DNA of 64,000 bases from contig NZ_UHFA01000002.1 in the NCBI RefSeq assembly GCF_900459175.1, positions 2,108,001-2,172,000 of the forward strand. Reading direction: 5' to 3'. This stretch comes from Streptococcus downei MFe28. GTDB taxonomy: Bacteria > Bacillota > Bacilli > Lactobacillales > Streptococcaceae. The notes below the pieces were generated by a model. That model did not search any database, had not been told where the DNA came from, and worked only from the letters and a program-made list of their open reading frames with translations. The position numbers were made by a program, and so were the translations under genes. Every line of letters starts with the position of its first letter. The stretch's first letter is position 1. Shown here piece by piece: positions 1 to 64,000 of the stretch.

Positions 1-426
1 CAAAATAGTCAAAACAAGAACCTGCCCCTAGTCAAAAATTATGTTCGCATTGCCGGTCACTATGCCGGCCTGAGTTTTGATAATCGTAAACTTCCTGATG
101 CCATTATGCTTCCTGAGGGACTGACAGTAGACAGTCAGGGCAAGCCCAATAAGATGAACGCTAGCTACCAAGAATTAACCAAGTTGCGAGAGGCCTATCC
201 CAAAAATCAGGTTCGGGTTCTCAATTTAATGGGGAATGTAGGCGATAAGTCCGACGGACGGGTTCCTAATGCTGCTACCAAATCCCTCAAGTATCTGGTA
301 GCGCCTTTTGCTAAATCTTACCAGGAAAAAACCTTTACAGGCCCAGATGCCAAGCACTCTCGTCTCCATGAAAATTCCCAGGTCGACAAGGCCCTGATTG
401 ATTTCCTTTGGGGTAAGGAAAGCTAG
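1..426 (+). CDS. DUF915-type alpha/beta hydrolase, C-terminal part (5' end outside window)
   Basis: The reading frame is open from base 1 to the TAG at 424-426, so the gene starts upstream of the window; the first in-frame ATG at 106 is internal. The visible 141 residues fit the C-terminal half of DUF915 alpha/beta hydrolases: a VLNLMGN strand, the SDGRVPNAAT segment carrying the acid residue, and HSRLHEN carrying the probable catalytic histidine, ending in FLW. The nucleophile elbow would lie in the missing part. Family members are putative secreted or membrane-anchored esterases; substrate unknown. Family assignment is from motif memory. Confidence 0.75.
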   Translation, partial: QNSQNKNLPLVKNYVRIAGHYAGLSFDNRKLPDAIMLPEGLTVDSQGKPNKMNASYQELTKLREAYPKNQVRVLNLMGNVGDKSDGRVPNAATKSLKYLVAPFAKSYQEKTFTGPDAKHSRLHENSQVDKALIDFLWGKES

Positions 427-500
427 TATATAGGGGCTTTTAGGTCAAATCAAATTTTGGTCGCCTAATAGTCTAGGAACGTTTGCAAGCGAGACCACTT

Positions 501-514
501 ATACTCTTCGAAGT
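501..514. repeat. Solitary BOX-type terminus
   Basis: ATACTCTTCGAAGT matches the outer end of the BOX-like elements found elsewhere in the window (for example at 16970, 21828 and 46481), but no partner end is visible. Probably the remnant of a decayed element. Confidence 0.4.
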
Positions 515-530
515 AGGAAGTCCGACCATA

Positions 531-570
531 AAAAATTCCAGCGCTCTATCAAAGTGCTGGAATTTTTTTA
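531..570. terminator. Bidirectional intrinsic terminator
   Basis: AAAAATTCCAGC (531-542) pairs with GCTGGAATTTTT (556-567) around a 13-nt loop. There are T-runs on both strands, so it can end the hydrolase (+) and the MetE-like gene (-), which converge here. Confidence 0.8.
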
Positions 571-579
571 TGAAGAGGC

Positions 580-1695
580 CTATTTGCCCCAGACTTTCTC
601 TGTAATGCTGGCGATTAGGCGTAATTTTTTCCACTGGTCGTCTTGGGTCAAACTATTGCCTTCTTCGGTTGAGGCAAAACCACACTGGGTTGAGAGGGCC
701 AGATTTTCTAGAGGAACTAATTGAGAAGCTTCTTTGATTCTTGCCACAACTTGATTCACATCTTCCAAGGCTGGATCCTTAGAGGTGATGAGCCCCAGAA
801 CGATTTCAACATTCTTGCGCTTATTCCAAATTTGGCTTAGAGGAGCAAAACTACCACTTCTAGCATCATCATATTCGAGGAAGAAATTATCATAATTGAG
901 TTGGCCCAGATACTTGGCTACCGAATCGTAAGCCCCTTCAAAAAGGTAGGTGGACTTGAAGTTTCCCCGACACACATGGGTAGCTAGAGTCAAATCTTCC
1001 GGTAAACCAGCCAAGGCCTTATTGATGGTGTAGACATTGTCCTCGGCGATGGAGGCCAATTCAGCCGTCTTGTCAGGATCTTCCTTATAATCCTCAAATT
1101 GCTGAATCAGGTAGCCCCAAGTCGTGTCATCCAATTGGACATAGCGAGCACCCAAATCGTAGAAATGCTGGATGGTATCGTGATAGGCCTTAGCCAGGCC
1201 GTCCAAATAATCCTTCCAAGTTTCATAGTGGTCTAGAGCTAGGTCAGAACGGTGGTCCCGCTTGATGACCAAGGAAGGGCTAGGAATGGTTACCTTGGGG
1301 GTCACGCCCTCAGGAGTGACAGACTTGAGGTAGCTGAAATCGCGGTAGAAGGGATGGTTAGGGTTCTCTGTAATCTTGCCAACAATCCTAACGTTGGTAG
1401 TTCTGGTCTTGGCCCCATGGAACTTATAAGAATCCTCCTGCTGGTAGGCTTCAAAACCTGTTAAATTCCAAAGGAAATCCAAGTGCCACCAAGAACGGCC
1501 AAACTCGCCATCAGAGACGACCCTGAGGCCACTTTCCACCTGGTGCTTGACCAAATCCGCAACCAATTCATCCTGAATTGCCAGCAAGTCCTCATGGCTA
1601 AGGTCACCAGCAGCATACTGTTCACGAGCTTCTTTGAGCTTGGCTGGTCGCAAATAAGAACCGACATGGTCAAAATGATACTGAATTTTAGTCAT
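580..1695 (-). CDS. Cobalamin-independent methionine synthase family protein (YxjG/YxjH type)
   Basis: 371 residues, about half the length of full MetE: it corresponds to the C-terminal catalytic (beta/alpha)8 barrel found alone in YxjG/YxjH proteins. The zinc/homocysteine ligand set is complete: H240 and C242 (THVCRG), E274 (LEYDD) and C338 (TQCGF). Expected role is methyl transfer to homocysteine or a related thiol; the methyl donor of this short family is not settled. It is monocistronic and converges on the hydrolase, ending at the shared terminator. A weak Met-box-like palindrome lies about 100 nt upstream (1794-1810). Substrate assignment is inference. Confidence 0.85.
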   Translation of the reverse strand: MTKIQYHFDHVGSYLRPAKLKEAREQYAAGDLSHEDLLAIQDELVADLVKHQVESGLRVVSDGEFGRSWWHLDFLWNLTGFEAYQQEDSYKFHGAKTRTTNVRIVGKITENPNHPFYRDFSYLKSVTPEGVTPKVTIPSPSLVIKRDHRSDLALDHYETWKDYLDGLAKAYHDTIQHFYDLGARYVQLDDTTWGYLIQQFEDYKEDPDKTAELASIAEDNVYTINKALAGLPEDLTLATHVCRGNFKSTYLFEGAYDSVAKYLGQLNYDNFFLEYDDARSGSFAPLSQIWNKRKNVEIVLGLITSKDPALEDVNQVVARIKEASQLVPLENLALSTQCGFASTEEGNSLTQDDQWKKLRLIASITEKVWGK

Positions 1696-1793
1696 AATTA
1701 TCCTCCACTCTTACAGAGACGCTTTTCTTCAAATATGTCCTTATTCTATCATCAGCTCCTATAGCTGTAAAATATATATTTCTTATCTATCCC

Positions 1794-1810
1794 AATAGCT
1801 ATGAACTATA
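1794..1810 (-). promoter_or_regulatory. Possible MtaR/MetR-type Met box
   Basis: On the minus strand the site reads TATAGTTCATAGCTATT, agreeing at 12 of 17 positions with the streptococcal Met-box palindrome TATAGTTTCAAACTATA (recalled from memory). It lies about 100 nt upstream of the MetE-like gene, where such a site would be expected. A shorter similar sequence, TATAGTTTGACTATT, lies at 1906-1920. Confidence 0.3.
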
Positions 1811-1950
1811 ACTGCTAAAGCCATCCTGGGTAATCCGCTGGTCAATCCTCAAGCTGCTAATTAACCATCATTAACTATTACATTTTTATGAAAGTTTTCA
1901 GATAATATAGTTTGACTATTGAAATTATGCTATACTTAAAAGCATCAATG

Positions 1951-2277
1951 GACTTGTTCGAAAAGTACACTTGATTAAAATCAAATTTGATACTTTCTTA
2001 GGTAGTGCGGACGGAAGCGATCGCTGTTGGCGTTCCATTCCTATTTTTTTAGCCCCTTCGCTTTTTCGTTTTTAGGCTTAGGCAGATTTTGTCCACTGGA
2101 CGAAATCTCTTCAAAAAATCTGTTATTAGCAACAAAATGTTTGTTGCTAATAATGCCACTACGGCGAAAGTATCGTCTACTTCACTTCACTCATCTTCCA
2201 CTAAACTTCAAATAAATCAAATGGCTCTATGTCTTCTTCAGATATTTAAGGTAAGTGAACTTGTTTTCGAACAAGTC
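1951..2277. repeat. GACTTGTTCG-type mosaic repeat without hairpin cassettes
   Basis: A 327-bp element bounded by perfect 14-bp inverted repeats: GACTTGTTCGAAAA at 1951-1964 and TTTTCGAACAAGTC at 2264-2277. Inside are a conserved GTGCGGACGGAAGCGA block, a hairpin around TTTGTCCACTGGACGAAA, and a perfect hairpin TTATTAGCAACAAA/TTTGTTGCTAATAA (about 2122-2152). The core matches the element at 52254-52836 but lacks both of that element's hairpin cassettes. It separates the MetE-like gene from the surface protein, so the promoter of the latter may be inside it. Confidence 0.8.
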
Positions 2278-2298
2278 TAATAAATTAAAAAGGATAGA

Positions 2299-4002
2299 AT
2301 GATGCCTCACCTAACTAAACCATCTTTTAAAAAAATAACTGGCTCCGCCCTCCTCTTAAGCCTGTCGGTCTTAGCCAGTACCAGTATCCAAGCTGACGAG
2401 CTCAATCAGACTAAACCAACAGAAGCGGATAGTGCCATCGTCAAGCAGAACTCAGCCGAACAGCCGACTGAAAGCAGTCAGCCGACTTTTAAGACCAACC
2501 CTAGCCCAGAGGGGGAACAAATCCCCGTCGAAAATAGTCTTCTGAGTCAAGGTCAGGACCAAAATCAGAGTCCTACTGCCTTACACTTGACGGACTTTGA
2601 CAGAGACAGTCAAGTCAGCCAAAGCCAAGACGAGCAAGTCTATCAGCCTCAGGTGCAGGCTCCTTCTGTCGCTACCAGCCCAGCGGTACTTGAAAAAAAT
2701 CAGACCAAGGATCTCTCAACCTTTAAGAAGCAAGGCGACCTTCCCCACCAACTGACCTCTAGTCAGATGCTAGATGGGGCTGTCTTGATTGAAACCGGAA
2801 ACTTGCAAGACGGCTCTACGGAAGGCGTCCCCTTCAAGATTGCTAGCTGGGAGCAAAATGGAAAGTACGCCCTCAGGTTGGGTTACTACAGCCAAGATAG
2901 TGGCCTCAGCGATGATAAGCTGATCAAGGAGGCCAGAGGCAAAGGTACGCCCCTCTTGAGCTCTGCTGGTTGGTCCAACTATGGTTACCTTGATAATCCT
3001 TGGGACCAGGAACATTCCAAAGCGGAAGGTCGCGACGGGGTTCTCTATTCCGATGGGGAAAATCACTTCAAGAGCACCACTATTAGGGAGACTGGGCAAG
3101 AAATTTATCAAATTTTTGACTATACTGGCCTCAAGGGCTGGAATACCGTTTCCTTCGGCACTCTCTATAAAGACGGTAAGGTAGACACCAGCTGGCCAGC
3201 AGGAGATCCTGATGCTAAAAATGCTAGAAGTATCCTTGTCCTGACCAAGTCTGGCCTCGTTAAGATTATCCAAACCTATGGTCATACTAACTACGGCACT
3301 GGCCTTAACCATAAGGAAGTTTATCAGTTGCTAGACAAGATTGGCTACAATAATATTGAACTCGCCTACGCTCTGGATGGTGGCGGTTCAACACGGATGT
3401 ACACCAAGACTGATGATGGGCAAGAAGAGGTCTCAGGAGCCAAGGTAGATCAGCGAATCAGTCGGATTTTCTTCTACCTAGCCCCTAAAAACAGTGGTAA
3501 CCTGGATGACGACCAAGGTTACACCAATCCTGACATGGCCAAGGCCAATCAGTCTGTTTCTATTACGGCTAACCAATTTTTCGCAGCCAAGGCCGCAGGA
3601 CAAGACTATGTCCCAGGTACCAGCTACAAGGTTCATGAGCAAGCTGCTAAGGGAAACACTCCAGCTCCACGGGGAGAGCAAGGAGACCCAGGGGCAGAGA
3701 AAGCTGGCCAAGAAGCTAGCTCCAAGTCTAATCAGGGTCCAGATCAGACTTCTACTAGTCCTTCTGCCGACCCACAAGTCAATCAGGCTGGTTTAGGTTC
3801 TAGCGTCTCAAGTAGGCAAATAAATAAGTCAGCTGGTGGACCTCAATCTCAAGCCCAACAGCAGGCTTTCCAAGCCAAACAAGGGCAGGAACGCTTGCCT
3901 AAAACTGGCGACAAAGGGCGCTTAGCCATGATGGCTGGACTAGGCCTAGGTATGGTTGCTATTGCTGGTTTGACCTATCTAGCCAAACGTAAGAAATTCT
4001 AG
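2299..4002 (+). CDS. LPXTG-anchored phosphodiester glycosidase (NAGPA/DUF2233 domain) surface protein
   Basis: 567 residues. The N-terminal signal peptide has a hydrophobic segment around residues 15-30, ending near QADE. A low-complexity Gln/Ser/Thr linker follows to about residue 150, then a NAGPA-type phosphodiester glycosidase domain with its hallmark DGGGSTRMY near residue 360. A second Gln/Ser/Gly-rich region precedes the sortase signal LPKTG (from residue 533), a hydrophobic helix and the tail KRKKF. Family members hydrolyse N-acetylglucosamine-1-phosphodiester-like bonds; the natural substrate here is unknown. The AGGA at 2291-2294 is 4 nt from the first ATG but 7 nt from the second (2302), so the second may be used. 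Monocistronic. Confidence 0.88.
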   Translation: MMPHLTKPSFKKITGSALLLSLSVLASTSIQADELNQTKPTEADSAIVKQNSAEQPTESSQPTFKTNPSPEGEQIPVENSLLSQGQDQNQSPTALHLTDFDRDSQVSQSQDEQVYQPQVQAPSVATSPAVLEKNQTKDLSTFKKQGDLPHQLTSSQMLDGAVLIETGNLQDGSTEGVPFKIASWEQNGKYALRLGYYSQDSGLSDDKLIKEARGKGTPLLSSAGWSNYGYLDNPWDQEHSKAEGRDGVLYSDGENHFKSTTIRETGQEIYQIFDYTGLKGWNTVSFGTLYKDGKVDTSWPAGDPDAKNARSILVLTKSGLVKIIQTYGHTNYGTGLNHKEVYQLLDKIGYNNIELAYALDGGGSTRMYTKTDDGQEEVSGAKVDQRISRIFFYLAPKNSGNLDDDQGYTNPDMAKANQSVSITANQFFAAKAAGQDYVPGTSYKVHEQAAKGNTPAPRGEQGDPGAEKAGQEASSKSNQGPDQTSTSPSADPQVNQAGLGSSVSSRQINKSAGGPQSQAQQQAFQAKQGQERLPKTGDKGRLAMMAGLGLGMVAIAGLTYLAKRKKF

Positions 4003-4421
4003 CTTCAAAAGAGTAGCCGGCCTTTCGGCGACCTTTTCTTAAGACTAGCCCTGACTTTAGAGAAAGCTTCTTTCAAACCAGCCATACGTTTGAAAAGCCC
4101 AAAAGTTAAGAGACCTGTCTTTCAGTCCGACTTTCTAGCCTCTAGCTGAAATGCTCCCGCCTTGGATCTTAAATGAGAAGGTCTCAGAACAGCTTTCTTA
4201 ACCTTAGAGGTTAGGACAGACAGTCATGAGGATTTCCTCCTCACCCATAAAAATGCCTAATCTTGGAAGATTAGGTATAAAAAAGTCCTAGCCTCCTTGA
4301 AATTAAGGAGTGAGGCCAATTGATTTTTGGAAAATCGCGATTTTGGTCCCGCTCTCTAAAAGGCTTATTTCTAGGCTGTTCATTTTGATTTTTTCTACTA
4401 TTTACGTTAAAATAGGACATA
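4003..4421. other. Intergenic region with hairpins
   Basis: 419 bp without a gene. The clearest structure is a stem CCTAATCTT (4256-4264)/AAGATTAGG (4267-4275); its T-run lies on the minus-strand side, so it is a poor plus-strand terminator although the neighbouring genes are on plus. A second weaker stem, CTCCTT/AAGGAG, lies near 4293-4310. A possible promoter for the GH25 gene precedes 4422, but I cannot place it firmly. Confidence 0.5.
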
Positions 4422-5273
4422 ATGAGAAAGAGAATAAAACCGATTGTCGTTTATGTCTTTTTAGGCTTAATCGGTCTTCTTTTGAGCATTGCTGCTGTAG
4501 TAGTCTCCAATGCCCATAGCACTGCCTTACAGGCTGCTAAGAAGAACCAACCATCAACTACTTCCACTAGTCAGGTCCAGACATCTACGTCAAGTTCGAC
4601 AGATGCAGATTTTAAATTAAATCCGATTGTCGATATCTCAGGATGGCAGTTGCCCAAACAGATCGATTACGATAGTTTGGCCAAGAACGTCTCGGGGGCC
4701 ATTGTCCGTGTCTATGGAGGATCAAAAATCTCCAAAGACTCCAATGCTGCCCACTCCTCTGGTATTGATAAATCCTTTAAGACCCATATTAAGGAATTTC
4801 AAAAACGTGATGTTCCTGTGGCTGTCTATAGCTACGCTCTTGGTTCTTCTAAAAAAGAGATGCGCGAGGAAGCAAGGATTTTCTATAAAAACGCTTCTCC
4901 CTATAAGCCAACCTATTACTGGATTGACGTTGAGGAAGATACCATGAAGAATATGGATGCGGGTGTAGAGGCCTTTCGGGCTGAATTAAAACGCTTGGGG
5001 GCTGAACACGTTGGTATCTATATTGGAACCTACTTCATGACCGAGCAGGAAATTTCTGTGAAAAAGTTTGATGCTGTCTGGTTGCCAACCTACGGCTCTG
5101 ACTCAGGTGTTTACGAGGCCCAACCAGAAACCGATGTTGACTATGACCTCCATCAGTACACTTCTAAAGGGTCTCTGCCTGGTTTTGACCATACCCTTGA
5201 TTTAAACCAAATCAACCCTAACAAGAATAAAAAAGAAACCTTTGAAAAACTTTTCGGTCCAGTCGACCAGTAA
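4422..5273 (+). CDS. GH25 lysozyme-family muramidase, membrane anchored
   Basis: 283 residues. A single N-terminal transmembrane helix (about residues 5-28) is followed by a Ser/Thr-rich linker and a GH25 barrel. Catalytic-type acidic residues are present: D71 (DISGW) and the DxE pair D169/E171 (YYWIDVEED). The family cleaves the beta-1,4 MurNAc-GlcNAc bond of peptidoglycan; the anchor places the enzyme on the outer face of the membrane. AGGA lies just upstream of the ATG. No choline- or SH3-type wall-binding domain is visible, so a housekeeping wall-remodelling role is more likely than phage lysis. Confidence 0.88.
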   Translation: MRKRIKPIVVYVFLGLIGLLLSIAAVVVSNAHSTALQAAKKNQPSTTSTSQVQTSTSSSTDADFKLNPIVDISGWQLPKQIDYDSLAKNVSGAIVRVYGGSKISKDSNAAHSSGIDKSFKTHIKEFQKRDVPVAVYSYALGSSKKEMREEARIFYKNASPYKPTYYWIDVEEDTMKNMDAGVEAFRAELKRLGAEHVGIYIGTYFMTEQEISVKKFDAVWLPTYGSDSGVYEAQPETDVDYDLHQYTSKGSLPGFDHTLDLNQINPNKNKKETFEKLFGPVDQ

Positions 5274-5523
5274 AAGAAAAGGTAGAAATCCCAAGTAGAG
5301 TCTGGAGACCAACCTCCAGGCTCTATTCTTATGGCTCATTGTCAACTGTAGTGGGTAACTTATAGTGAAATACGAGAGAGGACCATTCTTATCCAGGCCT
5401 GGCCACGTGCTCATCAGCAGATAAGACAATAAATGATACCACTAGAAAATTTTTAGTCCAAACGAACGATGCTGTTAAGGCAATGCTAGCAAGGTGGCAG
5501 GCCTATTATAATCAATTCTAATA

Positions 5524-5532
5524 TGCTATAAT
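5524..5532 (+). promoter_or_regulatory. Extended -10 promoter for ybaK-yccF
   Basis: TGCTATAAT is a perfect extended -10 element 31 nt before the ybaK start; no good -35 is visible, which fits the extended -10 class. Transcription would give a short leader carrying the AAAAGGA ribosome-binding site. Confidence 0.55.
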
Positions 5533-5563
5533 ATGCTTGAAATAGGAATTTTAAAAGGAAAAA

Positions 5564-6037
5564 ATGGCTAAGAAAAAGAAACTAAAAAAGACCTTGGTTG
5601 ACCAAATTTTGGACAAGGCCAAGATTGCTCATGAATCTCTTGACTTTAATGGACTTGATGGCGAGTTACCAGCTGGTATTGAGCGCTCCAGTATCTTTAA
5701 GACCCTAGCTCTGATAGGAGACAAGACGGGGCCCCTTATCGGTATTGTACCTATTACTGAGCATCTCTCAGAGAAGAAATTTGCCAAGGTTTCTGCTAAC
5801 AAAAAGGTTTCCATGATTCCCCAGAAGGATTTGGAAAAGACAACTGGCTATATTCATGGCGCTAATAACCCTGTCGGAATTCGCCAAAGGCATAATTTCC
5901 CCATTTACATTGACCAAGTTGCCCTAGAGATGGGGCAGATGATTGTCTCAGCTGGTGAGCTCAAGCGCTCCATTCGGATTGATAGTCAAGTCTTGGCAGA
6001 TTTTGTCTCTGCTGATTTTGCAGATATTAAGGAGTAG
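5564..6037 (+). CDS. ybaK: YbaK/EbsC family aminoacyl-tRNA deacylase
   Basis: 157 residues, the usual length of stand-alone YbaK proteins. Segments typical of the family are the central GDKTGPLIGIVPI strand and the C-terminal GANNPVGIRQ...FPIYID...EMGQMIVSAGE stretch that lines the editing pocket. YbaK hydrolyses Cys-tRNA(Pro) in trans after mischarging by prolyl-tRNA synthetase. The start is supported by AAAAGGA about 7 nt upstream. The next gene begins 2 nt after its stop, so they are co-transcribed; a functional link is not implied. Confidence 0.88.
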   Translation: MAKKKKLKKTLVDQILDKAKIAHESLDFNGLDGELPAGIERSSIFKTLALIGDKTGPLIGIVPITEHLSEKKFAKVSANKKVSMIPQKDLEKTTGYIHGANNPVGIRQRHNFPIYIDQVALEMGQMIVSAGELKRSIRIDSQVLADFVSADFADIKE

Positions 6038-6039
6038 CT

Positions 6040-6408
6040 ATGCGCTTATTGGGTAATTTGATTTGGTTTTTCTGCTCGGGGCTCTGGGCGGGACTGGTCT
6101 GGTTTGTGGCAGGGCTTGTTCTCTGCCTAACCATTATTGGCATTCCTTTTGGTATCCAATGCTTCAAGATTGCTTCCTTTGGCCTCTTTCCCTTTGGGAA
6201 GGATGTGGTGCCGGCCTCTAGCTTTTCCAGCCTCTTCTTTAATATCCTCTGGATTATCCTTATTGGCTGGGAATTGGCTTTGATGCACTTAGTGAGCGCA
6301 GTCCTACTTTGCCTGACCATTATCGGGATTCCTTTTGCCTTGCAATCCATTAAGCTTGCCGCCATCAGTCTCTTTCCTTTTGGCGTCAGCATCCAAGAAC
6401 ATTATTAA
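6040..6408 (+). CDS. yccF: YccF family inner-membrane protein
   Basis: 122 residues built from two copies of the YccF motif: LTIIGIPFGIQCFKIA...LFPFG near residue 30 and LTIIGIPFALQSIKLA...LFPFG near residue 90. Four hydrophobic helices are predicted by eye. The family is widespread but its function is not established. The ribosome-binding site (GGAG) sits in the last codons of ybaK, 2 nt upstream, indicating translational coupling. Confidence 0.85.
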   Translation: MRLLGNLIWFFCSGLWAGLVWFVAGLVLCLTIIGIPFGIQCFKIASFGLFPFGKDVVPASSFSSLFFNILWIILIGWELALMHLVSAVLLCLTIIGIPFALQSIKLAAISLFPFGVSIQEHY

Positions 6409-6429
6409 AATAGAAAGTTAACCTAACCT

Positions 6430-7062
6430 ATGCGTTTATATTTTGTCAGACACGGAAAAACCCAGTGGAACCTGGAAGGTCGCTTCCAAGGTGCTAGAGG
6501 CGACTCCCCTCTTTTAAAAGAATCCGTAGAAAATCTTAGGAAATTAGGACGCTACCTGGCAGATATCCACTTCGATAAGGTCTACACTAGTGATTTAAAG
6601 CGAGCCAGAGATTCGGCTTTCTTAATTATGGAGGAAAATCTGGTACCGACCGAAATTACTCCAGTTAGACCCTTAAGAGAATGGAATCTAGGACGCTTGG
6701 AAGGGCAGAAAATCTCGACCATCGCTTCGATTTATCCTAAACAGATGGAGGCTTTCCGCTATAATCTAGCCAAGTTCGATAATGATTTCTTTGAAGCAGA
6801 ATCTGTCTATCACGCCACCCGTCGGGTCGCTGACTTCGTGGCTGGCTTGGATTATGAGCATGACCAAAACGTTCTCTTGGTTGGGCACGGAGCCTGCTTT
6901 ACCGCTGCAACCAACTACCTCCTGGGCTTTGAGTCAGGGCAATTGCGGCGTTATGGGGGGCTTGATAATGCTAGTGTCACCATCCTTGATAGTAAGGATG
7001 GCAAAGACTTTGAGCTTATTCGCTGGAATGACACTTCCTACTTGGAAGGTCATACTCAATAA
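6430..7062 (+). CDS. Histidine phosphatase superfamily protein (phosphoglycerate mutase-like)
   Basis: 210 residues. The catalytic RHGKTQW motif (residues 7-13) supplies the phosphorylated histidine and first arginine. YTSDLKRARDSA carries the second arginine, and LLVGHGACF the second histidine. Family members are small-molecule phosphatases; this one is too divergent from metabolic GpmA to be the glycolytic mutase. It lies 21 nt after yccF, probably in the same operon. Its TAA stop (7060-7062) lies inside the end of the BOX-like element that begins at 7052. Confidence 0.85.
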   Translation: MRLYFVRHGKTQWNLEGRFQGARGDSPLLKESVENLRKLGRYLADIHFDKVYTSDLKRARDSAFLIMEENLVPTEITPVRPLREWNLGRLEGQKISTIASIYPKQMEAFRYNLAKFDNDFFEAESVYHATRRVADFVAGLDYEHDQNVLLVGHGACFTAATNYLLGFESGQLRRYGGLDNASVTILDSKDGKDFELIRWNDTSYLEGHTQ

Positions 7063-7297
7063 AAATCAAAAATAGCCAAGGCAAGGAGCAATGACATCAA
7101 GTCACTAAAGTGACTGATGTCAAACGGCAATCTCCATAGCGATTGCCTAGCTCCCTTACTAACCTCACAAAGTTGGTAAAATCGACCAACTTTGCTCCGC
7201 GTCGCACGAACTGAAGACAGCTCAAAAGGTCTGGGAGACCTTTTGAGCCACCTGCGGTTCGTGCGATGCCTCGGGTCTTTCGATTTTCATTGAGTAT
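7052..7297. repeat. BOX-like mosaic element with one hairpin cassette
   Basis: Ends ATACTCAAT (7052-7060) and ATTGAGTAT (to 7297) are inverted repeats of the BOX type. Inside, in order: hairpin 1 with arms GACATCA/TGATGTC (7093-7121), hairpin 2 with arms GGCAATC/GATTGCC (7126-7147), spacer TAGCTCCCTTACTAACCT, hairpin 3 with arms CAAAGTTGGT/ACCAACTTTG (7168-7194), and a boxB-like stem GCTCAAAAGGTCT/AGACCTTTTGAGC. It lies between two convergent genes and supplies the stop codon of each. Confidence 0.85.
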
Positions 7298-8049
7298 TAG
7301 TTTACATATTTGATTCCATAGTGAAACTTCTGGTTGGGACGGATTTGTCTTTGGAAACCAAAATCTTCAAAGACCGAGTCCCTAAAATGCCCTTTAATAA
7401 TGATGGCCTTGCTGGCTACCCGAGTGGCCTCTGCCATCAATTCTGGACTTAGTCGAGACTGGTTGGCTAGCGGTTTTAGACCAGCCAGATTTTTGGACTC
7501 TGCGATTTCCTGGCTAAACATGGGGTCAAAATAAATAACATCGAAGCTCTTATCCTCCTGGTCTTGCAAATAGGACAGTGCTTCCCGATTGAAGGTCCGG
7601 ATGGAGCGCATAGCCCTATCCAAATCAGGATTACCAGATTGAAAGTGGGCGAGACCCTGGCTAACAATCAAATGAATGAGAGGATGGGACTCAAGGGCTG
7701 TGACGTTATGGCCTGCCCAAGCCATAACAATACTATCGCTGGCCAGTCCCATAGTGGCGTCGAGAATCTTCAAAGGCTGGGTCCCCAGCAAATCTAAGAG
7801 GGGATCGTGAGGCGCCTTAATGCGCAAACTAGCCGTATCAGGATGAAGGACGAGCCGACCCCCCTGGGGGTGAACTAGGACCAATTTGTCCTGATAGACG
7901 ACGAGGGCTGAAGCCAGCCCACCCGTCAGCTTCTTTAGAGACTGCTTTCGCCTTTCCAGATAAGTAAAAGAATATTCTTGAGCCAGGTCTTGGGCCCTTT
8001 TCACCAAGTTAGAATCCTCGCTCAGACTGGTTGTGACAATAGTTTTCAT
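7297..8049 (-). CDS. RsmJ-like class I SAM-dependent methyltransferase
   Basis: 250 residues with a Rossmann SAM site (ILDATMGLASDSIVMA, acidic TALESHPL after strand 2) and a catalytic-type YFDPMF motif, as in RsmJ/YpiP proteins. RsmJ of E. coli methylates G1516 of 16S rRNA at N2; whether the Firmicute branch shares this target is not established. The stop codon (7299-7297) is contributed by the BOX-like element. Expressed convergently to the histidine phosphatase. Confidence 0.72.
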   Translation of the reverse strand: MKTIVTTSLSEDSNLVKRAQDLAQEYSFTYLERRKQSLKKLTGGLASALVVYQDKLVLVHPQGGRLVLHPDTASLRIKAPHDPLLDLLGTQPLKILDATMGLASDSIVMAWAGHNVTALESHPLIHLIVSQGLAHFQSGNPDLDRAMRSIRTFNREALSYLQDQEDKSFDVIYFDPMFSQEIAESKNLAGLKPLANQSRLSPELMAEATRVASKAIIIKGHFRDSVFEDFGFQRQIRPNQKFHYGIKYVN

Positions 8050-8205
8050 ACGGATATTATAGCAAAAATCAAGAGTCCAAGGTGACTCTCGATTTGTCCT
8101 GCCTAGAAATTAAAAAGCAAGGAAGATGGAAGATGATAGAGAGATTAGTTTTTTTCTGTCCCATGTAGCGAGAAAGGAACTTTTCAAGGTTTTTTCATCT
8201 GTCAT

Positions 8206-8619
8206 CTATTTGCTACTCACCACTTTACGTAAATACCAATAATAGATTCCAATCAAGCATAGAATAACTAGATCCAAAGCGAAATGCCAGCCAAAAATTT
8301 GAATCCGATTTCTAAAGAGACAGGTTACTATTACTAATAGGACATCTGCCCAAAAAGCTAGACCAGCCAGAGAAACAGCCGATTTATTTTTGAAAATATA
8401 GAAGATTGGAGTCAGTATTCCCCCCAATAAGTTACCTATCCACAAGATCAAAAGGAAGATAGGATAGTTGGTGAAGTAATCCTTGATAGCCGGGGTATAA
8501 AGTTCCGCAAAATAAGCCCGATTATGGGTCACCACCATGATAAAATCATAGCAACCAACCAGATTTAAGGAGAACATTAAGACTGCAAAGCAGATACCCC
8601 AAATAGTTAATTTTTTCAT
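8206..8619 (-). CDS. Small membrane protein, unknown function
   Basis: 137 residues with four hydrophobic helices separated by short loops, ending KVVSSK. No enzymatic motif is visible. Its ATG overlaps the TGA of the upstream XRE-AbrB regulator by 4 nt (ATGA), so the two are translationally coupled and probably functionally linked, for instance as a regulated membrane protein. I do not recognise the family. Confidence 0.7.
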   Translation of the reverse strand: MKKLTIWGICFAVLMFSLNLVGCYDFIMVVTHNRAYFAELYTPAIKDYFTNYPIFLLILWIGNLLGGILTPIFYIFKNKSAVSLAGLAFWADVLLVIVTCLFRNRIQIFGWHFALDLVILCLIGIYYWYLRKVVSSK

Positions 8620-9029
8620 TTTAGTAACCTCATTTCTTTAAAAGCTTGGACGAAAAAGTCACTGTTTATTAAAGCTAAGCCTTGATTGATATCGCCTAAA
8701 ACCATAAGCTCATCACCTTTCTTGATCTTAAAAAGTTTTCTCGCTCGTGCGGGAATGACAATTTGGCCTCTCTCTCCAACAGTTACTGTGCCAAAGACAT
8801 ATTTACCTTCTGTAGGCTTAGACATAAAGGGTAATTCATCTCCCTTAACCAATTCGTCTAAACTAATCTCAAAAATTTCTGCCAAGCGACTTGAAGAGAT
8901 AATATCCGGTAGGCTCTCGCCCAATTCCCATTTACTAAGGGTCTGGCGAGACACTCCGACCATTTCAGCTAGTGTTTCCTGAGAATAGTCTGCCTTTTTT
9001 CTAAGTGACTGAATTGTTTTATTAATCAT
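8616..9029 (-). CDS. XRE-type regulator fused to an AbrB/SpoVT domain
   Basis: 137 residues. Residues 1-58 form an XRE helix-turn-helix (YSQETLAEMVGVSRQTLSKW). After a linker, residues 75-125 form a SpoVT-AbrB swapped-hairpin DNA-binding fold (GTVTVGERGQIVIPARARK). Two DNA-binding folds in one chain suggest binding of complex operators, probably its own promoter. It forms a two-gene operon with the downstream membrane protein. An antitoxin-like role is possible, but the partner does not resemble a known toxin. Confidence 0.82.
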   Translation of the reverse strand: MINKTIQSLRKKADYSQETLAEMVGVSRQTLSKWELGESLPDIISSSRLAEIFEISLDELVKGDELPFMSKPTEGKYVFGTVTVGERGQIVIPARARKLFKIKKGDELMVLGDINQGLALINSDFFVQAFKEMRLLK

Positions 9030-9055
9030 ACTTTTCTTACCTCTTTTTTAGATTC

Positions 9056-9084
9056 ATTATATGGGGTTTTTATTGGATATTCAA
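9056..9084 (-). promoter_or_regulatory. Promoter of the XRE-AbrB operon
   Basis: Minus strand TTGAAT (9084-9079), 17 nt, TATAAT (9061-9056), 26 nt before the regulator's ATG. Near-consensus SigA promoter. Confidence 0.7.
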
Positions 9085-9128
9085 GCAAGTATATTGGCAA
9101 AACAAACGGTTTTTGTTGATAATCGTAG

Positions 9129-9150
9129 CAAAAAAAGCCCTACAGGGCTT
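9129..9150 (-). terminator. thrS terminator
   Basis: Minus strand stem AAGCCC/GGGCTT around TGTA, followed by seven T residues, 11 nt after the thrS stop. Confidence 0.8.
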
Positions 9151-9161
9151 CTTTCACTAGC

Positions 9162-11117
9162 TTATTTAGTTGCTTCTTCGGCTGGGCGGGATTTGCGGGC
9201 AATATCAGCCTGGATGTTGTCTACAAACTCATTCAGGCTTTCAGTATGGGTTTGCTTGCTACCATAGCGGCGGACATTGACCGACTTGTCAGCCATTTCT
9301 TTATCGCCAACAATCAATTGATAAGGAATTTTGTGCGTTTGACTTTGACGAATCTTATACTGCATCTTTTCGTTACGTTCGTCAACATCGACACGCACAC
9401 CATGATTACGGAGTTCCTTAGCTACCTCCCAAGCATAATCAGCATGTGCTTCGTTAGAAACTGGAATAACAGTAACCTGATGTGGAGCCAACCAAGTCGG
9501 GAAGGCACCCTTGTAGGTTTCAATCAGGTAAGCAGTGAAGCGTTCCATGGTTGACACGATACCACGGTGAATCATAACTGGACGGTGTTCTTCCCCATCA
9601 GCACCAATATAGGTCAATTCAAAGCGTTCAGGGAGTAAGAAATCTAATTGGATGGTTGATAAGGTTTCATCATTACCAAGAGCAGTCTTAACTTGGATAT
9701 CCAGTTTTGGACCGTAAAAGGCAGCTTCCCCTTCTGCTTCATAGTAATCTAAGCCCATATCATCCATGGCAGCCTTAAGCATGCGTTGAGATTTTTCCCA
9801 CATCTCGTCATCATCGAAATATTTATGCGTATCTGCAGGATCACGATAAGAGAGGCGGAAGCTATAATCGGTGATATTAAAATCTTCATAAACATCAATA
9901 ATCAATTGAAGGGTTTGTTTGAATTCATCTTCCACTTGATCTAGTGCAACGAAGGTATGACCATCATTGAGGGTCATTTCCCGAACCCGTTGCAAACCTG
10001 ACAGCGCCCCAGATTTTTCATAACGGTGCATCATACCAAGTTCCGCAATCCGAATTGGCAATTCACGGTAAGAATGCACGTGATTTTTATAGACTTGAAT
10101 GTGGTGGGGACAGTTCATTGGACGCAGAACGAATGCTTCACCGTCACCCATATCCATGGTTGGAAACATATCTTCACGGTAGTGATCCCAGTGACCTGAA
10201 GTCTTATAGAGGTCAACGGAAGCAATCGGTGGCGTGTAAACGTGTTGGTAACCAGAGGCCACTTCACGGTCTGTGATGTAGCGCTCAATGGTACGACGAA
10301 TAGTAGCCCCATCTGGCAACCAGAAAGGCAAGCCTTGTCCAACTTCTTGTGAAATCATAAAGAGGTCAAGTTCCTTACCGAGCTTACGGTGATCGCGTTC
10401 CTTGGCTTCTTCCAGGCGCTTGAGGTAGGCCTTAAGGTCCTTCTTATCAAACCAGGCCGTACCGTAAATCCTTTGCATCATGGCATTATCGCTATTTCCA
10501 CGCCAGTAGGCACCAGCCACATTCAATAGATGAAAAACTTGGATGCGGCCAGTTGATGGGACGTGAGGACCACGGCAGAGGTCCACGTATTCCCCCTGAC
10601 GGTAGATGGTCAGACCACCAGCATCTTCCGAGTGTTCTTCAATCAATTCCAATTTGTAAGGGTCGTTCTTGAAGATTTCCCGAGCCTGGTCCTTGGTCAC
10701 TTCCTCCCGAATGGATGGGAAGTTTTCCTTGACGATCTTCTTCATTTCTTCTTCGATCTTTGGTAGATCTTCATTGGAAATTTGACCAGCCCCATTATCG
10801 GTATCATAGTAGAAGCCATCCTCAATAGCTGGACCGACACCTAGATGAATATCTGGGAAAAGGCGACGAGCTGCTTGGGCAAAGAGATGGGCAGCAGAGT
10901 GGCGCAAAATTCCTAGAGCATCTTCGTGGTCGGGTGTCACGATTTCCAGGCTACCATCTTGGGTGATTGGCCGAGTCGTATCAATCAGTCTATCGTTGAG
11001 TTTCCCAGCCAAGGCTTTTTTAGCCAGAGAATTGGAAATAGTTTGAGCAATCTCAAAGGTTGTGATGCCAGATTCAAATTCTCGAACAGCACCATCAGGA
11101 AAAGTAATCTTGACCAT
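9162..11117 (-). CDS. thrS: Threonyl-tRNA synthetase
   Basis: 651 residues from the ATG at 11117, chosen because AAGGAGG lies 4-10 nt upstream and homologues begin MVKITFPDG; an in-frame longer reading (to 11204) would run through the T-box terminator and is not used. Domains: TGS (1-63), second editing-type domain with HSAAHL, class II catalytic core with zinc ligands (MNCPHH) and motif 2/3 signatures, and C-terminal anticodon-binding domain ([15 protein letters not shown]). Charges tRNA(Thr) in the cytoplasm. Expression is controlled by the T-box leader upstream. Monocistronic, with its own terminator. Confidence 0.97.
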
Positions 11118-11157
11118 AGTGGCCTCCTTATGATTTTTATAATGTTTACCAAGGCAG

Positions 11158-11372
11158 AAAAATAGCCTCACCTCCAAAAAGGACGCAAGACTACGTGGTA
11201 CCACCTTAGTTCGTCAATAGCCAAGCTATTGACCTTGTGTTTGGCTTTAAGGGAGCCACCCTTCTATGTTTCCATAAAAACAGGGAAGGAGTATTTCTTG
11301 ATAGACCTGTGCTTTTCCAGCGACCAAGCACTCTCTAAAAAGTCAAACACAAAAAACATATCTTCGATTTTT
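11158..11372 (-). promoter_or_regulatory. T-box leader of thrS with intrinsic terminator
   Basis: The minus-strand leader contains a distal stem I segment (AGAGAGTGCTTGG...AAAAGCAC), the T-box core TAAGGTGGTACCACG (about 11206-11192), and a 13-bp terminator TAGTCTTGCGTCC/GGAGGTGAGGCTA ending in TTTTT (11193-11158). The T-box core would pair with the acceptor end of uncharged tRNA(Thr) to block the terminator. I could not assign the threonine specifier codon with confidence. Confidence 0.9.
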
Positions 11373-11400
11373 ATTATAACAGGAAGAAGGAAATTTTCAA
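11373..11400 (-). promoter_or_regulatory. Promoter of the thrS T-box transcript
   Basis: Minus strand TTGAAA (11400-11395), 16 nt, TATAAT (11378-11373), immediately ahead of the T-box leader. Confidence 0.75.
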
Positions 11401-11436
11401 GTTCTAGTGGAAATTTCTACGGCAGATGGACAAAAA

Positions 11437-11889
11437 TTATTGTAGATATAATAAAACTAACAAGGTAATTGGAATTAGGAAATCCGGAAGGATGATGACA
11501 ACATTACCAGCATTGGTATTATGACTAATAATCAATTCTCTGATATGATTGATGCCAGCCCCAATTAGAAAAAAAGAGAGAACAATTAATAGAGGTAGAG
11601 AATTTTGTCCATTATTGGACAAGCCACAGTAGACCCCACTAACTCCAATTCCCAAAGTTATCAGACCAAGCTCTTTCTGAAAGCCATTGGAAGTCCAACC
11701 TATTGACCGAGCTACCCTCTCACTAAAGATAAAATGTCCAAGAAATCCAAAGACCCCAAAAAAACCAATACCAAAGACCAGGTGGGCCTGTAAAAGACTA
11801 GTAACCAGACCTTTTTCTGGAAAAATAAAAGCAATCCTAAAATCCAACTGATCACATATGAAATAATGTAGGCCATTTTTTATTATCAA
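11437..11889 (-). CDS. Small membrane protein, DUF6790-like
   Basis: 150 residues with four hydrophobic segments. The loop FSERVARSIGWTSNGFQKELG resembles the ExxAxxIGW...FQxE signature of DUF6790 proteins (from memory). Function unknown. It lies between the thrS promoter and the glycosyltransferase pair on the same strand; no clear ribosome-binding site is seen at the first ATG, so the start is uncertain. Confidence 0.55.
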   Translation of the reverse strand: MIIKNGLHYFICDQLDFRIAFIFPEKGLVTSLLQAHLVFGIGFFGVFGFLGHFIFSERVARSIGWTSNGFQKELGLITLGIGVSGVYCGLSNNGQNSLPLLIVLSFFLIGAGINHIRELIISHNTNAGNVVIILPDFLIPITLLVLLYLQ

Positions 11890-11927
11890 CCTTCTAATGA
11901 TCCGTTCTACGGTTTAAAATTAGGCAC

Positions 11928-13262
11928 TTAGCCCAAGAAATCTCTAATGGATTTAACCATCCTGACAGGGGCCTTGACCACCTTGCGAGAGGTTTTGACT
12001 GTGGTCTGAACCGCCTTCTTTGGTAGTCGAACAGCTGACTTGACCAGGCGGACTGAGCGGTCGGTTGGACTGCCCTCGATTGTTAGAGAGAATTTATCAG
12101 CCTTGTTGGTGGAATAGGAAATGAGGACATCCAGATAAAATTCATAGACGGATTGGCCAAAATGCTCTGCTGAAACTTCGTAACGCTTACGTTGCAACTG
12201 CTCCTGGGTCAAATCAGGAGTCAGGGCAATGGCATCCAAGATGGTGTCAGCTATATCAATATCATTATAGAAGAGGCTACCAAACATTCGATTGGTAATC
12301 AGATCATCTAGATAGGGATTGCCATGGGCAATGATGGGGGTCCCCATAGCTAGGCTTTCGATGTAGGTCAAGCCCTGGGTCTCGCTGGTCGAAGCTGAGA
12401 TGAAAAAGTCAGCCGCCTTATAATAGACCTCGGTTTGGTCATGGGGAATCATACCCGTGAAAATCACTGCAGACCCCAGATTGAGCTCTTCTGCTTGTTT
12501 CTTAAGCTCAGGAAGATAAGGCCCATCTCCAACAACGACTAGCTTGACCCGCTGGTTCTCTGTCAGTACCTTGGGGAGGGTGGACAAGACAGCCTGAATA
12601 TTTTTCTCGGAGGAAATCCGTGACAGGCTAAGGAGCATGGTTTCATCTTGCTCAATCCCCAGATTTTCACGCAAGTCCGCCACATCTTCATCCGTCACTT
12701 GGTCGCAGGTAAAATCTTCCAAGGGAATCCCTGTTGGAATGACCCGCTTGGGAATCTTAACGCCGTAACCATCCAGCAGATTCAAGACAATCCGACTAGG
12801 GCAAACGACCCCATCTAAATCTTTAAGATAGCCTCGCATGATGTATTTGACCATGCTGGGACGAATGAGCCGCCCCTTGGCAATGTAATCCACATAATCC
12901 TCGTACTGGGTGTGATAGGTGTGGACAACAGGAATATGCAGGGCAGCTCCGACCCATTTTCCCAAAAGACCCAGACTAAATTCGGTCTGGGTATGGATAA
13001 TATCTAGTTGATAATCTTTAGCAATCTTATAGGCCGTGATGACGCCACGATAGACGACCCGACGATCTGAAAAAGAAACAAAAGGAACACTAGGCAGACG
13101 AATAATGGTCGGGTCTTCAAAGCGCTTGACTCCTTTGTCTGTCCCTGTAAAAATATAGACTTCGTGCCCCTTTTTTTCCAGCTGATCCTTTAGGGTCTTG
13201 ATACTGGTTGCCACGCCCGAAACCTGGGGATAGTAGGTATCGGTAAATAATCCTATTCGCAT
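11928..13262 (-). CDS. GT4 diacylglycerol glucosyltransferase (monoglucosyl-DAG synthase type)
   Basis: 444 residues from the ATG at 13262, where homologues begin MRIGLFTDTYYPQVSGV; a 10-residue longer frame would overlap the upstream gene. GT-B fold: N-terminal acceptor domain with GVATS loop and HTYHTQYEDYVDY, and C-terminal nucleotide-sugar domain with SRISSEKNIQ and the EX7E-like SETQGLTYIESLAMG. A highly basic tail (about residues 405-444, repeated K/R with V) would hold it at the inner membrane face. Members of this streptococcal pair make glucosyl-diacylglycerols that serve as lipoteichoic acid anchor and bilayer lipids. Starts 1 nt after the upstream glycosyltransferase stop. Confidence 0.85.
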   Translation of the reverse strand: MRIGLFTDTYYPQVSGVATSIKTLKDQLEKKGHEVYIFTGTDKGVKRFEDPTIIRLPSVPFVSFSDRRVVYRGVITAYKIAKDYQLDIIHTQTEFSLGLLGKWVGAALHIPVVHTYHTQYEDYVDYIAKGRLIRPSMVKYIMRGYLKDLDGVVCPSRIVLNLLDGYGVKIPKRVIPTGIPLEDFTCDQVTDEDVADLRENLGIEQDETMLLSLSRISSEKNIQAVLSTLPKVLTENQRVKLVVVGDGPYLPELKKQAEELNLGSAVIFTGMIPHDQTEVYYKAADFFISASTSETQGLTYIESLAMGTPIIAHGNPYLDDLITNRMFGSLFYNDIDIADTILDAIALTPDLTQEQLQRKRYEVSAEHFGQSVYEFYLDVLISYSTNKADKFSLTIEGSPTDRSVRLVKSAVRLPKKAVQTTVKTSRKVVKAPVRMVKSIRDFLG

Positions 13263-13263
13263 C

Positions 13264-14262
13264 TTACAACTCCATAACCTTCTGGTAAACATCTGCTAAC
13301 TGTTTAGCAACATTTTCAAGCGAACGAGTCTTAGCGACCTCATAACCTGCCACTCGCTTATCAACTTCCTTATTGATGGTGCGATAGAGACTGGCGACAA
13401 ATTCCTCGTTATCTTGACAGAGCTCAGCCGAAGACTCATCAATCCAGCCCTGATAAACAGGAATGTCCCTGAGAACAACTGCTTGGTGACTTGCCAGAGC
13501 CTCTAGGACCACAATGCCTTCGGTTTCTTCATAGGAAGGGAAGAAGAAAGCATCTGCCCCACTCATCGCCCCTTCAAAAATAGCACCCTTGAAGTAGCCA
13601 GGAAAGAGGACATTATCAGGATGATCCTTTTCAACGACCTTGCGGATATCGGCTGGAATAACCAGTTCATTGATTTTACCGAACCAGATAAAGCGAACCT
13701 CTGGCATCTGCTCGGCTACCTTGACAAAATCAAGGATGCCCTTGCGCTTGAAATAAAGTCCTGCTGAGACAACAACCTTTTGGCCTTCTTTAATCTCGAA
13801 ATAGTCTCGAAAGGCCTGCTCTTTCTCAGGGCTGGGCTGGTATTTGGCCAAATCAATCCCATTAGAAATAGCTGAAATAGGAGTGGTGACGCCATAATTT
13901 TCAATTAAAGACTTGGAATACTCAGAAGGGGTGATAATATAGTCGGCCGCCTGATAAATCTTAGTCAAATAGGTCTTGAAGACCGGTGCCACTAGGTTTG
14001 ACCCGATAAAAGAATTCCTGAAATCCTCCATGGTGGAGTGACCGTGGACAATGACCTTCTTGCCCTGCTTCCTAGAAGAATTCAGCAAAGCCAGGCTCTT
14101 TGGACCATAGGTATTGATGTGGACAATATCGTAATTATCCTTGGGGTCGGTCGTATAGGGAATGCCAGCCATCTTTAAAGCCCGCTCTTGGTGCTTGATA
14201 GCCCGACCAATACCTGATTTACTAATCAGGTGTTCACCTTCCAAATAGAGTAATACTTTCAT
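13264..14262 (-). CDS. GT4 glycolipid glycosyltransferase (CpoA/IagA type)
   Basis: 332 residues, GT-B glycosyltransferase family 4: N-terminal GIGRAIKHQERAL, mid-protein HGHSTMEDFRNSF, nucleotide-sugar domain GLYFKRKGILDFVKVA and the EX7E motif EETEGIVVLEALASHQ. Together with the downstream enzyme it forms the conserved streptococcal pair that adds one and then a second sugar to diacylglycerol; the CpoA/IagA member is linked to beta-lactam susceptibility and invasion in other streptococci. First gene of a tight two-gene operon. Which enzyme adds which sugar cannot be told from sequence alone. Confidence 0.82.
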   Translation of the reverse strand: MKVLLYLEGEHLISKSGIGRAIKHQERALKMAGIPYTTDPKDNYDIVHINTYGPKSLALLNSSRKQGKKVIVHGHSTMEDFRNSFIGSNLVAPVFKTYLTKIYQAADYIITPSEYSKSLIENYGVTTPISAISNGIDLAKYQPSPEKEQAFRDYFEIKEGQKVVVSAGLYFKRKGILDFVKVAEQMPEVRFIWFGKINELVIPADIRKVVEKDHPDNVLFPGYFKGAIFEGAMSGADAFFFPSYEETEGIVVLEALASHQAVVLRDIPVYQGWIDESSAELCQDNEEFVASLYRTINKEVDKRVAGYEVAKTRSLENVAKQLADVYQKVMEL

Positions 14263-14335
14263 AAGCTCTATTATAGCCTATTTTTGCCTAAAATTCATAA
14301 CTTACAAAAGCTAGGAGCTTAAAATCAGCCATTAT

Positions 14336-14380
14336 AAAAACCAAGGGAACTTATTCTGAGACGAAATCTCCTTGGTTTTA
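14336..14380. terminator. Hairpin with T-runs on both sides
   Basis: AAAACCAAGG (14337-14346) pairs with CCTTGGTTTT (14370-14379). It can act in either direction and insulates the glycosyltransferase operon from upstream transcription. Two more stems follow: AAGTTCCACTT/AAGTGGAACTT near 14398-14428 and GCAGACCTC/GAGGTCTGC near 14509-14541. Confidence 0.55.
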
Positions 14381-14658
14381 GTGATTTTTCCTAGACTAAG
14401 TTCCACTTCGTTATAAAGTGGAACTTGCTTTGGGAATTTAGCAAAATCAGCACGAATGGCCTAGCATTCAAGCCTGACACAAATGATTTTGACTCCAAAT
14501 AGTCAAGGCAGACCTCGGATTTAAGAACTTGGAGGTCTGCTACCGGTTATACAAGAACCCAGACTCGGCAAACTGACAGCCAAAAAAGAGGTTGGGACAG
14601 ACAGCCTAACCTCGTTACTTTTTCAACATGACGCAGTAGTTGATTTGCGATGTGGCAA

Positions 14659-14775
14659 AGTCATCTGGCTACTAAAAGTAGCCGATGACTAACAGTAAGC
14701 ACTATTGTACTTACTTAGCCACCTCACTAGCTACGCTAAAACTATCGATATTATAGTTTTAGCGTAGCGTCGTGT
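14659..14775 (+). repeat. Isolated three-hairpin cassette
   Basis: Same architecture as the cassettes inside the BOX-like elements but with different arm sequences. Hairpin 1 (14659-14690) nests AGTCATC/GATGACT and GGCTACT/AGTAGCC. Hairpin 2 (14695-14714) is GTAAGCA...TACTTAC. The spacer is TTAGCCACCTCACTA. Hairpin 3 (14730-14768) has 16-nt arms starting GCTACGCTAAAACT. GTCG follows, as in the other copies. No BOX ends are visible here. The remaining bases of 14263-14839 show no gene. Confidence 0.75.
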
Positions 14776-14839
14776 TATTTATTAATGCACATGCTAGTGA
14801 AACAGCGGTAAGGTCCCGCTCTCTCTATTAGAAAGTCGT

Positions 14840-15313
14840 CTATCTGAGTATCAAGCCACGAATGTAGTTATGACGGCGCATCCGTTTTTCCCGAGAATTG
14901 TATTCTTGAGCAGCTAGGGAAGCCAAGAGAAAAACCAAGATTTGTCCCAGATAGAGACTGGCTTGATAATTGAGCCCCAATACCAGGTCCACAATCAGGC
15001 TCAACACGGCCCAAACCATGGCGAGGTTATAGGGCAGGTAGTTGGCTAAGTTTCTCTTGATGGGTGCTCGCATATTCTTGATCAGACCAATCGCAACCAA
15101 TACAGCTACCAAGAGATTGAGAACCAGTCCAATCATAACCAAGCTAGATCCCGGCTTAAAGGGGCCTAGAGGACTAACTAGGTCTAGGGATTTTCCCCAG
15201 AATAGATGGGATAAAATACCAAAAAGCGTTAAGACAAGGGTCAAGCCTTCCATTAGAAGGAGGCCCCTGTTAGCGACGGTGTAGATGTCGCGAGTTTTTA
15301 AAAATTTAAGCAT
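14840..15313 (-). CDS. Membrane protein of unknown function
   Basis: 157 residues from the ATG at 15313, preferred over an upstream GTG (15319) because AAAGGAAA lies at better spacing. About four hydrophobic helices; a basic C-terminal tail (EKRMRRHNYIRGLILR) should face the cytoplasm. No recognised domain. The Arg/Lys-rich segment NMRAPIKRNLANYLP between helices may be a cytoplasmic loop. It lies in the same orientation as the amylase, 176 nt downstream of it. Confidence 0.6.
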   Translation of the reverse strand: MLKFLKTRDIYTVANRGLLLMEGLTLVLTLFGILSHLFWGKSLDLVSPLGPFKPGSSLVMIGLVLNLLVAVLVAIGLIKNMRAPIKRNLANYLPYNLAMVWAVLSLIVDLVLGLNYQASLYLGQILVFLLASLAAQEYNSREKRMRRHNYIRGLILR

Positions 15314-15489
15314 AATCACTTTCCTTTCTTATTACAAATCTATTATAGGAAAGATGGCGCAAAAAAAATAGCGACATTCATGTCGCCTGACACAGATGTC
15401 GCCTTTTGGCTCGCTTTTATTTCGAGAAAGTCTATTTCATTTCGCTAAACTTTAGCTTCACGTCAATCTCTAGCCTCGCTAGAGAAGCA

Positions 15490-16953
15490 TTATTGGATAA
15501 CTTCTTGGTTGACCCAGACGGAGACGGATTGACCTTGGACAGGGAAGTCTGCCCAGCCATACTGACCAATTTGAACCTGGTCAGGGCAATTATCCATGAT
15601 GTCGACAAAGGTCTTACCAGCGTTGGCACTTCCCATCTCCATCCGCTTGGAGCTGGCATCCCCATTTGAAATCACAACTGCCGAGCCATCTGGATGTTCC
15701 TCATCCCCTAGATTGACCCAACCGATACAATTGGGATCATCAAAATAATCAAGTTGCTCCCCGTAAACGTGGTTTTTACGGACATAGAGGAGGCTGTCTA
15801 GTTCGCGCTTAAAGTCCTGCTGGGCAAACTCACCAGAAATACCATAGTAATCTCCGTAGAAGACACAAGGTAGCCCCTGCTGACGCAAGAGAATGAGGGC
15901 ATAGGCAGCAGGCTTGAACCACTCTTCCACACAGGATTCCAGAGCCTGTCCTCTTTGAGAATCGTGGTTATCGACAAAGGTCACGGCAAAGGTCTCTGAA
16001 TTTTGCATCAGGCTACCTTCAAGAATCTGACTGAGATCGTAATTCTCCTTTTGCTGACCAGCTTCAAAGAGATTCATGTGAAGGACCACATCAACGAGGT
16101 CAAAAACCCCTTGGGTCTCCTCAATATAATCCAGATTGGCCTGGGCATCATTTTTCCAATATTCCGCAAAGGCATAGAGGTCAGGCTTGACTTCTTCTTT
16201 GATGTAGCTAATAAAATCGGTCATAAAGCTGGCCTTGATATGCTTGACGGCATCCAAACGAAAGCCTGAAACACCAGTCGTTTCAATGAACCACTTGACC
16301 CAGGTTTTGAGATGGTCGACCACCTCAGGATGTTCAAAATCAATATCATCAAACATGAGGTAGTCATAGTTCCCATTCTCGCTATCAACCTGACTGGTAT
16401 CCGCCCAGCCCTTATTGATACCCTGAATCATGTAAATGCCTCTTTGGTTATTGCTGGCATCATAGTCCACACCAGTGAAATGGTACCAGTGCCACTTGAA
16501 ATCACTGTAGGTATCATGGCGACCTGGAAAATCAAATTCGGTCCAAGCTTCAATCTCAAAGATTTTGGAAACCATCTCCATGCGGTTTTCAGGATTGACC
16601 TGAATAACTTCAAAGCGCTCCTTCTTGTCTCCTCCAGCCTTGTGGTTGAGGACAATATCAGCCATGGTTCGAATATCCAAGTCTTCCAAGGCCTGGATAG
16701 CTCTGAGATAGTCTTCCTTGGTCCCGTACTTGGTTGCTACGGTGCCCTTTTGGTCAAATTCTCCCAAATCATAGAGGTCATAGACCCCATAGCCCACATC
16801 ATCTGGACCGGTTCCCTTAAAGGCAGGTGGCAACCAAACCATACTGATTCCTAGGTCTTTAAGATGGCCTGCATCATCTGCCAAACGCTGCCAGTGCTGA
16901 CCATCTGCCGGCAGATACCATTCGAAATACTGCATTAATGTAGCATTTGTCAT
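15490..16953 (-). CDS. amyA: Cytoplasmic alpha-amylase (GH13_5)
   Basis: 487 residues, no signal peptide, so it acts on internalised maltodextrins or glycogen. The GH13 signature regions are intact: MADIVLNHK, GFRLDAVKHI with nucleophile D234, FAEYWKND with acid/base E264, and FVDNHDSQ with D331. The C-terminal beta domain follows. GGGGAG lies 7 nt before the ATG. The whole upstream region is a 518-bp BOX-like element beginning 17 nt from the start codon, so the promoter must lie inside that repeat. A small GCGACAT/ATGTCGC palindrome lies downstream (15372-15387). Confidence 0.93.
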   Translation of the reverse strand: MTNATLMQYFEWYLPADGQHWQRLADDAGHLKDLGISMVWLPPAFKGTGPDDVGYGVYDLYDLGEFDQKGTVATKYGTKEDYLRAIQALEDLDIRTMADIVLNHKAGGDKKERFEVIQVNPENRMEMVSKIFEIEAWTEFDFPGRHDTYSDFKWHWYHFTGVDYDASNNQRGIYMIQGINKGWADTSQVDSENGNYDYLMFDDIDFEHPEVVDHLKTWVKWFIETTGVSGFRLDAVKHIKASFMTDFISYIKEEVKPDLYAFAEYWKNDAQANLDYIEETQGVFDLVDVVLHMNLFEAGQQKENYDLSQILEGSLMQNSETFAVTFVDNHDSQRGQALESCVEEWFKPAAYALILLRQQGLPCVFYGDYYGISGEFAQQDFKRELDSLLYVRKNHVYGEQLDYFDDPNCIGWVNLGDEEHPDGSAVVISNGDASSKRMEMGSANAGKTFVDIMDNCPDQVQIGQYGWADFPVQGQSVSVWVNQEVIQ

Positions 16954-16969
16954 ATCTTTCTCCCCTTTT

Positions 16970-17487
16970 ATACTCTTCGAAAATCAAAATTTTCCCACGG
17001 GTAAAGTCACTCTATGATTTCTCATTAGAGTGACTGCGAAAACTACGATTGTAGTTTTCTATATCCCTGACTAATTTCATAAAAACTGGAATATTGACAG
17101 TTTTTACTCCATGTCGCGTCGTTAACTCACTTTGCTGTACTTACTGAGGAAAGCAAAGCTTTCCCGATTTCCAACCTCAAAAGGTCTGGGGGACCTTTTG
17201 AGCTATCTTCACTTCGTGCGATGCGGAGCAAAGTTGGTCGATTTCAACAACTTTGTGAGGTTAGTAAGGGAGCTAGGCAATCGCTATGGAGATTGCCGTT
17301 TGGGAGTAAGACAGAAGGAATTTGACAGATGTCAAAACCTTCGTTGTCTTACCCCAGCAAGGGTGACTAGCTGTCTGCTGTGCCACAAAGTGGTGCAAAG
17401 ATAGCAGACACCTACTGCGACATCAGTCACTTTAGTGACTTGATGTCATTGCTACTTTCCTCGGCTAATTCGATTTTCCTTGAATAT
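16970..17487. repeat. BOX-like mosaic element with two inverted cassettes and extra stems
   Basis: A 518-bp composite with ATACTCTTCGA at the left and a degenerate TTGAATATT end. Left half: hairpin arms AGTCACTCT/AGAGTGACT, AAAACTAC/GTAGTTTT, then AAAAACTG/CAGTTTTT. A boxB-like CTCAAAAGGTC/GACCTTTTGAG lies in the centre. The right half is the inverted cassette: CAAAGTTG/CAACTTTG, GGCAATC/GATTGCC and GACATCA/TGATGTC. Two additional nested stems sit before the last hairpin: 17306-17352 (GTAAGACA/TTGTCTTAC) and 17372-17410 (TGTCTGCT/AGCAGACA). Confidence 0.82.
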
Positions 17488-17637
17488 TATTTCTCTTTTA
17501 AAATTTTCGTCTCTTAGTTTAGCACAGCTGGCTTATTTATTAAACAAAAAAGCTAGCCAATCTGATGAGAAAAGGTCTGCCAAGACAGACCTTTCATCTT
17601 TTCTATTGAGATAAGTACTACTCAACTCGGTGCCTTT

Positions 17638-18639
17638 TTAGAGGCTGGATTGGCGCTTGCTGATACCGTGGTTGAGAATGATGTCATGCTCATCCAGCTC
17701 TTCCTTGTTCATAATCTTGGTCAACATCCGCATACTGACGGCACCCAAGTCATAGATCGGCTGACTGATGGAGGACAGGTTAGGGCGGGTGTACTTGACA
17801 ATTGGCGAGTCATTGCTGGTGATAATTTCAAAATCATCTGGTACAGACTTTCCAGCTTCAAAGAGACCGTTGAGCAGACCTGCCGCCAATTCATCCTCAC
17901 CGACATAGGCTGCTGTTGCTCCAGAATTTAGCACCCTCTTGGCTAGGGCAAAGCCCTCCTCATAAGAATAATTGGATTCAAAAACCAGACTCTCTTGGAA
18001 TTTCATGCCTGCATTTTTTAGGCCAGTCTTATAACCCGTCAGGCGAAGCTTACCATTAATATCATCAATCAAGGGGCCTGACACAAAAGCAATTTTCTTG
18101 TGGCGCTGAGCCAAATCTGCAACCGCATCATTGGCAGCCTGTTCCTCATCAATATTAACACTTGGAAATTGCTTATCAAGATCAACAGTCCCTGCTAAAA
18201 CAACGGGTGTACGGGAGCGGGAAAATTCCAGACGAACCCTATCGGTCAGATGGTGCCCCATAAAAATAATGCCATCTACCTGCTTGGCAAAAAGGGTGTT
18301 GATAACGTTGATTTCATTATCATCATTCTCATCGCTAGAGGCAAGAACAATATTATATTTGTACATGGAAGCAATATCGTCAATCCCCTTAGCCAGAATT
18401 GAAAAATAGCTGTTAGCAATATTAGGAATGACAACCCCCACCGTGGTGGTCTTCTTACTGGCCAGACCGCGGGCAACGGCATTAGGACGATAGTCCAGCC
18501 GATCAATCACCTCTAAAACTCTTTTACGAGTGTTTTCTTTGACATTTTTATTGCCATTGACTACCCGGCTGACAGTCGCCATGGAAACACCGGCTTCACG
18601 TGCTACATCATAAATGGTAATGGTATCATCAGTATTCAT
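17638..18639 (-). CDS. ccpA: Catabolite control protein A
   Basis: 333 residues, LacI family. The N-terminal helix-turn-helix and hinge helix (TIYDVAREAGVSMATVSRVVNG ... PNAVARGLASKK) are followed by the periplasmic-binding-like core that contacts HPr-Ser46-P (VGVVIPNIANSYFS, MRMLTKIMN near the C-terminus). CcpA binds cre sites to repress or activate carbon catabolism genes. A cre-like site overlaps its own promoter, implying autoregulation. Its neighbours amylase and PEP carboxykinase are plausible targets. A GGTCTG/CAGACC hairpin follows the stop (about 17566-17592). Confidence 0.95.
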   Translation of the reverse strand: MNTDDTITIYDVAREAGVSMATVSRVVNGNKNVKENTRKRVLEVIDRLDYRPNAVARGLASKKTTTVGVVIPNIANSYFSILAKGIDDIASMYKYNIVLASSDENDDNEINVINTLFAKQVDGIIFMGHHLTDRVRLEFSRSRTPVVLAGTVDLDKQFPSVNIDEEQAANDAVADLAQRHKKIAFVSGPLIDDINGKLRLTGYKTGLKNAGMKFQESLVFESNYSYEEGFALAKRVLNSGATAAYVGEDELAAGLLNGLFEAGKSVPDDFEIITSNDSPIVKYTRPNLSSISQPIYDLGAVSMRMLTKIMNKEELDEHDIILNHGISKRQSSL

Positions 18640-18735
18640 GCGAGCTCTCCCCTTTATCGAAAATTCTGGCTCTGTGCTGCCTTAAGCTCTTGGAAAGCAG
18701 CTAGAGATGTATATGAAAATTACGCTTTCACGATT

Positions 18736-18764
18736 ATATTATCACATCTTGTAAACACTTTCAA
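18736..18764 (-). promoter_or_regulatory. ccpA promoter with overlapping cre site
   Basis: Minus strand TTGAAA (18764-18759), 17 nt, TAATAT (18741-18736); a TATAAT is also present 3 nt further on. TGAAAGTGTTTACA (18763-18750) overlaps the -35 and matches the cre consensus TGWAANCGNTNWCA with a single mismatch. This suggests that CcpA represses its own gene. Confidence 0.65.
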
Positions 18765-18855
18765 TAATTAAGAAGCAATTTTTTGAAATTTTTGTATGCC
18801 CTTTCAATTTTTGATTTATTAAGCTTTCGAAATCTCGGTAAACAAAGCCTTTCCT

Positions 18856-20505
18856 TTAGTCTAGATGTTTGAGGACAGCCTCCATCTTGGAAATTGCTTC
18901 AACCGGCAGGGCCGTATGGGGATATTTCTGGTTGAAGGAGAGGAGGAAGTCTTGTCTAACCTGCATTCTTTCGCGAATCAGTTGTTTGTAGTGGTGGTCG
19001 AAGGCCGGCACAGGGTACTTTTCCAGCTCCAGATAATTGATACCCTTGAGGGAGCCAAAGGGCTTGAAGGTTCCTTGGCCGTCAACGACAGATTCAATGA
19101 TGTCCAGTGAGACTTCCTTAGGAATATGCTTGCCCATGTAGAGGCCGGTATTGATGATATAGCAGTCAACACCTGACTCGAAAAGAGAGCAGAACTTTCG
19201 AAAATCTTCGACTAGAGGATAAACACGAAATGGATTAGCGAAGGGTTCAATAATCAGATCCCTTTGCTGGCCTGAGAGATTTTCCGCATTGGAACGTTTG
19301 GTCATTAGGGTACAGCCCATGGTAGTGGCCAAAGCAGGATCATCAATTTTGAGGAGCGGAGGCAGACTGTCATCCTTCATAATCCAGAAAATAGCCTTGA
19401 TTGGCTCATCGATACGGTCAACGCGATTGGGCGTTGCATAACGGGACTTAACTGTTCGACCGTTACCGTTGCGGATGTCTTCGGTGACCAATTTCTTGCG
19501 GCCGTTGGCATCCAGAGTCACCCCGCAATTCTGCACGGTAACAAAGTAATCCTGTTCTCGGTGCCCCGTTGGATAGTCATTGGTCTTATCAAAATAGGAG
19601 GGTTCCAAAGCAATGGAGGAACCATCCTTGGTTGAAATGATAAAGGCATCATCATGCAGGACCTGAATGTCATACTTGCCATTGTGCTTGGCATGAGTCA
19701 GAGTCGACTTTCCCGAACCAGACAGGCCAAAGAAGGAAGCAACATAGGCAGGGTCAGTAGCAGCTGTTTTCTTTCTGAAGATTTTTAAGCCTCCGTGACA
19801 GGCAACATAATCATTTCTGGCGGCGGTACTCCAGGCCAGGGTCAGGGTGGCCTTTTTGAGCTCACCAAAATACCGTAGACCCAATATCATGGCGCAATTA
19901 TGCTGGACATCAAAGTAAACGAGGCCATCTGGATAATCAGGATGGGACCAATCGGGATCAAAGAAGATAAAAATATCATTTTCATTGTAGGACTTAGAAG
20001 CGACCAAGCGATTTTTGAAGGTCTCGTCCAAAATTTGGAAATTTAAGAGCCAGGAATAAAGGTTGGGACTCTCATCCTCAGGTACCATCAGATGGGCCCT
20101 AACCATGAAATCTTCATCCAGACCTACAACTGCTGACGAACGGTAGAAAGGCTTCTGTTTGGCCTGCAGGACCGCGTCCCGCACTAGGGAAAGGAGCTTT
20201 TGGTCCTCAGCTGGATTTCGACCGTAAATCCGTCTAGCTCTGGCAGTTCGGCCTACTACTGCTCCTGAATTGGTCAAAAGCACCCTAGCATAGGAAGGGA
20301 GCCCCAACTCCTTGGTGTGGATAATCGGCATATCTAAAATGACCGTTCCTGCAGCTGATGAAGCTAGCTGATAAGCTTCCTCCAAACTCTTAATGGGTTT
20401 AACATGATTTTCATAAAAAGCCGTTTCAATCACAGTTTTTAAAGGAGAAAAATAAGGGCTCTTTGCCCGCATTTCCTCATTAGCAAATTCTCGACGTGTT
20501 ACCAT
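18856..20505 (-). CDS. pckA: Phosphoenolpyruvate carboxykinase (ATP)
   Basis: 549 residues. Kinase-1a P-loop GLSGSGKST (residues 260-268) and kinase-2 HDDAF (284-288) define the ATP-dependent family; further on are VTEDIRNGNG and ATPNRVDRI active-site segments. The enzyme interconverts oxaloacetate + ATP and PEP + CO2 + ADP. In fermentative cocci without a full TCA cycle it probably runs toward oxaloacetate or sets the PEP supply. AGGAGG lies upstream of the ATG. It sits between ccpA (same strand) and pepQ (divergent), an insertion relative to the usual adjacent ccpA/pepQ pair. Confidence 0.94.
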   Translation of the reverse strand: MVTRREFANEEMRAKSPYFSPLKTVIETAFYENHVKPIKSLEEAYQLASSAAGTVILDMPIIHTKELGLPSYARVLLTNSGAVVGRTARARRIYGRNPAEDQKLLSLVRDAVLQAKQKPFYRSSAVVGLDEDFMVRAHLMVPEDESPNLYSWLLNFQILDETFKNRLVASKSYNENDIFIFFDPDWSHPDYPDGLVYFDVQHNCAMILGLRYFGELKKATLTLAWSTAARNDYVACHGGLKIFRKKTAATDPAYVASFFGLSGSGKSTLTHAKHNGKYDIQVLHDDAFIISTKDGSSIALEPSYFDKTNDYPTGHREQDYFVTVQNCGVTLDANGRKKLVTEDIRNGNGRTVKSRYATPNRVDRIDEPIKAIFWIMKDDSLPPLLKIDDPALATTMGCTLMTKRSNAENLSGQQRDLIIEPFANPFRVYPLVEDFRKFCSLFESGVDCYIINTGLYMGKHIPKEVSLDIIESVVDGQGTFKPFGSLKGINYLELEKYPVPAFDHHYKQLIRERMQVRQDFLLSFNQKYPHTALPVEAISKMEAVLKHLD

Positions 20506-20610
20506 TCCTAGTCCTCCTCTTGCTCCTGAAATTTTTTGCCGGCAGTTCCTAACTAGTTATATTGATCCGGCTAAATTTTTGGAAAATTTAGAAATTATTT
20601 TCTCAGGTCT

Positions 20611-20619
20611 ATTCTAGCA
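20611..20619 (-). promoter_or_regulatory. Extended -10 of the pckA promoter
   Basis: Minus strand TGCTAGAAT (20619-20611), about 105 nt before the pckA ATG, giving a long leader. No convincing -35 and no confident cre site were found. Confidence 0.4.
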
Positions 20620-20742
20620 CAAAACAAGACAAAAAAGGGATAGAAATTTCTGCCTAGAGGAAAATTTTAGTAAGCCCTTGCAATTTAGGGGATTTTTTGA
20701 AAGAATAAAGGCAAGAATTAATTCAGAAAAAGAGGTTTTGAC

Positions 20743-21828
20743 ATGTCAAAAATCAATCAAATCCGTAACTATATCGCTCGGCATCAGGCTCGTCTGGCTA
20801 TTGTTTCAGACCCTGTCACCGTCAATTATCTAACTGGTTTTGACTGCGACCCTCATGAACGCCAGATGTTTCTTTTTGTCTACAGCGACAATACTCCTAT
20901 CCTTTTCGTCCCTGAACTAGAGGTCGCTAGAGCCTCTCAAACAGTCGATTTTGAGGTTGTCGGTTATCAGGATGCTGAAAATCCTTGGCAAAAGATTCGC
21001 TACAGCCTGCCAAGAATTGATTCCAAATCAATCTTTGTCGAATTTGATCACCTCAATGTGACCAAATTCAATGGCCTGCAATCGGTTTTCTTAGGTCGCT
21101 TTGAAAACCTGACCCCCTTTATCCAAGAGATGCGCCTGATTAAGTCAACCGATGAAATCAACAAGATGTTGGTGGCTGGTGTTTATGCCGACTACGCCGT
21201 TAAGGTTGGTTTTGACCATATTCGAGCTGGTCGGACGGAAATGGACCTGGTAGCTCAGATTGAATTTGACCTCAAGAAAAAAGGCATCAGCCAAATGAGC
21301 TTTGATACCTTGGTTCTGACAGGTAAGAATGCGGCCAACCCCCACGGTATCCCTGGCAAGAATCCGATTGAAAATAATGCCTTCCTGCTGTTTGATCTTG
21401 GCGTTGTATGTGAGGGGTATACCTCTGATATGACCAGAACCGTTGCGGTCGGTCGTCCTGATCCTTTCAAGGAAGATATTTACAAGCTCTGTCTGGAGGC
21501 CCAACTAACCGCCCAAGATTTTATCAAACCAGGCGTGACTGCTAGCGAGGTTGATGCAGCTGCCCGCAAGGTCATCGAAAAGGCTGGATACGGGGACTAC
21601 TTCAACCACCGCCTGGGCCACGGCCTGGGAATGGATGTCCACGAATACCCATCCATCATGGCTGGTAATGATCTGGTCATCCAAGAGGGCATGTGCTTCT
21701 CGGTTGAACCTGGTATCTATATTCCTGGCAAGGTTGGGGTACGAATTGAAGACTGCGGTTACATCACCAAGGATGGCTTCAATCCTCTGACACAAACCCC
21801 AAAGAAACTGCAATATTTTGAACTCTAA
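20743..21828 (+). CDS. pepQ: Xaa-Pro dipeptidase, M24B family
   Basis: 361 residues. The N-terminal creatinase-like domain (to about 125) precedes the pita-bread metallopeptidase domain. Metal ligands are present in FDLGVVCEGYTSDMTR (two Asp), HRLGHGLGMDVHEYP (His), SVEPGIY (Glu) and VRIEDCGY (Glu). Cleaves dipeptides with C-terminal proline in the cytoplasm, completing the use of casein-like peptides. Divergent from pckA. Its stop codon TAA (21826-21828) shares a base with the end of the BOX-like element that starts at 21828. Confidence 0.94.
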   Translation: MSKINQIRNYIARHQARLAIVSDPVTVNYLTGFDCDPHERQMFLFVYSDNTPILFVPELEVARASQTVDFEVVGYQDAENPWQKIRYSLPRIDSKSIFVEFDHLNVTKFNGLQSVFLGRFENLTPFIQEMRLIKSTDEINKMLVAGVYADYAVKVGFDHIRAGRTEMDLVAQIEFDLKKKGISQMSFDTLVLTGKNAANPHGIPGKNPIENNAFLLFDLGVVCEGYTSDMTRTVAVGRPDPFKEDIYKLCLEAQLTAQDFIKPGVTASEVDAAARKVIEKAGYGDYFNHRLGHGLGMDVHEYPSIMAGNDLVIQEGMCFSVEPGIYIPGKVGVRIEDCGYITKDGFNPLTQTPKKLQYFEL

Positions 21829-21955
21829 TACTCTTCAAAAATCCAATTCACTATAGCAAAAGCGAAATCCCACCTTTTCGGGATTTCGCTTTTTATATTC
21901 TATAAAATCTAGGTCTCATACTCATTCAAATTCTGATTTTGACTTTAATGAGTAT
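21828..21955. repeat. Short BOX-ended element containing a terminator
   Basis: A 128-bp element with ends ATACTCTTC and AATGAGTAT, lying between convergent pepQ and clcA. It holds no cassette. It includes a second internal ATACTCATT facing the right-hand AATGAGTAT (a 40-bp palindrome) and the terminator listed separately. It supplies part of the stop codons of both genes. Confidence 0.7.
21858..21895. terminator. Bidirectional terminator between pepQ and clcA
   Basis: AAAAGCGAAATCCC (21858-21871) pairs with GGGATTTCGCTTTT (21880-21893), with T-runs on both strands. Confidence 0.88.
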
Positions 21956-23496
21956 TAGTCCAAGAGCAGGTGTCTGACTTGGTCAATCTTATCTTCTGGT
22001 AAAACGACGTTAATGGCATTACCAAGAATCAGCTTGGTCCCGCCTGAAACGATGTGACTCTTGCCATTTTCACGTTGACTGGTAATGAGGACATCCTTGG
22101 GTAATTCCAGCTGATAGACTGATTTGCCAGCAATTTTTTCGGAAACAGGTACTTCAATCCAGGTCAGAGGACTATCGTCTTCATGGGGCTGGTCTCCTTC
22201 AAGAAGGTTTTCCAGCATAGCCTCATAGACAGGGGCACCGCCCAGCAGGTCCATGACGATATAGGCCAGGAGGGTTGTTGTTCCCAAAGCCATAAGGTGA
22301 TGGAGGTCGCCAACCATTTCGCAGACCAAAATCATGGCCGTTAAGGGAGCCTTAGAAATAGCCCCAAAGTAGGCACTCATGCCCAGAATAATGAAAATCG
22401 GAAATTCATTTTGCGAAATCCAGCCCAGATGAAGAAAGACACTACCGAAAAAGGCACCCAGACAAGCTCCCAGGGTCAAAATAGGCAGGAAGATGCCACC
22501 CGGTAGGCCTGAGCCATAGCTCATCATACTGTAGAAATAGCGGAGCAAGAAGAAGGCTAGAAAATAAAGAACTGGAGCCTGTAAAGATGAGAGCGAACGA
22601 ACGAAGGCATTACCCCCGCCTAAGAGCTGGGGTGCCAGGTAGCCTAGAGGCATAATCAGAACAAAAGCAATGATACTGTAATATTGAGGTTGGAGGTGGA
22701 AGATTTTTCCCAGACGACTGTAATAGTGACCCATCCGCAAAACCAGCCACTCGTAGTGGTAGGCCAAAAGTCCTAAGAGAAGGCCCATAAGGACAAAAAT
22801 AATGTAGGTAGATAAACGCGGGGTTGGCAGGTTATCAGGCATGGCTAGAACTGGGGTCTGTCCGAAGACCCGCAAGGAAATCAAATTAGCTGTCAGACTG
22901 GCTGACAGGGCCGTAATCCAGACTCGACTGGAAAAATGATGATAGACCTCTTCAACCACAAAGAGAAGACCCGCAATCGGGGCATTGAAGGCAGCTGAAA
23001 CCCCTGCTGCTGCCCCACTAGCAATCAGGGTCCGCTCTTCTAATTTACTGAGCTTGAGGTAGCGGGCTAGCCCCTTACCGCTAACGGCACCAACCTGAAT
23101 ACTAGGTCCTTCACGCCCCAGCACAAGACCGCTGGAGATTCCCAGCACGCCCGCCAGAAATTTCTTCCAAAGAATGGACCACCAGTTCTGGCTCATCAGG
23201 CCCTTGAGCTCGGCCTCAACTTGTGGGATACCCGATCCCTTGATGTCTGACTCGGACACAATCAAGCGACCGATAATAAGGCTAAAAATCAGATAAATCA
23301 GAAGAATAATGATTAAAATCCAAGGAAGGTTGTGGGCCAATATAAATCCCTTTTGGAATTGCTCAAAAATAATTGTAATGAGATAGCGAAAAAGGCTAAC
23401 CGTAAAGCCTGAAAAAAGGCCAACTAAAATTCCTCGAAAAACGGAGGTCAGAATTGAACTGGATAAATAGCCAAATTCCTTCCGTTGATTTTGCAT
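21955..23496 (-). CDS. ClC family chloride channel/transporter with C-terminal TrkA-C domain
   Basis: 513 residues from the ATG at 23496, chosen over an upstream in-frame ATG because AAAGGAG lies 8 nt ahead of it. About 10-11 hydrophobic segments carry the ClC signatures GSGIPQVEAEL, GREGPSIQVGA and GLPGGIFLPIL that form the selectivity filter. GREGP contains the gating-glutamate position. The cytosolic end (from about residue 430) looks like a TrkA-C/RCK-C regulatory domain. The probable role is Cl-/H+ or fluoride/chloride exchange; the ion cannot be decided here. The upstream region is a BOX-like element starting 36 nt from the start. Confidence 0.9.
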   Translation of the reverse strand: MQNQRKEFGYLSSSILTSVFRGILVGLFSGFTVSLFRYLITIIFEQFQKGFILAHNLPWILIIILLIYLIFSLIIGRLIVSESDIKGSGIPQVEAELKGLMSQNWWSILWKKFLAGVLGISSGLVLGREGPSIQVGAVSGKGLARYLKLSKLEERTLIASGAAAGVSAAFNAPIAGLLFVVEEVYHHFSSRVWITALSASLTANLISLRVFGQTPVLAMPDNLPTPRLSTYIIFVLMGLLLGLLAYHYEWLVLRMGHYYSRLGKIFHLQPQYYSIIAFVLIMPLGYLAPQLLGGGNAFVRSLSSLQAPVLYFLAFFLLRYFYSMMSYGSGLPGGIFLPILTLGACLGAFFGSVFLHLGWISQNEFPIFIILGMSAYFGAISKAPLTAMILVCEMVGDLHHLMALGTTTLLAYIVMDLLGGAPVYEAMLENLLEGDQPHEDDSPLTWIEVPVSEKIAGKSVYQLELPKDVLITSQRENGKSHIVSGGTKLILGNAINVVLPEDKIDQVRHLLLD

Positions 23497-23531
23497 GATA
23501 ACTCCTTTAACTGAATTTTTTGACATAGCTT

Positions 23532-23888
23532 ATACTCAATAAAAATCAAAAATAGCTAACGGCAATCGCTGTGGAGATTGCCTAGCTCCCTTACTAACCT
23601 CGCAAAATTGGTGAAATCGACCAACTTTGCTCTGCGTCGCACGAACTGCAGGTAGCTCCAAAGGTCTGGAAGACCTTTGGAGGTTGGAAATAGGGAAAGC
23701 TTCGCTTTCCTCAGCAGGTACGGCAAAGTGAGTTAACGATGCGACATAGAGTAAAAACTGTCAATATTACAGTTTTTATGAAATTAGTCAGGGATATAGA
23801 AAACTACAATCGTAGTTTTCGTAGTCACTCTAAAGAGAAATCATAGAGTGACTTTATCCATGGGATTGTTTTGATTTTTGAAGAGTAT
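23532..23888. repeat. BOX-like mosaic element with two inverted cassettes
   Basis: 357 bp with ends ATACTCAAT and GAAGAGTAT. The left cassette has only hairpin 2 (GGCAATC/GATTGCC), spacer TAGCTCCCTTACTAACCTC and hairpin 3 (AAATTGGT/ACCAACTTT). The centre has AAAGGTCT/AGACCTTT. The right inverted cassette has AAAAACTG/CAGTTTTT, AAACTAC/GTAGTTT and AGTCACTCT/AGAGTGACT. It is close to a reverse copy of the element at 44083. Confidence 0.85.
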
Positions 23889-24019
23889 TAGCTGAAAAAT
23901 GAAGCCTGATAGGCAAGACCCCTAACCTTGGGCACCCCTCAAACTTCTTCTCATGAGCCTAGCTGCTTTTGCAGAGAAGGTCTGATGTCACCTGTAGCAT
24001 TTTACATCCTTTTAAATCC

Positions 24020-24919
24020 TTAGCCCTGCTCGGTCTGGAAAAGATAGGCTGCCCCAATTAAATTGGCATGATTATGGTGGCGACAGGCGACGATGTCTGG
24101 CCTTTCGATGATGGTGCTGACAGGGGCTACCTCCTCCTTAAGTCGGTCAAACTGTCGGTTAATTTCCTCTAAAAGCAGGGGCTGGGCACTAATACCTCCG
24201 CCGATGGCGAAGCGTTCTAGATCTAGGGTCGTCTGTAGGTTGAGAATGGTCAGGGCCACATAGCGACAGTAGTCTTCAAAAATTGAATAGACCCGCTTAT
24301 CTTTCTGCTCGAGGGCTTGAAACACGGACCTGCCATCGGTTTTATCAGCCAGACCAAGAAGCTCGGCCAATCGCTGAACGAGAGCGACAGCTGACACCTC
24401 AACACCACGCATCTCGCCAATCTCAATCTTGGCTAATTTTGGAGGTAAGAGAAAGGTCAACTCACCAGCTTGAAAATGAGTGCCTTGATAGAGTTGACCA
24501 TTTAAGACCAGACCACCACCCAGACCGGTTCCTAGTACCAGAGCAGCAGCATTTTGACAGCCCTGCAAATTCCCCCTTGCCAGCTCAGCTAGAACAGCTG
24601 CCTTGCCATCATTAAGGGCACTAGCTGGCAGGCCATAGGTTTTGGCAAAATAGTCCTTAACTTTAAAGTCATGAAGAAAGGGCAGGGTGCCGCCGTAATA
24701 GATAATGGACTGCTTGGTATCAATGGTTCCAGGGGCACTGATGGCAATCCCCGAAATCTGCAACAGGACCGGTTGGATAAGGTCGTCAAAGAGAGCCAGA
24801 CAGTCTGACAGATTATCTGGAGAAGGCAGGGGAGGAAAGGTCGCTTCGATTTGATAATCATCAGAAACCAGTCCCGACTTGATTTGCGTTCCTCCTATAT
24901 CTATGGGCAAAACTATCAT
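24020..24919 (-). CDS. ROK family sugar kinase-like protein
   Basis: 299 residues. The N-terminal phosphate-1 motif DIGGTQIKSG, the central SAPGTID and the catalytic region LNDGKAAVLAEL...VLGTGLGGGLV define the ROK/ASKHA fold. The CxCGxxGC zinc motif of typical ROK glucokinases and repressors is absent after the HFQAGELTF helix. No helix-turn-helix is present, so it is an enzyme rather than a repressor. It resembles streptococcal ROK proteins proposed as beta-glucoside kinases. It stands alone; no PTS or hydrolase gene adjoins to name the sugar. Confidence 0.8.
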   Translation of the reverse strand: MIVLPIDIGGTQIKSGLVSDDYQIEATFPPLPSPDNLSDCLALFDDLIQPVLLQISGIAISAPGTIDTKQSIIYYGGTLPFLHDFKVKDYFAKTYGLPASALNDGKAAVLAELARGNLQGCQNAAALVLGTGLGGGLVLNGQLYQGTHFQAGELTFLLPPKLAKIEIGEMRGVEVSAVALVQRLAELLGLADKTDGRSVFQALEQKDKRVYSIFEDYCRYVALTILNLQTTLDLERFAIGGGISAQPLLLEEINRQFDRLKEEVAPVSTIIERPDIVACRHHNHANLIGAAYLFQTEQG

Positions 24920-25383
24920 ACTAGTCTCACCTTCCTTTGGAATGCTTCTAAGTTAATCTTATCACAATTTTTCCTAAGATTGGCAGGAATTTTCGGAAAA
25001 TGTTATCATGAAAGCATAAAAGCTGGGAGGGGAAGGACCAGCCAGGAAGACTTTAGCTTGGTACTCAAAACAGGTAAGTTTGGGGAATTAGGATTGACAT
25101 CGTCAGGAAACAACCAGCCATTTTCCCTAGGGTTTTTCACATTAGTAGGGGGTGGCTAGACTAGTTCCTAACTAATCAGCCCCACTTACTACAACTTCCT
25201 TTCAAAATTGAAAAATCCTGAAAGAAAGCTTCCTAGCTTTAAGGAGCCCAGCAGATTGGTCACTCTTTCTCATTTTTAGAGTACCCGCTGGGCTAAATCA
25301 CCACTTCCACTCCCAAAAAATTGATGGTTCATACAAAAATAGTGAGGCTGGCCCTCACTCAACCTCTGGAAGGTAGGTAAGAC
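24920..25383. other. Intergenic region, no gene seen
   Basis: 464 bp between the divergent ROK kinase and the nitroreductase remnant. There is no ORF with a credible start and no BOX-type repeat. It must hold two promoters; none could be assigned with confidence. Confidence 0.5.
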
Positions 25384-26061
25384 ATGATAAATGATGCTAT
25401 AAAAAAACAGATTCGCCAGGCCTTTGACCGGCGAGTAGCGGTCCGTGTTTACAAGGATCAAGAAATCCCTCGGGAGGATATGGAAGCTATTCTTGACACA
25501 GCTTGGCTTAGTCCCTCTTCTATCGGCCTAGAAGGCTGGCGCTTTGTCGTTCTAGACCGCCAGCACATTAAAGATTTGGCTCCTGAGCTCAAGGAAGTTG
25601 CTTGGGGCGCTCAGTACCAGCTAGATACTGCCAGCCATTTTGTCCTTCTTCTGGCTGAAAAAGATGTCCGCTACGATAGTCAGCCTATTAGGGAAAGCTT
25701 AATTCGCTGAGGAATTACCGATTCGGCAGACCTGGAAGCTCGCCTAGCCCTCTACAAGTCCTTCCAAGAAAAGGATATGAAACTGGCCGACAATCCTCGA
25801 ACCCTCTTTGACTGGACGGCCAAGCAGACCTACATTGCCCTAGCCAATATGATGACCTCTGCTGCCCTGATGGGAATTGATTCCTGCCCTATTGAAGGTT
25901 TTGATTATGATCAGGTCAATGCCATCTTGGCCAAACACCAGATTATCAAACCTGATAAGGAAGGTATTGCCAGCATGGTTTCCTTTGGTTATCGTCTGCG
26001 AGACCCCAAACACCCAAGAAGTCGCAAGCCGAGGGAAGATGTCATCACTTGGTTGGACTAA
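25384..26061 (+). pseudogene. Nitroreductase family protein, interrupted by one nonsense codon
   Basis: One continuous frame of 225 codons with a single TGA at 25708-25710. The N-terminal half has the FMN-binding RRVAVRVYKDQEIP and the LSPSSIGLEGWRF loop. The C-terminal half continues in the same frame through TYIALANMMTSAALMGIDSCPIEGF to GYRLRDPKHPRSRKP. The stop follows RESLIR and precedes GITD, where homologues of this NfsB-like family usually have Arg, so CGA to TGA is the likely change. A product starting at an internal Met would lack the FMN site. A sequencing error is the alternative. Confidence 0.85.
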
Positions 26062-26099
26062 TCCCTTAAGCATCATTATTAGAAAGAGAGTTAGCACTT

Positions 26100-26489
26100 A
26101 TGAAATTTTTACACACCTGCGTTCGTGTCAAGGACCTAGAAGTCTCCATCAAATTTTATCAGGATGCCCTCAATTTTAAGGAAGTCCGACGCAATGATTT
26201 CCCTGAATATGAATTTACCCTAGTTTACCTGGCCTTTGAAGATGACCCAGACTACGAACTGGAATTAACCTACAACTACGGCCATGGTGACTATGACCTA
26301 GGTGATGGCTATGGCCATATCGCTGTTGGTGTTGACGACCTGGAAGCCAGCCACCAGGCTCACCAAGTAGCTGGCTACACCGTCACCGACCTCAAGGGCT
26401 TACCTGGCAAACCCAAGATGTACTACTTCATCACCGACCCAGACGGCTATAAGATTGAAGTGATCCGGCTTAAACAGTTTTTGGATTGA
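26100..26489 (+). CDS. gloA: Lactoylglutathione lyase (glyoxalase I)
   Basis: 129 residues forming two beta-alpha-beta-beta-beta glyoxalase units. Expected metal ligands are visible: His near the N-terminus (MKFLHTCVRV), Glu in YELELTYNYG, His in YGHIAVGVDD and Glu in YKIEVIRL. Converts the methylglyoxal-glutathione hemithioacetal to S-lactoylglutathione. It follows the nitroreductase remnant by 38 nt, probably co-transcribed, and ends at a strong terminator. Confidence 0.92.
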   Translation: MKFLHTCVRVKDLEVSIKFYQDALNFKEVRRNDFPEYEFTLVYLAFEDDPDYELELTYNYGHGDYDLGDGYGHIAVGVDDLEASHQAHQVAGYTVTDLKGLPGKPKMYYFITDPDGYKIEVIRLKQFLD

Positions 26490-26498
26490 TTAAAAGAA

Positions 26499-26554
26499 AA
26501 ACGCTCCACAGTTACCTTAGACACAAAGGTTCAGGTCCTGTGGAGCTTTTTTTG
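26499..26554 (+). terminator. gloA terminator
   Basis: GCTCCACAG (26503-26511) pairs with CTGTGGAGC (26538-26546), followed by seven T residues. Confidence 0.88.
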
Positions 26555-26580
26555 GGTGACAAATTTACCGTTAAGTCCTA

Positions 26581-26611
26581 TATTTAATTAAACCAACGGT
26601 TTAATTAAATA
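26581..26611 (+). promoter_or_regulatory. Perfect palindrome, probable TetR operator
   Basis: TATTTAATTAAACC (26581-26594) and GGTTTAATTAAATA (26598-26611) are exact inverted repeats around AAC, ending 20 nt before the TetR start codon. Position and symmetry fit an autoregulatory operator overlapping the promoter. Confidence 0.8.
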
Positions 26612-26631
26612 GGATAAAAAGGAAAACGACT

Positions 26632-27069
26632 ATGGCTAGACGAAAAAAGGAACCCGTAGAAGCTCACCGCAGGGCTATTGCTCAAGCGGCCCACCAGCTC
26701 TTTATCGGCAAGGGGCTGGCAGCGACAACTGTTGATATGATTGCCAAAGCTGCAGGTTACAGCAAGGCAACCCTCTATGTCTACTTTAAAAATAAGGAAG
26801 AAACACCACAAATCTATAAAGATATATACCAATTGGGTTTGGAAATGAACCAGCTAATCAGCCGTTTTGTCCAATACGGTATTGAACTTAATTATTTGCA
26901 GGAAGGGCTGAACATTAATCACCTGACCATCTTTTTCTGGAGTGCTCTTTCGGGTATTATTCGCATGGCTGGTAATAAAAAGGCCTATTATCAACTTCTG
27001 AGCCTAGATAATCAAGATTTTTTAAACGAGGAGTACCTAAATCTCTTGCTTGCTTTTAAGAAAGGCTAG
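26632..27069 (+). CDS. TetR family regulator, apparently shortened in the ligand domain
   Basis: 145 residues. The N-terminal TetR helix-turn-helix is complete (AHRRAIAQAAHQLFIGKGLAATTVDMIAKAAGYS, KATLYVYFKNKEE, given here in parts). The usual length is about 190 residues. The ligand domain jumps directly from KNKEE to a segment (TPQIYKDIYQLGLEMNQ) that normally lies some 40 residues later, suggesting an in-frame internal deletion. DNA binding is probably kept but induction may be altered. It heads an operon with the Acg-like gene 6 nt downstream and is preceded by the perfect palindrome. Confidence 0.85.
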   Translation: MARRKKEPVEAHRRAIAQAAHQLFIGKGLAATTVDMIAKAAGYSKATLYVYFKNKEETPQIYKDIYQLGLEMNQLISRFVQYGIELNYLQEGLNINHLTIFFWSALSGIIRMAGNKKAYYQLLSLDNQDFLNEEYLNLLLAFKKG

Positions 27070-27075
27070 CTTATT

Positions 27076-28197
27076 ATGAAAAAAAGGATGAGTCTGATTC
27101 TTCTGCTATTTCCTATCGTCGTCATACTCACAGGAGGAATATCTATGCTTACGATTGGAAGGAAAGCCACTATTCAAACCGACATTCATTTAAAAGGGGT
27201 CCCATCAGATATTGAAGAGGCTCTCTACTATGGTTCTTTTGCGGCTAATTCTCATAACATCCAAAGTTGGAAGGTGACCGTGAAGCCCAACCAGGGTGAG
27301 TTGACGGTCTCCCTGGATAAAAAACGTTCTTTAGATGTCGTTGACCCTAAAAATAGGGAACTTTATATTTCTCTTGGTTGCTATATTCAGTCCTTAAAGA
27401 CGGCCTTTGAGGCCTACGGTTATAAAGTCGACTTAAGACAAACCTCCCCTTCGGCCAGCAACCACTACCAAGCTATTATCTCTAACTACCAAAAAGGGGA
27501 TCATGAAAAAAATGACCAACAACAAGTTGACCTTATTAAGAAACGGCATACAGATAAAAGAAAGTATCTGGCTAGGAAACTTGATAAAGATTTTATTTCT
27601 CAAGCGACCAAGCGATATAAGAATCTCCACTACTATCCTAGGTCAAGTCAAAAATTTACCTACCTAAAAGAGGGTAGCATCAGGGCGGTCAAAAAGCAGT
27701 CAGAAAGCTCGGATTTTTTAAAGGAGCAGAGTGACTGGCTCAGATTTTCCAACCAAGAGACTGAAAAAAAGAAAGATGGAATTTCAGGAGACGTGTTGGG
27801 GCTCAATCCTCTTTTGAAATCCCTATACTTTATGACCACCAACCATCAGAATGCTACTAATCAAGGATTTGCCAAACAAAGCCTATCTACCCTGAAAAAA
27901 CAAGTCAATAACTGTGCTGGTTTCTTTGTAATGACAGGAAAGCAAACCATAGAAGATTGGATTGCAACTGGTCGCCAAGTGCAAGCTTTTTGGTACGATT
28001 GCACCAAAAAAGGGATTGCCATCCAACCCATCAGTGCTATGATTGAAGTCTCTGACTATAACAAAAATCTTGAGAAGGATTTGCAAGTTGATGAGCCTGT
28101 TCAAATGATTTTACGGGCAGGGTATATTGAGTCTTATGGTGAAAATTCTGGTGTCCGCCGTGATCTGAAAGACTATATTCGAGTGGAAGAGGACTGA
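27076..28197 (+). CDS. Acg-type nitroreductase-like flavoprotein with N-terminal membrane anchor
   Basis: 373 residues. A single hydrophobic helix (residues 5-27) is followed by an outward-facing or membrane-associated domain. AANSHNIQSWKV matches the FMN-phosphate loop of Acg/nitroreductase proteins, followed by DPKNRELYISLGCYIQSL, a KKRHTDKRKY block and a C-terminal PVQMILRAGYIES strand. Acg proteins are degenerate dimeric nitroreductases that may sequester or use flavin; no activity can be assigned. Probably repressed by the upstream TetR protein, with which it forms an operon. A bidirectional terminator follows. Confidence 0.75.
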   Translation: MKKRMSLILLLFPIVVILTGGISMLTIGRKATIQTDIHLKGVPSDIEEALYYGSFAANSHNIQSWKVTVKPNQGELTVSLDKKRSLDVVDPKNRELYISLGCYIQSLKTAFEAYGYKVDLRQTSPSASNHYQAIISNYQKGDHEKNDQQQVDLIKKRHTDKRKYLARKLDKDFISQATKRYKNLHYYPRSSQKFTYLKEGSIRAVKKQSESSDFLKEQSDWLRFSNQETEKKKDGISGDVLGLNPLLKSLYFMTTNHQNATNQGFAKQSLSTLKKQVNNCAGFFVMTGKQTIEDWIATGRQVQAFWYDCTKKGIAIQPISAMIEVSDYNKNLEKDLQVDEPVQMILRAGYIESYGENSGVRRDLKDYIRVEED

Positions 28198-28218
28198 AAC
28201 ACCCTATAAAATTTATTG

Positions 28219-28258
28219 ACAAAAAACAGGCAGCCATCAACGGCCTGCCTGTTTGTCT
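28219..28258. terminator. Bidirectional terminator between the Acg-like gene and smpB
   Basis: AAACAGGCAG (28224-28233) pairs with CTGCCTGTTT (28245-28254); it lies between convergent genes. Confidence 0.8.
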
Positions 28259-28260
28259 AT

Positions 28261-28743
28261 TTATTTCTGCCGTCCATTAAAATTCTTCATGACCCGTTTC
28301 ATATCGCGCTCTTGGTCACGACGTTTGATGGACTCGCGTTTGTCATAATCGTGTTTCCCCTTGGCTAGGCCAAGCAAAATCTTGGCGAAACCTCGCTTGA
28401 TATAGACCTTGAGGGGAATCAGAGTCATACCTGTCCCTTTGAGTTCATTCTCAAGTCGGGTAATTTCTCGCTTCTTCAAGAGAAGCTTGCGGGTCCGCTC
28501 AGGGTCCTGGTTCCAGATATTGCCCTGCTCAAAGGGAGCAATATGAACATTGACCAGCCAGGCTTGGCCATTTTTAATCTGGGCGTAGCCATCTTTGAGT
28601 TGGATGCGAGAGGCCCGAACCGACTTAATCTCGGTCCCAGTCAGGACCATGCCAGCCTCAATGGTATCAACGATGGAATAATCGTGTCTAGCCTTTTTAT
28701 TCTGGGCCAGAACATTATTAGTTTGACTTGGTTTTTTAGCCAT
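28261..28743 (-). CDS. smpB: SsrA-binding protein
   Basis: 160 residues: OB-like core with [22 protein letters not shown] and QLKDGYAQI, and a basic C-terminal tail ([18 protein letters not shown]) that enters the ribosomal A-site path. Binds tmRNA for trans-translation. It lies 68 nt after rnr; RNase R degrades the non-stop mRNAs released by this system, so the pairing is functional. Confidence 0.96.
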
Positions 28744-28811
28744 AATTCTCCCTTCTTACAGATTTTCTTCTTCTAGCTTGGAGCCAGCCCGACCACCAGC
28801 ATCAGCTTACA

Positions 28812-31214
28812 TTAGCGCTTCTTACGCCGGCGACCAGATTCGCGTCCCTTTTTATCATTGTGGGGGCGGTTCTGATTCTTGCGCTTGTCGGGCTTTTTCT
28901 TCTTGTGGTCCTTAGGCTTCTTGTCCCACTTGCCCTTGCTGGACTGGTCCTTGTCGCCAAAGCGATTTTGCTTCTTGTCAAAACGGCGTTTGCCTGAACC
29001 TTGACGATTGCGGCGAAATTCCTTGGCCTTATCCTCACGGGCCTTTCTGGCCTGTCTGTCAACCTTTTCAATGACATCAAGGTCACTAGGGAGATAGGCA
29101 AAGTCAATGTCTCCCGTTTCCTTATCAGCTCGGGTCAATTTGACCTTAACTTTTTGGCCGACACGGAAGACCTTGCCAGACTTTTCCCCTTGCAGGGTCA
29201 TGGTCCGCTCATTGTAATTGTAAAATTCAGGCAGGGTGGTGATGTGAACCAGACCTTCAATGGTATTAGGCAATTCGATGAACATACCAAATTTGACCAC
29301 GCTAGCTACCACGGCTTCAAACTCTTGGCCAACTTGGTCAGCCATATATTCGGCCTTCTTCATGGCCTCAACCGTCCGCTCGGCATCAATAGCTCGGCGT
29401 TCCAGGTTTGAAGAGGAGCTGGCCAATTCCGGAATTATCTCCTGGAAGTGTTCCTTCTTCTCCTCGGTCAAATCGCTGTATTCCCGCACCATACGGTGGA
29501 CCAGAAGGTCGGGGTAACGGCGAATAGGACTGGTAAAGTGGGTATAATAATCAGCCGCCAAGCCATAGTGGCCATGGTTGTCTTCAGAGTAGCGGGCCTG
29601 TTGCATGGAGCGTAGCAACATCATGGACATAACTTCGTGACCAGGTTGACCAGCAATTTGGGCCATGAATTCCTGCAGGGCCTTCTGGCCTAGACTGTTG
29701 GCTGTTCCATAGATGGGCACACCAAAGAGGGAGGCGTAGTCTATGAACTTCTGCAACTTCTCGGCCTTGGGCGTCTCGTGAATCCGATAGATAAAAGGAA
29801 GCTTCCTTTTAGCAAAATGCTCAGCCACACACTCATTGGCGGCTAGCATGAAGGACTCAATCATCCGCTCAGCCGTTCCACGGTCACGGACGACTACATC
29901 CGTTGGCAGACCCTTATCATCCACCAAAATCCTTGCTTCAGGACGGTCAAAATCTAGGGCACCCCGCTTAATCCGCATCTCGACTAAAATCTTATGGAGC
30001 TCAGCCATAGCATTGACAGAGTCCATAATTGGCTTAAACTGGGAAATAACTTCTTGGTTGCCAGCCAACATCTGGTTGACATCATCGTAGGTCATCCTAA
30101 AGGAGGTCTTGATCACGGTCTGGGTGATGGTGTGCTTAACTACCTTACCTTGGGGATTGATTTCCATAATAGCCGACTGGGTCAGCCGATCCACATTAGG
30201 ATTGAGGGAACAGATACCATTGGAGAGGCGCTCAGGTAACATTGGCACCACTCGGTCGGTCACATAGACGGAAGTCCCACGGGCAACAGCTTCCTTGTCC
30301 AGAGCAGACCCTTCAGTCACATAATAGGAAACATCAGCGATATGGACCCCCAGTTCAAAGTTGCCATTGGGTAACCTCTTGATATGGACGGCATCGTCCA
30401 AGTCCTTGGCTTCCTTGCCATCAATGGTAAAGGTAATCTCATCGCGCAGGTCCAAGCGATCTTCAAAATCGCTCTCAGACGGAGCATCAGGAATAGCCTG
30501 GGCCTCTGCCATGACGGCTTCTGGAAATTCAGAGACAATATCCATGGATTCCAGAACTTCCAGCACATCAATCCCAACATCATCCTTGTGGCCAACAATA
30601 TCAGACACATGGGCGACGAAATAATCATGATGGCGGGTCGGATACTTGTCAATCTCAACCTTGAGAACCTCGGTGCTGTCCAGAGCCACCGGTTCTTTTT
30701 TGATGTAGATTTTTTGGGAAATCTTTTGATTCTTGGACTTGATATAACCAGCGTAGGGTGGGCGTTCGTCATCCAGAACGAACTTCCCGACCACGGTCTT
30801 AAGCGCTCGGTCAACCACATCAACGACCCGAACTTCGGCGGCTGTTCCCTTTAGACGGTCTGCTGGCTTCTTGACTACAACTTCAACGGTATCGCCATCA
30901 ATAGCATAGCCAACATCATTGCGACCAATAAACATATCCTCTTCATCATCGCTGACATGCAGGAAGCCAAAACCATTCTTGTTGGCCCGAAAGACCCCTT
31001 GAATGGTAATGTCATGCTTTTTCTTGGAGACTTCCTTACGCAAAGAGACATAGCCGTCCTGATTAAAGCGTAGCTTCTTGTTACTCTCTAGTTTGGAGAT
31101 GACCTTAATGAGCTGGGGAAATTTCTGAGAGCCAGCCATATCTAAGGCAGCCGCCAAATCATTGACGCTGGATTTGCCCTGCTCCTTTAAATAGTTAATA
31201 ATTTGTTCTTCCAT
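28812..31214 (-). CDS. rnr: Ribonuclease R
   Basis: 800 residues. An N-terminal winged helix (MEEQIINYLKEQGKSSVNDL) is followed by two cold-shock domains, the RNB catalytic domain with the Asp cluster DGKEAKDLDDAVH, an S1 domain (EFEAVVASVVKFGMFIEL) and a very basic Lys/Arg tail of about 75 residues. A processive 3'-5' exoribonuclease for structured and non-stop RNAs. No strong ribosome-binding site is seen before the ATG. A secG terminator and a 345-bp repeat element separate it from secG, so it probably has its own promoter inside or beside the repeat. Confidence 0.96.
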   Translation of the reverse strand: MEEQIINYLKEQGKSSVNDLAAALDMAGSQKFPQLIKVISKLESNKKLRFNQDGYVSLRKEVSKKKHDITIQGVFRANKNGFGFLHVSDDEEDMFIGRNDVGYAIDGDTVEVVVKKPADRLKGTAAEVRVVDVVDRALKTVVGKFVLDDERPPYAGYIKSKNQKISQKIYIKKEPVALDSTEVLKVEIDKYPTRHHDYFVAHVSDIVGHKDDVGIDVLEVLESMDIVSEFPEAVMAEAQAIPDAPSESDFEDRLDLRDEITFTIDGKEAKDLDDAVHIKRLPNGNFELGVHIADVSYYVTEGSALDKEAVARGTSVYVTDRVVPMLPERLSNGICSLNPNVDRLTQSAIMEINPQGKVVKHTITQTVIKTSFRMTYDDVNQMLAGNQEVISQFKPIMDSVNAMAELHKILVEMRIKRGALDFDRPEARILVDDKGLPTDVVVRDRGTAERMIESFMLAANECVAEHFAKRKLPFIYRIHETPKAEKLQKFIDYASLFGVPIYGTANSLGQKALQEFMAQIAGQPGHEVMSMMLLRSMQQARYSEDNHGHYGLAADYYTHFTSPIRRYPDLLVHRMVREYSDLTEEKKEHFQEIIPELASSSSNLERRAIDAERTVEAMKKAEYMADQVGQEFEAVVASVVKFGMFIELPNTIEGLVHITTLPEFYNYNERTMTLQGEKSGKVFRVGQKVKVKLTRADKETGDIDFAYLPSDLDVIEKVDRQARKAREDKAKEFRRNRQGSGKRRFDKKQNRFGDKDQSSKGKWDKKPKDHKKKKPDKRKNQNRPHNDKKGRESGRRRKKR

Positions 31215-31282
31215 AGTCTTTTTGGGTGGACTAGTTTTACTAGCGCTACCCTTTCATCCTCTTCATTTCTTGATTTTCATTG

Positions 31283-31627
31283 ATACTCATTTAAAGTCAA
31301 AACTAACTTTTTGATACTTTCTAACGTAGCAAGTTTATCAGTGATTAAAAACCACTGATAAACTACGGTAATCGCTAGTGCGAGTTACCTAACTACCTTA
31401 CTCTTCCATTTTCAAAATAGCATCGATTTTGAAAATGGAATGTCGTTTAAAAGTGCGGACGCAAGAAGAAAGATCCAGTGGATGATTTCTTTGAATCCAA
31501 AGGAGTTTGATACCAGTTTGGCGAAAGTATCAGGCTATCTTTTCCTCATTGGCTTAAAAAGTATGCCTTATTAGCCAGATAGAACCATGCGAAAGCCATA
31601 AGTATTAAGTTTTGAACTTTAGAGTAT
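31283..31627. repeat. Mosaic repeat with one cassette between secG and rnr
   Basis: 345 bp with ends ATACTCATTTAAAGTC and ACTTTAGAGTAT. It contains the three-hairpin cassette: GTTTATCAGTG/CACTGATAAAC, GGTAATCG/CGAGTTACC, spacer TAACTACCTTACT and TTTTCAAAAT/ATTTTGAAAA, then GTCG and the GTGCGGACG block shared with the GACTTGTTCG-type elements at 1951 and 52254. BOX-like ends and the second-type core therefore occur in the same element. Confidence 0.78.
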
Positions 31628-31655
31628 TAGTGTAATTTTCGTGGGGAAATTTCTA

Positions 31656-31685
31656 TAAAAAAGGAGCCAACCAAGTCGTCGGCTC
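31656..31685 (-). terminator. Terminator after secG
   Basis: Minus strand GAGCC (31685-31681) and GGCTC (31668-31664) around a 12-nt loop, followed by CTTTTTT, 11 nt after the secG stop. Weak stem but good T-run. Confidence 0.55.
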
Positions 31686-31695
31686 ACCTTTGTCA

Positions 31696-31932
31696 TTACT
31701 TACTTGATAAAATCGCAAGCACTAGGGCATCCAGCAACCAAAGGAAGGTTAGGACACCGGTAAAGCGTTCCATGAAGGCCTCAAATCCACGGGCTTTTGT
31801 TCGCTCGAAGAGGGCTTCTGAACCGCTACTATCAAATACATTACTGCTTGGGTTTTTCTGCGGCTGCATAAAAATTGCAATAATCAAAATTACAGACATA
31901 ACCAATAAAGCAGTCAGTAGAATATTATACAT
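31696..31932 (-). CDS. secG: Preprotein translocase subunit SecG
   Basis: 78 residues with two transmembrane helices (about 3-22 and 56-76) around a polar loop (QPQKNPSSNVFDSSGSEALF) typical of SecG. Part of SecYEG. Follows rpmG by 44 nt in the conserved streptococcal order pmrA-rpmG-secG-rnr-smpB. Confidence 0.93.
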   Translation of the reverse strand: MYNILLTALLVMSVILIIAIFMQPQKNPSSNVFDSSGSEALFERTKARGFEAFMERFTGVLTFLWLLDALVLAILSSK

Positions 31933-31976
31933 ATCTTTCCTCCACTATTGTCCTAAGTAGTTTATCATAAATGGCC

Positions 31977-32123
31977 TTAAGATTCAAGGTGGATGGTCAC
32001 TTTTCGCTCCTTGGGACAGTATTTGGGCACTTGGATTTTTTCAGGATGATTGGCCTTATTTTTCGAGGTCAAATAATTGATACTGCCACAAGAGCTGCAT
32101 TTCAAATTTATTTTTATCCGCAC
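31977..32123 (-). CDS. rpmG: 50S ribosomal protein L33
   Basis: 48 residues starting at a GTG (32123). The translation begins [16 protein letters not shown] (GTG read as Met) and ends with [15 protein letters not shown]. The first zinc-knuckle pair CSSC is present. The second pair keeps only one Cys (YCPKE), as I recall for this streptococcal L33 paralogue. AGGAA lies 6 nt upstream. The GTG overlaps the TAG of pmrA by one base, giving tight coupling. Organisms of this group carry several L33 versions. Confidence 0.9.
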
Positions 32124-33295
32124 TAGATTTCCTTAACTTTCAAATAATGTCTAAAATTGATAAAGCTCCATGAGAAATTGACAAAAACGATGAGGGAGGT
32201 AGCATAGAAGACCCAGTGATAGCCCAAGAGGGCCGCGACACTAGAGCCGATGAAGGGACCGATGACCTGACCCATATAGGTGAAGGTCTGATTATAGCTA
32301 AAGATGCGAGAAATCCCTTCCTTGGGCGTAATCTTAGTCAGGAGAGAATTGACACTGGGCATGAGAGCCCCAGTTCCAAAGCCATACATAAAGCGAAGTA
32401 GGCCTAATTCCAGCGGGGTCTTAGCATGAGCAAAGGAAAAGTACATGCAAAAGCTGTAAAAAAGGGCGATGAGAAGTAGGCGGTGGTTGCCAATCTTGTC
32501 ACCAATCTTACCAAGGAATGAGCTAGACAGCATGCTGGAAAAACCCATACTAGAGACAATCAAGCCTGAAACAAACATGAGGTTGGTCGTCTGACCTAGA
32601 TGACGAATATAGAGGGTCAAGATTGGGGCGATGGATTGAGCTGAGACCTGAATAATCATACTGGTCACAAAGAGCCCCAGCATAACCTGACGGTTCTTGA
32701 CCTGTTTGAGCAGCTCCCTGGTTGGCAACTCATGCTCCTTCTTAACAGGAACGAAGTCTTCCTTGATTAAGAAAATGGTCATCAGATTGAGGGCCAAAAG
32801 GAGAAAACCGACACCCAAGAAAATATTGCGAATGCCCAGCAGGTCGGCAAAGTAGCCACCCAAGAGGGGACCAATCAGGGTCCCCGCTGTTACTCCTGTT
32901 GCCAGGGTCCCTAGGGCAAAGCCCAGCTTATTTTTGGGAGCCTGACTGGCAATCAGGGCTGTGGAATTGGGTACATAGCCTGAAAACATCCCATTGAGCA
33001 AGCGGAGGGTCAAGAGCCAAAAAACATTGGGCACAAAGGCTAAGCCTCCCATCGTGAAGGCCATGACCAGACTGGCCCGAATCATCATGGGCTTGCGGCC
33101 ATAGCGGTCGGCCAGAGCTCCCCAGATAGGAGAGACCAAGGCTGATGCCAGGGCAGACAGGGAAACCGAAAGACCAGCATAGATCTCAATTGTTCCCGGC
33201 CTAGCTCCTAACTGCTCGACAAAGATGGACATAAAAGGCATGACCAGCGAAAAACTGGCCCCAGTCAGGAAGTTCCCCAGCCAGGCCACTAGCAT
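32123..33295 (-). CDS. PmrA-like MFS multidrug efflux transporter
   Basis: 390 residues, twelve hydrophobic helices; the MFS motif A is visible in [14 protein letters not shown] and antiporter motif C-like glycines in [14 protein letters not shown]. The position next to rpmG-secG identifies it with pneumococcal PmrA, a fluoroquinolone/dye exporter. The first ATG (33295) lacks a ribosome-binding site. The frame continues upstream for 15 codons with residues TTVNWQQN that look like the conserved N-terminus but without a standard start codon; see findings. Confidence 0.88.
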
Positions 33296-33445
33296 ATTCT
33301 GCTGCCAGTTAACCGTAGTGATACTTTGCGTTTGAATAGATCATCATCTTCTTTCTCAGATCATCTGCTAAGTATTATACCACAAGTTGCATGGGGAAAA
33401 ATTATCAGCCGATTGATTTTTTAATTAATTCGGGGAGGCAAAAAT

Positions 33446-33722
33446 CACTAGTTAATGAGAATCAGACTAACTCGAAAAACTTCATCTGAGATAACTTACT
33501 AAGCTAAAAAAATAACTAACTAATGGTATTGCGGATAATCCGAACAAAGTCGGAGGCAGCGCTGCCAGAAAACACTAACTGGTGATATTCTGAAAACCCG
33601 AATAAAATCGGAGGTATACCCATAAAAAATTACTAACTGGTGAGAATATAACTCCCTTAAGAAGAAATTGCCCATGATTCCATCGCAAACAAAAAACACT
33701 AACTAGTACAATCTAGTTAGTG
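33446..33722. repeat. Five degenerate copies of an ACTAACTGGTGA-type repeat
   Basis: CACTAGTTAATGAGAAT (33446), AACTAACTAATGGTATT (about 33514), CACTAACTGGTGATATT (33573), TACTAACTGGTGAGAAT (33631) and CACTAACTAG (33697) recur every 58-68 nt. Two of the intervals also share CCGAA-AAA-TCGGAGG. The last copy is one arm of the coaE terminator. The rest of 33296-33767 has no gene. Confidence 0.55.
33690..33722 (-). terminator. coaE terminator
   Basis: Minus strand CACTAACTAG (33722-33713) pairs perfectly with CTAGTTAGTG (33706-33697) around 6 nt, followed by TTTTTTG. It separates mutM-coaE from pmrA. Confidence 0.85.
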
Positions 33723-33767
33723 CCGAGTATTATAAACTGACAAGACATCAAGTCTGAGAATTATTGA

Positions 33768-34367
33768 TTAAAGTTGAGCTTTCAATCGCTCCAGCTGCTG
33801 ATCCAGCTGAGCATAGGTCTCTTCTAGGCTGCCGTTGTTATCAATCAGCTGGTCAGCTAAGCGTATCTTTTTAGCTAAGGGCAACTGGGCTGCAATTCGT
33901 TTTTGAGCTTGGTCAAAGGAGTAGCCATTTCTTGCCATCAACCGTTGCAACTGTTGGTCCTCGTCCAAGACGACCAACCAGATTTCATCGAACCAGTCTT
34001 CATAGTCCAGTTCAAAGAGCAGGGGCAGGTCCATAAAGAAAATGTCCTCTTCTTGAGCCAAACGATCCCGCTCCTTGATGAGTTCCTGGCGAATTATACG
34101 GTCCTGCAGGTCGGCTGATTTCTTTCTGGCAGCCGGGTCATTGAAAATCAATTGGGCAAATTTAGGCCGATCCAGCTCCTGGTCAGGTCCCAAGATCCCT
34201 GTTCCAAAGGCTAAAATCAAAGCTTGGTAGAGCAAGCCTCCCTTGGCTTGCAGGCTATGCACCAGTTGGTCAGCATCAACCACTTGGTAGCCCTTTTGCC
34301 TGAGGTAGGCCGTCACCGTTGATTTGCCTGAGGCGATGCCCCCGGTTAATCCAATAATCTTACTCAT
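33768..34367 (-). CDS. coaE: Dephospho-CoA kinase
   Basis: 199 residues from the ATG at 34367, where homologues begin ([17 protein letters not shown] with the P-loop at residues 8-16); an upstream in-frame ATG at 34388 would add seven atypical residues. VVDADQLVH carries the substrate-binding Asp, and the lid region has DLPLLFE. Phosphorylates the 3'-OH of dephospho-CoA, the last step of CoA synthesis. Its ATG overlaps the mutM TGA (ATGA), as in other streptococci. Confidence 0.94.
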
Positions 34368-35185
34368 TTCTTCTGACACTTGGGACAATAATGACTACCC
34401 CGCCCTCCTACTTTGATTTTTTCAATAGTTGACCCACAGCGGGAGCAAAGCTCTCCCTCACGCCCATAGACCTCCAGAAAATCCTGCATGCTGCCATCTT
34501 CTCCCAAGGTATTCTTATAGGTGCGAATGGTCGAACCACCACGCTTGATACCCTCTTGCAAAATCCTGATGGTCTGGTCATGCAACCGCTTGATTTCGGC
34601 TGGTCGCAAGCTATCTGAGCGTCTTTCAGGATGAACCTTGGCAGCCCAAAGCACTTCATCCGCATAGATATTCCCCAGACCAGCCACCAAGGATTGGTTC
34701 AGCAAATAGGACTTAATCGGCCTATGGGACTCTACCAAGGTCCTCTCAAAAGGAGCTAATTTAAAAGTTTCCTTGGTAGGCTCGGGGCCTAATTTCTTAC
34801 TGAGAAAATAAGCTGCTTCTTGGGACTTGGGCAGGTATTCCATGGTGCCAAACTTGCGGACATCCTGATAAACCAAGGTCGTGCCATCGGTGAAGGTAAA
34901 GAAGGCGTGAAAGTGCTTATTAGTTGGCAATTGGTCGGAGAAGAGAAAATATTTTCCTTCCATCCGTAAGTGGGAAATAATCAGACCGCCTGTCAGCTCA
35001 AAAATCAAATATTTTCCTCGCCGACGCATGACTTGAACCGTCTGCCCTGGCAGAAGCAATTGGAAATCTTCTACTCCGGTCCGAACCAGTTTGGGATAGG
35101 TCACCTTGACTGTTTTAATGGTCTTGCCGAGGATCTGCCTTTCCAAGCCGCGTCTGACGTTCTCGACTTCTGGTAATTCGGGCAT
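34364..35185 (-). CDS. mutM: Formamidopyrimidine-DNA glycosylase
   Basis: 273 residues. N-terminal P1/E2 catalytic residues after Met removal ([10 protein letters not shown]), the H2TH region ([15 protein letters not shown]), and a C-terminal zinc finger CSRCG...YCPKC with the intercalating Arg loop. Removes 8-oxoguanine and fapy lesions. Operon with coaE. In pneumococcus era lies directly upstream; here about 6 kb of accessory sequence intervenes. Confidence 0.96.
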
Positions 35186-35264
35186 GGTGCTTCGCTCCTT
35201 TTTTTGAACTTATGATCTTTTTAGTCGCCCCCAACAAGCAGCGGGGGAGCCAAATGGCTTGAGC

Positions 35265-35672
35265 CTAGGACTTGTTTCCCACTTCTAGCTCCTGCCTGAG
35301 GTCTTTCATATACTGTTTCTGTTGCCTTCTTAAGTAAGAGCCAATTAAAGGTCTTAACAAAATCTTTTTGGCTGTGACATTCTCGGTAAAATTCACAAGT
35401 GTCTGCTGTCCTTGCGGTGTGAAACTTCCAGTCCAATGACCCTTGATACTATCATTTTCCATGTCAAATTCCCAAGATTTGCGGGCTTCCAGTTTGGTCG
35501 TTTGAAAATGTGTTTCTATGCCAGACTTGGTTACCTCAATAAAGTTAGCATTATCAATAATTTCAATATCCTTTAAGTCACTTCGCCAAGCAAAATGCTC
35601 GAGGTCGGTTACAGTTGCCCATACTTTATCAATTGGACAGGATAGCATCATATTGATTTGTGATTTTGCCAT
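35265..35672 (-). CDS. SRPBCC-fold (START-like) small protein
   Basis: 135 residues. The N-terminal SCPIDKVWATVTDLEHFAWRSD and the central beta-strands match polyketide cyclase/dehydrase-type SRPBCC proteins, which bind hydrophobic ligands in a helix-grip cavity. The C-terminal helix (YLRRQQKQYMKDLRQELEV) is long and amphipathic. Specific function unknown. First accessory gene upstream of mutM; 32 nt downstream of the S51 peptidase, probably co-transcribed with it. Confidence 0.75.
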   Translation of the reverse strand: MAKSQINMMLSCPIDKVWATVTDLEHFAWRSDLKDIEIIDNANFIEVTKSGIETHFQTTKLEARKSWEFDMENDSIKGHWTGSFTPQGQQTLVNFTENVTAKKILLRPLIGSYLRRQQKQYMKDLRQELEVGNKS

Positions 35673-35704
35673 GTTGCTCTTTTCCTTGATCTCTGTTAAT
35701 TACC

Positions 35705-36328
35705 TTATCTAACGCTTCTTTCTTCCAGAATCTTATAGCCATCAGCAGTCACAATAAGGGCTTGGCTATTTGTCAAAGGAAGCAAATCTAATGAAGAACC
35801 ATAAGCCTCCAGCGTTTCTTTACTGCTTTGAGCAAAGGGAAATTCACCGTAATGCGGAAGAATATAAGAGTTGAAAAGATTCATACCTGAGTAATCCTTT
35901 AAGTCCTCAGCTACAGTCTTATCATCCATAATCTGGTTATACTCAATGTCAGCTGAGGCAATAATCGCTCCAGCCGATTCTCCAATATAGACTATTCCAT
36001 CAGATACTCTGTCAACGATAGTCTTGTCGATTCCTTTTCTCTTTAACTCCTGCAAGAGGTAAAAAGTATTTCCGCTTGAAATATACAAACAGCTACAGTT
36101 TTTTAGCAATTCCTCAATTTGAGAAGTCTCCATGGCAGCAACATCCATCATTTTAATGTGAAAGCCCAGTTCCTGAAAAACGCTGATAGCCTCATCTACA
36201 TATTCCTTATATTCCTCCACATTCGCTGCGGTAGGAATAAAAACGACTTCCTTTGACACCAGCGGTTGTAAAAATTCTTTCAGCAACTTTTTTGTTCCTG
36301 CCAAATAGGAGGTTAAAAATAAATCCAT
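35705..36328 (-). CDS. Peptidase family S51 (dipeptidase E-like)
   Basis: 207 residues. GESAGAI holds the expected nucleophilic Ser of the S51 Ser-His-Glu triad; YISSGNTFYLLQEL is the oxyanion-side strand (usually SGGNTF, here SSGNTF), and the region around LPHYGEFP supplies the His. Family members cleave Asp-Xaa dipeptides or related small substrates in the cytoplasm. It forms a probable two-gene unit with the SRPBCC gene. Confidence 0.82.
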   Translation of the reverse strand: MDLFLTSYLAGTKKLLKEFLQPLVSKEVVFIPTAANVEEYKEYVDEAISVFQELGFHIKMMDVAAMETSQIEELLKNCSCLYISSGNTFYLLQELKRKGIDKTIVDRVSDGIVYIGESAGAIIASADIEYNQIMDDKTVAEDLKDYSGMNLFNSYILPHYGEFPFAQSSKETLEAYGSSLDLLPLTNSQALIVTADGYKILEERSVR

Positions 36329-36400
36329 TTCGTATTCTCCATTCTTACATTATAATAACAAAATTGCTCTGCCATTTGTATTCTCAAACACAACAGATTT

Positions 36401-36580
36401 CTAGCGTAAAAGACTTGGCTCAAGAGCAATGGTAACATCGTCAATGATTAAGACCAAGCGTGTACCACAGGTAACAGCAGAAATCGGAGAGCCATCAATA
36501 ATATCATTAGGCTCTATCTTATTAAGGGAGTTAGAATAATTTTTAGTCAGGACTGTAACGGCTTCTAGAAAGCTTGGTCC
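36401..36580 (-). pseudogene. Unrecognised gene fragment
   Basis: A 59-codon open stretch on the minus strand, ending in TAG at 36403-36401, reads ...LNKIEPNDIIDGSPIS AVTCGTRLVLIIDDV (spaced here) and ends EPSLLR. It has no start codon, is preceded by an in-frame TAG at 36583-36581 and has no ribosome-binding site. The composition looks protein-like, so it may be the tail of a deleted gene. No family recognised. Confidence 0.25.
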
Positions 36581-36583
36581 CTA

Positions 36584-37144
36584 ATTTCACATCTTCTATC
36601 TAAACCTTTGGAGACTTTTCCAGATTAGACTATGGTACTAACCTAGTATCCCAATATGTCCAGATGGAATTTTCCTTCCAACTCTGGCTAAACCAAACGG
36701 TTTCTATCTCTTAAGATAGGAATCTGCAATCCCATTCACATCATGCGCTTGCATACCCAGCCGGCCAGGTTATAGACTAGACCCTAGGCCCTTGCAGAAA
36801 ACGGAAAGCTATTAGTTGCTTAGCTATGACACTTTAAATAGCACAAGTAGAGGCCTTTTGAAACCTTGGAGTGGTTGATCTCTAGACTAGCATCTCTAAA
36901 TAAGCCCCTAGGAATCTCCTCCTTATATATAAAAGAGAGTGATGAAGACTTAAACCTCTCACCACTCTCCTTCTTTTTTTCTGTTTAGTGCTGCCTTCTT
37001 TACTAGTAAAACTTAATCTACTGATACTTTTCATTCTACCATATCTTCAAGGCAATTGTTACGAATAGACTTTTTGATCTAAAATTTATACGAGAATCTT
37101 CTTATATAAATTTTGAATTGCTTCTCTTTTCCTTACCTCATTAA
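36584..37144. other. Intergenic region with terminator-like hairpin
   Basis: No gene seen. GAGAGTG (36935-36941) pairs with CACTCTC (36963-36969), with T-rich sequence on both sides; on the minus strand it could end transcription of the hydrolase remnant. A comX-box-like TACGAATA at 37060 has no gene downstream on its strand. Confidence 0.45.
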
Positions 37145-38060
37145 TTATTTATTGGCCGATATAAAGTCTTCTATCTCTTTTGCCATTTCCTTATAAGCCG
37201 TTAAATAAAGGAGATGATCGCCTTTAAGAACTTTGGTTTTTACATCACCCTTATCCGCTGATAAGGCTTCATGCTGCTCAATCCAATTTCCCTTAATATC
37301 GAAATATTTGCGACGATTTTCCATATCATCATAGGTATCTTGAGCAAGAAGATAGAGGGACTTAAAGTCTTTAGGGAAAGTGACGACTTCTGCATTTTTG
37401 AGATTTTGAGAGATCTGTTCACCTTCATTTTTCACAGCTTTTGTCTTATAATTGCGCTTGGCTAGTGCCTTAAATTCCTTGTTAATGGCATTAGGAACGT
37501 TGGGGATTGTATGCAGATTTTTCAAGTCAATCTGTTGTGTCTCAACCTTCATCCCCCCCTTCCATACCCGGTGTAGAAGAGTCAATACCAATAAATCCTT
37601 TAACATCACTGCCATAGGTTTTCACATACTGAAGACCATAGATACCGCCAATAGAATGACCGGCAAGGAAATAGCCCTTCTTGATTCCTGCCTTTTGGAG
37701 AGCTTCATGGATCTCTGAAACAATATTTTTTGAAGTCCGTGGCTTTGGCGTATCATCGGATAATCCCGAGCCAAGTGGCTCAACGAAAACTAAACGGTAC
37801 TTGTTTTTTAATTGCTTGGCTAGATTTGTAAAACTAGCCTTAGGAGCTGGTTCGCCTTGTCCAGGAATAAAAACCAAGGTCTGCTTGCCTTTTCCTATTT
37901 GATAAATATTCATCTTGCGACCACCGACTGTAACCAGCTTACCGTAAGCTTGAATGGGGGATTGGGATTGGTACTTTTTCCACATTTGAAAGCCGACGAC
38001 TCCTCCGATTAAGATTGAGACTATCACAGCTATCATCAGTTTTTTTATCAATTGAGTCAT
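37145..38060 (-). pseudogene. Alpha/beta hydrolase split by a G7 tract
   Basis: The start at 38060 (MTQLIKKLMIAVIVSIL) has GAGGAAG upstream and an N-terminal membrane helix. The hydrolase fold follows: IPGQGEPAPKASF, the nucleophile elbow GHSIGG and IDSSTPGMEGG. At a run of seven G (plus strand C7, 37553-37559) the frame shifts: this reading stops 4 codons later, while the correct continuation KVETQQIDLKNL...GDHLLYL lies in another frame to 37145. Six G would restore a protein of about 304 residues with a complete Ser-Asp-His set. The length suggests either phase variation or decay. It lies 13 nt after the pepO-like remnant. Confidence 0.85.
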
Positions 38061-38073
38061 ATTATCTTCCTCT

Positions 38074-39981
38074 CTACCAAATCGTGATCCGTTTATTCTC
38101 TGGAAGGTACATGGGATCACCTTTTTTAACATCAAAGGTATCGTAGTACTCTTTAAAGTTTCTAACAGGAATATTGGCCCTGAGTTCATAAGGTGCATGC
38201 GCATCAGATTCAACGGAAAATTTACCATATTCCTTGGTTGCCTTTTGACGCCATATACTTGCCCAAGCATAAAAGAATTCCTTGTAATTAGGAGCTTTTT
38301 CTTTTTTCAACGTTTCAAGAGCCACCATGACACCGCCGTTATCAGCGATATTTTCCGCCAATGTCGCTTTGCCATCAACTTTTCCGCCATCTGCCTTTAA
38401 GCCATCCCATTGTTTAACCATGGCTCTGGTTTTCTTTTTATACATAGCCAGGTCCTTTTTGGTCCACCAATCATGTAAATTCCCATTTTCATCGTACTTC
38501 ATTCCATTAATATCAAAAGAATGGGAAATTTCATGACCGATAATAGCACCTATTCCCCCATAATTTTGGCTGATTGTATTCTCTTTACTGAAAAATGGGG
38601 CCTGCAAAACAGCAGCTGGGAAAATAATAGCATTGGTATTGGGATTATAGTAAGCATTGACTGCATTGGCACTCATTTTCCACTCTTCACGGTCATTAAG
38701 CTTATTAAACTCAGAAAAGGCCATCTTGTTGGATAGGACGTGGTAATTGTAGTCATTTTCAAAAAATGATTTCGTAGGGTCCACCTGATAATTACGGTAA
38801 AGATCAGAATAGGTTTCAGGGTAGCCTATCATGAGTTTCAGATTGTCCAATTTTTTAATAGCCATAGCTTTTGTTTCTTGTGACAGCCAAGTATTGGCAT
38901 TTAAGCGTTTTTTATAGCTGGCAATGATATTCTTCGCTATCTTAGTCACATCCTGGCGAGCCTGCTGACCAAAGTATTTTTTACCATAATAATCCCCCAA
39001 TACATGCCCAAAGGTGTAGGAAGTGTGGGTGTAGGCATTTTTCTCCTTGGATTCAATTTTCGTTGTACCTGAGGTTGCTTGCTGAAAGGCACTGGCCACC
39101 TGACGATTTTGCTGTCCCAATACGTCTGAGCGGTCAATGAGAAGATTGGCAATCATCCAAGCTTTCATCTTTTCGAGATTTTGGTCATTAATAATGGTAT
39201 CCAGCTGCTTAAAGTAGTTCAAGTTTTCTACACTGACATCTTTGTCTGTTTGACCAACCGCTTTTTCAATTAATTGTGTAAAACTAAACTGTTTATGATA
39301 GCCTTCAATAGTTGCTAAGTTTACGGGATGATAGTGACTTGCCGGAGTATTCTCTTCTTCCGTTGCTTAGCTTTGAGATTTTTCTGTGATTAACTTATCA
39401 AAAGCTAAAGCATTTTCAATCAGCTCTTTTGATTGTTGTTCATCCATTCCATACTGCTTAAGTAACTTCGCTACGGAAGTTCTGAAGGCTTTCAGTTGTT
39501 AGTGAAAAAGGCATGGAATAATTAGCCATTAGAAAATTATAAGCCACTTGCTGAAAAGCAGCTACTGTCGACATATTTTGAATTTGTTGAACAAAGGGAA
39601 CCAGGGGTTTTAGCCCATCTTTATCTCGTTTATCAAAATCAAGTGCCTGTTTAGTGCCTGTTTATAGTAAGCAACCATCTTTTCTTGCTCTGCATTCGTT
39701 GTCACAAGTTCTCCCGAAGCCATTTTTTTCATATCTGCTTTTAAACGATTATCTACTTTTTCTTCTAATTCCGCAAAAGCTCCAGTATTGGATTGACCAG
39801 GCTTTAAAGTTGTTTTCGCTAACCATTCTTTATTAACAGTCTTGTAGAGATTCGTTTTTTCAGTAACTTTTTCTGTTTCGGAGAAACGAAGTATACCAGT
39901 ATGTCGAATGATACAAATTAATATTATACAAAGCACCAGACTAAAAACCAATGCTAATTTCCCAAGAGATCGTTTTTTCAT
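38074..39981 (-). pseudogene. PepO-like M13 metalloendopeptidase, multiply disrupted
   Basis: The full frame would give about 630 residues. The N-terminus has a membrane helix (MKKRSLGKLALVFSLVLC). The C-terminal half keeps the M13 zinc motif HEISH, the ENIAD motif and NAYYNP/RITIW signatures. Three lesions separate them. An exact 11-bp tandem duplication (39642-39652 and 39653-39663) shifts the frame after YYKQAL. A further frameshift lies near 39480-39530 (between MPFSLTTES and SVAKLLKQYG). An in-frame TAA occurs at 39369-39367. The 382-residue remnant starting at 39222 could still be translated but lacks the signal and much of the N-terminal lobe. Confidence 0.92.
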
Positions 39982-40369
39982 AATAACCTCACCTTCTATA
40001 GATAGATAAACTATAGCAAAGCAGGTGTTAAATTCTTGTTAAGAAACTCAAAAAAACCGGTCAAAAATTTTCCGGTCCCTAGATAATACACCTAAACATG
40101 TCTTTACTTTAATGAAACTGCCCTCCATTCTATGCATGCATAGCTTACAGGACTCCTGCCCTTTCTTAAAATATTATTTACAAGAAAGGTTTACGTAACC
40201 ATAGCACAAAAATCATCCTACAAAAATTGTAATCTATCGCTATAAATCACATTTCCTTCATTATTATTTGATTGAGACTTCCCAAAATTTTTGACCTGAC
40301 CGATTTTTAACTATACACACAACAATGCATCTAAGTCCACAGTGCAGGTGCCTTCTTATTAGTGATAGT
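39982..40369. other. Intergenic region, no gene seen
   Basis: 388 bp between two minus-strand genes. An ACCGG/CCGGT stem (about 40055-40076) precedes the pepO-like remnant's promoter region. No repeat element and no ORF with a credible start. Confidence 0.45.
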
Positions 40370-41155
40370 TTAGTCTCTGCTAAAGTGTCGTAACCTGTTT
40401 GGGAAAGCATAACCCTGCATGAAATAGTGGATGAGCTGAATGTGTGTCGTTACATCACTAAATAACCAGGCATGGCCTTTATCAGGATAGTAAGCACATT
40501 CGCTTGTTGCGTTTTGGCTGGCTAGTAGCTTGTGCGACTCATGAATTGAATCGGATTCCTTCCCTCCCGAAACATAGAAGACAGGATTGTCACAAGTGAG
40601 ATTGGTAGTTAAGAGATTAGCTTGCGACATAGCACGGCGAAAGGATCGGCTTGAAGCTTGCTGCAAATCGGCAACAAAGCTTTGATAGTCCTCTTCAGTA
40701 ACTCCATCCTTTGCCATCATCTTGCTCATAACCTTGGCAATCAGACCAGTATTTTTGAGAAATGACGTGACGCAGACAGCCACAATGACCTTACGATGAC
40801 CTTTGATTGGATGATGACACATGCCATCTACAAGGGCACGGTCAAATAAATCAGCATGTTTCTCCAACAATGTCAAAACAAGACCGCCACCCAGTGAAAG
40901 ACCAACCAGATGCGATTTGCCATGCGCCTTATCTTTGATGATGTCAGCAATCATTTCGGTCACATGGTCAAAGTTTGTCCACTCTACATCGCGGCTATTG
41001 CCATGCCCAGGCAGGTCAATAGCTAGGCAATGAAAGTCCCTTCCAAGCGCATCCATGTGATGCTGCCACATCTTACTGCTAGATCCGGAAGCGTGCAAGA
41101 AAACTATCGTCTGTGCATTTTGCTGACCACTTTCTTTGATAAACAAGTCCGTCAT
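40370..41155 (-). CDS. Alpha/beta hydrolase
   Basis: 261 residues. The oxyanion-hole region is FLHASGSSSKMW, the nucleophile elbow is GLSLGG, and the catalytic His is in DKGHAWLF; the expected Asp region is VSGGKESDS. No signal or membrane segment, so cytoplasmic. It resembles the MhpC-like carboxylesterase group; substrate unknown. It is the only apparently intact enzyme gene at the era-side end of the accessory block. AGGTAATTG precedes the ATG. Confidence 0.82.
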   Translation of the reverse strand: MTDLFIKESGQQNAQTIVFLHASGSSSKMWQHHMDALGRDFHCLAIDLPGHGNSRDVEWTNFDHVTEMIADIIKDKAHGKSHLVGLSLGGGLVLTLLEKHADLFDRALVDGMCHHPIKGHRKVIVAVCVTSFLKNTGLIAKVMSKMMAKDGVTEEDYQSFVADLQQASSRSFRRAMSQANLLTTNLTCDNPVFYVSGGKESDSIHESHKLLASQNATSECAYYPDKGHAWLFSDVTTHIQLIHYFMQGYAFPNRLRHFSRD

Positions 41156-41241
41156 ATCAATTACCTCGTTTTTGCATTTTCAGGCGAGGGTTAAAATAGC
41201 CTATCTTTAGGCTAACCTCGCTTTCTTATTGACAGGCTCGG

Positions 41242-41270
41242 GTTGAAAAGGTCCACTGGACCTTTTCAAT
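41242..41270. terminator. Palindromic hairpin at the end of era
   Basis: TTGAAAAGGTCCA and TGGACCTTTTCAA form a near-perfect stem that includes the era stop codon. The sequence resembles the boxB-like stem of the mosaic repeats, and ATACTCTTTC follows, so it may be a repeat remnant recruited as a terminator. Confidence 0.5.
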
Positions 41271-42165
41271 ACTCTTTCTTATTATAACCAAAGTCGGCTA
41301 GGTCCAGCTTCTTGTCGCGCCAGTTTTTCTTGACCTTGACCCAGGTTTCGAGAAAGACCTTGTCACCCAGCATAAGCTCAATATCGCGGCGAGCCAGCTG
41401 GCCGATCTTCTTGAGCATGCTGCCCTTTTTACCGATGATAATGCCTTTTTGGCTATCGCGTTCAACCATGATAGTTGCCCGAATATGAACCTTGTCGGTT
41501 TCTTCGTCCCTTTTCATGGATTCAATAACGACAGCAACCGAATGAGGCACTTCCTGTTGGGTCAAAAGGAGAACCTTCTCACGAATCATTTCCGATACCA
41601 AGAAGCGTTCTGGGTGGTCTGTAATCTGGTCCTCTGGGAAATATTGATAGCCTTCCTCCAAATTATCCTTGAGAATCATCATGAGGGTTTCAATATTATT
41701 GCCCTGCAAGGCAGAGATTGGAACGATTTCCTTGAAGTCCATCTGGGAGCGAAAATCATCAATCTTTTCCAAAAGCTGGTCAGGGTGGACCTGGTCTATT
41801 TTATTGATGACCAAAATAACAGGAATCTTAGCAGCTTTGAGCCGCTCCATAATCATATTGTCACCCTTGCCACGTTCCTCGTCGGCTGGTACCATAAAAA
41901 GTACCGTTTCAACCTCACGGAGTGTAGAATAGGCTGACTCGACCATAAAATCACCCAAGGCCGTTTTGGGCTTGTGAATCCCCGGTGTGTCGATGAAAAC
42001 AATCTGCTCTTGGTCGGTTGTGTAAATCCCCATAATCTTATTGCGAGTAGTCTGTGCCTTATCGCTCATGATGGCAATCTTTTGCCCCATGACATGATTC
42101 AAAAAGGTTGATTTGCCGACATTGGGACGACCTAAGATTGCTACAAAACCTGATTTAAATGTCAT
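41266..42165 (-). CDS. era: GTPase Era
   Basis: 299 residues from the ATG at 42165, matching the conserved streptococcal N-terminus [20 protein letters not shown]; an in-frame upstream extension from a TTG is unlikely. G1 GRPNVGKS, G3 DTPGIH and G4 NKID motifs are followed by a C-terminal KH domain with [11 protein letters not shown]. Binds 16S rRNA 3' end for 30S assembly. No strong ribosome-binding site is visible at this start. Conserved order ybeY-dgkA-era. Confidence 0.95.
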
Positions 42166-42267
42166 ATTATTTTTAGAAATGCCAACTGCTACTTGCGTCC
42201 CCTTAGCCTTTAGCCAGAGGAGCAACTTCAAGTCCGGGACATTCCTTCCTTTCTGTCTTGTCTATAA

Positions 42268-42672
42268 TTAGTGAAAGATGAGTTGCCAGATTTTTGGCAC
42301 AAAGATGATGAGGCCTGTGACAACCGCATAGCCCGAAATCATCAGAACTGCACCAGCTGCCATATCCTTGGCATTTTTAGCCAACATGGAAAAGTGATAA
42401 TTACTGGCTAGGTCAACTACATTTTCAATGGCTGAATTGATGATTTCAAAGGTGATAACCAAGAAGACTGCCAGCAAAAGTAATAGCCACTCAATGGCTG
42501 AAATGCGAAAAATCAGGCCAGCCAAGATAGCCAGAATCGCTGATACAGCGTGTTTTCGCATATTGCGCTCTTCCTTGAAGGCGGTGAGAATCCCTGTCAG
42601 GGCAAACTCTAGACTGGAGGTCAGGGTTCGGTTTTTCCATTTCTTGGGTGAATTAGTCTCGCGTAAGTCCAT
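42268..42672 (-). CDS. dgkA: Diacylglycerol/undecaprenol kinase family protein
   Basis: 134 residues, three transmembrane helices, with the DgkA signature [15 protein letters not shown] around residue 75. The N-terminal [19 protein letters not shown] is the amphipathic surface helix. In Gram-positive cocci this enzyme mainly phosphorylates undecaprenol. It overlaps the end of ybeY by 20 nt. Confidence 0.93.
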
Positions 42673-43150
42673 AGGCTGTCAAAATCTCTTCCTGTAGGGT
42701 GAACATTTCTTTTTCTTCTTCAGGGGTGTAATGGTCGTAGCCATTGATGTGCAAAAAACCATGCACGGCCAAAAAGCCCATTTCTCGCTCAAAACTGTGG
42801 CCATAACTCTCAGCCTGTTCATGAGCTTTGTCGACTGAGATGAAGAGCTCGCCAATGTAGGCATCATAATCCTCCATCACGGCTGCTAAATCAGGGTCGG
42901 TCTCCAAGTCCTCCTCAGAGAAAACGATGTCTGTTTCAGGTTTGTATTCCAGACTAACCACATCAGTTGGCCGGTCCATATCCCGATAGTCAAGATTAAT
43001 CTGATGGATTTTCTCATTATCAACAAAGGTGATGGCCATCTCCTTGTTTTCCTTGCCCAATTTTTTAGCGGCAAAATTGAGCATATCCTTGATTTTATCC
43101 ATCATTTCTTGTGAGACCTGCTTGGTCTCGTCTAGCATTTCAATATACAT
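42653..43150 (-). CDS. ybeY: Endoribonuclease YbeY
   Basis: 165 residues with the zinc motif [11 protein letters not shown] (His-x3-His-x5-His) near residue 130. Needed for 16S rRNA 3' maturation and rRNA quality control, in keeping with the neighbouring era. First gene of ybeY-dgkA-era. Confidence 0.95.
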
Positions 43151-43233
43151 AGCTTATCCAATCTAATAATCATCTTTATTATAGCATAAAAGGCCTTAAG
43201 CATAGCTAGCTAGCTGGCAGGACTGACTAACTT

Positions 43234-43248
43234 AATTTTCTGAAAACC
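43234..43248 (+). promoter_or_regulatory. CodY-box-like site upstream of the formate/nitrite channel
   Basis: AATTTTCTGAAAACC matches the CodY consensus AATTTTCWGAAAATT at 13 of 15 positions. A TGCTAAAAT extended -10 lies about 30 nt downstream, so the box would sit upstream of that promoter. Confidence 0.35.
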
Positions 43249-43309
43249 TTTTTAAAACTACCTTTCCTATGCTAAAATAAACTTATCACAAATTCACAAG
43301 GAGATCTTT

Positions 43310-44083
43310 ATGACCTTTTCACAAAAAATTCAGGCAGCCTGTCGGGCCAAGGAAGAACTGATAGACCAGCATATGGTCCGCTATGCTGTTAAGTCCATCT
43401 TTGCTGGAGCCTTTCTGACCCTTTCCACGGGCGTTGGTGGTATTGCAGCCGATGTCATCAATCAGATTCATCCCAGCCTCGGTCGCTTCGTCTTTCCTTT
43501 CATCTTTAGCTTCGGCCTGGTCTATATTCTCTTTTTAAACTCCGAGCTAGTCACTTCAAACATGATGTACCTGACCGCTGGGGCCTACTACCGCTACATT
43601 TCCGTCAAGAAGGTCCTGAAAATTTTGGTCGTCTGCACCCTCTTCAATCTGGTCGGGGCAGCCTTGATTGCCGCCCTCTTTAATCAAAGTTTCGCCTACA
43701 CCTTGGTGACCCCAAAGAGTTTCCTCGTCGGTGTCGTCCAAACCAAGCTGGCCAAGACCTCTAGCCAGATTTTCTTTGATGCCATTATTGCTAATATCTT
43801 TGTTAATATTGCCATCCTCTCCTACCTTCTAGTCAAGGACCAGACAGCCAAGACTATTCTAGTCATCTCGGCCATCTTTATGTTTGTCTTTATGAACGCA
43901 GAACACTTGGTGGCCAACTTCTCTTCCTTCCTCTTAATGGGCTTTAATTCCGTCCATCTGGATGGTTACAATCTGGCCAATATCCTGCGCCACTGGGGAA
44001 TTTCCTTCATCGGAAACTGGATTGGTGGTGGCCTCCTTATCGGGGCGGCCTACGCCTTTCTCAATAAGAAGGAGAACCAGTAA
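43310..44083 (+). CDS. Formate/nitrite transporter (FNT) family channel
   Basis: 257 residues, six hydrophobic helices. FNT features include the N-terminal KSIFAGAFLTLSTG and LVTSNMMYLTAG around the central pore, and ANIFVNIAI in the second half. Conducts small monocarboxylates such as formate, the pyruvate formate-lyase product. The gene lies opposite in strand to ybeY and phoH. Its stop (44081-44083) runs into the BOX-like end at 44083. Confidence 0.9.
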   Translation: MTFSQKIQAACRAKEELIDQHMVRYAVKSIFAGAFLTLSTGVGGIAADVINQIHPSLGRFVFPFIFSFGLVYILFLNSELVTSNMMYLTAGAYYRYISVKKVLKILVVCTLFNLVGAALIAALFNQSFAYTLVTPKSFLVGVVQTKLAKTSSQIFFDAIIANIFVNIAILSYLLVKDQTAKTILVISAIFMFVFMNAEHLVANFSSFLLMGFNSVHLDGYNLANILRHWGISFIGNWIGGGLLIGAAYAFLNKKENQ

Positions 44084-44484
44084 TACACTTCAAAAATCAA
44101 AACTATCCTACGGATAAAGTCACTCTATGATTTCTCTTTAGAGTGACTACGAAAACTACGATTGTAGTTTTCTATATCCCTGACTAATTTCATAAAAACT
44201 GTAATATTGACAGTTTTTACTCCATGTCGCATCGTTAACTCACTTTGCCGTACTTACTGAGGAAAGCGAAGCTTTCCCTCTTTCCAACCTCAAAAGGTCT
44301 CCCAGACCTTTTAAGCTACCTGCAGTTTTTGCGATGCAGAGCAAAGTTGGTCGATTTCACCAACTTTGTGAGGTTAGTAAGGGAGCTAGGCAATCGCTAT
44401 AGAGATTGCCGTTAGCTATCAAGCCACTATAGTGGCTGATAGCTTCGCTCCTTGCCTCGGCTATTCTTGATTTTTATTGAGTAT
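44083..44484. repeat. BOX-like mosaic element with two complete inverted cassettes
   Basis: 402 bp. Left end ATACACTTC, right end ATTGAGTAT. Left cassette: AGTCACTCT/AGAGTGACT, AAAACTAC/GTAGTTTT, AAAAACTG/CAGTTTTT. Centre: CAAAAGGTCT/AGACCTTTT. Right cassette, inverted: CAAAGTTGGT/ACCAACTTTG, GGCAATC/GATTGCC and AGCTATCA/TGATAGCT. The right-hand hairpin 1 has arms unlike those of the other copies but is still self-complementary. Confidence 0.87.
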
Positions 44485-44510
44485 AAATCCCATATCATCC
44501 AATCATACCC

Positions 44511-44546
44511 TGAAAAGGAGCCCTCAAGACGAGAGCTCCCTTTTCT
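44511..44546 (-). terminator. phoH terminator
   Basis: GAAAAGGAGC (44512-44521) pairs with GCTCCCTTTTC (44535-44545, one bulge); on the minus strand it is followed by a T-poor tract, so efficiency is uncertain. Confidence 0.55.
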
Positions 44547-44603
44547 TTATGGCTAGATTTTAAGAGGAACCTTCATAGGAAGACCCCTTGGTGCTAGGAA
44601 AGC

Positions 44604-45560
44604 CTACTCTTCATTCTCGTAGGCCCTGATGATTTCAGCCACGACTGGGTGGCGGACCACGTCCTTGGCAGACAGGTAGACAAAGTCAATCTGACGAATA
44701 TTTTTCAGCTTTTCAATGGCATCCAGTAAGCCTGAATGACTATTTCGAGGCAGGTCAATCTGACTGCTGTCCCCGTTGACAATCATCTTAGAATTAAAGC
44801 CCAGCCGAGTCAGAAACATTTTCATCTGCATAATAGTTGTGTTCTGAGCCTCATCGAGAATGACAAAGGCATCATCCAGAGTACGTCCCCGCATATAGGC
44901 CAAGGGGGCAATCTCAATGATTTCGCGCTCCATGAGCCGTGTCGTCTGATCCTTCCCCAAAATCTGATAGAGGGCATCATAGACCGGCCGCAGGTAGGGG
45001 TCAACCTTTTCCTTGAGGTCGCCTGGCAAAAAGCCAAGACTTTCGCCAGCTTCAACCGCTGGCCTAGTTAGGATAATCCGCTTAACCTGACCCCGCTTGA
45101 GGGCCGTAACCGCTAAGGTTACAGCTAGGAAGGTCTTTCCTGTCCCAGCTGGACCGATGCCAAAGACCACATCATGGTTCTTGACACTATCCACATAGAC
45201 CTTCTGACCCAGGGTCTTGACCCGAATGGGCTTGCCATAATTATCCTTGATAATCTCTTCTTCATAGAGGGCGACAAACTTGTCAATGGTGCCGTTTTGA
45301 GCCATGCTCAAGGCGGTCACCACATCGGAAGTGTTAATCAGCATGCCTCGGCCCACCAGAACTAAAAGAGCCTCAATGGTCAAGCGGGCAAGCTCCAGGG
45401 ATTCCTGGTCATCGCTCAAAATCTGCACCACTTCAGTTCTAGCATGGATGACCACGCCCGTATTTTCTTCAATCAATTTCAGGTGACGCTCATTGCTGCC
45501 AAAAAGGGCCATGAGGTCATCTGGATGTTTTAGGGTAATATCAACAGAATAGTCCTGCAA
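44604..45560 (-). CDS. phoH: PhoH-like ATPase
   Basis: 318 residues. An N-terminal KH-like RNA-binding segment precedes the P-loop ATPase domain with Walker A GPAGTGKTFLA and Walker B FVILDEAQN. PhoH proteins are often linked to ybeY and RNA metabolism; here the FNT channel gene and a repeat lie between them. Exact biochemical role unsettled. Confidence 0.93.
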   Translation of the reverse strand: MQDYSVDITLKHPDDLMALFGSNERHLKLIEENTGVVIHARTEVVQILSDDQESLELARLTIEALLVLVGRGMLINTSDVVTALSMAQNGTIDKFVALYEEEIIKDNYGKPIRVKTLGQKVYVDSVKNHDVVFGIGPAGTGKTFLAVTLAVTALKRGQVKRIILTRPAVEAGESLGFLPGDLKEKVDPYLRPVYDALYQILGKDQTTRLMEREIIEIAPLAYMRGRTLDDAFVILDEAQNTTIMQMKMFLTRLGFNSKMIVNGDSSQIDLPRNSHSGLLDAIEKLKNIRQIDFVYLSAKDVVRHPVVAEIIRAYENEE

Positions 45561-45612
45561 ATAGACTACCTCTTTCTATGCTTAGTTTAGCCCCATTATA
45601 ACGTATTTAAGA

Positions 45613-45646
45613 AGAAAAATCATGCTGGAAAAGATTCTCCAGCACG
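45613..45646 (-). terminator. Terminator after msrA-yozE
   Basis: Minus strand TGCTGGA (45644-45638) pairs with TCCAGCA (45629-45623), followed by TGATTTTTC. Confidence 0.65.
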
Positions 45647-45687
45647 ACTCCTTCTTCTTATCTGCAAATTAAAAAAGATAACTTTTT

Positions 45688-45903
45688 CTAATGGGCCAGA
45701 TAGTCTTCCCAAATTTGGTCGAATTGGCCTAGGTTAAAGCTAAAGCTGGCCTGATCTTCCAGATAGCGGCTGACTTCTTCGAAGTCATCGGTGTGTTTTG
45801 GGAAGGTGCTATCGTTAAAGGCTAGGTCTGCCAACAGGGCTGCTGGTTCCTGGGATTTGGGATTGCGTTGCGTCATCAGCCAAGTATAAAAAGATTTTCT
45901 CAT
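45688..45903 (-). CDS. YozE family protein (UPF0346)
   Basis: 71 residues from the ATG at 45903 ([15 protein letters not shown]), the standard start in streptococci. The family pattern [16 protein letters not shown] and FDQIWEDYL is complete and forms a SAM-like helical bundle. Function unknown. The ATG shares a base with the msrA stop (TAATG), so translation is coupled. Confidence 0.9.
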
Positions 45904-46409
45904 TACCAATGCTCCTTTAAAAATTGATGACGAAGCTCGCTTGAAAGAGCATAGCGTAAGGGATTCTTCTTGTAGAACTGCTGGTGGTAGCCCTCCGCTG
46001 GATAGAAGGTCTGGGCAGGTTCTATCTTAGTGACAATGGGAGCATCGAAGCGACCAGATGCCTGTAAATCAGCCTTGGAGGCCTCTGCCAGCTCTTTTTG
46101 CTGCTCATTCTCATAGAAAATGACCGGACGGTAATTGTCGCCACGATCCTGGAATTGACCAAAGGCATCGGTGGGGTCGGTCTGAGCCCAGTAAATCTCT
46201 AAGAGTTTTTGATAAGAAACCTGAGTCTCGTCATAGATGATCTCAACAGCCTCGGTATGGCCAGTCTGTCCAGTACAAACCTCTTCATAGCTAGGGTTAA
46301 TGACATGACCTCCCGTATAGCCTGATAGAACTGACTGAACCCCAGGATAGGTCTCGAAGGGTTGGACCATACACCAAAAACAGCCACCCGCAAAAATTGC
46401 TCGCTCCAT
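45903..46409 (-). CDS. msrA: Peptide-methionine (S)-S-oxide reductase
   Basis: 168 residues. Catalytic GCFWC motif at residues 9-13 and the conserved [24 protein letters not shown], given here only as GYTGG and GHTE landmarks. Reduces Met-S-sulfoxide in proteins using thioredoxin. An AGGAGG-like site precedes the ATG. Operon with yozE. Confidence 0.95.
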
Positions 46410-46480
46410 AATAGCACCTCCTTATGATTGTCTATTATAGCACATCCCCCAAGTAAAACTGCCTTCTAGAAATTTTGCTT

Positions 46481-46588
46481 ATACTCTTCGAAAATCAAAA
46501 TTTTCCATCGTTAACTCACCTTGCCGTACTCCACTCCAGTACTGTCTTCGGTTCGTTGCCTCGGCTAATTTCGATTTTCATTGAGTAT
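46481..46588. repeat. Short BOX-like element without cassettes
   Basis: 108 bp with ends ATACTCTTCGAAAATC and GATTTTCATTGAGTAT. The interior keeps only linker fragments seen in the large elements (CGTTAACTCACCTTGCCGTA, TTGCCTCGGCTAA). It shows what remains when cassettes are absent. Confidence 0.85.
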
Positions 46589-46673
46589 TGCTCCCCCTTC
46601 AAGAGCGCTCGCTAACCAAATAGTAAACTCTGCAAGTGTTCAAAAAATATCCTCCTTATTTTGTTGGTCCCAC

Positions 46674-46705
46674 AAAAAAAGCCAAGCCCGATAAGGGGCT
46701 TGACC
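46674..46705 (-). terminator. Terminator after the PepSY gene
   Basis: Minus strand CAAGCCC (46702-46696) pairs with GGGCTTG (46689-46683), followed by GCTTTTTTT. Confidence 0.88.
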
Positions 46706-46729
46706 TTGAAATTAGCTATCTTGCTTTAC

Positions 46730-47667
46730 TTATTCGTACTCATCGTTAAGATCTTCGTCATCGTCATCTCCGTCATGATGGTCTTGATAGTGGTCACCAT
46801 CGTAATCACTGTCATCATTACCGGCTTGGTCATCGGCTTGACTGGAAGTAGAGCTACTTGAGGTGCTTCCTTGAGAGCTTTGACTTGATGAGCTAGTTTC
46901 AGATGAGGGACTCGTTTGATTCGTTTGTGAAGATGAATTGGTTTGGTTAGATTGACTTGATGAATTATCGGTATCGTTATCAATTTCCAAAATGCTGCCA
47001 TTTACAGCGCTAACAACACAGGAATAGCCGCATTCACCATACTTGAAATTAATCTTATAAACTGGGGAATCATCTTGTTGGTCCTGGTCGACCTTCAATT
47101 CACCAACTTGGTTTTCAGCTAAACCAGCGTTATGAAGGGCGATTTGCTTAGCCTCTTCATTTGTAACACTTGCTTGATTTTGGTTACCCGATGCTTGAGA
47201 AGATGAGCTTGATCCAGCCTGGCTAGATTGCGAGCTTGAGCTACCGGCCTGTGAGCTGGTAGCCGTGCCATTTGTTGGAACTGAACTGCTTGGTGCTGAA
47301 CCCGTTGGTGTAGTCCCTCTATTTGCTTGTGAGTTTTGGGACTTATTGTCCTTTTGCGTTACCGTTCCCTTGTGAGCATCAATAGTATAGTCGTATTCCT
47401 TTTGACCTTCTTGAAATCGACAAGGTAAACTTCCTCATTTTGGTAACGAGTCTTTTCCACCTTAGTAAAGTGAGCCTGATTCTCATTTACACCACAACCC
47501 TTAAGGGCCACAGTCTTAGCCTGCTCCTGGCTGATACAATCAGCACTAGAATGGGAATTAGCAGAAACGGCAGATACACCACCAAGACCGGCTACAGCAA
47601 GACCTAGCGTTGTCAAAATAGCATAGGAGAGCTTTTTGGTTTTCATTAATTGTGTCATTTTTGTCAT
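46730..47667 (-). pseudogene. Secreted double-PepSY protein with acidic tail, broken by a one-base deletion
   Basis: Start at 47667 with AAGGAG 8 nt upstream and a signal peptide ending near VSANS. PepSY domain 1 (ISQEQAKTVALKGCGV ... EEVYLVDFK) is cut at a frameshift near 47411, where AAGAAG probably replaced AAAGAAG. In the other frame the protein resumes with EGQKEYDYTIDAHKG, then a Ser/Gln/Gly-rich linker, PepSY domain 2 (TNEEAKQIALHNAG ... YGECGYSCVV) and a tail rich in Ser, Gln, Asp and His ending DDDDEDLNDEYE. The restored protein would have about 312 residues. Unusual cysteines occur in both domains. A role in surface metal or protease control is inference. Confidence 0.85.
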
Positions 47668-47668
47668 T

Positions 47669-47818
47669 GGTTTTTCTCCTTACGATTCTTACGCCACTAG
47701 CAACCCAAACCGGTTACAAGGAGCCGGCTAGCTTGTTTGTGAATGGTGCTTTACCTTCCGGATACAGCAAAGTTCCCATTCAGAAAAAACGAGGCAACCT
47801 GAGCTGACCTCGCCCCCC
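47669..47818 (-). promoter_or_regulatory. Structured 5' leader of the PepSY gene
   Basis: About 140 nt between the promoter and the start codon. Directly after the promoter comes CGAGG...CCTCG followed by TTTTTT, an early terminator-like hairpin. Next comes TGAATGG/CCATTCA enclosing CTTT/AAAG, then CTAGC/GCTAG enclosing CCGG stems. The arrangement suggests attenuation; no known riboswitch class was recognised. Confidence 0.5.
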
Positions 47819-47847
47819 ATTCTAACGAGGTAAAAATCTTCTGTCAA
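47819..47847 (-). promoter_or_regulatory. Promoter of the PepSY gene
   Basis: Minus strand TTGACA (47847-47842), 17 nt, TAGAAT (47824-47819): consensus -35 and near-consensus -10. A GGCGC-rich short palindrome lies just upstream. Confidence 0.78.
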
Positions 47848-48170
47848 GCGCCCCCCGGCGCTTGTAATATAAGGATTAGACTTAAAAGGCAGGACTGTTG
47901 CGCCATTATTTCATGGCAGATTAGTGCCTCTATGGTCTCTAGACTATGAAAGAAATTGAAAGTAACAAAAATTTTACAGAAAGTCTCGCAACTGAAATTT
48001 ATCCAAGGTCAATGGTTCACACAATTTTCATGCCACCCATTTGAAGGCTGGTCATGAGTATAAGGAGGCTAGGGTAGCGCGATGTGTCCAAGCACTTATC
48101 AGCTCCTAGATGAGAATAAAAACAGCCCAGAACCAAAACTTATTCTTCCAGACCATCCCCCTTAGCTCAC
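47848..48170. other. Intergenic region, no gene seen
   Basis: 323 bp between the PepSY promoter and the cpsD terminator. No ORF, repeat element or clear site. Confidence 0.5.
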
Positions 48171-48193
48171 AAAAAAAGAAGCCCTCAGGCTTC
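48171..48193 (-). terminator. cpsABCD terminator
   Basis: Minus strand GAAGCC (48193-48188) pairs with GGCTTC (48183-48178), followed by TTTTTTT. It ends the operon 9 nt after cpsD. Confidence 0.85.
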
Positions 48194-48201
48194 CTTAATC
48201 T

Positions 48202-48942
48202 TTATTTAGCACGACGCAGGTGACTCGTGTGTTCGCTTTTATCTTTGGACGATGGCTTGCCGTAATCACCATAGCTACCGTAACTACCATAGTTGCCGTA
48301 GTTTTCCGATTTCTCATCAACCTTATTAAGGATAACGCCCAAGAATTGAGCCCCACTCTTTTCCATCTGCTCAATGGCTTTCCGAATGAAGCGGCGACGA
48401 ATGACCCCAGCCTCAGTAATCATGATAGAGGCATCACAATCCTGAGCGATGATAGCCGCATCAACGACCTTGCCAATCGGTGGTGTATCAATCAAGACAT
48501 AATCATAATGTTCCCGAACCGCCTCAATCATCCGCTTGAAGTTATCGCTCTGAAAGAGGGCCGTCGGATTTGGTGGGACCTGTCCCGAAGGAATCATAGT
48601 CAGGTTAGGAACGCTGGTCCGACTGATAGTGGTCTGCAAGTCAGCATGTCCTGACAAGAAGTCGGTCAGACCCTTAAGGGGAGCATCAGGTTTAAAGCTC
48701 CCCATCATGACAGAGTTTCTGGTATCCGCATCAACCAGAAGGGTCCGGTAGCCCGCACGGGCGAAAGATACTGCCAAGCTCATGCTTGTCGTGGACTTCC
48801 CTTCTTTGGGTTGAACCGAGGTCAAAGCAATGACCTTGATGTCACTACCACTAAACTGGATATTAGCTCGGATGGAATTGTAGTATTCCTTAGCCTTATC
48901 CATCAATTTTTCTTTGTTACTAGCTAATTCTAAGTATCCCAT
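48202..48942 (-). CDS. cpsD: Capsule/EPS tyrosine kinase CpsD (Wze)
   Basis: 246 residues. Walker A in PKEGKSTTS, Walker A' LLVDAD and Walker B VLIDTPP define a BY-kinase. The C-terminal tyrosine cluster has alternating YG repeats (NYGNYGSYGSYGDYG) that are autophosphorylated. It works with CpsC as transmembrane adaptor to control polysaccharide chain length and attachment. GAGGAAG precedes the ATG. Last gene of the module; a terminator follows at once and no glycosyltransferase genes are present. Confidence 0.95.
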   Translation of the reverse strand: MGYLELASNKEKLMDKAKEYYNSIRANIQFSGSDIKVIALTSVQPKEGKSTTSMSLAVSFARAGYRTLLVDADTRNSVMMGSFKPDAPLKGLTDFLSGHADLQTTISRTSVPNLTMIPSGQVPPNPTALFQSDNFKRMIEAVREHYDYVLIDTPPIGKVVDAAIIAQDCDASIMITEAGVIRRRFIRKAIEQMEKSGAQFLGVILNKVDEKSENYGNYGSYGSYGDYGKPSSKDKSEHTSHLRRAK

Positions 48943-48950
48943 ACTTCCTC

Positions 48951-49640
48951 CTATAGGCTGTCGGTATTGGGAACAACCCCAAGCAAGGTGCGACCAAGTG
49001 CCTTTTCAACATCTTCACTCGTCTTGATACGATCATCAAGAGCCTCAAAAAGAATCAAAATCACAATAGCAATGAAGCCACCGGCTGCGACCCCAAGAAC
49101 AAAATTCTTCTTGACACTTGGCGAGGTTGGTGACGTTGGTACCTTGGCCGTTTCTGCTGTGGTGACATCCTCAACCTTGGTAACATCCTTGATTTTTTGG
49201 ATAGCAATTTCACGCACAGCATTCGCCAAACGACTGGCCTCCTGTGGGCTCTTATCCTTGACAGAAATCGTAATCAGGCGGGTATCCGTTGGCACATCAA
49301 TACTAATCTTTTGAGAAAGTTCACCAGCACTAATGTCCAACTTTTCCTTGCTGACAACATCTTCCAAGACATCCTGAGACTTGATAATTTCCTTATAGTC
49401 ATTAACCAAGTCGGTTCCTACTTGGATGTCCTGATAATTGATGGAATTATTGTTGCTACTATTAACCACATAGACTCGGGTGGCAGAGGTATAGGTTTTA
49501 GGAATGATAAATACACTAACAAACAGGGCCACGAAGCCAAACAGTAGGGCCACGAAAATAATTAAAAATTTTCGGTTCCATAATTTCTTAAGTAGGGCGA
49601 ATACATCAATTTCAAATGATGCATTATCTGCTGAAGTCAT
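48951..49640 (-). CDS. cpsC: Capsule/EPS chain-length adaptor CpsC (Wzd)
   Basis: 229 residues, Wzz-type: two transmembrane helices (about 25-46 and 180-202) around an extracytoplasmic domain with VPTDTRLITISVKDKSPQEA, and a short cytoplasmic tail that activates CpsD. It precedes cpsD by 8 nt. It is separated from cpsB by 143 nt, more than the near-overlap I recall for other streptococcal cps loci. Confidence 0.94.
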   Translation of the reverse strand: MTSADNASFEIDVFALLKKLWNRKFLIIFVALLFGFVALFVSVFIIPKTYTSATRVYVVNSSNNNSINYQDIQVGTDLVNDYKEIIKSQDVLEDVVSKEKLDISAGELSQKISIDVPTDTRLITISVKDKSPQEASRLANAVREIAIQKIKDVTKVEDVTTAETAKVPTSPTSPSVKKNFVLGVAAGGFIAIVILILFEALDDRIKTSEDVEKALGRTLLGVVPNTDSL

Positions 49641-49783
49641 AGGTTCTCCTTTTGATTGTGATAGTTAAGGGAGCATGATAGGCCATCATGAAAGCTTTGA
49701 CCTTATTGGCCTTATCCCAGCCTAAAAATTCATGTGGGACCAAGGATTCTTAGAGAAAATTGCCAAAGTCCAATCAGCTTTCC

Positions 49784-50515
49784 TTAATTAGTTTTATCCT
49801 CGAGAAGGGCTTGCATATTCTCCTTGAAGAGGGCTTGAGCTCTAGCTTGGCCATAGGTCTTAGCAACTAAGTCATAGGCCTCTTTCATATAAGGGGGGCG
49901 CTTATCAAGGTTATGCATGTCGCTAGCAATACAGTGAACGAGGTCTGCTTCCAAAAAGTAGCGTCCCCTTTGCTTAAAGACCTTCTCCTTGTCGCCAAAG
50001 AGTTTGGGCTTGAGGACATGATTGCTGTTGACTTGAGTATAACAGCCCATGTTGATAATTTCCTGAACACGGTCAGGTTTATTTTCTAGGGCATTGTAGC
50101 GTTCAATATGAGCAACAAGGGGAGTGATTCCCAACATTAAGACCTTGGTCAGGGCCTGGTGGATATCTCGCCAAGGTGTTGTCATACTAAATTCAATCAA
50201 GGCATAGCGACTACCGTCCATGGTTGGAACAAGATTTTTCTCTAATTTCTGACGAAGATCTTCTGTGTAATAGAGTTCTCCCCCATAGAGAATGCTTAGG
50301 TCGGGGAATTTTTTCTCAGCCGCTTCTTTGACCTTTAAAAAGTTGGCATGAATTTTTTCCTCTGGCGTTTCAAACATATCCTTACGCCGATGCGAGGTTG
50401 AAACAAGGATCCGAACCCCCTGGCGGTAGCTCTCGGAGATTAGATTGAGGCTTTCCTCCAGGCTCTTGGGCCCATCATCCACATCAAAAACAATGTGCGA
50501 ATGAATATCTATCAC
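49784..50515 (-). CDS. cpsB: Manganese-dependent protein-tyrosine phosphatase CpsB (Wzh)
   Basis: 243 residues, PHP superfamily. Metal ligands are visible in MIDIHSHIVFDVDDG, STSHRRK, ALIEF, VAHIERY and CIASDMHN. Dephosphorylates CpsD. Starts 2 nt after cpsA. Confidence 0.95.
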   Translation of the reverse strand: MIDIHSHIVFDVDDGPKSLEESLNLISESYRQGVRILVSTSHRRKDMFETPEEKIHANFLKVKEAAEKKFPDLSILYGGELYYTEDLRQKLEKNLVPTMDGSRYALIEFSMTTPWRDIHQALTKVLMLGITPLVAHIERYNALENKPDRVQEIINMGCYTQVNSNHVLKPKLFGDKEKVFKQRGRYFLEADLVHCIASDMHNLDKRPPYMKEAYDLVAKTYGQARAQALFKENMQALLEDKTN

Positions 50516-50517
50516 AC

Positions 50518-51981
50518 TTACTTACCTCCTAAAACATCTTTAATCTTGTCAGCCGCATCGGATACGCTGGCATCATCCAGTTGCATCATGTAGAGGGAAG
50601 CTCCAGGCATGGCATAGGAAGGCAATTCTCCTGTTGAGCCTGTACCCGTAACAGCTTGGGAGCTGACCTTGAAGGAAGCTCCTGAGTCCAATTGCGTATT
50701 GGCAATAGTCATCAAATCGCTGATTGGCATATTGGTTTGGATGGAATCTTGGAGATTGTTGGCGATAGAGGAAATCTTAGAAACTGATTTCGCCGAGGCC
50801 AACTTATTGATGATGGCTGTGATGACCTTCTCTTGGTTCTTACCGCGGTCATTATCACCATTTTCTAGACTATAACGTTCACGAACAAAGGCCAGAGCAC
50901 CTTGTGAATCTAAATGGACATTGCCCACTTCAAAGGTATAATCCTTGTTGGTGTGGGCGGTAAAGGCCTGGTCGTTATAAACGTCAATACCACCTAGCAG
51001 GTCAACTAACTTGAGGAAGGAGGTAAAGTTGAGGCGGGCATAATAATCAATGTTGATATTGTAAAGATTTTCTAAGGTCTTCATAGATGTCTGAACACCA
51101 TAGATACCAGCGTGGGTCAGCTTATCCTTTTGGTTGTTACCTCCATCTGGGATGGTAACGTAGGCATCACGAGGGGTTGTGGTCAAGAGAACCTTGTGAG
51201 TCTTAAGGTTGATGCTGGCAATAATGTTAACATCGGATCGAGAAACTGAGTTAATCGGACCGTAGGTGTCGATACCAGAAATATAGATATTAAAGGCATT
51301 GGTATCAACCTTTTTATTGGATTCAACCTTATTAGCCGTTTGAATCTTATGGCTATAGATGGTCCTAACCTTCTTACTGAAATCCTTGTCCTGGGCTTCA
51401 ATCAGACTAGAGTAGGCACTATTCAGAATAATGGCCTTGGTAGAACCGGACATCAGGTCATTATAGGCCTGGGCATAGGAATCGACATGATTGACGGTTA
51501 TACTCTTGGACTTATCTGCCTTGATTTCTTTGACGAATTCATCAATATTAGTGCCATCGCTTTGGGTTGGTGCCTCGACTTCATCAATGTTTTCTAAGTC
51601 CTTAATGGAACTATCCTTGGGCACAACGATGCTCATTTCTACCTGAGAATACTTGGTGGAGTCATTAAGAGTGCCAATGAAGTTAACAAACTTATTAAAG
51701 CCAAGAAAAGTCAGGGCAGAAATCACCGTAAAAATCACTAAGAGGACACTGGTCCACATCTTGGCGCGATTCTTAACAATGAGAAAGGCCGCTAAAACAA
51801 ATACTACGGCTAGGAGGACTGTAAAAATAAGGTTAAGGTATTTCGAAGCCAAAAAATTATATTTATAGGTGATAAAGAGGGTCATCGCTGAAACCGCCGT
51901 ATAGAGTATAAATAATAAAATATTGACGAAATAATGCGTGCTAAAACTCTTAGACTTGGATCGATTATGTCTTGCCATCAT
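50518..51981 (-). CDS. cpsA: LytR-CpsA-Psr family protein CpsA (Wzg)
   Basis: 487 residues. Three N-terminal helices (about 18-38, 48-68 and 76-94) are followed by the accessory domain and an LCP catalytic domain with the conserved arginines and Asp in SRSDVN, TTPRDAYV and FVRERYSLENGDNDRGKNQ, given in parts. LCP proteins transfer undecaprenyl-linked glycopolymers to peptidoglycan. First gene of cpsABCD; GGAG lies upstream of a tandem ATG-ATG. Confidence 0.95.
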   Translation of the reverse strand: MMARHNRSKSKSFSTHYFVNILLFILYTAVSAMTLFITYKYNFLASKYLNLIFTVLLAVVFVLAAFLIVKNRAKMWTSVLLVIFTVISALTFLGFNKFVNFIGTLNDSTKYSQVEMSIVVPKDSSIKDLENIDEVEAPTQSDGTNIDEFVKEIKADKSKSITVNHVDSYAQAYNDLMSGSTKAIILNSAYSSLIEAQDKDFSKKVRTIYSHKIQTANKVESNKKVDTNAFNIYISGIDTYGPINSVSRSDVNIIASINLKTHKVLLTTTPRDAYVTIPDGGNNQKDKLTHAGIYGVQTSMKTLENLYNINIDYYARLNFTSFLKLVDLLGGIDVYNDQAFTAHTNKDYTFEVGNVHLDSQGALAFVRERYSLENGDNDRGKNQEKVITAIINKLASAKSVSKISSIANNLQDSIQTNMPISDLMTIANTQLDSGASFKVSSQAVTGTGSTGELPSYAMPGASLYMMQLDDASVSDAADKIKDVLGGK

Positions 51982-52012
51982 TGCTTCTCCAGTATTATTG
52001 ATTTCACGCTTT

Positions 52013-52041
52013 ATTATACCTAATTTTTACGACAAGTCCAA
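52013..52041 (-). promoter_or_regulatory. cpsABCD promoter
   Basis: Minus strand TTGGAC (52041-52036), 17 nt, TATAAT (52018-52013), 32 nt before cpsA. Confidence 0.75.
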
Positions 52042-52253
52042 GGAAGTTTAACCCATTTTTAACGTGTCTGTCATAATTTAAACAGTTAACGAAGCTCTGA
52101 AATGGCTTTAGACTAGCCATTTAGCAAGATTGGTTAGCTTCTTTTCCATTAAAAAAATATTTTCAGCTGAGTTTTTTTACAGTCAACAAATCCCAGACTA
52201 AACTCACATCGGTCGTTAATAATTTCAAGGTTTAATGGTGTTTTTCTTTATTA

Positions 52254-52836
52254 AACCTGTTCGAAAAAGTGCTTTTGGTCGAAATCAAACTTATTATTTT
52301 GATACTTTCTAACCTAGCAAGTTTATCAGCGACTTTTAATTGCTGATAAACTACGGTAATCGCTATGGCGATTTACCTAGCTACCTTACTAATACCATTT
52401 CCAAAATATCATCGATTTTGAAAATGTCATGTCGTTAAGTAGTGCGGACGGAAGCGACCACCTTTGGCGTTCCATTCCAACACGAAGTTAGTCCAGTCGA
52501 TATTACTGGACTAGCTGAGTTAGTCAGGAAGCTAACCCATCTCAATGGAGATGGACGTTTGACATCAGACACTTTAGTGGCTTGATGTCTTTGCTTCCTG
52601 CTATTTTTTGAGCCCTTCGCTTTTACATTTTTAGGCTCAGGCAGATTTCGTCCACTGGACGAAATCTCTTCAAAAAATCCGTTATTAGCAACAAAAAGAG
52701 TTGTTGCTAATAATGCCACTACGGCGAAAGTATCACCTAGGTTCACTCTCCCTCTATAATTTAGAAAATTAAATATCCCTGTATTTTCTGCCGGAGGGAG
52801 CATTTGAGGAAAGTGAACATATCTCCAAACAAGTCC
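52254..52836. repeat. Large GACTTGTTCG-type mosaic element with two cassettes
   Basis: About 580 bp with imperfect ends (CCTGTTCGAAAAAGT; right end related to GGACTTGTTTGGAGA in reverse). Left cassette: GTTTATCAGCGA/TTGCTGATAAAC, GGTAATCG/CGATTTACC, spacer TAGCTACCTTACTAA, CAAAAT/ATTTTG. Shared core: GTGCGGACGGAAGCGA and GGCGTTCCATTCC. Right cassette, inverted: TAGTCCAG/CTGGACTA, CCATCTC/GAGATGG, GACATCAGACAC/GTGGCTTGATGTC. Then the TTTCGTCCACTGGACGAAA and TTATTAGCAACAA stems shared with the element at 1951. Confidence 0.83.
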
Positions 52837-52873
52837 ATCGATTCCAGACCTTAGTTTTAACTCGGTATTAAAC

Positions 52874-53350
52874 TTATTGCAGACCAGTTTGGGCTGGCTG
52901 GCTCAGAGCATCCAGCTGACTTTGCAGGTCTGATTTTTTCGAGGTGGTTGTTACCTTGTCAATGGCTCCTTGGGCTAACTGGATATTGTCCGCAGTCGGA
53001 TTGGCCTGGGCATTGGCCAAGGCTAGCTTAGCTGAAACAATATTAAAGCGCTCCTGATAGGCAGCCTTCTGACTTTTATTGGAAACCTGATCAATCTCAT
53101 CTTGGAGACTGTCAAGCTTATCGACACTAGGATTATTTTCCAGCGCTTCTAAATCTGCTTCCACGTTCTTATTGCTTTGTGATGACGAAGAGGAACTGCT
53201 AGTGCTAGAGATATACCTTGGCGCTACCTCTACATCTCCCCCCTTAACTGGCTTATTGCTGTATTTGGTATAGACAAAGAGACCAAAAATAAGAACAAGC
53301 AGGGCAAGGCTCATTGCTAAATATAGGCTTTCACTTCTTTTAAACTTCAT
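52874..53350 (-). CDS. Membrane-anchored coiled-coil protein of unknown function
   Basis: 158 residues from the ATG at 53350 (MKFKRSESLYLAM); an upstream in-frame start would add eleven atypical residues. One N-terminal transmembrane helix (about 9-28), a Ser-rich linker (STSSSSSSSQ), then a helical region of about 100 residues with heptad-like Leu/Ala spacing and repeated LDSLQDEIDQV / AQGAIDKV / QLDALSQ blocks. The extracytoplasmic location is inferred. No family recognised. Confidence 0.68.
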   Translation of the reverse strand: MKFKRSESLYLAMSLALLVLIFGLFVYTKYSNKPVKGGDVEVAPRYISSTSSSSSSSQSNKNVEADLEALENNPSVDKLDSLQDEIDQVSNKSQKAAYQERFNIVSAKLALANAQANPTADNIQLAQGAIDKVTTTSKKSDLQSQLDALSQPAQTGLQ

Positions 53351-53515
53351 AAAGACCCTCTCTCTTAAAATATTGGAAGACAACTGGGATGACTAGACTT
53401 ATAGCGACAAGCCAGTCCTAGCGCTTCTCTCCCTTGAATGCGACCGACTATTCATCAATCGTCTGAATAGCTTTCATTGGGCTATAAGCCCCATCTGAAA
53501 GCAGATACAAAATTT

Positions 53516-53543
53516 ATTATAGCTTATTTCGGGAATTATTCAA
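53516..53543 (-). promoter_or_regulatory. Promoter of the coiled-coil membrane protein
   Basis: Minus strand TTGAAT (53543-53538), 16 nt, TATAAT (53521-53516), giving a leader of about 160 nt. The rest of 53351-53699 shows no gene. Confidence 0.6.
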
Positions 53544-53699
53544 GTTAGTGAGAAGAAAATGCAGAAAATTAGCATTATTTTCATTTAAGGGTCAGGGAAA
53601 ATTAGAACCAAGAATCTATATCTAAGACTAAACCAAGCATTCGCCTTTACAAGGAATAGGCGCTGAATGTGGCTAGTTCCACTTATCGCGTTATGGCAC

Positions 53700-53736
53700 G
53701 AAAAAGCTGGTGAAATGAACTTCCGCCAGCTTTTAC
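53700..53736 (-). terminator. livF operon terminator
   Basis: AAAAGCTGG (53702-53710) pairs with CCAGCTTTT (53726-53734); on the minus strand a T-run follows, 17 nt after the livF stop. Confidence 0.88.
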
Positions 53737-53752
53737 TTTGATTTTATGAGTT

Positions 53753-54463
53753 TTATCCACCTAGGTAGGCCTTACGAACTTCATCGGAAGCCAGCAATTC
53801 TTGACCTGTACCTGAGAGAACAATTTTCCCAGTTTCTAGGACATAGCCCCTATCAGCGATTGACAGGGCCTTATTAGCGTTCTGCTCAATCAGGAGAACC
53901 GTGGTCCCCTGCTTTTGAATATCTTGGATGATGTCAAAGATTTCTTGGATGAAGATTGGAGCCAGTCCCATAGAAGGCTCATCGAGAAGGAGGAGCTGGG
54001 GTTGACTCATCAAGGCTCGTCCCATGGCTAACATCTGTTGCTCACCACCAGACAGGGTTGCCGCATCCTGATTCTTGCGCTCTTCCAAACGAGGGAAGCG
54101 ATTAAAAACATGCTCCAAATTGGCTTGATTTTGGTCCTTGTTATTATTTAAAAAGGCACCCATTTCTAGATTTTCTAGAACGGTTAAACCAGGGAAGACA
54201 TGTCGACCTTCTGGTACCTGAGCTAAACCATCTGCGACAATCTTACGAGCAGCTGTCTTTTGAATCTGGTTGCCCAAGTAGCTAATGCTACCCTCACTCG
54301 GGCGAACCAAACCTGAGATAGTCCGCAAAATTGAGGTCTTGCCAGCACCATTGGCACCAATGAGGGTGACAACCTCACCTTCATTGACTTCGAAGCTGAC
54401 ATTCTTGACAGCTTCGATAGCCCCATAGCTGATTGAGAGGTTTTCAATTTTTAACATAGACAT
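53753..54463 (-). CDS. livF: Branched-chain amino acid ABC transporter ATP-binding protein LivF
   Basis: 236 residues. Walker A GANGAGKTS, ABC signature LSGGEQQ, Walker B LLLLDEPSMGLAP and switch His region LLIEQNA. The LivF-type ending ASDEVRKAYLGG is present. Energises import with LivG. Its ATG overlaps the livG TAA. Confidence 0.95.
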   Translation of the reverse strand: MSMLKIENLSISYGAIEAVKNVSFEVNEGEVVTLIGANGAGKTSILRTISGLVRPSEGSISYLGNQIQKTAARKIVADGLAQVPEGRHVFPGLTVLENLEMGAFLNNNKDQNQANLEHVFNRFPRLEERKNQDAATLSGGEQQMLAMGRALMSQPQLLLLDEPSMGLAPIFIQEIFDIIQDIQKQGTTVLLIEQNANKALSIADRGYVLETGKIVLSGTGQELLASDEVRKAYLGG

Positions 54464-55227
54464 TAGGCTTCACCTCCCAGATAGGCTTCGATCACTCGCT
54501 TATTGGTCTTGATTTCATCAGGTGTCCCATGGGCAATCAGCCGACCGTATTCCAGTACGTAAATCCTTTCGGTTACATCCATAACCAAACTCATATCGTG
54601 TTCAATCAGGATAACCGTGATGGCAAATTCTTCCTTAATTTTGCGAATCAAGGCTGTCAATTCCGCTGTTTCTTGAGGGTTCATCCCTGCAGCTGGTTCA
54701 TCTAGGAAAAGAATTTTTGGCTCAGTAGCTAGGGCCCGAACAATTTCCAAACGGCGTTGTTGGCCATAAGGAAGATTCTTAGCAAGGGTATCGGCATCTT
54801 GGCCCAAGTCAAAGATTTTCAAGAGTTCCAGAGCCTTAGCCTTGAGCTCTTTTTCACTTTGATAATACTTGGGTAAACGCAAGAATGAGGCCAAGAGGTG
54901 AGCACTATGGCGATTGGCAAAACCAATCAGAACATTGTCCAGAACCGTCATTTCCTTAAAGAGGCGGATATTTTGGAAGGTCCGAGAGAGGCCTAAAGAA
55001 GCAATCTTATGAGGAGCCTTGCCATTGAGAAGGGTGCCATCTAGTGTGACTGTCCCTTCACTTGGAACGTAAACACCTGTTAAGAGGTTGAAAAGGGTGG
55101 TTTTCCCAGCCCCATTGGGACCAATCAAACCGACCAGTTCTCCCTTGTTGAGTTCCAGAGAAACATCACCAACGGCTGTCAGACCACCGAAATTTTTGGT
55201 TAAGTTTTTAACTTCAAGAAGTGCCAT
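54463..55227 (-). CDS. livG: Branched-chain amino acid ABC transporter ATP-binding protein LivG
   Basis: 254 residues. Walker A GPNGAGKTT, the LivG-specific Q-loop region SRTFQNIRLF, Walker B ILFLDEPAAGMNP and IEHDMSLVM. Overlaps livM at one base. Confidence 0.95.
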   Translation of the reverse strand: MALLEVKNLTKNFGGLTAVGDVSLELNKGELVGLIGPNGAGKTTLFNLLTGVYVPSEGTVTLDGTLLNGKAPHKIASLGLSRTFQNIRLFKEMTVLDNVLIGFANRHSAHLLASFLRLPKYYQSEKELKAKALELLKIFDLGQDADTLAKNLPYGQQRRLEIVRALATEPKILFLDEPAAGMNPQETAELTALIRKIKEEFAITVILIEHDMSLVMDVTERIYVLEYGRLIAHGTPDEIKTNKRVIEAYLGGEA

Positions 55228-56180
55228 TAGTTCTTACCCTCCTTATTCTTGTTGAAAAATCTTGATAGGGTAAATTCCTTGGTTCCCAAAAGTCCACCAG
55301 GACGGAAGATCATGACCAAAATCAGGGCCAATGAATAGATAATCATCCGCAATTCTGAGAAATTTTGCAGGAACATATTGAGGATACCAAGAACAACACC
55401 AGCAATAATAGTACCAGTAATGGAACCCAGCCCTCCCATAACGGCGATAATCAGGTAGTCAATGGATTTCATGATGGTGAAATCTTTTGGTACGACTGTC
55501 CCTATATAGCTGACATAGAGAGAACCGGCGATGGCTGAGATAACAGCCCCCATAACAAAGACCAAAACCTTCTGGCGAGTCAGGTTAACCCCCATGGACT
55601 CAGCTGCAATTTCATCCTCACGAACTGCAATAATTTGCCGGCCGGTTGATGACCGTAGGAAGTTAAGAACCAGAATGGTAATGACCACTACAAAGACAAA
55701 GATGACCTGCCAAGTAGTGTAGGGCAGAATTCCTGTCAGACCAGCAGCACCATTAGTAAGGGTCCCACCATTAACGATGATGATGCGAATAATTTCAGCC
55801 ATACCAAGGGTTGCGATAGCCAGGTAGTCTCCTTTAAGTCGCAGGGTTGGGACACCAAAGATGATAGCGACCAGGGCTGCGATAAGAGCCCCCAAGAGCA
55901 TAGACCAGTAAAAGCCATCATAGGTAGGATAGTATTGGGTAACAATAGCCGAAGCATAGGCCCCGATGGCCATGAAACCAGCTTGACCCAGGGTAAACTG
56001 ACCAGAAAAACCAAGAACCAAATTGGTTCCCAAGCCCATAAGGATGGAAATTCCAATTCCCATTAGGATTTGAATATAGTAGAGGTTTAGAAGACCTGTG
56101 CTAGCTAAGACTTGGAGAATGGCGTAGATGACTGCGACAATAGCAAGCCATGTCAGATTTAATTTTAAATTCTTTTTCAT
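55227..56180 (-). CDS. livM: Branched-chain amino acid ABC transporter permease LivM
   Basis: 317 residues, about nine hydrophobic helices. The LivM signature FGVPTLRLKGDYLAIATLG and the EAA-like loop with REDEIAAESMGVN contact the ATPases. 3 nt downstream of livH. Confidence 0.95.
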   Translation of the reverse strand: MKKNLKLNLTWLAIVAVIYAILQVLASTGLLNLYYIQILMGIGISILMGLGTNLVLGFSGQFTLGQAGFMAIGAYASAIVTQYYPTYDGFYWSMLLGALIAALVAIIFGVPTLRLKGDYLAIATLGMAEIIRIIIVNGGTLTNGAAGLTGILPYTTWQVIFVFVVVITILVLNFLRSSTGRQIIAVREDEIAAESMGVNLTRQKVLVFVMGAVISAIAGSLYVSYIGTVVPKDFTIMKSIDYLIIAVMGGLGSITGTIIAGVVLGILNMFLQNFSELRMIIYSLALILVMIFRPGGLLGTKEFTLSRFFNKNKEGKN

Positions 56181-56183
56181 GTC

Positions 56184-57065
56184 CTACACCTTCTCTTTCA
56201 CGTTTTTACCGAGGATACCTGCTGGACGGACCAGGAGGATAACAATCAAGACGGCATAAACGATAGCATCACGGTAGGTTGATAGACCAAGGGCATTGGA
56301 TAGGGTTTCCAAGATACCGATGACAAAGCCACCGATAGCCGCACCTGGGATAAGACCGATACCACCCAGAACGGCAGCGACAAAGGCCTTAATCCCTGGT
56401 GTCATCCCCATAAGCGGGTCAATCGAATTATAGTAGAGGGCAATGAGGACCCCTGCTGCACCAGCCAGGGCGGAACCTAGGGCAAAGGTGAAGCTGATGG
56501 TAGAGTCAACATTGATCCCCATCAGTTGAGCGGCATCGCTATCAACAGAGACTGCCCGCATGGCTTTCCCCATCTTGGTCTGTTTGACAATCAATTGGAG
56601 ACCAATCATGAGAACGATAGCCACGGCCAAAATCAGGAGCTGAATATTGGTAATGGTCACAGGTCCCAAATCAAAGCTATGCATCTTGATAGCCTGTGGG
56701 AAAGAGCGCTTATTCGAGCCAAAGAAGAAGACCATGGTGTATTCCAAGAGGAAGGAGACCCCGATAGCCGTAATCAAGGCTGAAATCCGAGTCGAATTTC
56801 TCAAAGGTCGATAGGCCAAGAACTCAATCACCATTCCCAAAATAGCGGTAAGGACCATTGAGAAAATCAGAGCAATCCAGAAATTCAGGTGTAAACCATT
56901 AATGGCCCAGTAGCCAATAAAGGCCCCCATCATGAAGATGTCCCCGTGGGCAAAGTTAATCAATTTAATAATCCCATAAACCATGGTATATCCTAGGGCC
57001 AAAAGGGCATAGATACTTCCTAGGATAATCCCATTTACCAGTTGTTGGGGAAGTTGTGCTAACAT
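56184..57065 (-). CDS. livH: Branched-chain amino acid ABC transporter permease LivH
   Basis: 293 residues, about eight hydrophobic helices; N-terminal NGIILGSIYALLALGYTMVYG and the cytoplasmic loop RAVSVDSDAAQLMGINV are typical of LivH. 46 nt after livJ. Confidence 0.95.
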   Translation of the reverse strand: MLAQLPQQLVNGIILGSIYALLALGYTMVYGIIKLINFAHGDIFMMGAFIGYWAINGLHLNFWIALIFSMVLTAILGMVIEFLAYRPLRNSTRISALITAIGVSFLLEYTMVFFFGSNKRSFPQAIKMHSFDLGPVTITNIQLLILAVAIVLMIGLQLIVKQTKMGKAMRAVSVDSDAAQLMGINVDSTISFTFALGSALAGAAGVLIALYYNSIDPLMGMTPGIKAFVAAVLGGIGLIPGAAIGGFVIGILETLSNALGLSTYRDAIVYAVLIVILLVRPAGILGKNVKEKV

Positions 57066-57111
57066 AAAATACCAAACTTTCTTTGTTTTTATCTTGTCAA
57101 GAAAACTTCTA

Positions 57112-58299
57112 CTACTTCTTAATCGTTACGGTATCAGCAGAGGTTTCGACACCATTGTCTAACTTAACCATAACCGCTGATTTAATCGGATTATGAAGGT
57201 TATCAATGGTCATCTCACCCGTTACGCCAACAAAGTTCTTGAGTTTCGCTAAATTATCAGCGAGCTCAATCGAATTCTTGGCTCCCTTGGCAGCTGCTGC
57301 AATCATATAAACAGAATCATAGGAAAGGGCTGAGAACTGGTTAGGCTCATTGCCATATTTCTTCTGATAAGCCTTGATAAAATCTCTAGCCTTAGCTGAG
57401 AGGTCTGCCTTGGTCGAGTAACCCGAAACGTAGTAAACATTGCTGGCATCCTTCTTGCCGGCCAAATCAATAAAGGTCTTGTCACTAAAGCCATCAGGGC
57501 CTAGGATTGGTTTGTCAATTCCCTTATCCCTAGCCTGTTTAGTAATCAGGCCAGTTTCGGTATAGTAACCTGGCATAACAATTAAGTCATAATCCTTATC
57601 CTTGATAGCTGTCAAGGCTGATTGGAAGTCTGTATCGTTGGCCACAAAGGTTTGGGTCGAAACAATTTGTCCCTTGTAGCTCTTCTTGAACTGGTCAGCA
57701 ATACCCTTGGCATAGTCACTAGAATTGTCGTAGAAAAGTACAACCTTTTTGGCCTGCATATTTTCAGAAGCATATTGGGCCAGGACCTTCCCTTGGAAGC
57801 TATCCCTAAAGGTGGTCCTAAAGACAAAGCGCTTAGCCTTATCCTTACCACTAGTAGAATCAACCGTCAAGTCGTCCTGGGTACCAGAAGGGGACAAGAG
57901 AGGTACTCCTGTCTTTTGGGCATTCAAGGAAGCTGCAGATACGGCACCAGAGGTGGCAGGGCCAATGATGGCATTAACCTGATTTTGTACCGCCAAATTG
58001 GTTGCAGCCGTTGAACTTTCGGCATTATCAGACTTGTTGTCCTTGGTAACCAATTCCAACTTTTTACCATCAACACCGCCAGCCTTATTGATTTCATCAA
58101 CCGCCAGCTTGATTCCCTTATTTTCAGCCGTTCCATAGGCAGAAACCGCACCGGTCAACTCCATGTCGACACCAATTTTTATGGTATTTCCGATTTTTGT
58201 TCCCTGAGCATTGCTGGTAACATCGGGTGACTTACCACAGGCCACCAAGGTTACGGCAGCCAGCAGGGCCATACCAGTTGCGATAATCTTTTTACGCAT
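57112..58299 (-). CDS. livJ: Branched-chain amino acid-binding lipoprotein LivJ
   Basis: 395 residues. Signal peptide with lipobox LVAC (Cys at residue 21), then a type I periplasmic-binding fold with IGVDMELTGAVSAYG and GPATSGAVSAASL. Delivers Leu/Ile/Val or a related amino acid to LivHM. First gene of livJHMGF; its promoter contains a CodY box. Confidence 0.95.
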   Translation of the reverse strand: MRKKIIATGMALLAAVTLVACGKSPDVTSNAQGTKIGNTIKIGVDMELTGAVSAYGTAENKGIKLAVDEINKAGGVDGKKLELVTKDNKSDNAESSTAATNLAVQNQVNAIIGPATSGAVSAASLNAQKTGVPLLSPSGTQDDLTVDSTSGKDKAKRFVFRTTFRDSFQGKVLAQYASENMQAKKVVLFYDNSSDYAKGIADQFKKSYKGQIVSTQTFVANDTDFQSALTAIKDKDYDLIVMPGYYTETGLITKQARDKGIDKPILGPDGFSDKTFIDLAGKKDASNVYYVSGYSTKADLSAKARDFIKAYQKKYGNEPNQFSALSYDSVYMIAAAAKGAKNSIELADNLAKLKNFVGVTGEMTIDNLHNPIKSAVMVKLDNGVETSADTVTIKK

Positions 58300-58382
58300 C
58301 CGATTATTCTCCTCATCTTCATTTTAAAAAGTCGGCTGGGAAGCAAATCCCTAATTTCTACCGCTTTTTAAGGCTACTGAAT

Positions 58383-58411
58383 AGAATACAGAATTATCAG
58401 ATAATTGTCAA
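58383..58411 (-). promoter_or_regulatory. livJ promoter with embedded CodY box
   Basis: Minus strand TTGACA (58411-58406), 17 nt, TATTCT (58388-58383). AATTATCAGATAATT (58392-58406) matches the CodY consensus at 13 of 15 positions, is a near-perfect palindrome and fills the spacer. CodY bound with branched-chain amino acids should block RNA polymerase here. Confidence 0.82.
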
Positions 58412-58693
58412 GGGTATTTACCTGCTAGCTAAATGCAGTGGTTTTCATCTACCTTGCTTTGGACTTTAATCTGGCTAGAACGTATGAATTAGCGCCTGCA
58501 AATTAAAAAATCAGAACTTAATCAGATTCCAACTTCTGTTGATTTAGCGTCTTTTTCAAGACTTTTTCTACTTTCAAGAAACCTAAAGAGGTCTTGAAAC
58601 TTGGCCTAGGATACAGAAGGTTTTAGCAGACCTCATCAGCTTTCAAGAGGCTAAGGACAATAATACTAATTAGTGCTATTTAGATAGCATTAG

Positions 58694-58740
58694 AAAAAGC
58701 TAGGCAAAAATAAAGAAAGAGTCTTCAAGTGCCTAGCTTT
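58694..58740 (-). terminator. ylbG terminator
   Basis: Minus strand AAAGCTAGGC (58740-58731) pairs with GCCTAGCTTT (58705-58696) and a TTTTT context follows. The 280 bp between here and the livJ promoter show only a weak TCAAGA/TCTTGA stem. Confidence 0.75.
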
Positions 58741-58748
58741 GATTTCGA

Positions 58749-59018
58749 TTAATTAATTTCTGGCTGGTCTTCTCGAAAAAGACTACCAACAAAATCCTGA
58801 TTAATATCGTCCAGATGGGAAGGACGAACTCGCTTGACAAACTTTAACTTCTTTAATGCCTCGAGGGTCTCTGCTTGCTTTTGCGCATCTAGATAAAGTT
58901 GGACATAGCGAAAACGGCGTGAGTGATAAATCATATCTCCATAGCGATTTAACTTGCGGGCATCCCGATTGTAATAGAGATAAACGATGATTCCGACACG
59001 TTTTTGTTTTTCAAACAT
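58749..59018 (-). CDS. ylbG: YlbG family protein (UPF0298/DUF2129)
   Basis: 89 residues. RVGIIVYLYYNRDARKLNRYG and FRYVQLYLDAQ match the family; the C-terminal KKLKFVKRVRPSH is conserved. Function unknown. It follows ylbF by 48 nt, as in Bacillus, where the two are also neighbours. Confidence 0.9.
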   Translation of the reverse strand: MFEKQKRVGIIVYLYYNRDARKLNRYGDMIYHSRRFRYVQLYLDAQKQAETLEALKKLKFVKRVRPSHLDDINQDFVGSLFREDQPEIN

Positions 59019-59066
59019 GCTTGTTTAGCTTATCCTTTCTAATTGAACTGGCCTAGGGCTTTGACT

Positions 59067-59516
59067 CTATTCTTGGGCATCCTCACGAATATTTTCCCCT
59101 CGTCCTTGTCCGTGCTTGTGACGACGAGGAGCCAAAGGAAGCCCTGTATCAACAAAAATATCAGAGGAGACACTTTCAGCCAACTGCCTGGTAATCTCGG
59201 CCAAAAGGCTCTGCAGGATTACCTCTGCTAGCCGAAAGTCCTGCATGGTCTGAGTCATATCAATCTGGCGTTTTAATCGTAAAATCTGACGGCGAAGCTG
59301 GGAAACCTCTGGCCGATACTTGGCAAATTCCTTTTGGTCCTCATAGCTGGCCTGCAATTCTTGAAACTGGGCCAGCTGGTCTTGCAAGTCCTGGTCTGCC
59401 ATCAAACTGACTTGCTTGGCTTGATAGTCCTGGACCTGAGGACTAGCAAGAATCGCCTCAACTAGTTGCTCAATGGCATCATCAATGGCCAAGAGCTCCT
59501 CATTAATTTCTAACAT
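59067..59516 (-). CDS. ylbF: YlbF family regulator (DUF964)
   Basis: 149 residues, almost all helical, with heptad-like Leu spacing in DLQDQLAQFQELQASYEDQ and RRQILRLKRQIDM. YlbF-type proteins in Bacillus join the Y-complex that steers RNase Y. The Arg/His-rich C-terminus (RRHKHGQGRGENIRE) is unusual for the short versions. A perfect TGCTATAAT lies only 6 nt before the ATG, implying a leaderless or nearly leaderless transcript if this start is correct. Confidence 0.82.
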   Translation of the reverse strand: MLEINEELLAIDDAIEQLVEAILASPQVQDYQAKQVSLMADQDLQDQLAQFQELQASYEDQKEFAKYRPEVSQLRRQILRLKRQIDMTQTMQDFRLAEVILQSLLAEITRQLAESVSSDIFVDTGLPLAPRRHKHGQGRGENIREDAQE

Positions 59517-59522
59517 TCTTCT

Positions 59523-59531
59523 ATTATAGCA
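59523..59531 (-). promoter_or_regulatory. Extended -10 promoter of ylbF
   Basis: Minus strand TGCTATAAT (59531-59523). Its end is 6 nt from the ylbF ATG, so transcription would begin at or next to the start codon. Confidence 0.55.
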
Positions 59532-59535
59532 TATT

Positions 59536-59566
59536 GCAAAGCCGGCCCCTTTCTGGCCGGCTTTTC
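59536..59566 (-). terminator. Terminator at the end of the eamA-luxS-gap operon
   Basis: AAAGCCGGCC (59538-59547) pairs with GGCCGGCTTT (59555-59564). It lies about 130 nt after the last methyltransferase. No long T-run follows on the minus strand. Confidence 0.55.
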
Positions 59567-59693
59567 GAGCTAATCGGTTTCGGTTGTATGACGGACGTAT
59601 CTTAGTAAAAGAGGCGTAGAGAGAGCATCATCCAAAATCTTCAAATTCTAGGATTCTTGTAAATTTAAGGCACTATTTTTTAAAGTGACCGAA

Positions 59694-60377
59694 CTAAAAT
59701 CCATTTTCGCGTATGAACTTTTCGGAACCAAATGCTCTAGTGTGTTCGGAAGTTATGTCCAAAACTACTAGCTGCAAGGGGCACAGTAAGCTCACTAATT
59801 CGTCCAATGAATATACCCTTTCAATCATACCATCAAGTTTTCTTTTAATATATCCCTTTTTCAGTAAATCTGAATCATTATAAGCATCGTAAAAGATGCC
59901 TCCCTTGCGTACTGCCAGAAAAAGAAATGAACCTTCAGGTCTTAGAACTCTATTGATCTCAGAAAAATAGCTTTCCCGCCCTTTTTTACTCACAATAAAT
60001 GTAATTGGTGACATAATGTCAAAAATACAATCAAAATAGTTATCTGGGAAAGGTAAACCTTTGCTGACATCACATTCTTTCAATTCAAGCAGTCCTTGAC
60101 CAATTGGTTCACTCAAAAAGTCAGAAGCTTTTTCAATAGCTGTTTGAGTTAAATCTACCCCGTAGTAGTAATCAGAAAAGTTATTATCAATCAAATATCT
60201 AAGATTTCTACCAAAACCACAACCGATTTCTAATGTGCGATTTATTGGTTCTTTTTGAAAGATTTTATCTTTTAAAGAATAGATTCTTTTTATGGCATAA
60301 TTTGGCTCATTTCTAATCCTCCTGTTTTGGGATTCTTTATGTAATGATTGCCACTTATTGTCATTTGAAGCATACAT
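59694..60377 (-). CDS. Class I SAM-dependent methyltransferase
   Basis: 227 residues from the ATG at 60377 (MYASNDNKWQSLH); two closer upstream ATGs also exist. Motif I LEIGCGFGRNLRYL, acidic DLTQTAIEKA, motif IV DCIFDIMSPITF, and a post-motif region EINRVLRPEGSFLFLAVR place it in the UbiE-like small-molecule group. Substrate unknown. It overlaps the end of the CmoA-like gene by about 17 nt and is the last gene of the AT-rich operon. Confidence 0.78.
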   Translation of the reverse strand: MYASNDNKWQSLHKESQNRRIRNEPNYAIKRIYSLKDKIFQKEPINRTLEIGCGFGRNLRYLIDNNFSDYYYGVDLTQTAIEKASDFLSEPIGQGLLELKECDVSKGLPFPDNYFDCIFDIMSPITFIVSKKGRESYFSEINRVLRPEGSFLFLAVRKGGIFYDAYNDSDLLKKGYIKRKLDGMIERVYSLDELVSLLCPLQLVVLDITSEHTRAFGSEKFIRENGF

Positions 60378-61080
60378 AACCATTAAACTCCCCATATCTC
60401 ATTACTGTAGTAACATGCGAGAAACCTGCACCAGACAAGAGATGTCGATTCTCAGAATGTGTATTAGTCACCATCGCGCCTTCTAAACTGAATTGTTTTG
60501 ATAATACTTCCTCAGGAGAAAATCCATGATCTATTTTAAATTTCATATATGAAGAAGTTATCAATTTGTATATTTTAGGATCTAAAGGTAGTTCTTTTTC
60601 AAATAAGATGAAACCACCCCCCAGGAATTAATGCATCGTAAATTTTTTCGATGACAGCTTTACGATTTGAGATTGGGATAAATTGCAGGAAATAGTAACC
60701 TACAAGTAACCTACAATCAGACTAGCAGGTAAAAGATTAACATTTTCAATGGTATCATTAACAAATTTTATTTCTTTATCACATTTTTTCTGAGCAAGGT
60801 CAATCATTTCTTTTACAGGTTCAACACCATAAAAGGTTACATTTTTCTTACTGTCATGGCGTTCACACAACTTATTGATTAATGTCCCTGTGGAGCTTCC
60901 AACCTCATAGTAATTACTGCCCTCTTTTAAGAAAAAATCACTCAAGTAACAAATAAACTCGTGACCTTCTTCATATAATGGAACAGATAGTTTTACATGA
61001 TTATCAAAATGTTTTGCCACTCCATTATAAAAAGTCCACTGATGACTATCATTTATGTCTATATCATTTCCAACATCCAT
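60361..61080 (-). pseudogene. CmoA-like methyltransferase, broken by an 11-bp duplication and a G-run insertion
   Basis: Start at 61080 (MDVGNDIDINDSHQW) with GGAGG upstream. FYNGVAKHFDNHVKLSVPLYEE, EVGSSTGTLIN and GVEPVKEMIDLA follow the CmoA pattern. After NLLPASLIVGY the sequence TGTAGGTTACT is exactly duplicated (plus-strand copies 60694-60704 and 60705-60715), creating a stop. Further on, a run of six G (plus strand 60617-60622) shifts the frame again; with five G it reads PGGGFILFEKELPLD and joins the intact end DHGFSPEEVLSKQ...GYVCFK. The restored protein would have about 235 residues. Confidence 0.88.
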
Positions 61081-61125
61081 TGGAATCCTCCTAAGCAACT
61101 AGACTTAAATAGAACCCATTAAATA

Positions 61126-62136
61126 TTAAGTGAGGCTCGCAAAATAATTTAGGGTCCTAATCAATTGAGCAGTAAAACTCATTTCGTTATCATACCAAGC
61201 AACAGTCTTAACAAGATAGTTTCTTCCGTCCGTCGTAACTTCTGTTTGAGTTGCATCGAAAATTGAACCATGTGTATCACCTATGATATCACTTGAAACA
61301 ATCAAATCTTCATTGTAAGCAAAACTTTCATTTTGCGCAGCCTTCATCGCAGCATTCACTTCGTCAACCGTTACTGGCTTTTTCACAACACTTACAAGTT
61401 CCGTTAATGAACCTGTCGGGGTAGTAACCCGTTGAGCATGACCTTTTAATAGGCCATCCAATTCTGGAATTACAAGTCCAATTGCCTTGGCTGCTCCAGA
61501 TGAAGTGGGCACTGTATTTACTGCAGCTGCCCGTGCTCGACGAAAATCTCCTTTACGATGTGGTGCATCAAGAGTCATTTGATCTCCTGTATAGCTATGG
61601 ATAGTTGTCATTGTACCTACTGCAATTCCAAACGCTTTATTAAGTGTATCAGCCATTGGTGCAAGGCAGTTCGTAGTACATGAACCTGGCGAAATTACTG
61701 TTTCCTTTCCTGTTAAAGTTTCGTGATTTACATTAAATACTACCGTTTTAACATCATTTCCACCAGGAGCAGTAATAATTACTTTCTTAGCCCCACCATT
61801 AGCGTGAAGGTGCTTTTCAGCTTTTTCTTTACTTGCAAAGAATCCTGTCGCTTCAAGTACAATATCAACTCCATAGGAAGCCCAATCAATCTTTTCAGGA
61901 TTAGGTTCACTGGTTACTTTAATAAACTTACCATTGACGACAAATCCACCTTCTTTAACATCAACTGTACCATCAAACCTTCCTTGGGTACTATCATATT
62001 TTAAAAGGTGGGCTAACATTTTTGAATCTGTTAAATCATTGACATGTGTCACTTCAATATTATTTAGTGTTTGAATTCGGCGAAGTGCTAAACGACCAAT
62101 ACGACCAAACCCATTAATTCCAACTTTAACAACCAT
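61126..62136 (-). CDS. Type I glyceraldehyde-3-phosphate dehydrogenase, probable accessory paralogue
   Basis: 336 residues. NAD-binding [10 protein letters not shown], catalytic Cys in [12 protein letters not shown], catalytic His in [10 protein letters not shown] and phosphate-site [10 protein letters not shown]. Compared with the streptococcal housekeeping enzyme as I remember it (GASCTTNC, IHGYTGDQ), the two residues before the catalytic serine-cysteine and the residue after the catalytic His differ. It sits in an AT-rich operon with luxS and an exporter rather than with pgk, so it is probably a second copy. Intact. Starts 66 nt after luxS. Confidence 0.9.
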
Positions 62137-62202
62137 TGTACTTACCTCCTAGATTTTTCTATACAATTTCACGAGTGGAAGGATTACTCGAAATCCCTTG
62201 TC

Positions 62203-62634
62203 TTAATATTTTTTTGCCCACTCTTTAGCAGTGAAAAGGGAGTGATCCCTATAATTTCCGCATTGCTTTTCAGAAACTCCTGGTACATTTTTCCATTGAA
62301 AACTATCACTCACCAATTCTTCCAAAGCATTTTTTATCACTAATGCTATCTCTTTCGATGAGTGGTCACCCCATATGATTAAATGGAAACCTGTTCGACA
62401 ACCAAAGAGAGAAAAATCGATCATCCCAACAATGCGGTCTCGAATAAGGCTCGCAAGCGAATGTTCAATAGTATGGATGCCAGCTGTCGGAATCGCATTT
62501 TGATTAGGCTGAACAAATCTTACATCAAAATTACTAATGGAATCACCATTTTTTCCAACTTGTGCATCAATCTTTCGAACATAAGGAGCAAGAACTTTAG
62601 TATGATCTAGCTCAAAACTTTCTACTTTTGCCAA
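62203..62634 (-). CDS. luxS: LuxS-like S-ribosylhomocysteine lyase, C-terminus altered by a poly-A frameshift
   Basis: 143 residues. Metal and catalytic features are present: [13 protein letters not shown] with the catalytic Cys, and the third ligand Cys in [10 protein letters not shown]. It ends EWAKKY at a run of seven A (plus strand T7, 62209-62215). With eight A the frame would continue [16 protein letters not shown] and stop at 62159, about 158 residues, the usual LuxS length. The active site is intact, so partial activity is possible. LuxS converts S-ribosylhomocysteine to homocysteine and the AI-2 precursor. It starts 11 nt after eamA; likely a second, acquired copy. Confidence 0.85.
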
Positions 62635-62645
62635 TTAACTACCTC

Positions 62646-63557
62646 CTATATATTTGAACTTTTATTTACTAAAATCAATGAAGTTATTACTAAAAGTCCA
62701 CCAACTACTACACTCAATGTAAAGTGGTCATGCAAACCGATAACAGAGAAAATTGTAGAAAATAGTGGAACTAAAAATAAGAAGCTACTGGCAACCGTGG
62801 CACCACCTTGTTTAAGACTATAAAACCAAAGGCCAAATGAGCCGATAGAGGCTGGCAAAACAAGCCAGACAAAGCAAAACCATCCTACTGCATTAATAAG
62901 TGCAAAATTGTAGGTCTCCTGAAGCGCTAGTGAAACCAAGTACATTGCTATACCACCTATAAGAAGTTGCCAGCCAGTAAATACCCATGAACCCTTATCG
63001 AATGGAATTTTCTTAGTAATAACAGTATTGATTGCCCAACAAATAGAACCAAGGAGGGCAATAAAAGAACCTATACTGATTGCTGATTTGTCTACACCTA
63101 AGCACAAAATGACACCTAATAGACCCAAAATAAGGGATAATATCTTCCATTTATTTAGTCTATCATTTAGCAAAAAGTGAGCAAAAAGCGCTAGCCACAA
63201 GGGATTCGTAAACAAAATAATTGAGGACATTGACGATGAAAGCCCTTTTGCCATAGAAAGATTTAAAAATCCCATTGTTCCGGCTGTTTGCAATAGTCCG
63301 ATACTTATAACTAATAAAATTCCTTTTTTTATACTTCCTTTGCTTCTAGGTATTATTTCAGATATTCCTTTTGTTAAAATTGTGAATACTAACATTAGGA
63401 GACCTGCAATAATAAAACGCCAACTTCCAATTAGAAAGGGAGGAGCACGATTAATAGAAATCAAATATTTCCCAGTTGGAAAAGACGAACCCATAAATAT
63501 AGTCGTCAATATAATACTAAATAAGAACGAGTTCTTAGATGATACTTTAAAAACCAC
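62646..63557 (-). CDS. EamA (DMT superfamily) transporter
   Basis: 303 residues from a GTG at 63557, preferred over the ATG at 63572 because GGAGG lies 7 nt before the GTG but inside the ATG reading. Ten hydrophobic helices in two EamA repeats: FMGSSFPTGKYL and FLNLSMAKGLSSSMSSII in the first, WAINTVITKK and SLKQGGATVASSFLF in the second. Members export metabolites or drugs. First gene of the operon, divergent from the Rrf2 regulator across a perfect palindrome. Confidence 0.88.
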   Translation of the reverse strand: MVFKVSSKNSFLFSIILTTIFMGSSFPTGKYLISINRAPPFLIGSWRFIIAGLLMLVFTILTKGISEIIPRSKGSIKKGILLVISIGLLQTAGTMGFLNLSMAKGLSSSMSSIILFTNPLWLALFAHFLLNDRLNKWKILSLILGLLGVILCLGVDKSAISIGSFIALLGSICWAINTVITKKIPFDKGSWVFTGWQLLIGGIAMYLVSLALQETYNFALINAVGWFCFVWLVLPASIGSFGLWFYSLKQGGATVASSFLFLVPLFSTIFSVIGLHDHFTLSVVVGGLLVITSLILVNKSSNI

Positions 63558-63620
63558 TAGTTTTCCTCCCATCTTTACAATCCATTATCAAAAAGATATA
63601 ATAAGAGAAAATAATTGCTC

Positions 63621-63649
63621 CTATTAGAGATATTTTATATCTCTAATAG
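63621..63649. promoter_or_regulatory. Perfect palindrome between eamA and the Rrf2 gene
   Basis: CTATTAGAGATAT (63621-63633) and ATATCTCTAATAG (63637-63649) are exact inverted repeats around TTT. Its location between divergent genes makes it the likely operator of the Rrf2 regulator for both directions. Confidence 0.82.
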
Positions 63650-63681
63650 AGAGTATATTACTATTGGAGGTAAATGTCAAT

Positions 63682-64000
63682 ATGAAACTATCATCTGGTT
63701 GGGAACAATCTGTTTATGTTTTGCTAATACTTTCACAATTACCTGATAAGCAGACAATGAATTCCCAATTGCTAAGCGAAAGGTTAGGAACATCCCACTC
63801 ATACTTAAAAAAAATCATAAAACTGCTAGTTAATGAAGGATTAATTACTTCGGTTCCAGGAAAATTTGGTGGATTTTCTTTAGCGAAGCCATTAAAAGAA
63901 ATTACTTTTTATGATGTATTTGTAGCAATTGAGGGAAGGGGAAAAATATTTGCTAGTCAACAATTATTGAAAAAATTCCTAGGTGAAAATGAAGGTAAAA
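63682..64000 (+). CDS. Rrf2 family transcriptional regulator (3' end outside window)
   Basis: 106 residues visible, running off the window. Starts MKLSSGWEQSVYVLLILSQL with GGAGG at 63666-63670. The winged helix is complete: LLSERLGTSHSYLKKIIKLL, GLITSVPGKFGGFSLAKP, then ITFYDVFVAIEG. No cysteine cluster for an iron-sulfur cluster is seen in the visible part. Rrf2 proteins sense redox, iron-sulfur status or reactive small molecules. Divergent from the eamA-luxS-gap operon, which it probably controls. Confidence 0.88.
   Translation, partial: MKLSSGWEQSVYVLLILSQLPDKQTMNSQLLSERLGTSHSYLKKIIKLLVNEGLITSVPGKFGGFSLAKPLKEITFYDVFVAIEGRGKIFASQQLLKKFLGENEGK

Follow-up and report, generated by a model that had tools for sequence, protein, structure and literature searches.

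The window analyzed here, a stretch of 64,000 nucleotides from the Streptococcus downei MFe28 genome, carries 11 cassettes of one repeat family, all scoring E <= 6.2e-16 against a covariance model built from six window cassettes plus four other copies from the same genome. The unit of about 126 nt has four helices: hairpins 1, 2, and 3 and a further helix (P2), which encloses the first two hairpins to make a three-way junction. The 3' side of the unit continues with an ACTAA linker that is conserved, then hairpin 3 and a GTCG tag. This layout is seen in the complete type I cassette at 7079 to 7204 (+ strand, 137.2 bits, folded), composed of the P2 5' strand (7085 to 7089), hairpin 1 (7093 to 7121), hairpin 2 (7126 to 7147), the P2 3' strand (7150 to 7154), hairpin 3 (7168 to 7194), and GTCG (7201 to 7204). 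A first-pass annotation of this DNA had proposed a shared order of hairpin 1, hairpin 2, spacer, hairpin 3, and GTCG, which holds for the 9 cassettes read directly but fails in 2 of the 11. The spacer, taken there for a free contact point, turns out to be the 3' strand of P2, with its pairing partner at the 5' edge of the unit. P2 was absent from that annotation, as were the single hairpins inverted in place and the genus-wide range. An additional outer helix between GTCG and the 5' edge appears in some folds; by eye it is not constant across types, and it was dropped.

The free-standing cassette at 14646 to 14772 (+, 112.3 bits, folded) has a P2 of GTGGC (14652 to 14656) pairing with GCCAC (14718 to 14722), and no BOX-type inverted termini were matched around it. 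The composite BOX-type element at 16970 to 17487 holds a left type II cassette (16993 to 17116, +, 76 bits, folded) and a right type I cassette (17219 to 17348, -, 72.2 bits) with hairpin 2 at 17276 to 17297; hairpin 1 of the latter lies about 120 nt from hairpin 2, beyond an inserted segment, at 17419 to 17447, and the detached piece (17386 to 17461) scores 25.5 bits. At 23532 to 23888, the left cassette (23519 to 23639, +, 71.4 bits) is devoid of hairpin 1 and has a hairpin 2 that is the exact inversion of hairpin 2 at another locus (L029), while the right one is of type II (23742 to 23865, -, 87.1 bits, folded). A type III cassette within 31283 to 31627 (31320 to 31445, +, 106.7 bits, folded) forms P2 from GTAG (31326 to 31329) and CTAC (31393 to 31396). 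The element at 44083 to 44484 has a left type II cassette (44106 to 44229, +, 86.7 bits, folded) and a right type I cassette (44332 to 44457, -, 134.7 bits, folded), and 52254 to 52836 contains a left type III cassette (52308 to 52434, +, 112.3 bits, folded) and a right cassette (52478 to 52603, -, 115.1 bits, folded). In three cassettes the end tag departs from GTCG: it is ATCG at 44332 and at 17219, and GTTG at 52478.

Several of these elements are bounded by inverted ends of the form ATACTC..AAAATC, like BOX-type elements. The terminus TATACTCTTCGAAAATC was matched by pattern at 16969 to 16985 (+), and the same pattern recurs at cassette-bearing elements at 7282 to 7298 (-), 23531 to 23547 (+), 23873 to 23889 (-), 44082 to 44098 (+), and 44469 to 44485 (-). 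Both ends were matched in 23532 to 23888 and 44083 to 44484, and one each in 16970 to 17487 and 7052 to 7298, for which the degenerate right end and the left end (CATACTC...), respectively, were read directly. On the cassette itself, unsystematic inspection revealed no inverted ends of the kind that mark a MITE. In a genome scan that took the first 125 of 133 hits (from 146 listed; frames of at least 80 codons), 54 of the 125 cassettes had a BOX-type terminus within 45 nt upstream. Many genome copies lie inside BOX-type elements that are probably the published boxE/boxF of Streptococcus suis, an identity that we infer from size and layout. When relatives were searched for an empty site of the 44083 element, even the nearest matches had diverged, with identity no higher than 84% in short stretches.

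The fold is real and both arms change, as the annotation had held. Nine of the 11 window cassettes were tested by folding, and all nine gave z-scores from -4.2 to -8.6, with none of 200 shuffles of each folding as well. Over 143 distinct genome places (140 distinct rows), the covariation score is 0.565, whereas shuffles give 0.172 and sliding the partner no more than 0.086; these alignments are structure-fitted and hence biased toward pairing. The claim that arms always stay complementary was too strong, given that 90.5% of cells pair over these places, and what had been described as complete replacement of arms is at least partly the exchange of whole hairpins, though changes do fall on both arms.

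The S. downei MFe28 genome has at least 143 cassette places at E <= 1e-5 (150 of 1276 candidates scored). Beyond this species, 172 of 197 Streptococcus genomes contain the cassette according to the covariance model, as do two further genera of Streptococcaceae, and no other genus within the order sample does. In many species it stands alone or in tandem arrays. Copy numbers in other genomes are lower bounds, with up to 17, 23, and 11 candidates scored per genome. Spread by phages was considered using a single 16-base pattern, which matched 16 viral contigs; the model (E <= 1e-4) recognized no cassette in the stretches examined. Among the literature titles listed, we found none on these cassettes outside S. 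suis.

In other streptococci, 52 of 87 arrays begin precisely on the upstream gene's stop codon, in one register; the 87 include many orthologues and are therefore not independent. On the opposite strand, any such stop within 60 nt occurs in only 2 of the 87. Twenty arrays are without such a stop codon within 60 nt, and five of these begin 73 to 225 nt behind obgE, nrdE, dnaK, or argS. The 87 arrays combine best-match loci (L118 to L170) with 40 regions chosen from genomes with several hits, after removal of duplicate sequences; loci fetched by their obgE neighbor (L171 to L200) are excluded here, and some of them enter the counts of gene families, hairpin exchange, G-U and A-C pairs, and TAA. 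In the S. downei genome itself few cassettes lie at stops, and 108 of the 125 scanned have no such stop codon in the scanned range. TAA follows 104 of 161 intact units, against a background of 0.02 per position, and flanks both sides in 60 (161 of 179 units were kept; those dropped were identical or had no intact 3' end).

The TAA borders, the tandem units, the inverted BOX-type termini in the window, and the copy number in S. downei MFe28 would fit a transposition substrate, in which a candidate transposase reads the hairpins in single-stranded or cruciform DNA and inserts beside TAA, so that stops would be the safe TAA sites in tight operons. The obgE locus agrees with this, with gaps of 11 to 51 nt in 13 of 30 loci and arrays in gaps of hundreds of nucleotides in others. 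However, random insertion at noncoding TAA predicts few stops, since the window has 38 TAA stops (among 63 predicted genes) versus 743 intergenic TAAs on either strand. Genes for a Y1 transposase, a candidate mobilizer, do not track cassette copy number in 14 genomes: PF01797, the sole profile used, is present in 11 of them, high-copy and zero-copy alike. The loci inspected showed no autonomous element either. We consider this explanation unlikely.

We give the same low weight to the idea that the cassettes are functionless mobile BOX modules with pairing and stop-codon register as by-products. It accords with the published view of BOX as parasitic and with the finding that, of 58 pneumococcal genes overlapping a BOX, 36 take their stop codon from it (PMC3049150). 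It sits poorly with the presence of the cassette in most Streptococcus genomes and with a register shared by 12 unrelated conserved gene families that carry it at the same stop offset, including prfC, obgE, nrdE, groEL, and pheS.

How the pairing is kept bears on a third alternative, that of an intercistronic or 3' RNA bound by a protein or the ribosome and held in its fold by compensatory mutation. Consistent with this, cassettes share the strand of the frame upstream of them in 51 of 57 arrays and in 33 of 40 of a second set, the array start is often fixed at the stop codon, the loops and linker are conserved, and P2, which requires a three-way fold, covaries. Yet the ratio of G-U to A-C is 155:127, 88:69, and 92:49 in three cassette sets (all cells), and 23:22 and 14:10 in stop-anchored first units, compared to 178:4 in variable pairs of the RNase P RNA (24 streptococci, i.e., 24 of 30 loci from 58 genomes; predicted structure). 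In helices that are at least 60% paired, 68 G-U stand against 68 A-C in distinct helix forms. A tolerance of wobble far above that of A-C, as in a selected structured RNA, was not found; the third set (A8) alone has a modest G-U excess (p 0.0004 if cells are independent), which favors this explanation somewhat and leaves room for some RNA-level preference.

Among close orthologues (sequence pairs from four gene groups, at least 85% identical and not independent of each other), 32 double changes lead from one Watson-Crick pair to another. A G-U pair is gained or lost in 11 changes and an A-C pair in 19, and 26 changes are of other kinds; double changes outnumber single ones in cassette arms. 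Whole hairpins are also exchanged between copies or inverted in place. Exact inversions account for four pairs in hairpin 2 and a single pair in hairpin 3, and hairpin 1 yields another once five bases are trimmed at both ends; across 27 complete type I copies, no 22-nt window other than hairpin 2 shows exact inversions. Near parity of G-U and A-C together with in-place inversions means that part of the covariation can arise at the DNA level without RNA selection, although such parity is also expected from plain decay of copies. No Rfam covariance model matched the window cassettes or 20 other loci at E <= 0.1; the SSRC8_2 match near grpE|dnaK is a neighboring module. The selected RNA proposed in the first-pass annotation is therefore not well supported and, of the three alternatives, the least probable. 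A single-stranded DNA fold, which it had also suggested, may underlie the cassettes.

To us, an even chance of being right falls to a REP-like repeat family anchored at stop codons, in which template switching and module exchange renew the hairpins at the level of DNA. Arm complementarity would largely come from hairpin DNA re-copied off its own other arm, and exchange of whole hairpins between copies would likewise keep arms complementary, rather than stepwise selection on RNA; near parity, the prevalence of double changes, and the in-place inversions point to both processes. Template switching within one hairpin cannot explain P2, as its halves are about 60 nt apart, and its upkeep needs selection or exchange of whole blocks. 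Cassettes would persist behind stop codons because the protein is left intact there and because of a REP-like action, putatively as structures that ribosomes encounter on terminating or that exonucleases run into between cotranscribed genes. In S. downei, where this is partly shown, the cassette would have become part of mobile BOX-type elements. A bolder and more doubtful version holds that exchangeable hairpin cassettes exactly behind core-gene stops influence either termination or the stoichiometry of the following gene, with a fold renewed by template switching, so that structure is inherited and sequence is not. The core genes concerned encode release factor 3, chaperones, ribonucleotide reductase, and aminoacyl-tRNA synthetases.

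Selected RNA folds are usually proved by covariation. Here covariation is strong beside near parity of G-U and A-C and in-place inversions, which makes the cassettes a direct test case for whether DNA copying alone can maintain hairpins; significance in R-scape would not separate selection from template switching. The exact register in unrelated core genes also offers many natural reporters for post-stop structure in gram-positive bacteria, and BOX-type modules, reported from few species, are tied to a cassette of most streptococci sampled.

Composite repeats with variable inner modules are likewise known as BOX in S. suis (boxE...boxF, boxA...boxC; RepSU1) and in pneumococci, and the cassette is close in size to S. 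suis boxE and boxF (means of 115 and 133 nt; PMC3049150). The accessible part of that account has no three-way junction, hairpin inversion, covariation, or cassettes outside BOX (the words covari-, compensatory, and hairpin are absent), and the annotation rightly saw the cassette as going beyond pneumococcal boxA-boxB-boxC. Pneumococcal repeats were described there as lacking, with few exceptions, in the other streptococci sequenced by that time, in contrast to the range of the cassette. Template switching with multi-base compensatory changes and in-place loop inversion has been described in RNA genes (PMC8794818, in part), where the evidence came from reconstructing how rRNA and microRNA genes evolved, whereas here such changes and inversions are seen among dispersed bacterial copies of one repeat. 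Like REP/BIME of the GTAG and CGTC families, the cassettes are palindromic, intercistronic, clustered, and close to stop codons, which applies to other streptococci more than to S. downei. REPs are 20 to 40 bp palindromes with an unpaired GTAG or CGTC tag (PMC3733652, in part), unlike the far longer four-helix cassette ending in GTCG or ATCG. In Escherichia coli, REPs that lie no more than 15 nt from a stop codon reportedly affect translation, nrdAB transcript included (PMC12306157, in part); here, the nrdE/nrdF junction carries a cassette.

The cassettes, ~126-nt repeats of types I, II and III, were described in the first-pass annotation as three hairpins with a spacer before the third, but this spacer (AGCTCCCTTAC) is itself paired. 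As read from the cassettes of the window, it forms the 3' strand of a fourth helix, P2, that encloses hairpins 1 and 2 and closes them into a three-way junction. Variants of P2 include AAGGAGC/GCTCCCTT (with one mismatch), GTGGC/GCCAC, GTAG/CTAC and GGATA/TATCC, and predicted folds include this helix, though not in all copies. For P2 alone, 89.9% of cells are paired among the 140 distinct rows of alignment A4 (window's genome), with a covariation of 0.454 compared to 0.153 after shuffling and at most 0.066 with a slid partner; the 103 distinct rows of alignment A7 (other species) give 88.4% and 0.627 (0.151 shuffled, at most 0.113 slid). All helices taken jointly are 90.5% paired with a covariation score of 0.565 in A4, and 92.4% paired with 0.741 (0.177 shuffled) in A7.

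A first covariance model, built from six cassettes in the window and four elsewhere in its genome, finds 11 cassettes in the window (all E <= 6.2e-16). Across this 2.23-Mb genome it gives at least 146 matches at E <= 1 (150 of 1,276 candidates scored), while 143 matches at E <= 1e-5, each at a distinct place, come from 94 sources, i.e., the window and 93 fetched stretches. With a second model, for which 51 cassette copies from the same genome were used, we found the cassette in 172 of 197 Streptococcus genomes (E <= 1e-5), in 99 of 147 genomes of a family sample, spread over 3 of 10 genera, and in 42 of 295 genomes of an order sample, where Streptococcus is the only matching genus among 74; copy numbers per genome in these surveys are minimum values, as scoring covered few candidates in each. 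Named loci matched by the model belong to strains of S. suis, S. sobrinus, S. gallinaceus and Streptococcus sp. HF-1907. One sampled genome (G086) has 13 cassette matches among 17 candidates scored and ten matches to Y1 transposases (PF01797), some of them fragments. The window also holds a very short BOX-type element (46480-46589) with two termini ~110 bp apart, a remnant resembling the right part of 52254-52836 (1989-2179), and, on the reverse strand directly upstream of a long frame of that strand (9162-11204), a match to the T-box leader (RF00230; 11176-11374) whose 85.4 bits do not reach the gathering score of 93.

Many loci carry tandem arrays of dissimilar cassettes, often spaced ~124 nt apart. 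The cassette is oriented like the frame upstream of it in 51 of 57 loci and in 33 of 40 loci of a second set. An array of the window's own genome (locus L114, 601-1097) comprises three unlike cassettes found by the model and a fourth seen between them by eye, connected by GTGTCG|CAAC-like junctions. In 52 of 87 distinct arrays, cassette positions 3-5 coincide exactly with the stop codon that ends a long frame on the same strand (TAA 42, TGA 7, TAG 3). Other offsets are -6 (6 arrays, grpE), -11 (4 arrays, a lactose-type PTS gene) and various (5 arrays); the remaining 20 arrays have no such stop codon within 60 nt, five of them starting 73-225 nt behind obgE, nrdE, dnaK or argS. As a control, the far end of each array was scanned on the opposite strand, and 85 of the 87 have no such stop within 60 nt there. 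The main offset recurs in 12 gene families, namely prfC (release factor 3), obgE, nrdE, argS, groEL, pdhA, ftsX, pheS, dnaK, parE, corA and a PTS IIAB gene. This register is not built into the model, since the copies used for training come from the window's genome and few of them lie at stop codons; there, 2 of 125 cassettes show it, including one after a prfC end. Among 161 units with intact 3' end, TAA follows in 104, stands at the 5' edge in 75 and occurs on both sides in 60, against a background frequency of 0.02.

At obgE, 13 of 30 loci lack an array and have gaps of 11-51 nt, several sharing the protein end FEFEFVD; the other gaps measure 220-1366 nt, and cassettes are readable in most. 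By eye, further hairpin modules (CCCGAGCC...AAAGCGAGG, AGTCTGGGGATAGACT, AGTCCAGTGGACT) are interleaved with cassettes in the obgE gaps of loci L171-L200; there seems to be a set of exchangeable hairpin modules. Next to the cassette between grpE and dnaK are matches to Rfam SSRC8_2 (Streptococcus sRNA 8; L163 1803-1910, L161 1741-1842) that fall short of the gathering score, and GCGTCCGCAC in this gap is similar to GTGCGGACGC in the window's type III elements.

Complementary arms that change together had been read as pointing to a selected RNA or single-stranded DNA fold, but the pairing is not plainly that of a selected RNA. Helix cells across all positions count as Watson-Crick, G-U, A-C and other 3915/155/127/300 in A4, 2893/88/69/175 in A7 and 1854/92/49/149 in a further alignment, A8; stop-anchored first units have G-U to A-C ratios of 23:22 (40 rows) and 14:10 (17 rows). 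The G-U excess is significant by itself in A8 (p 0.0004, with cells not independent) and not significant in the other cassette sets. For RNase P RNA from 24 streptococci, handled likewise with a predicted structure, the ratio in variable pairs is 178:4, a contrast that exaggerates the case to some extent because this RNA is more constrained than a dispersed repeat. A fitting effect is an unlikely source of the near parity, since the model to which the alignments were fitted allows G-U but no A-C pairs. Between close orthologues (prfC, groEL, obgE, nrdE; sequence pairs not independent), double Watson-Crick changes are the most numerous class (32), next to 11 changes to or from G-U, 19 to or from A-C and 26 others.

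In the window's genome, hairpin 2 occurs alongside its own exact inversion (18 versus 5, 6 versus 1 and 1 versus 1; 19 versus 1 in type II), and so do hairpin 3 (31 versus 1) and, with five bases trimmed per end, the core of hairpin 1 (6 versus 1). When 27 complete copies of type I are compared, no 22-nt window other than hairpin 2 shows exact inversions. Inverted loops have been interpreted as a signature of inter-strand template switching (PMC8794818). At one prfC locus (L168), read by eye, the first two hairpins are of one type and the third is of a different one, which suggests that modules are swapped as well. We infer that the hairpins form in DNA, where one arm would be corrected by copying from the other, that blocks would be swapped between copies, and that copies behind stop codons may be retained because they leave the protein unaltered. 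Against copying in DNA speak P2, which requires more than local correction, the parity of G-U and A-C, which is also expected from decayed copies, and the G-U excess in one set. Stop-anchored copies may affect termination or mRNA decay by analogy with E. coli REPs, for which such action is reported within 15 nt of the stop codon (PMC12306157).

The published BOX elements of S. suis are described as containing boxE and boxF modules with mean sizes of 115 and 133 nt (PMC3049150), and the end cassettes of the window's composite elements are most likely these modules. Pneumococcal BOX elements provide the stop codon in 36 of 58 genes overlapping one, a precedent for the tie between cassette and stop codon. 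As far as our literature searches show, the new features are the fold of four helices, the range across the genus, the inversions and the exact stop-codon register shared by a dozen families of core genes.
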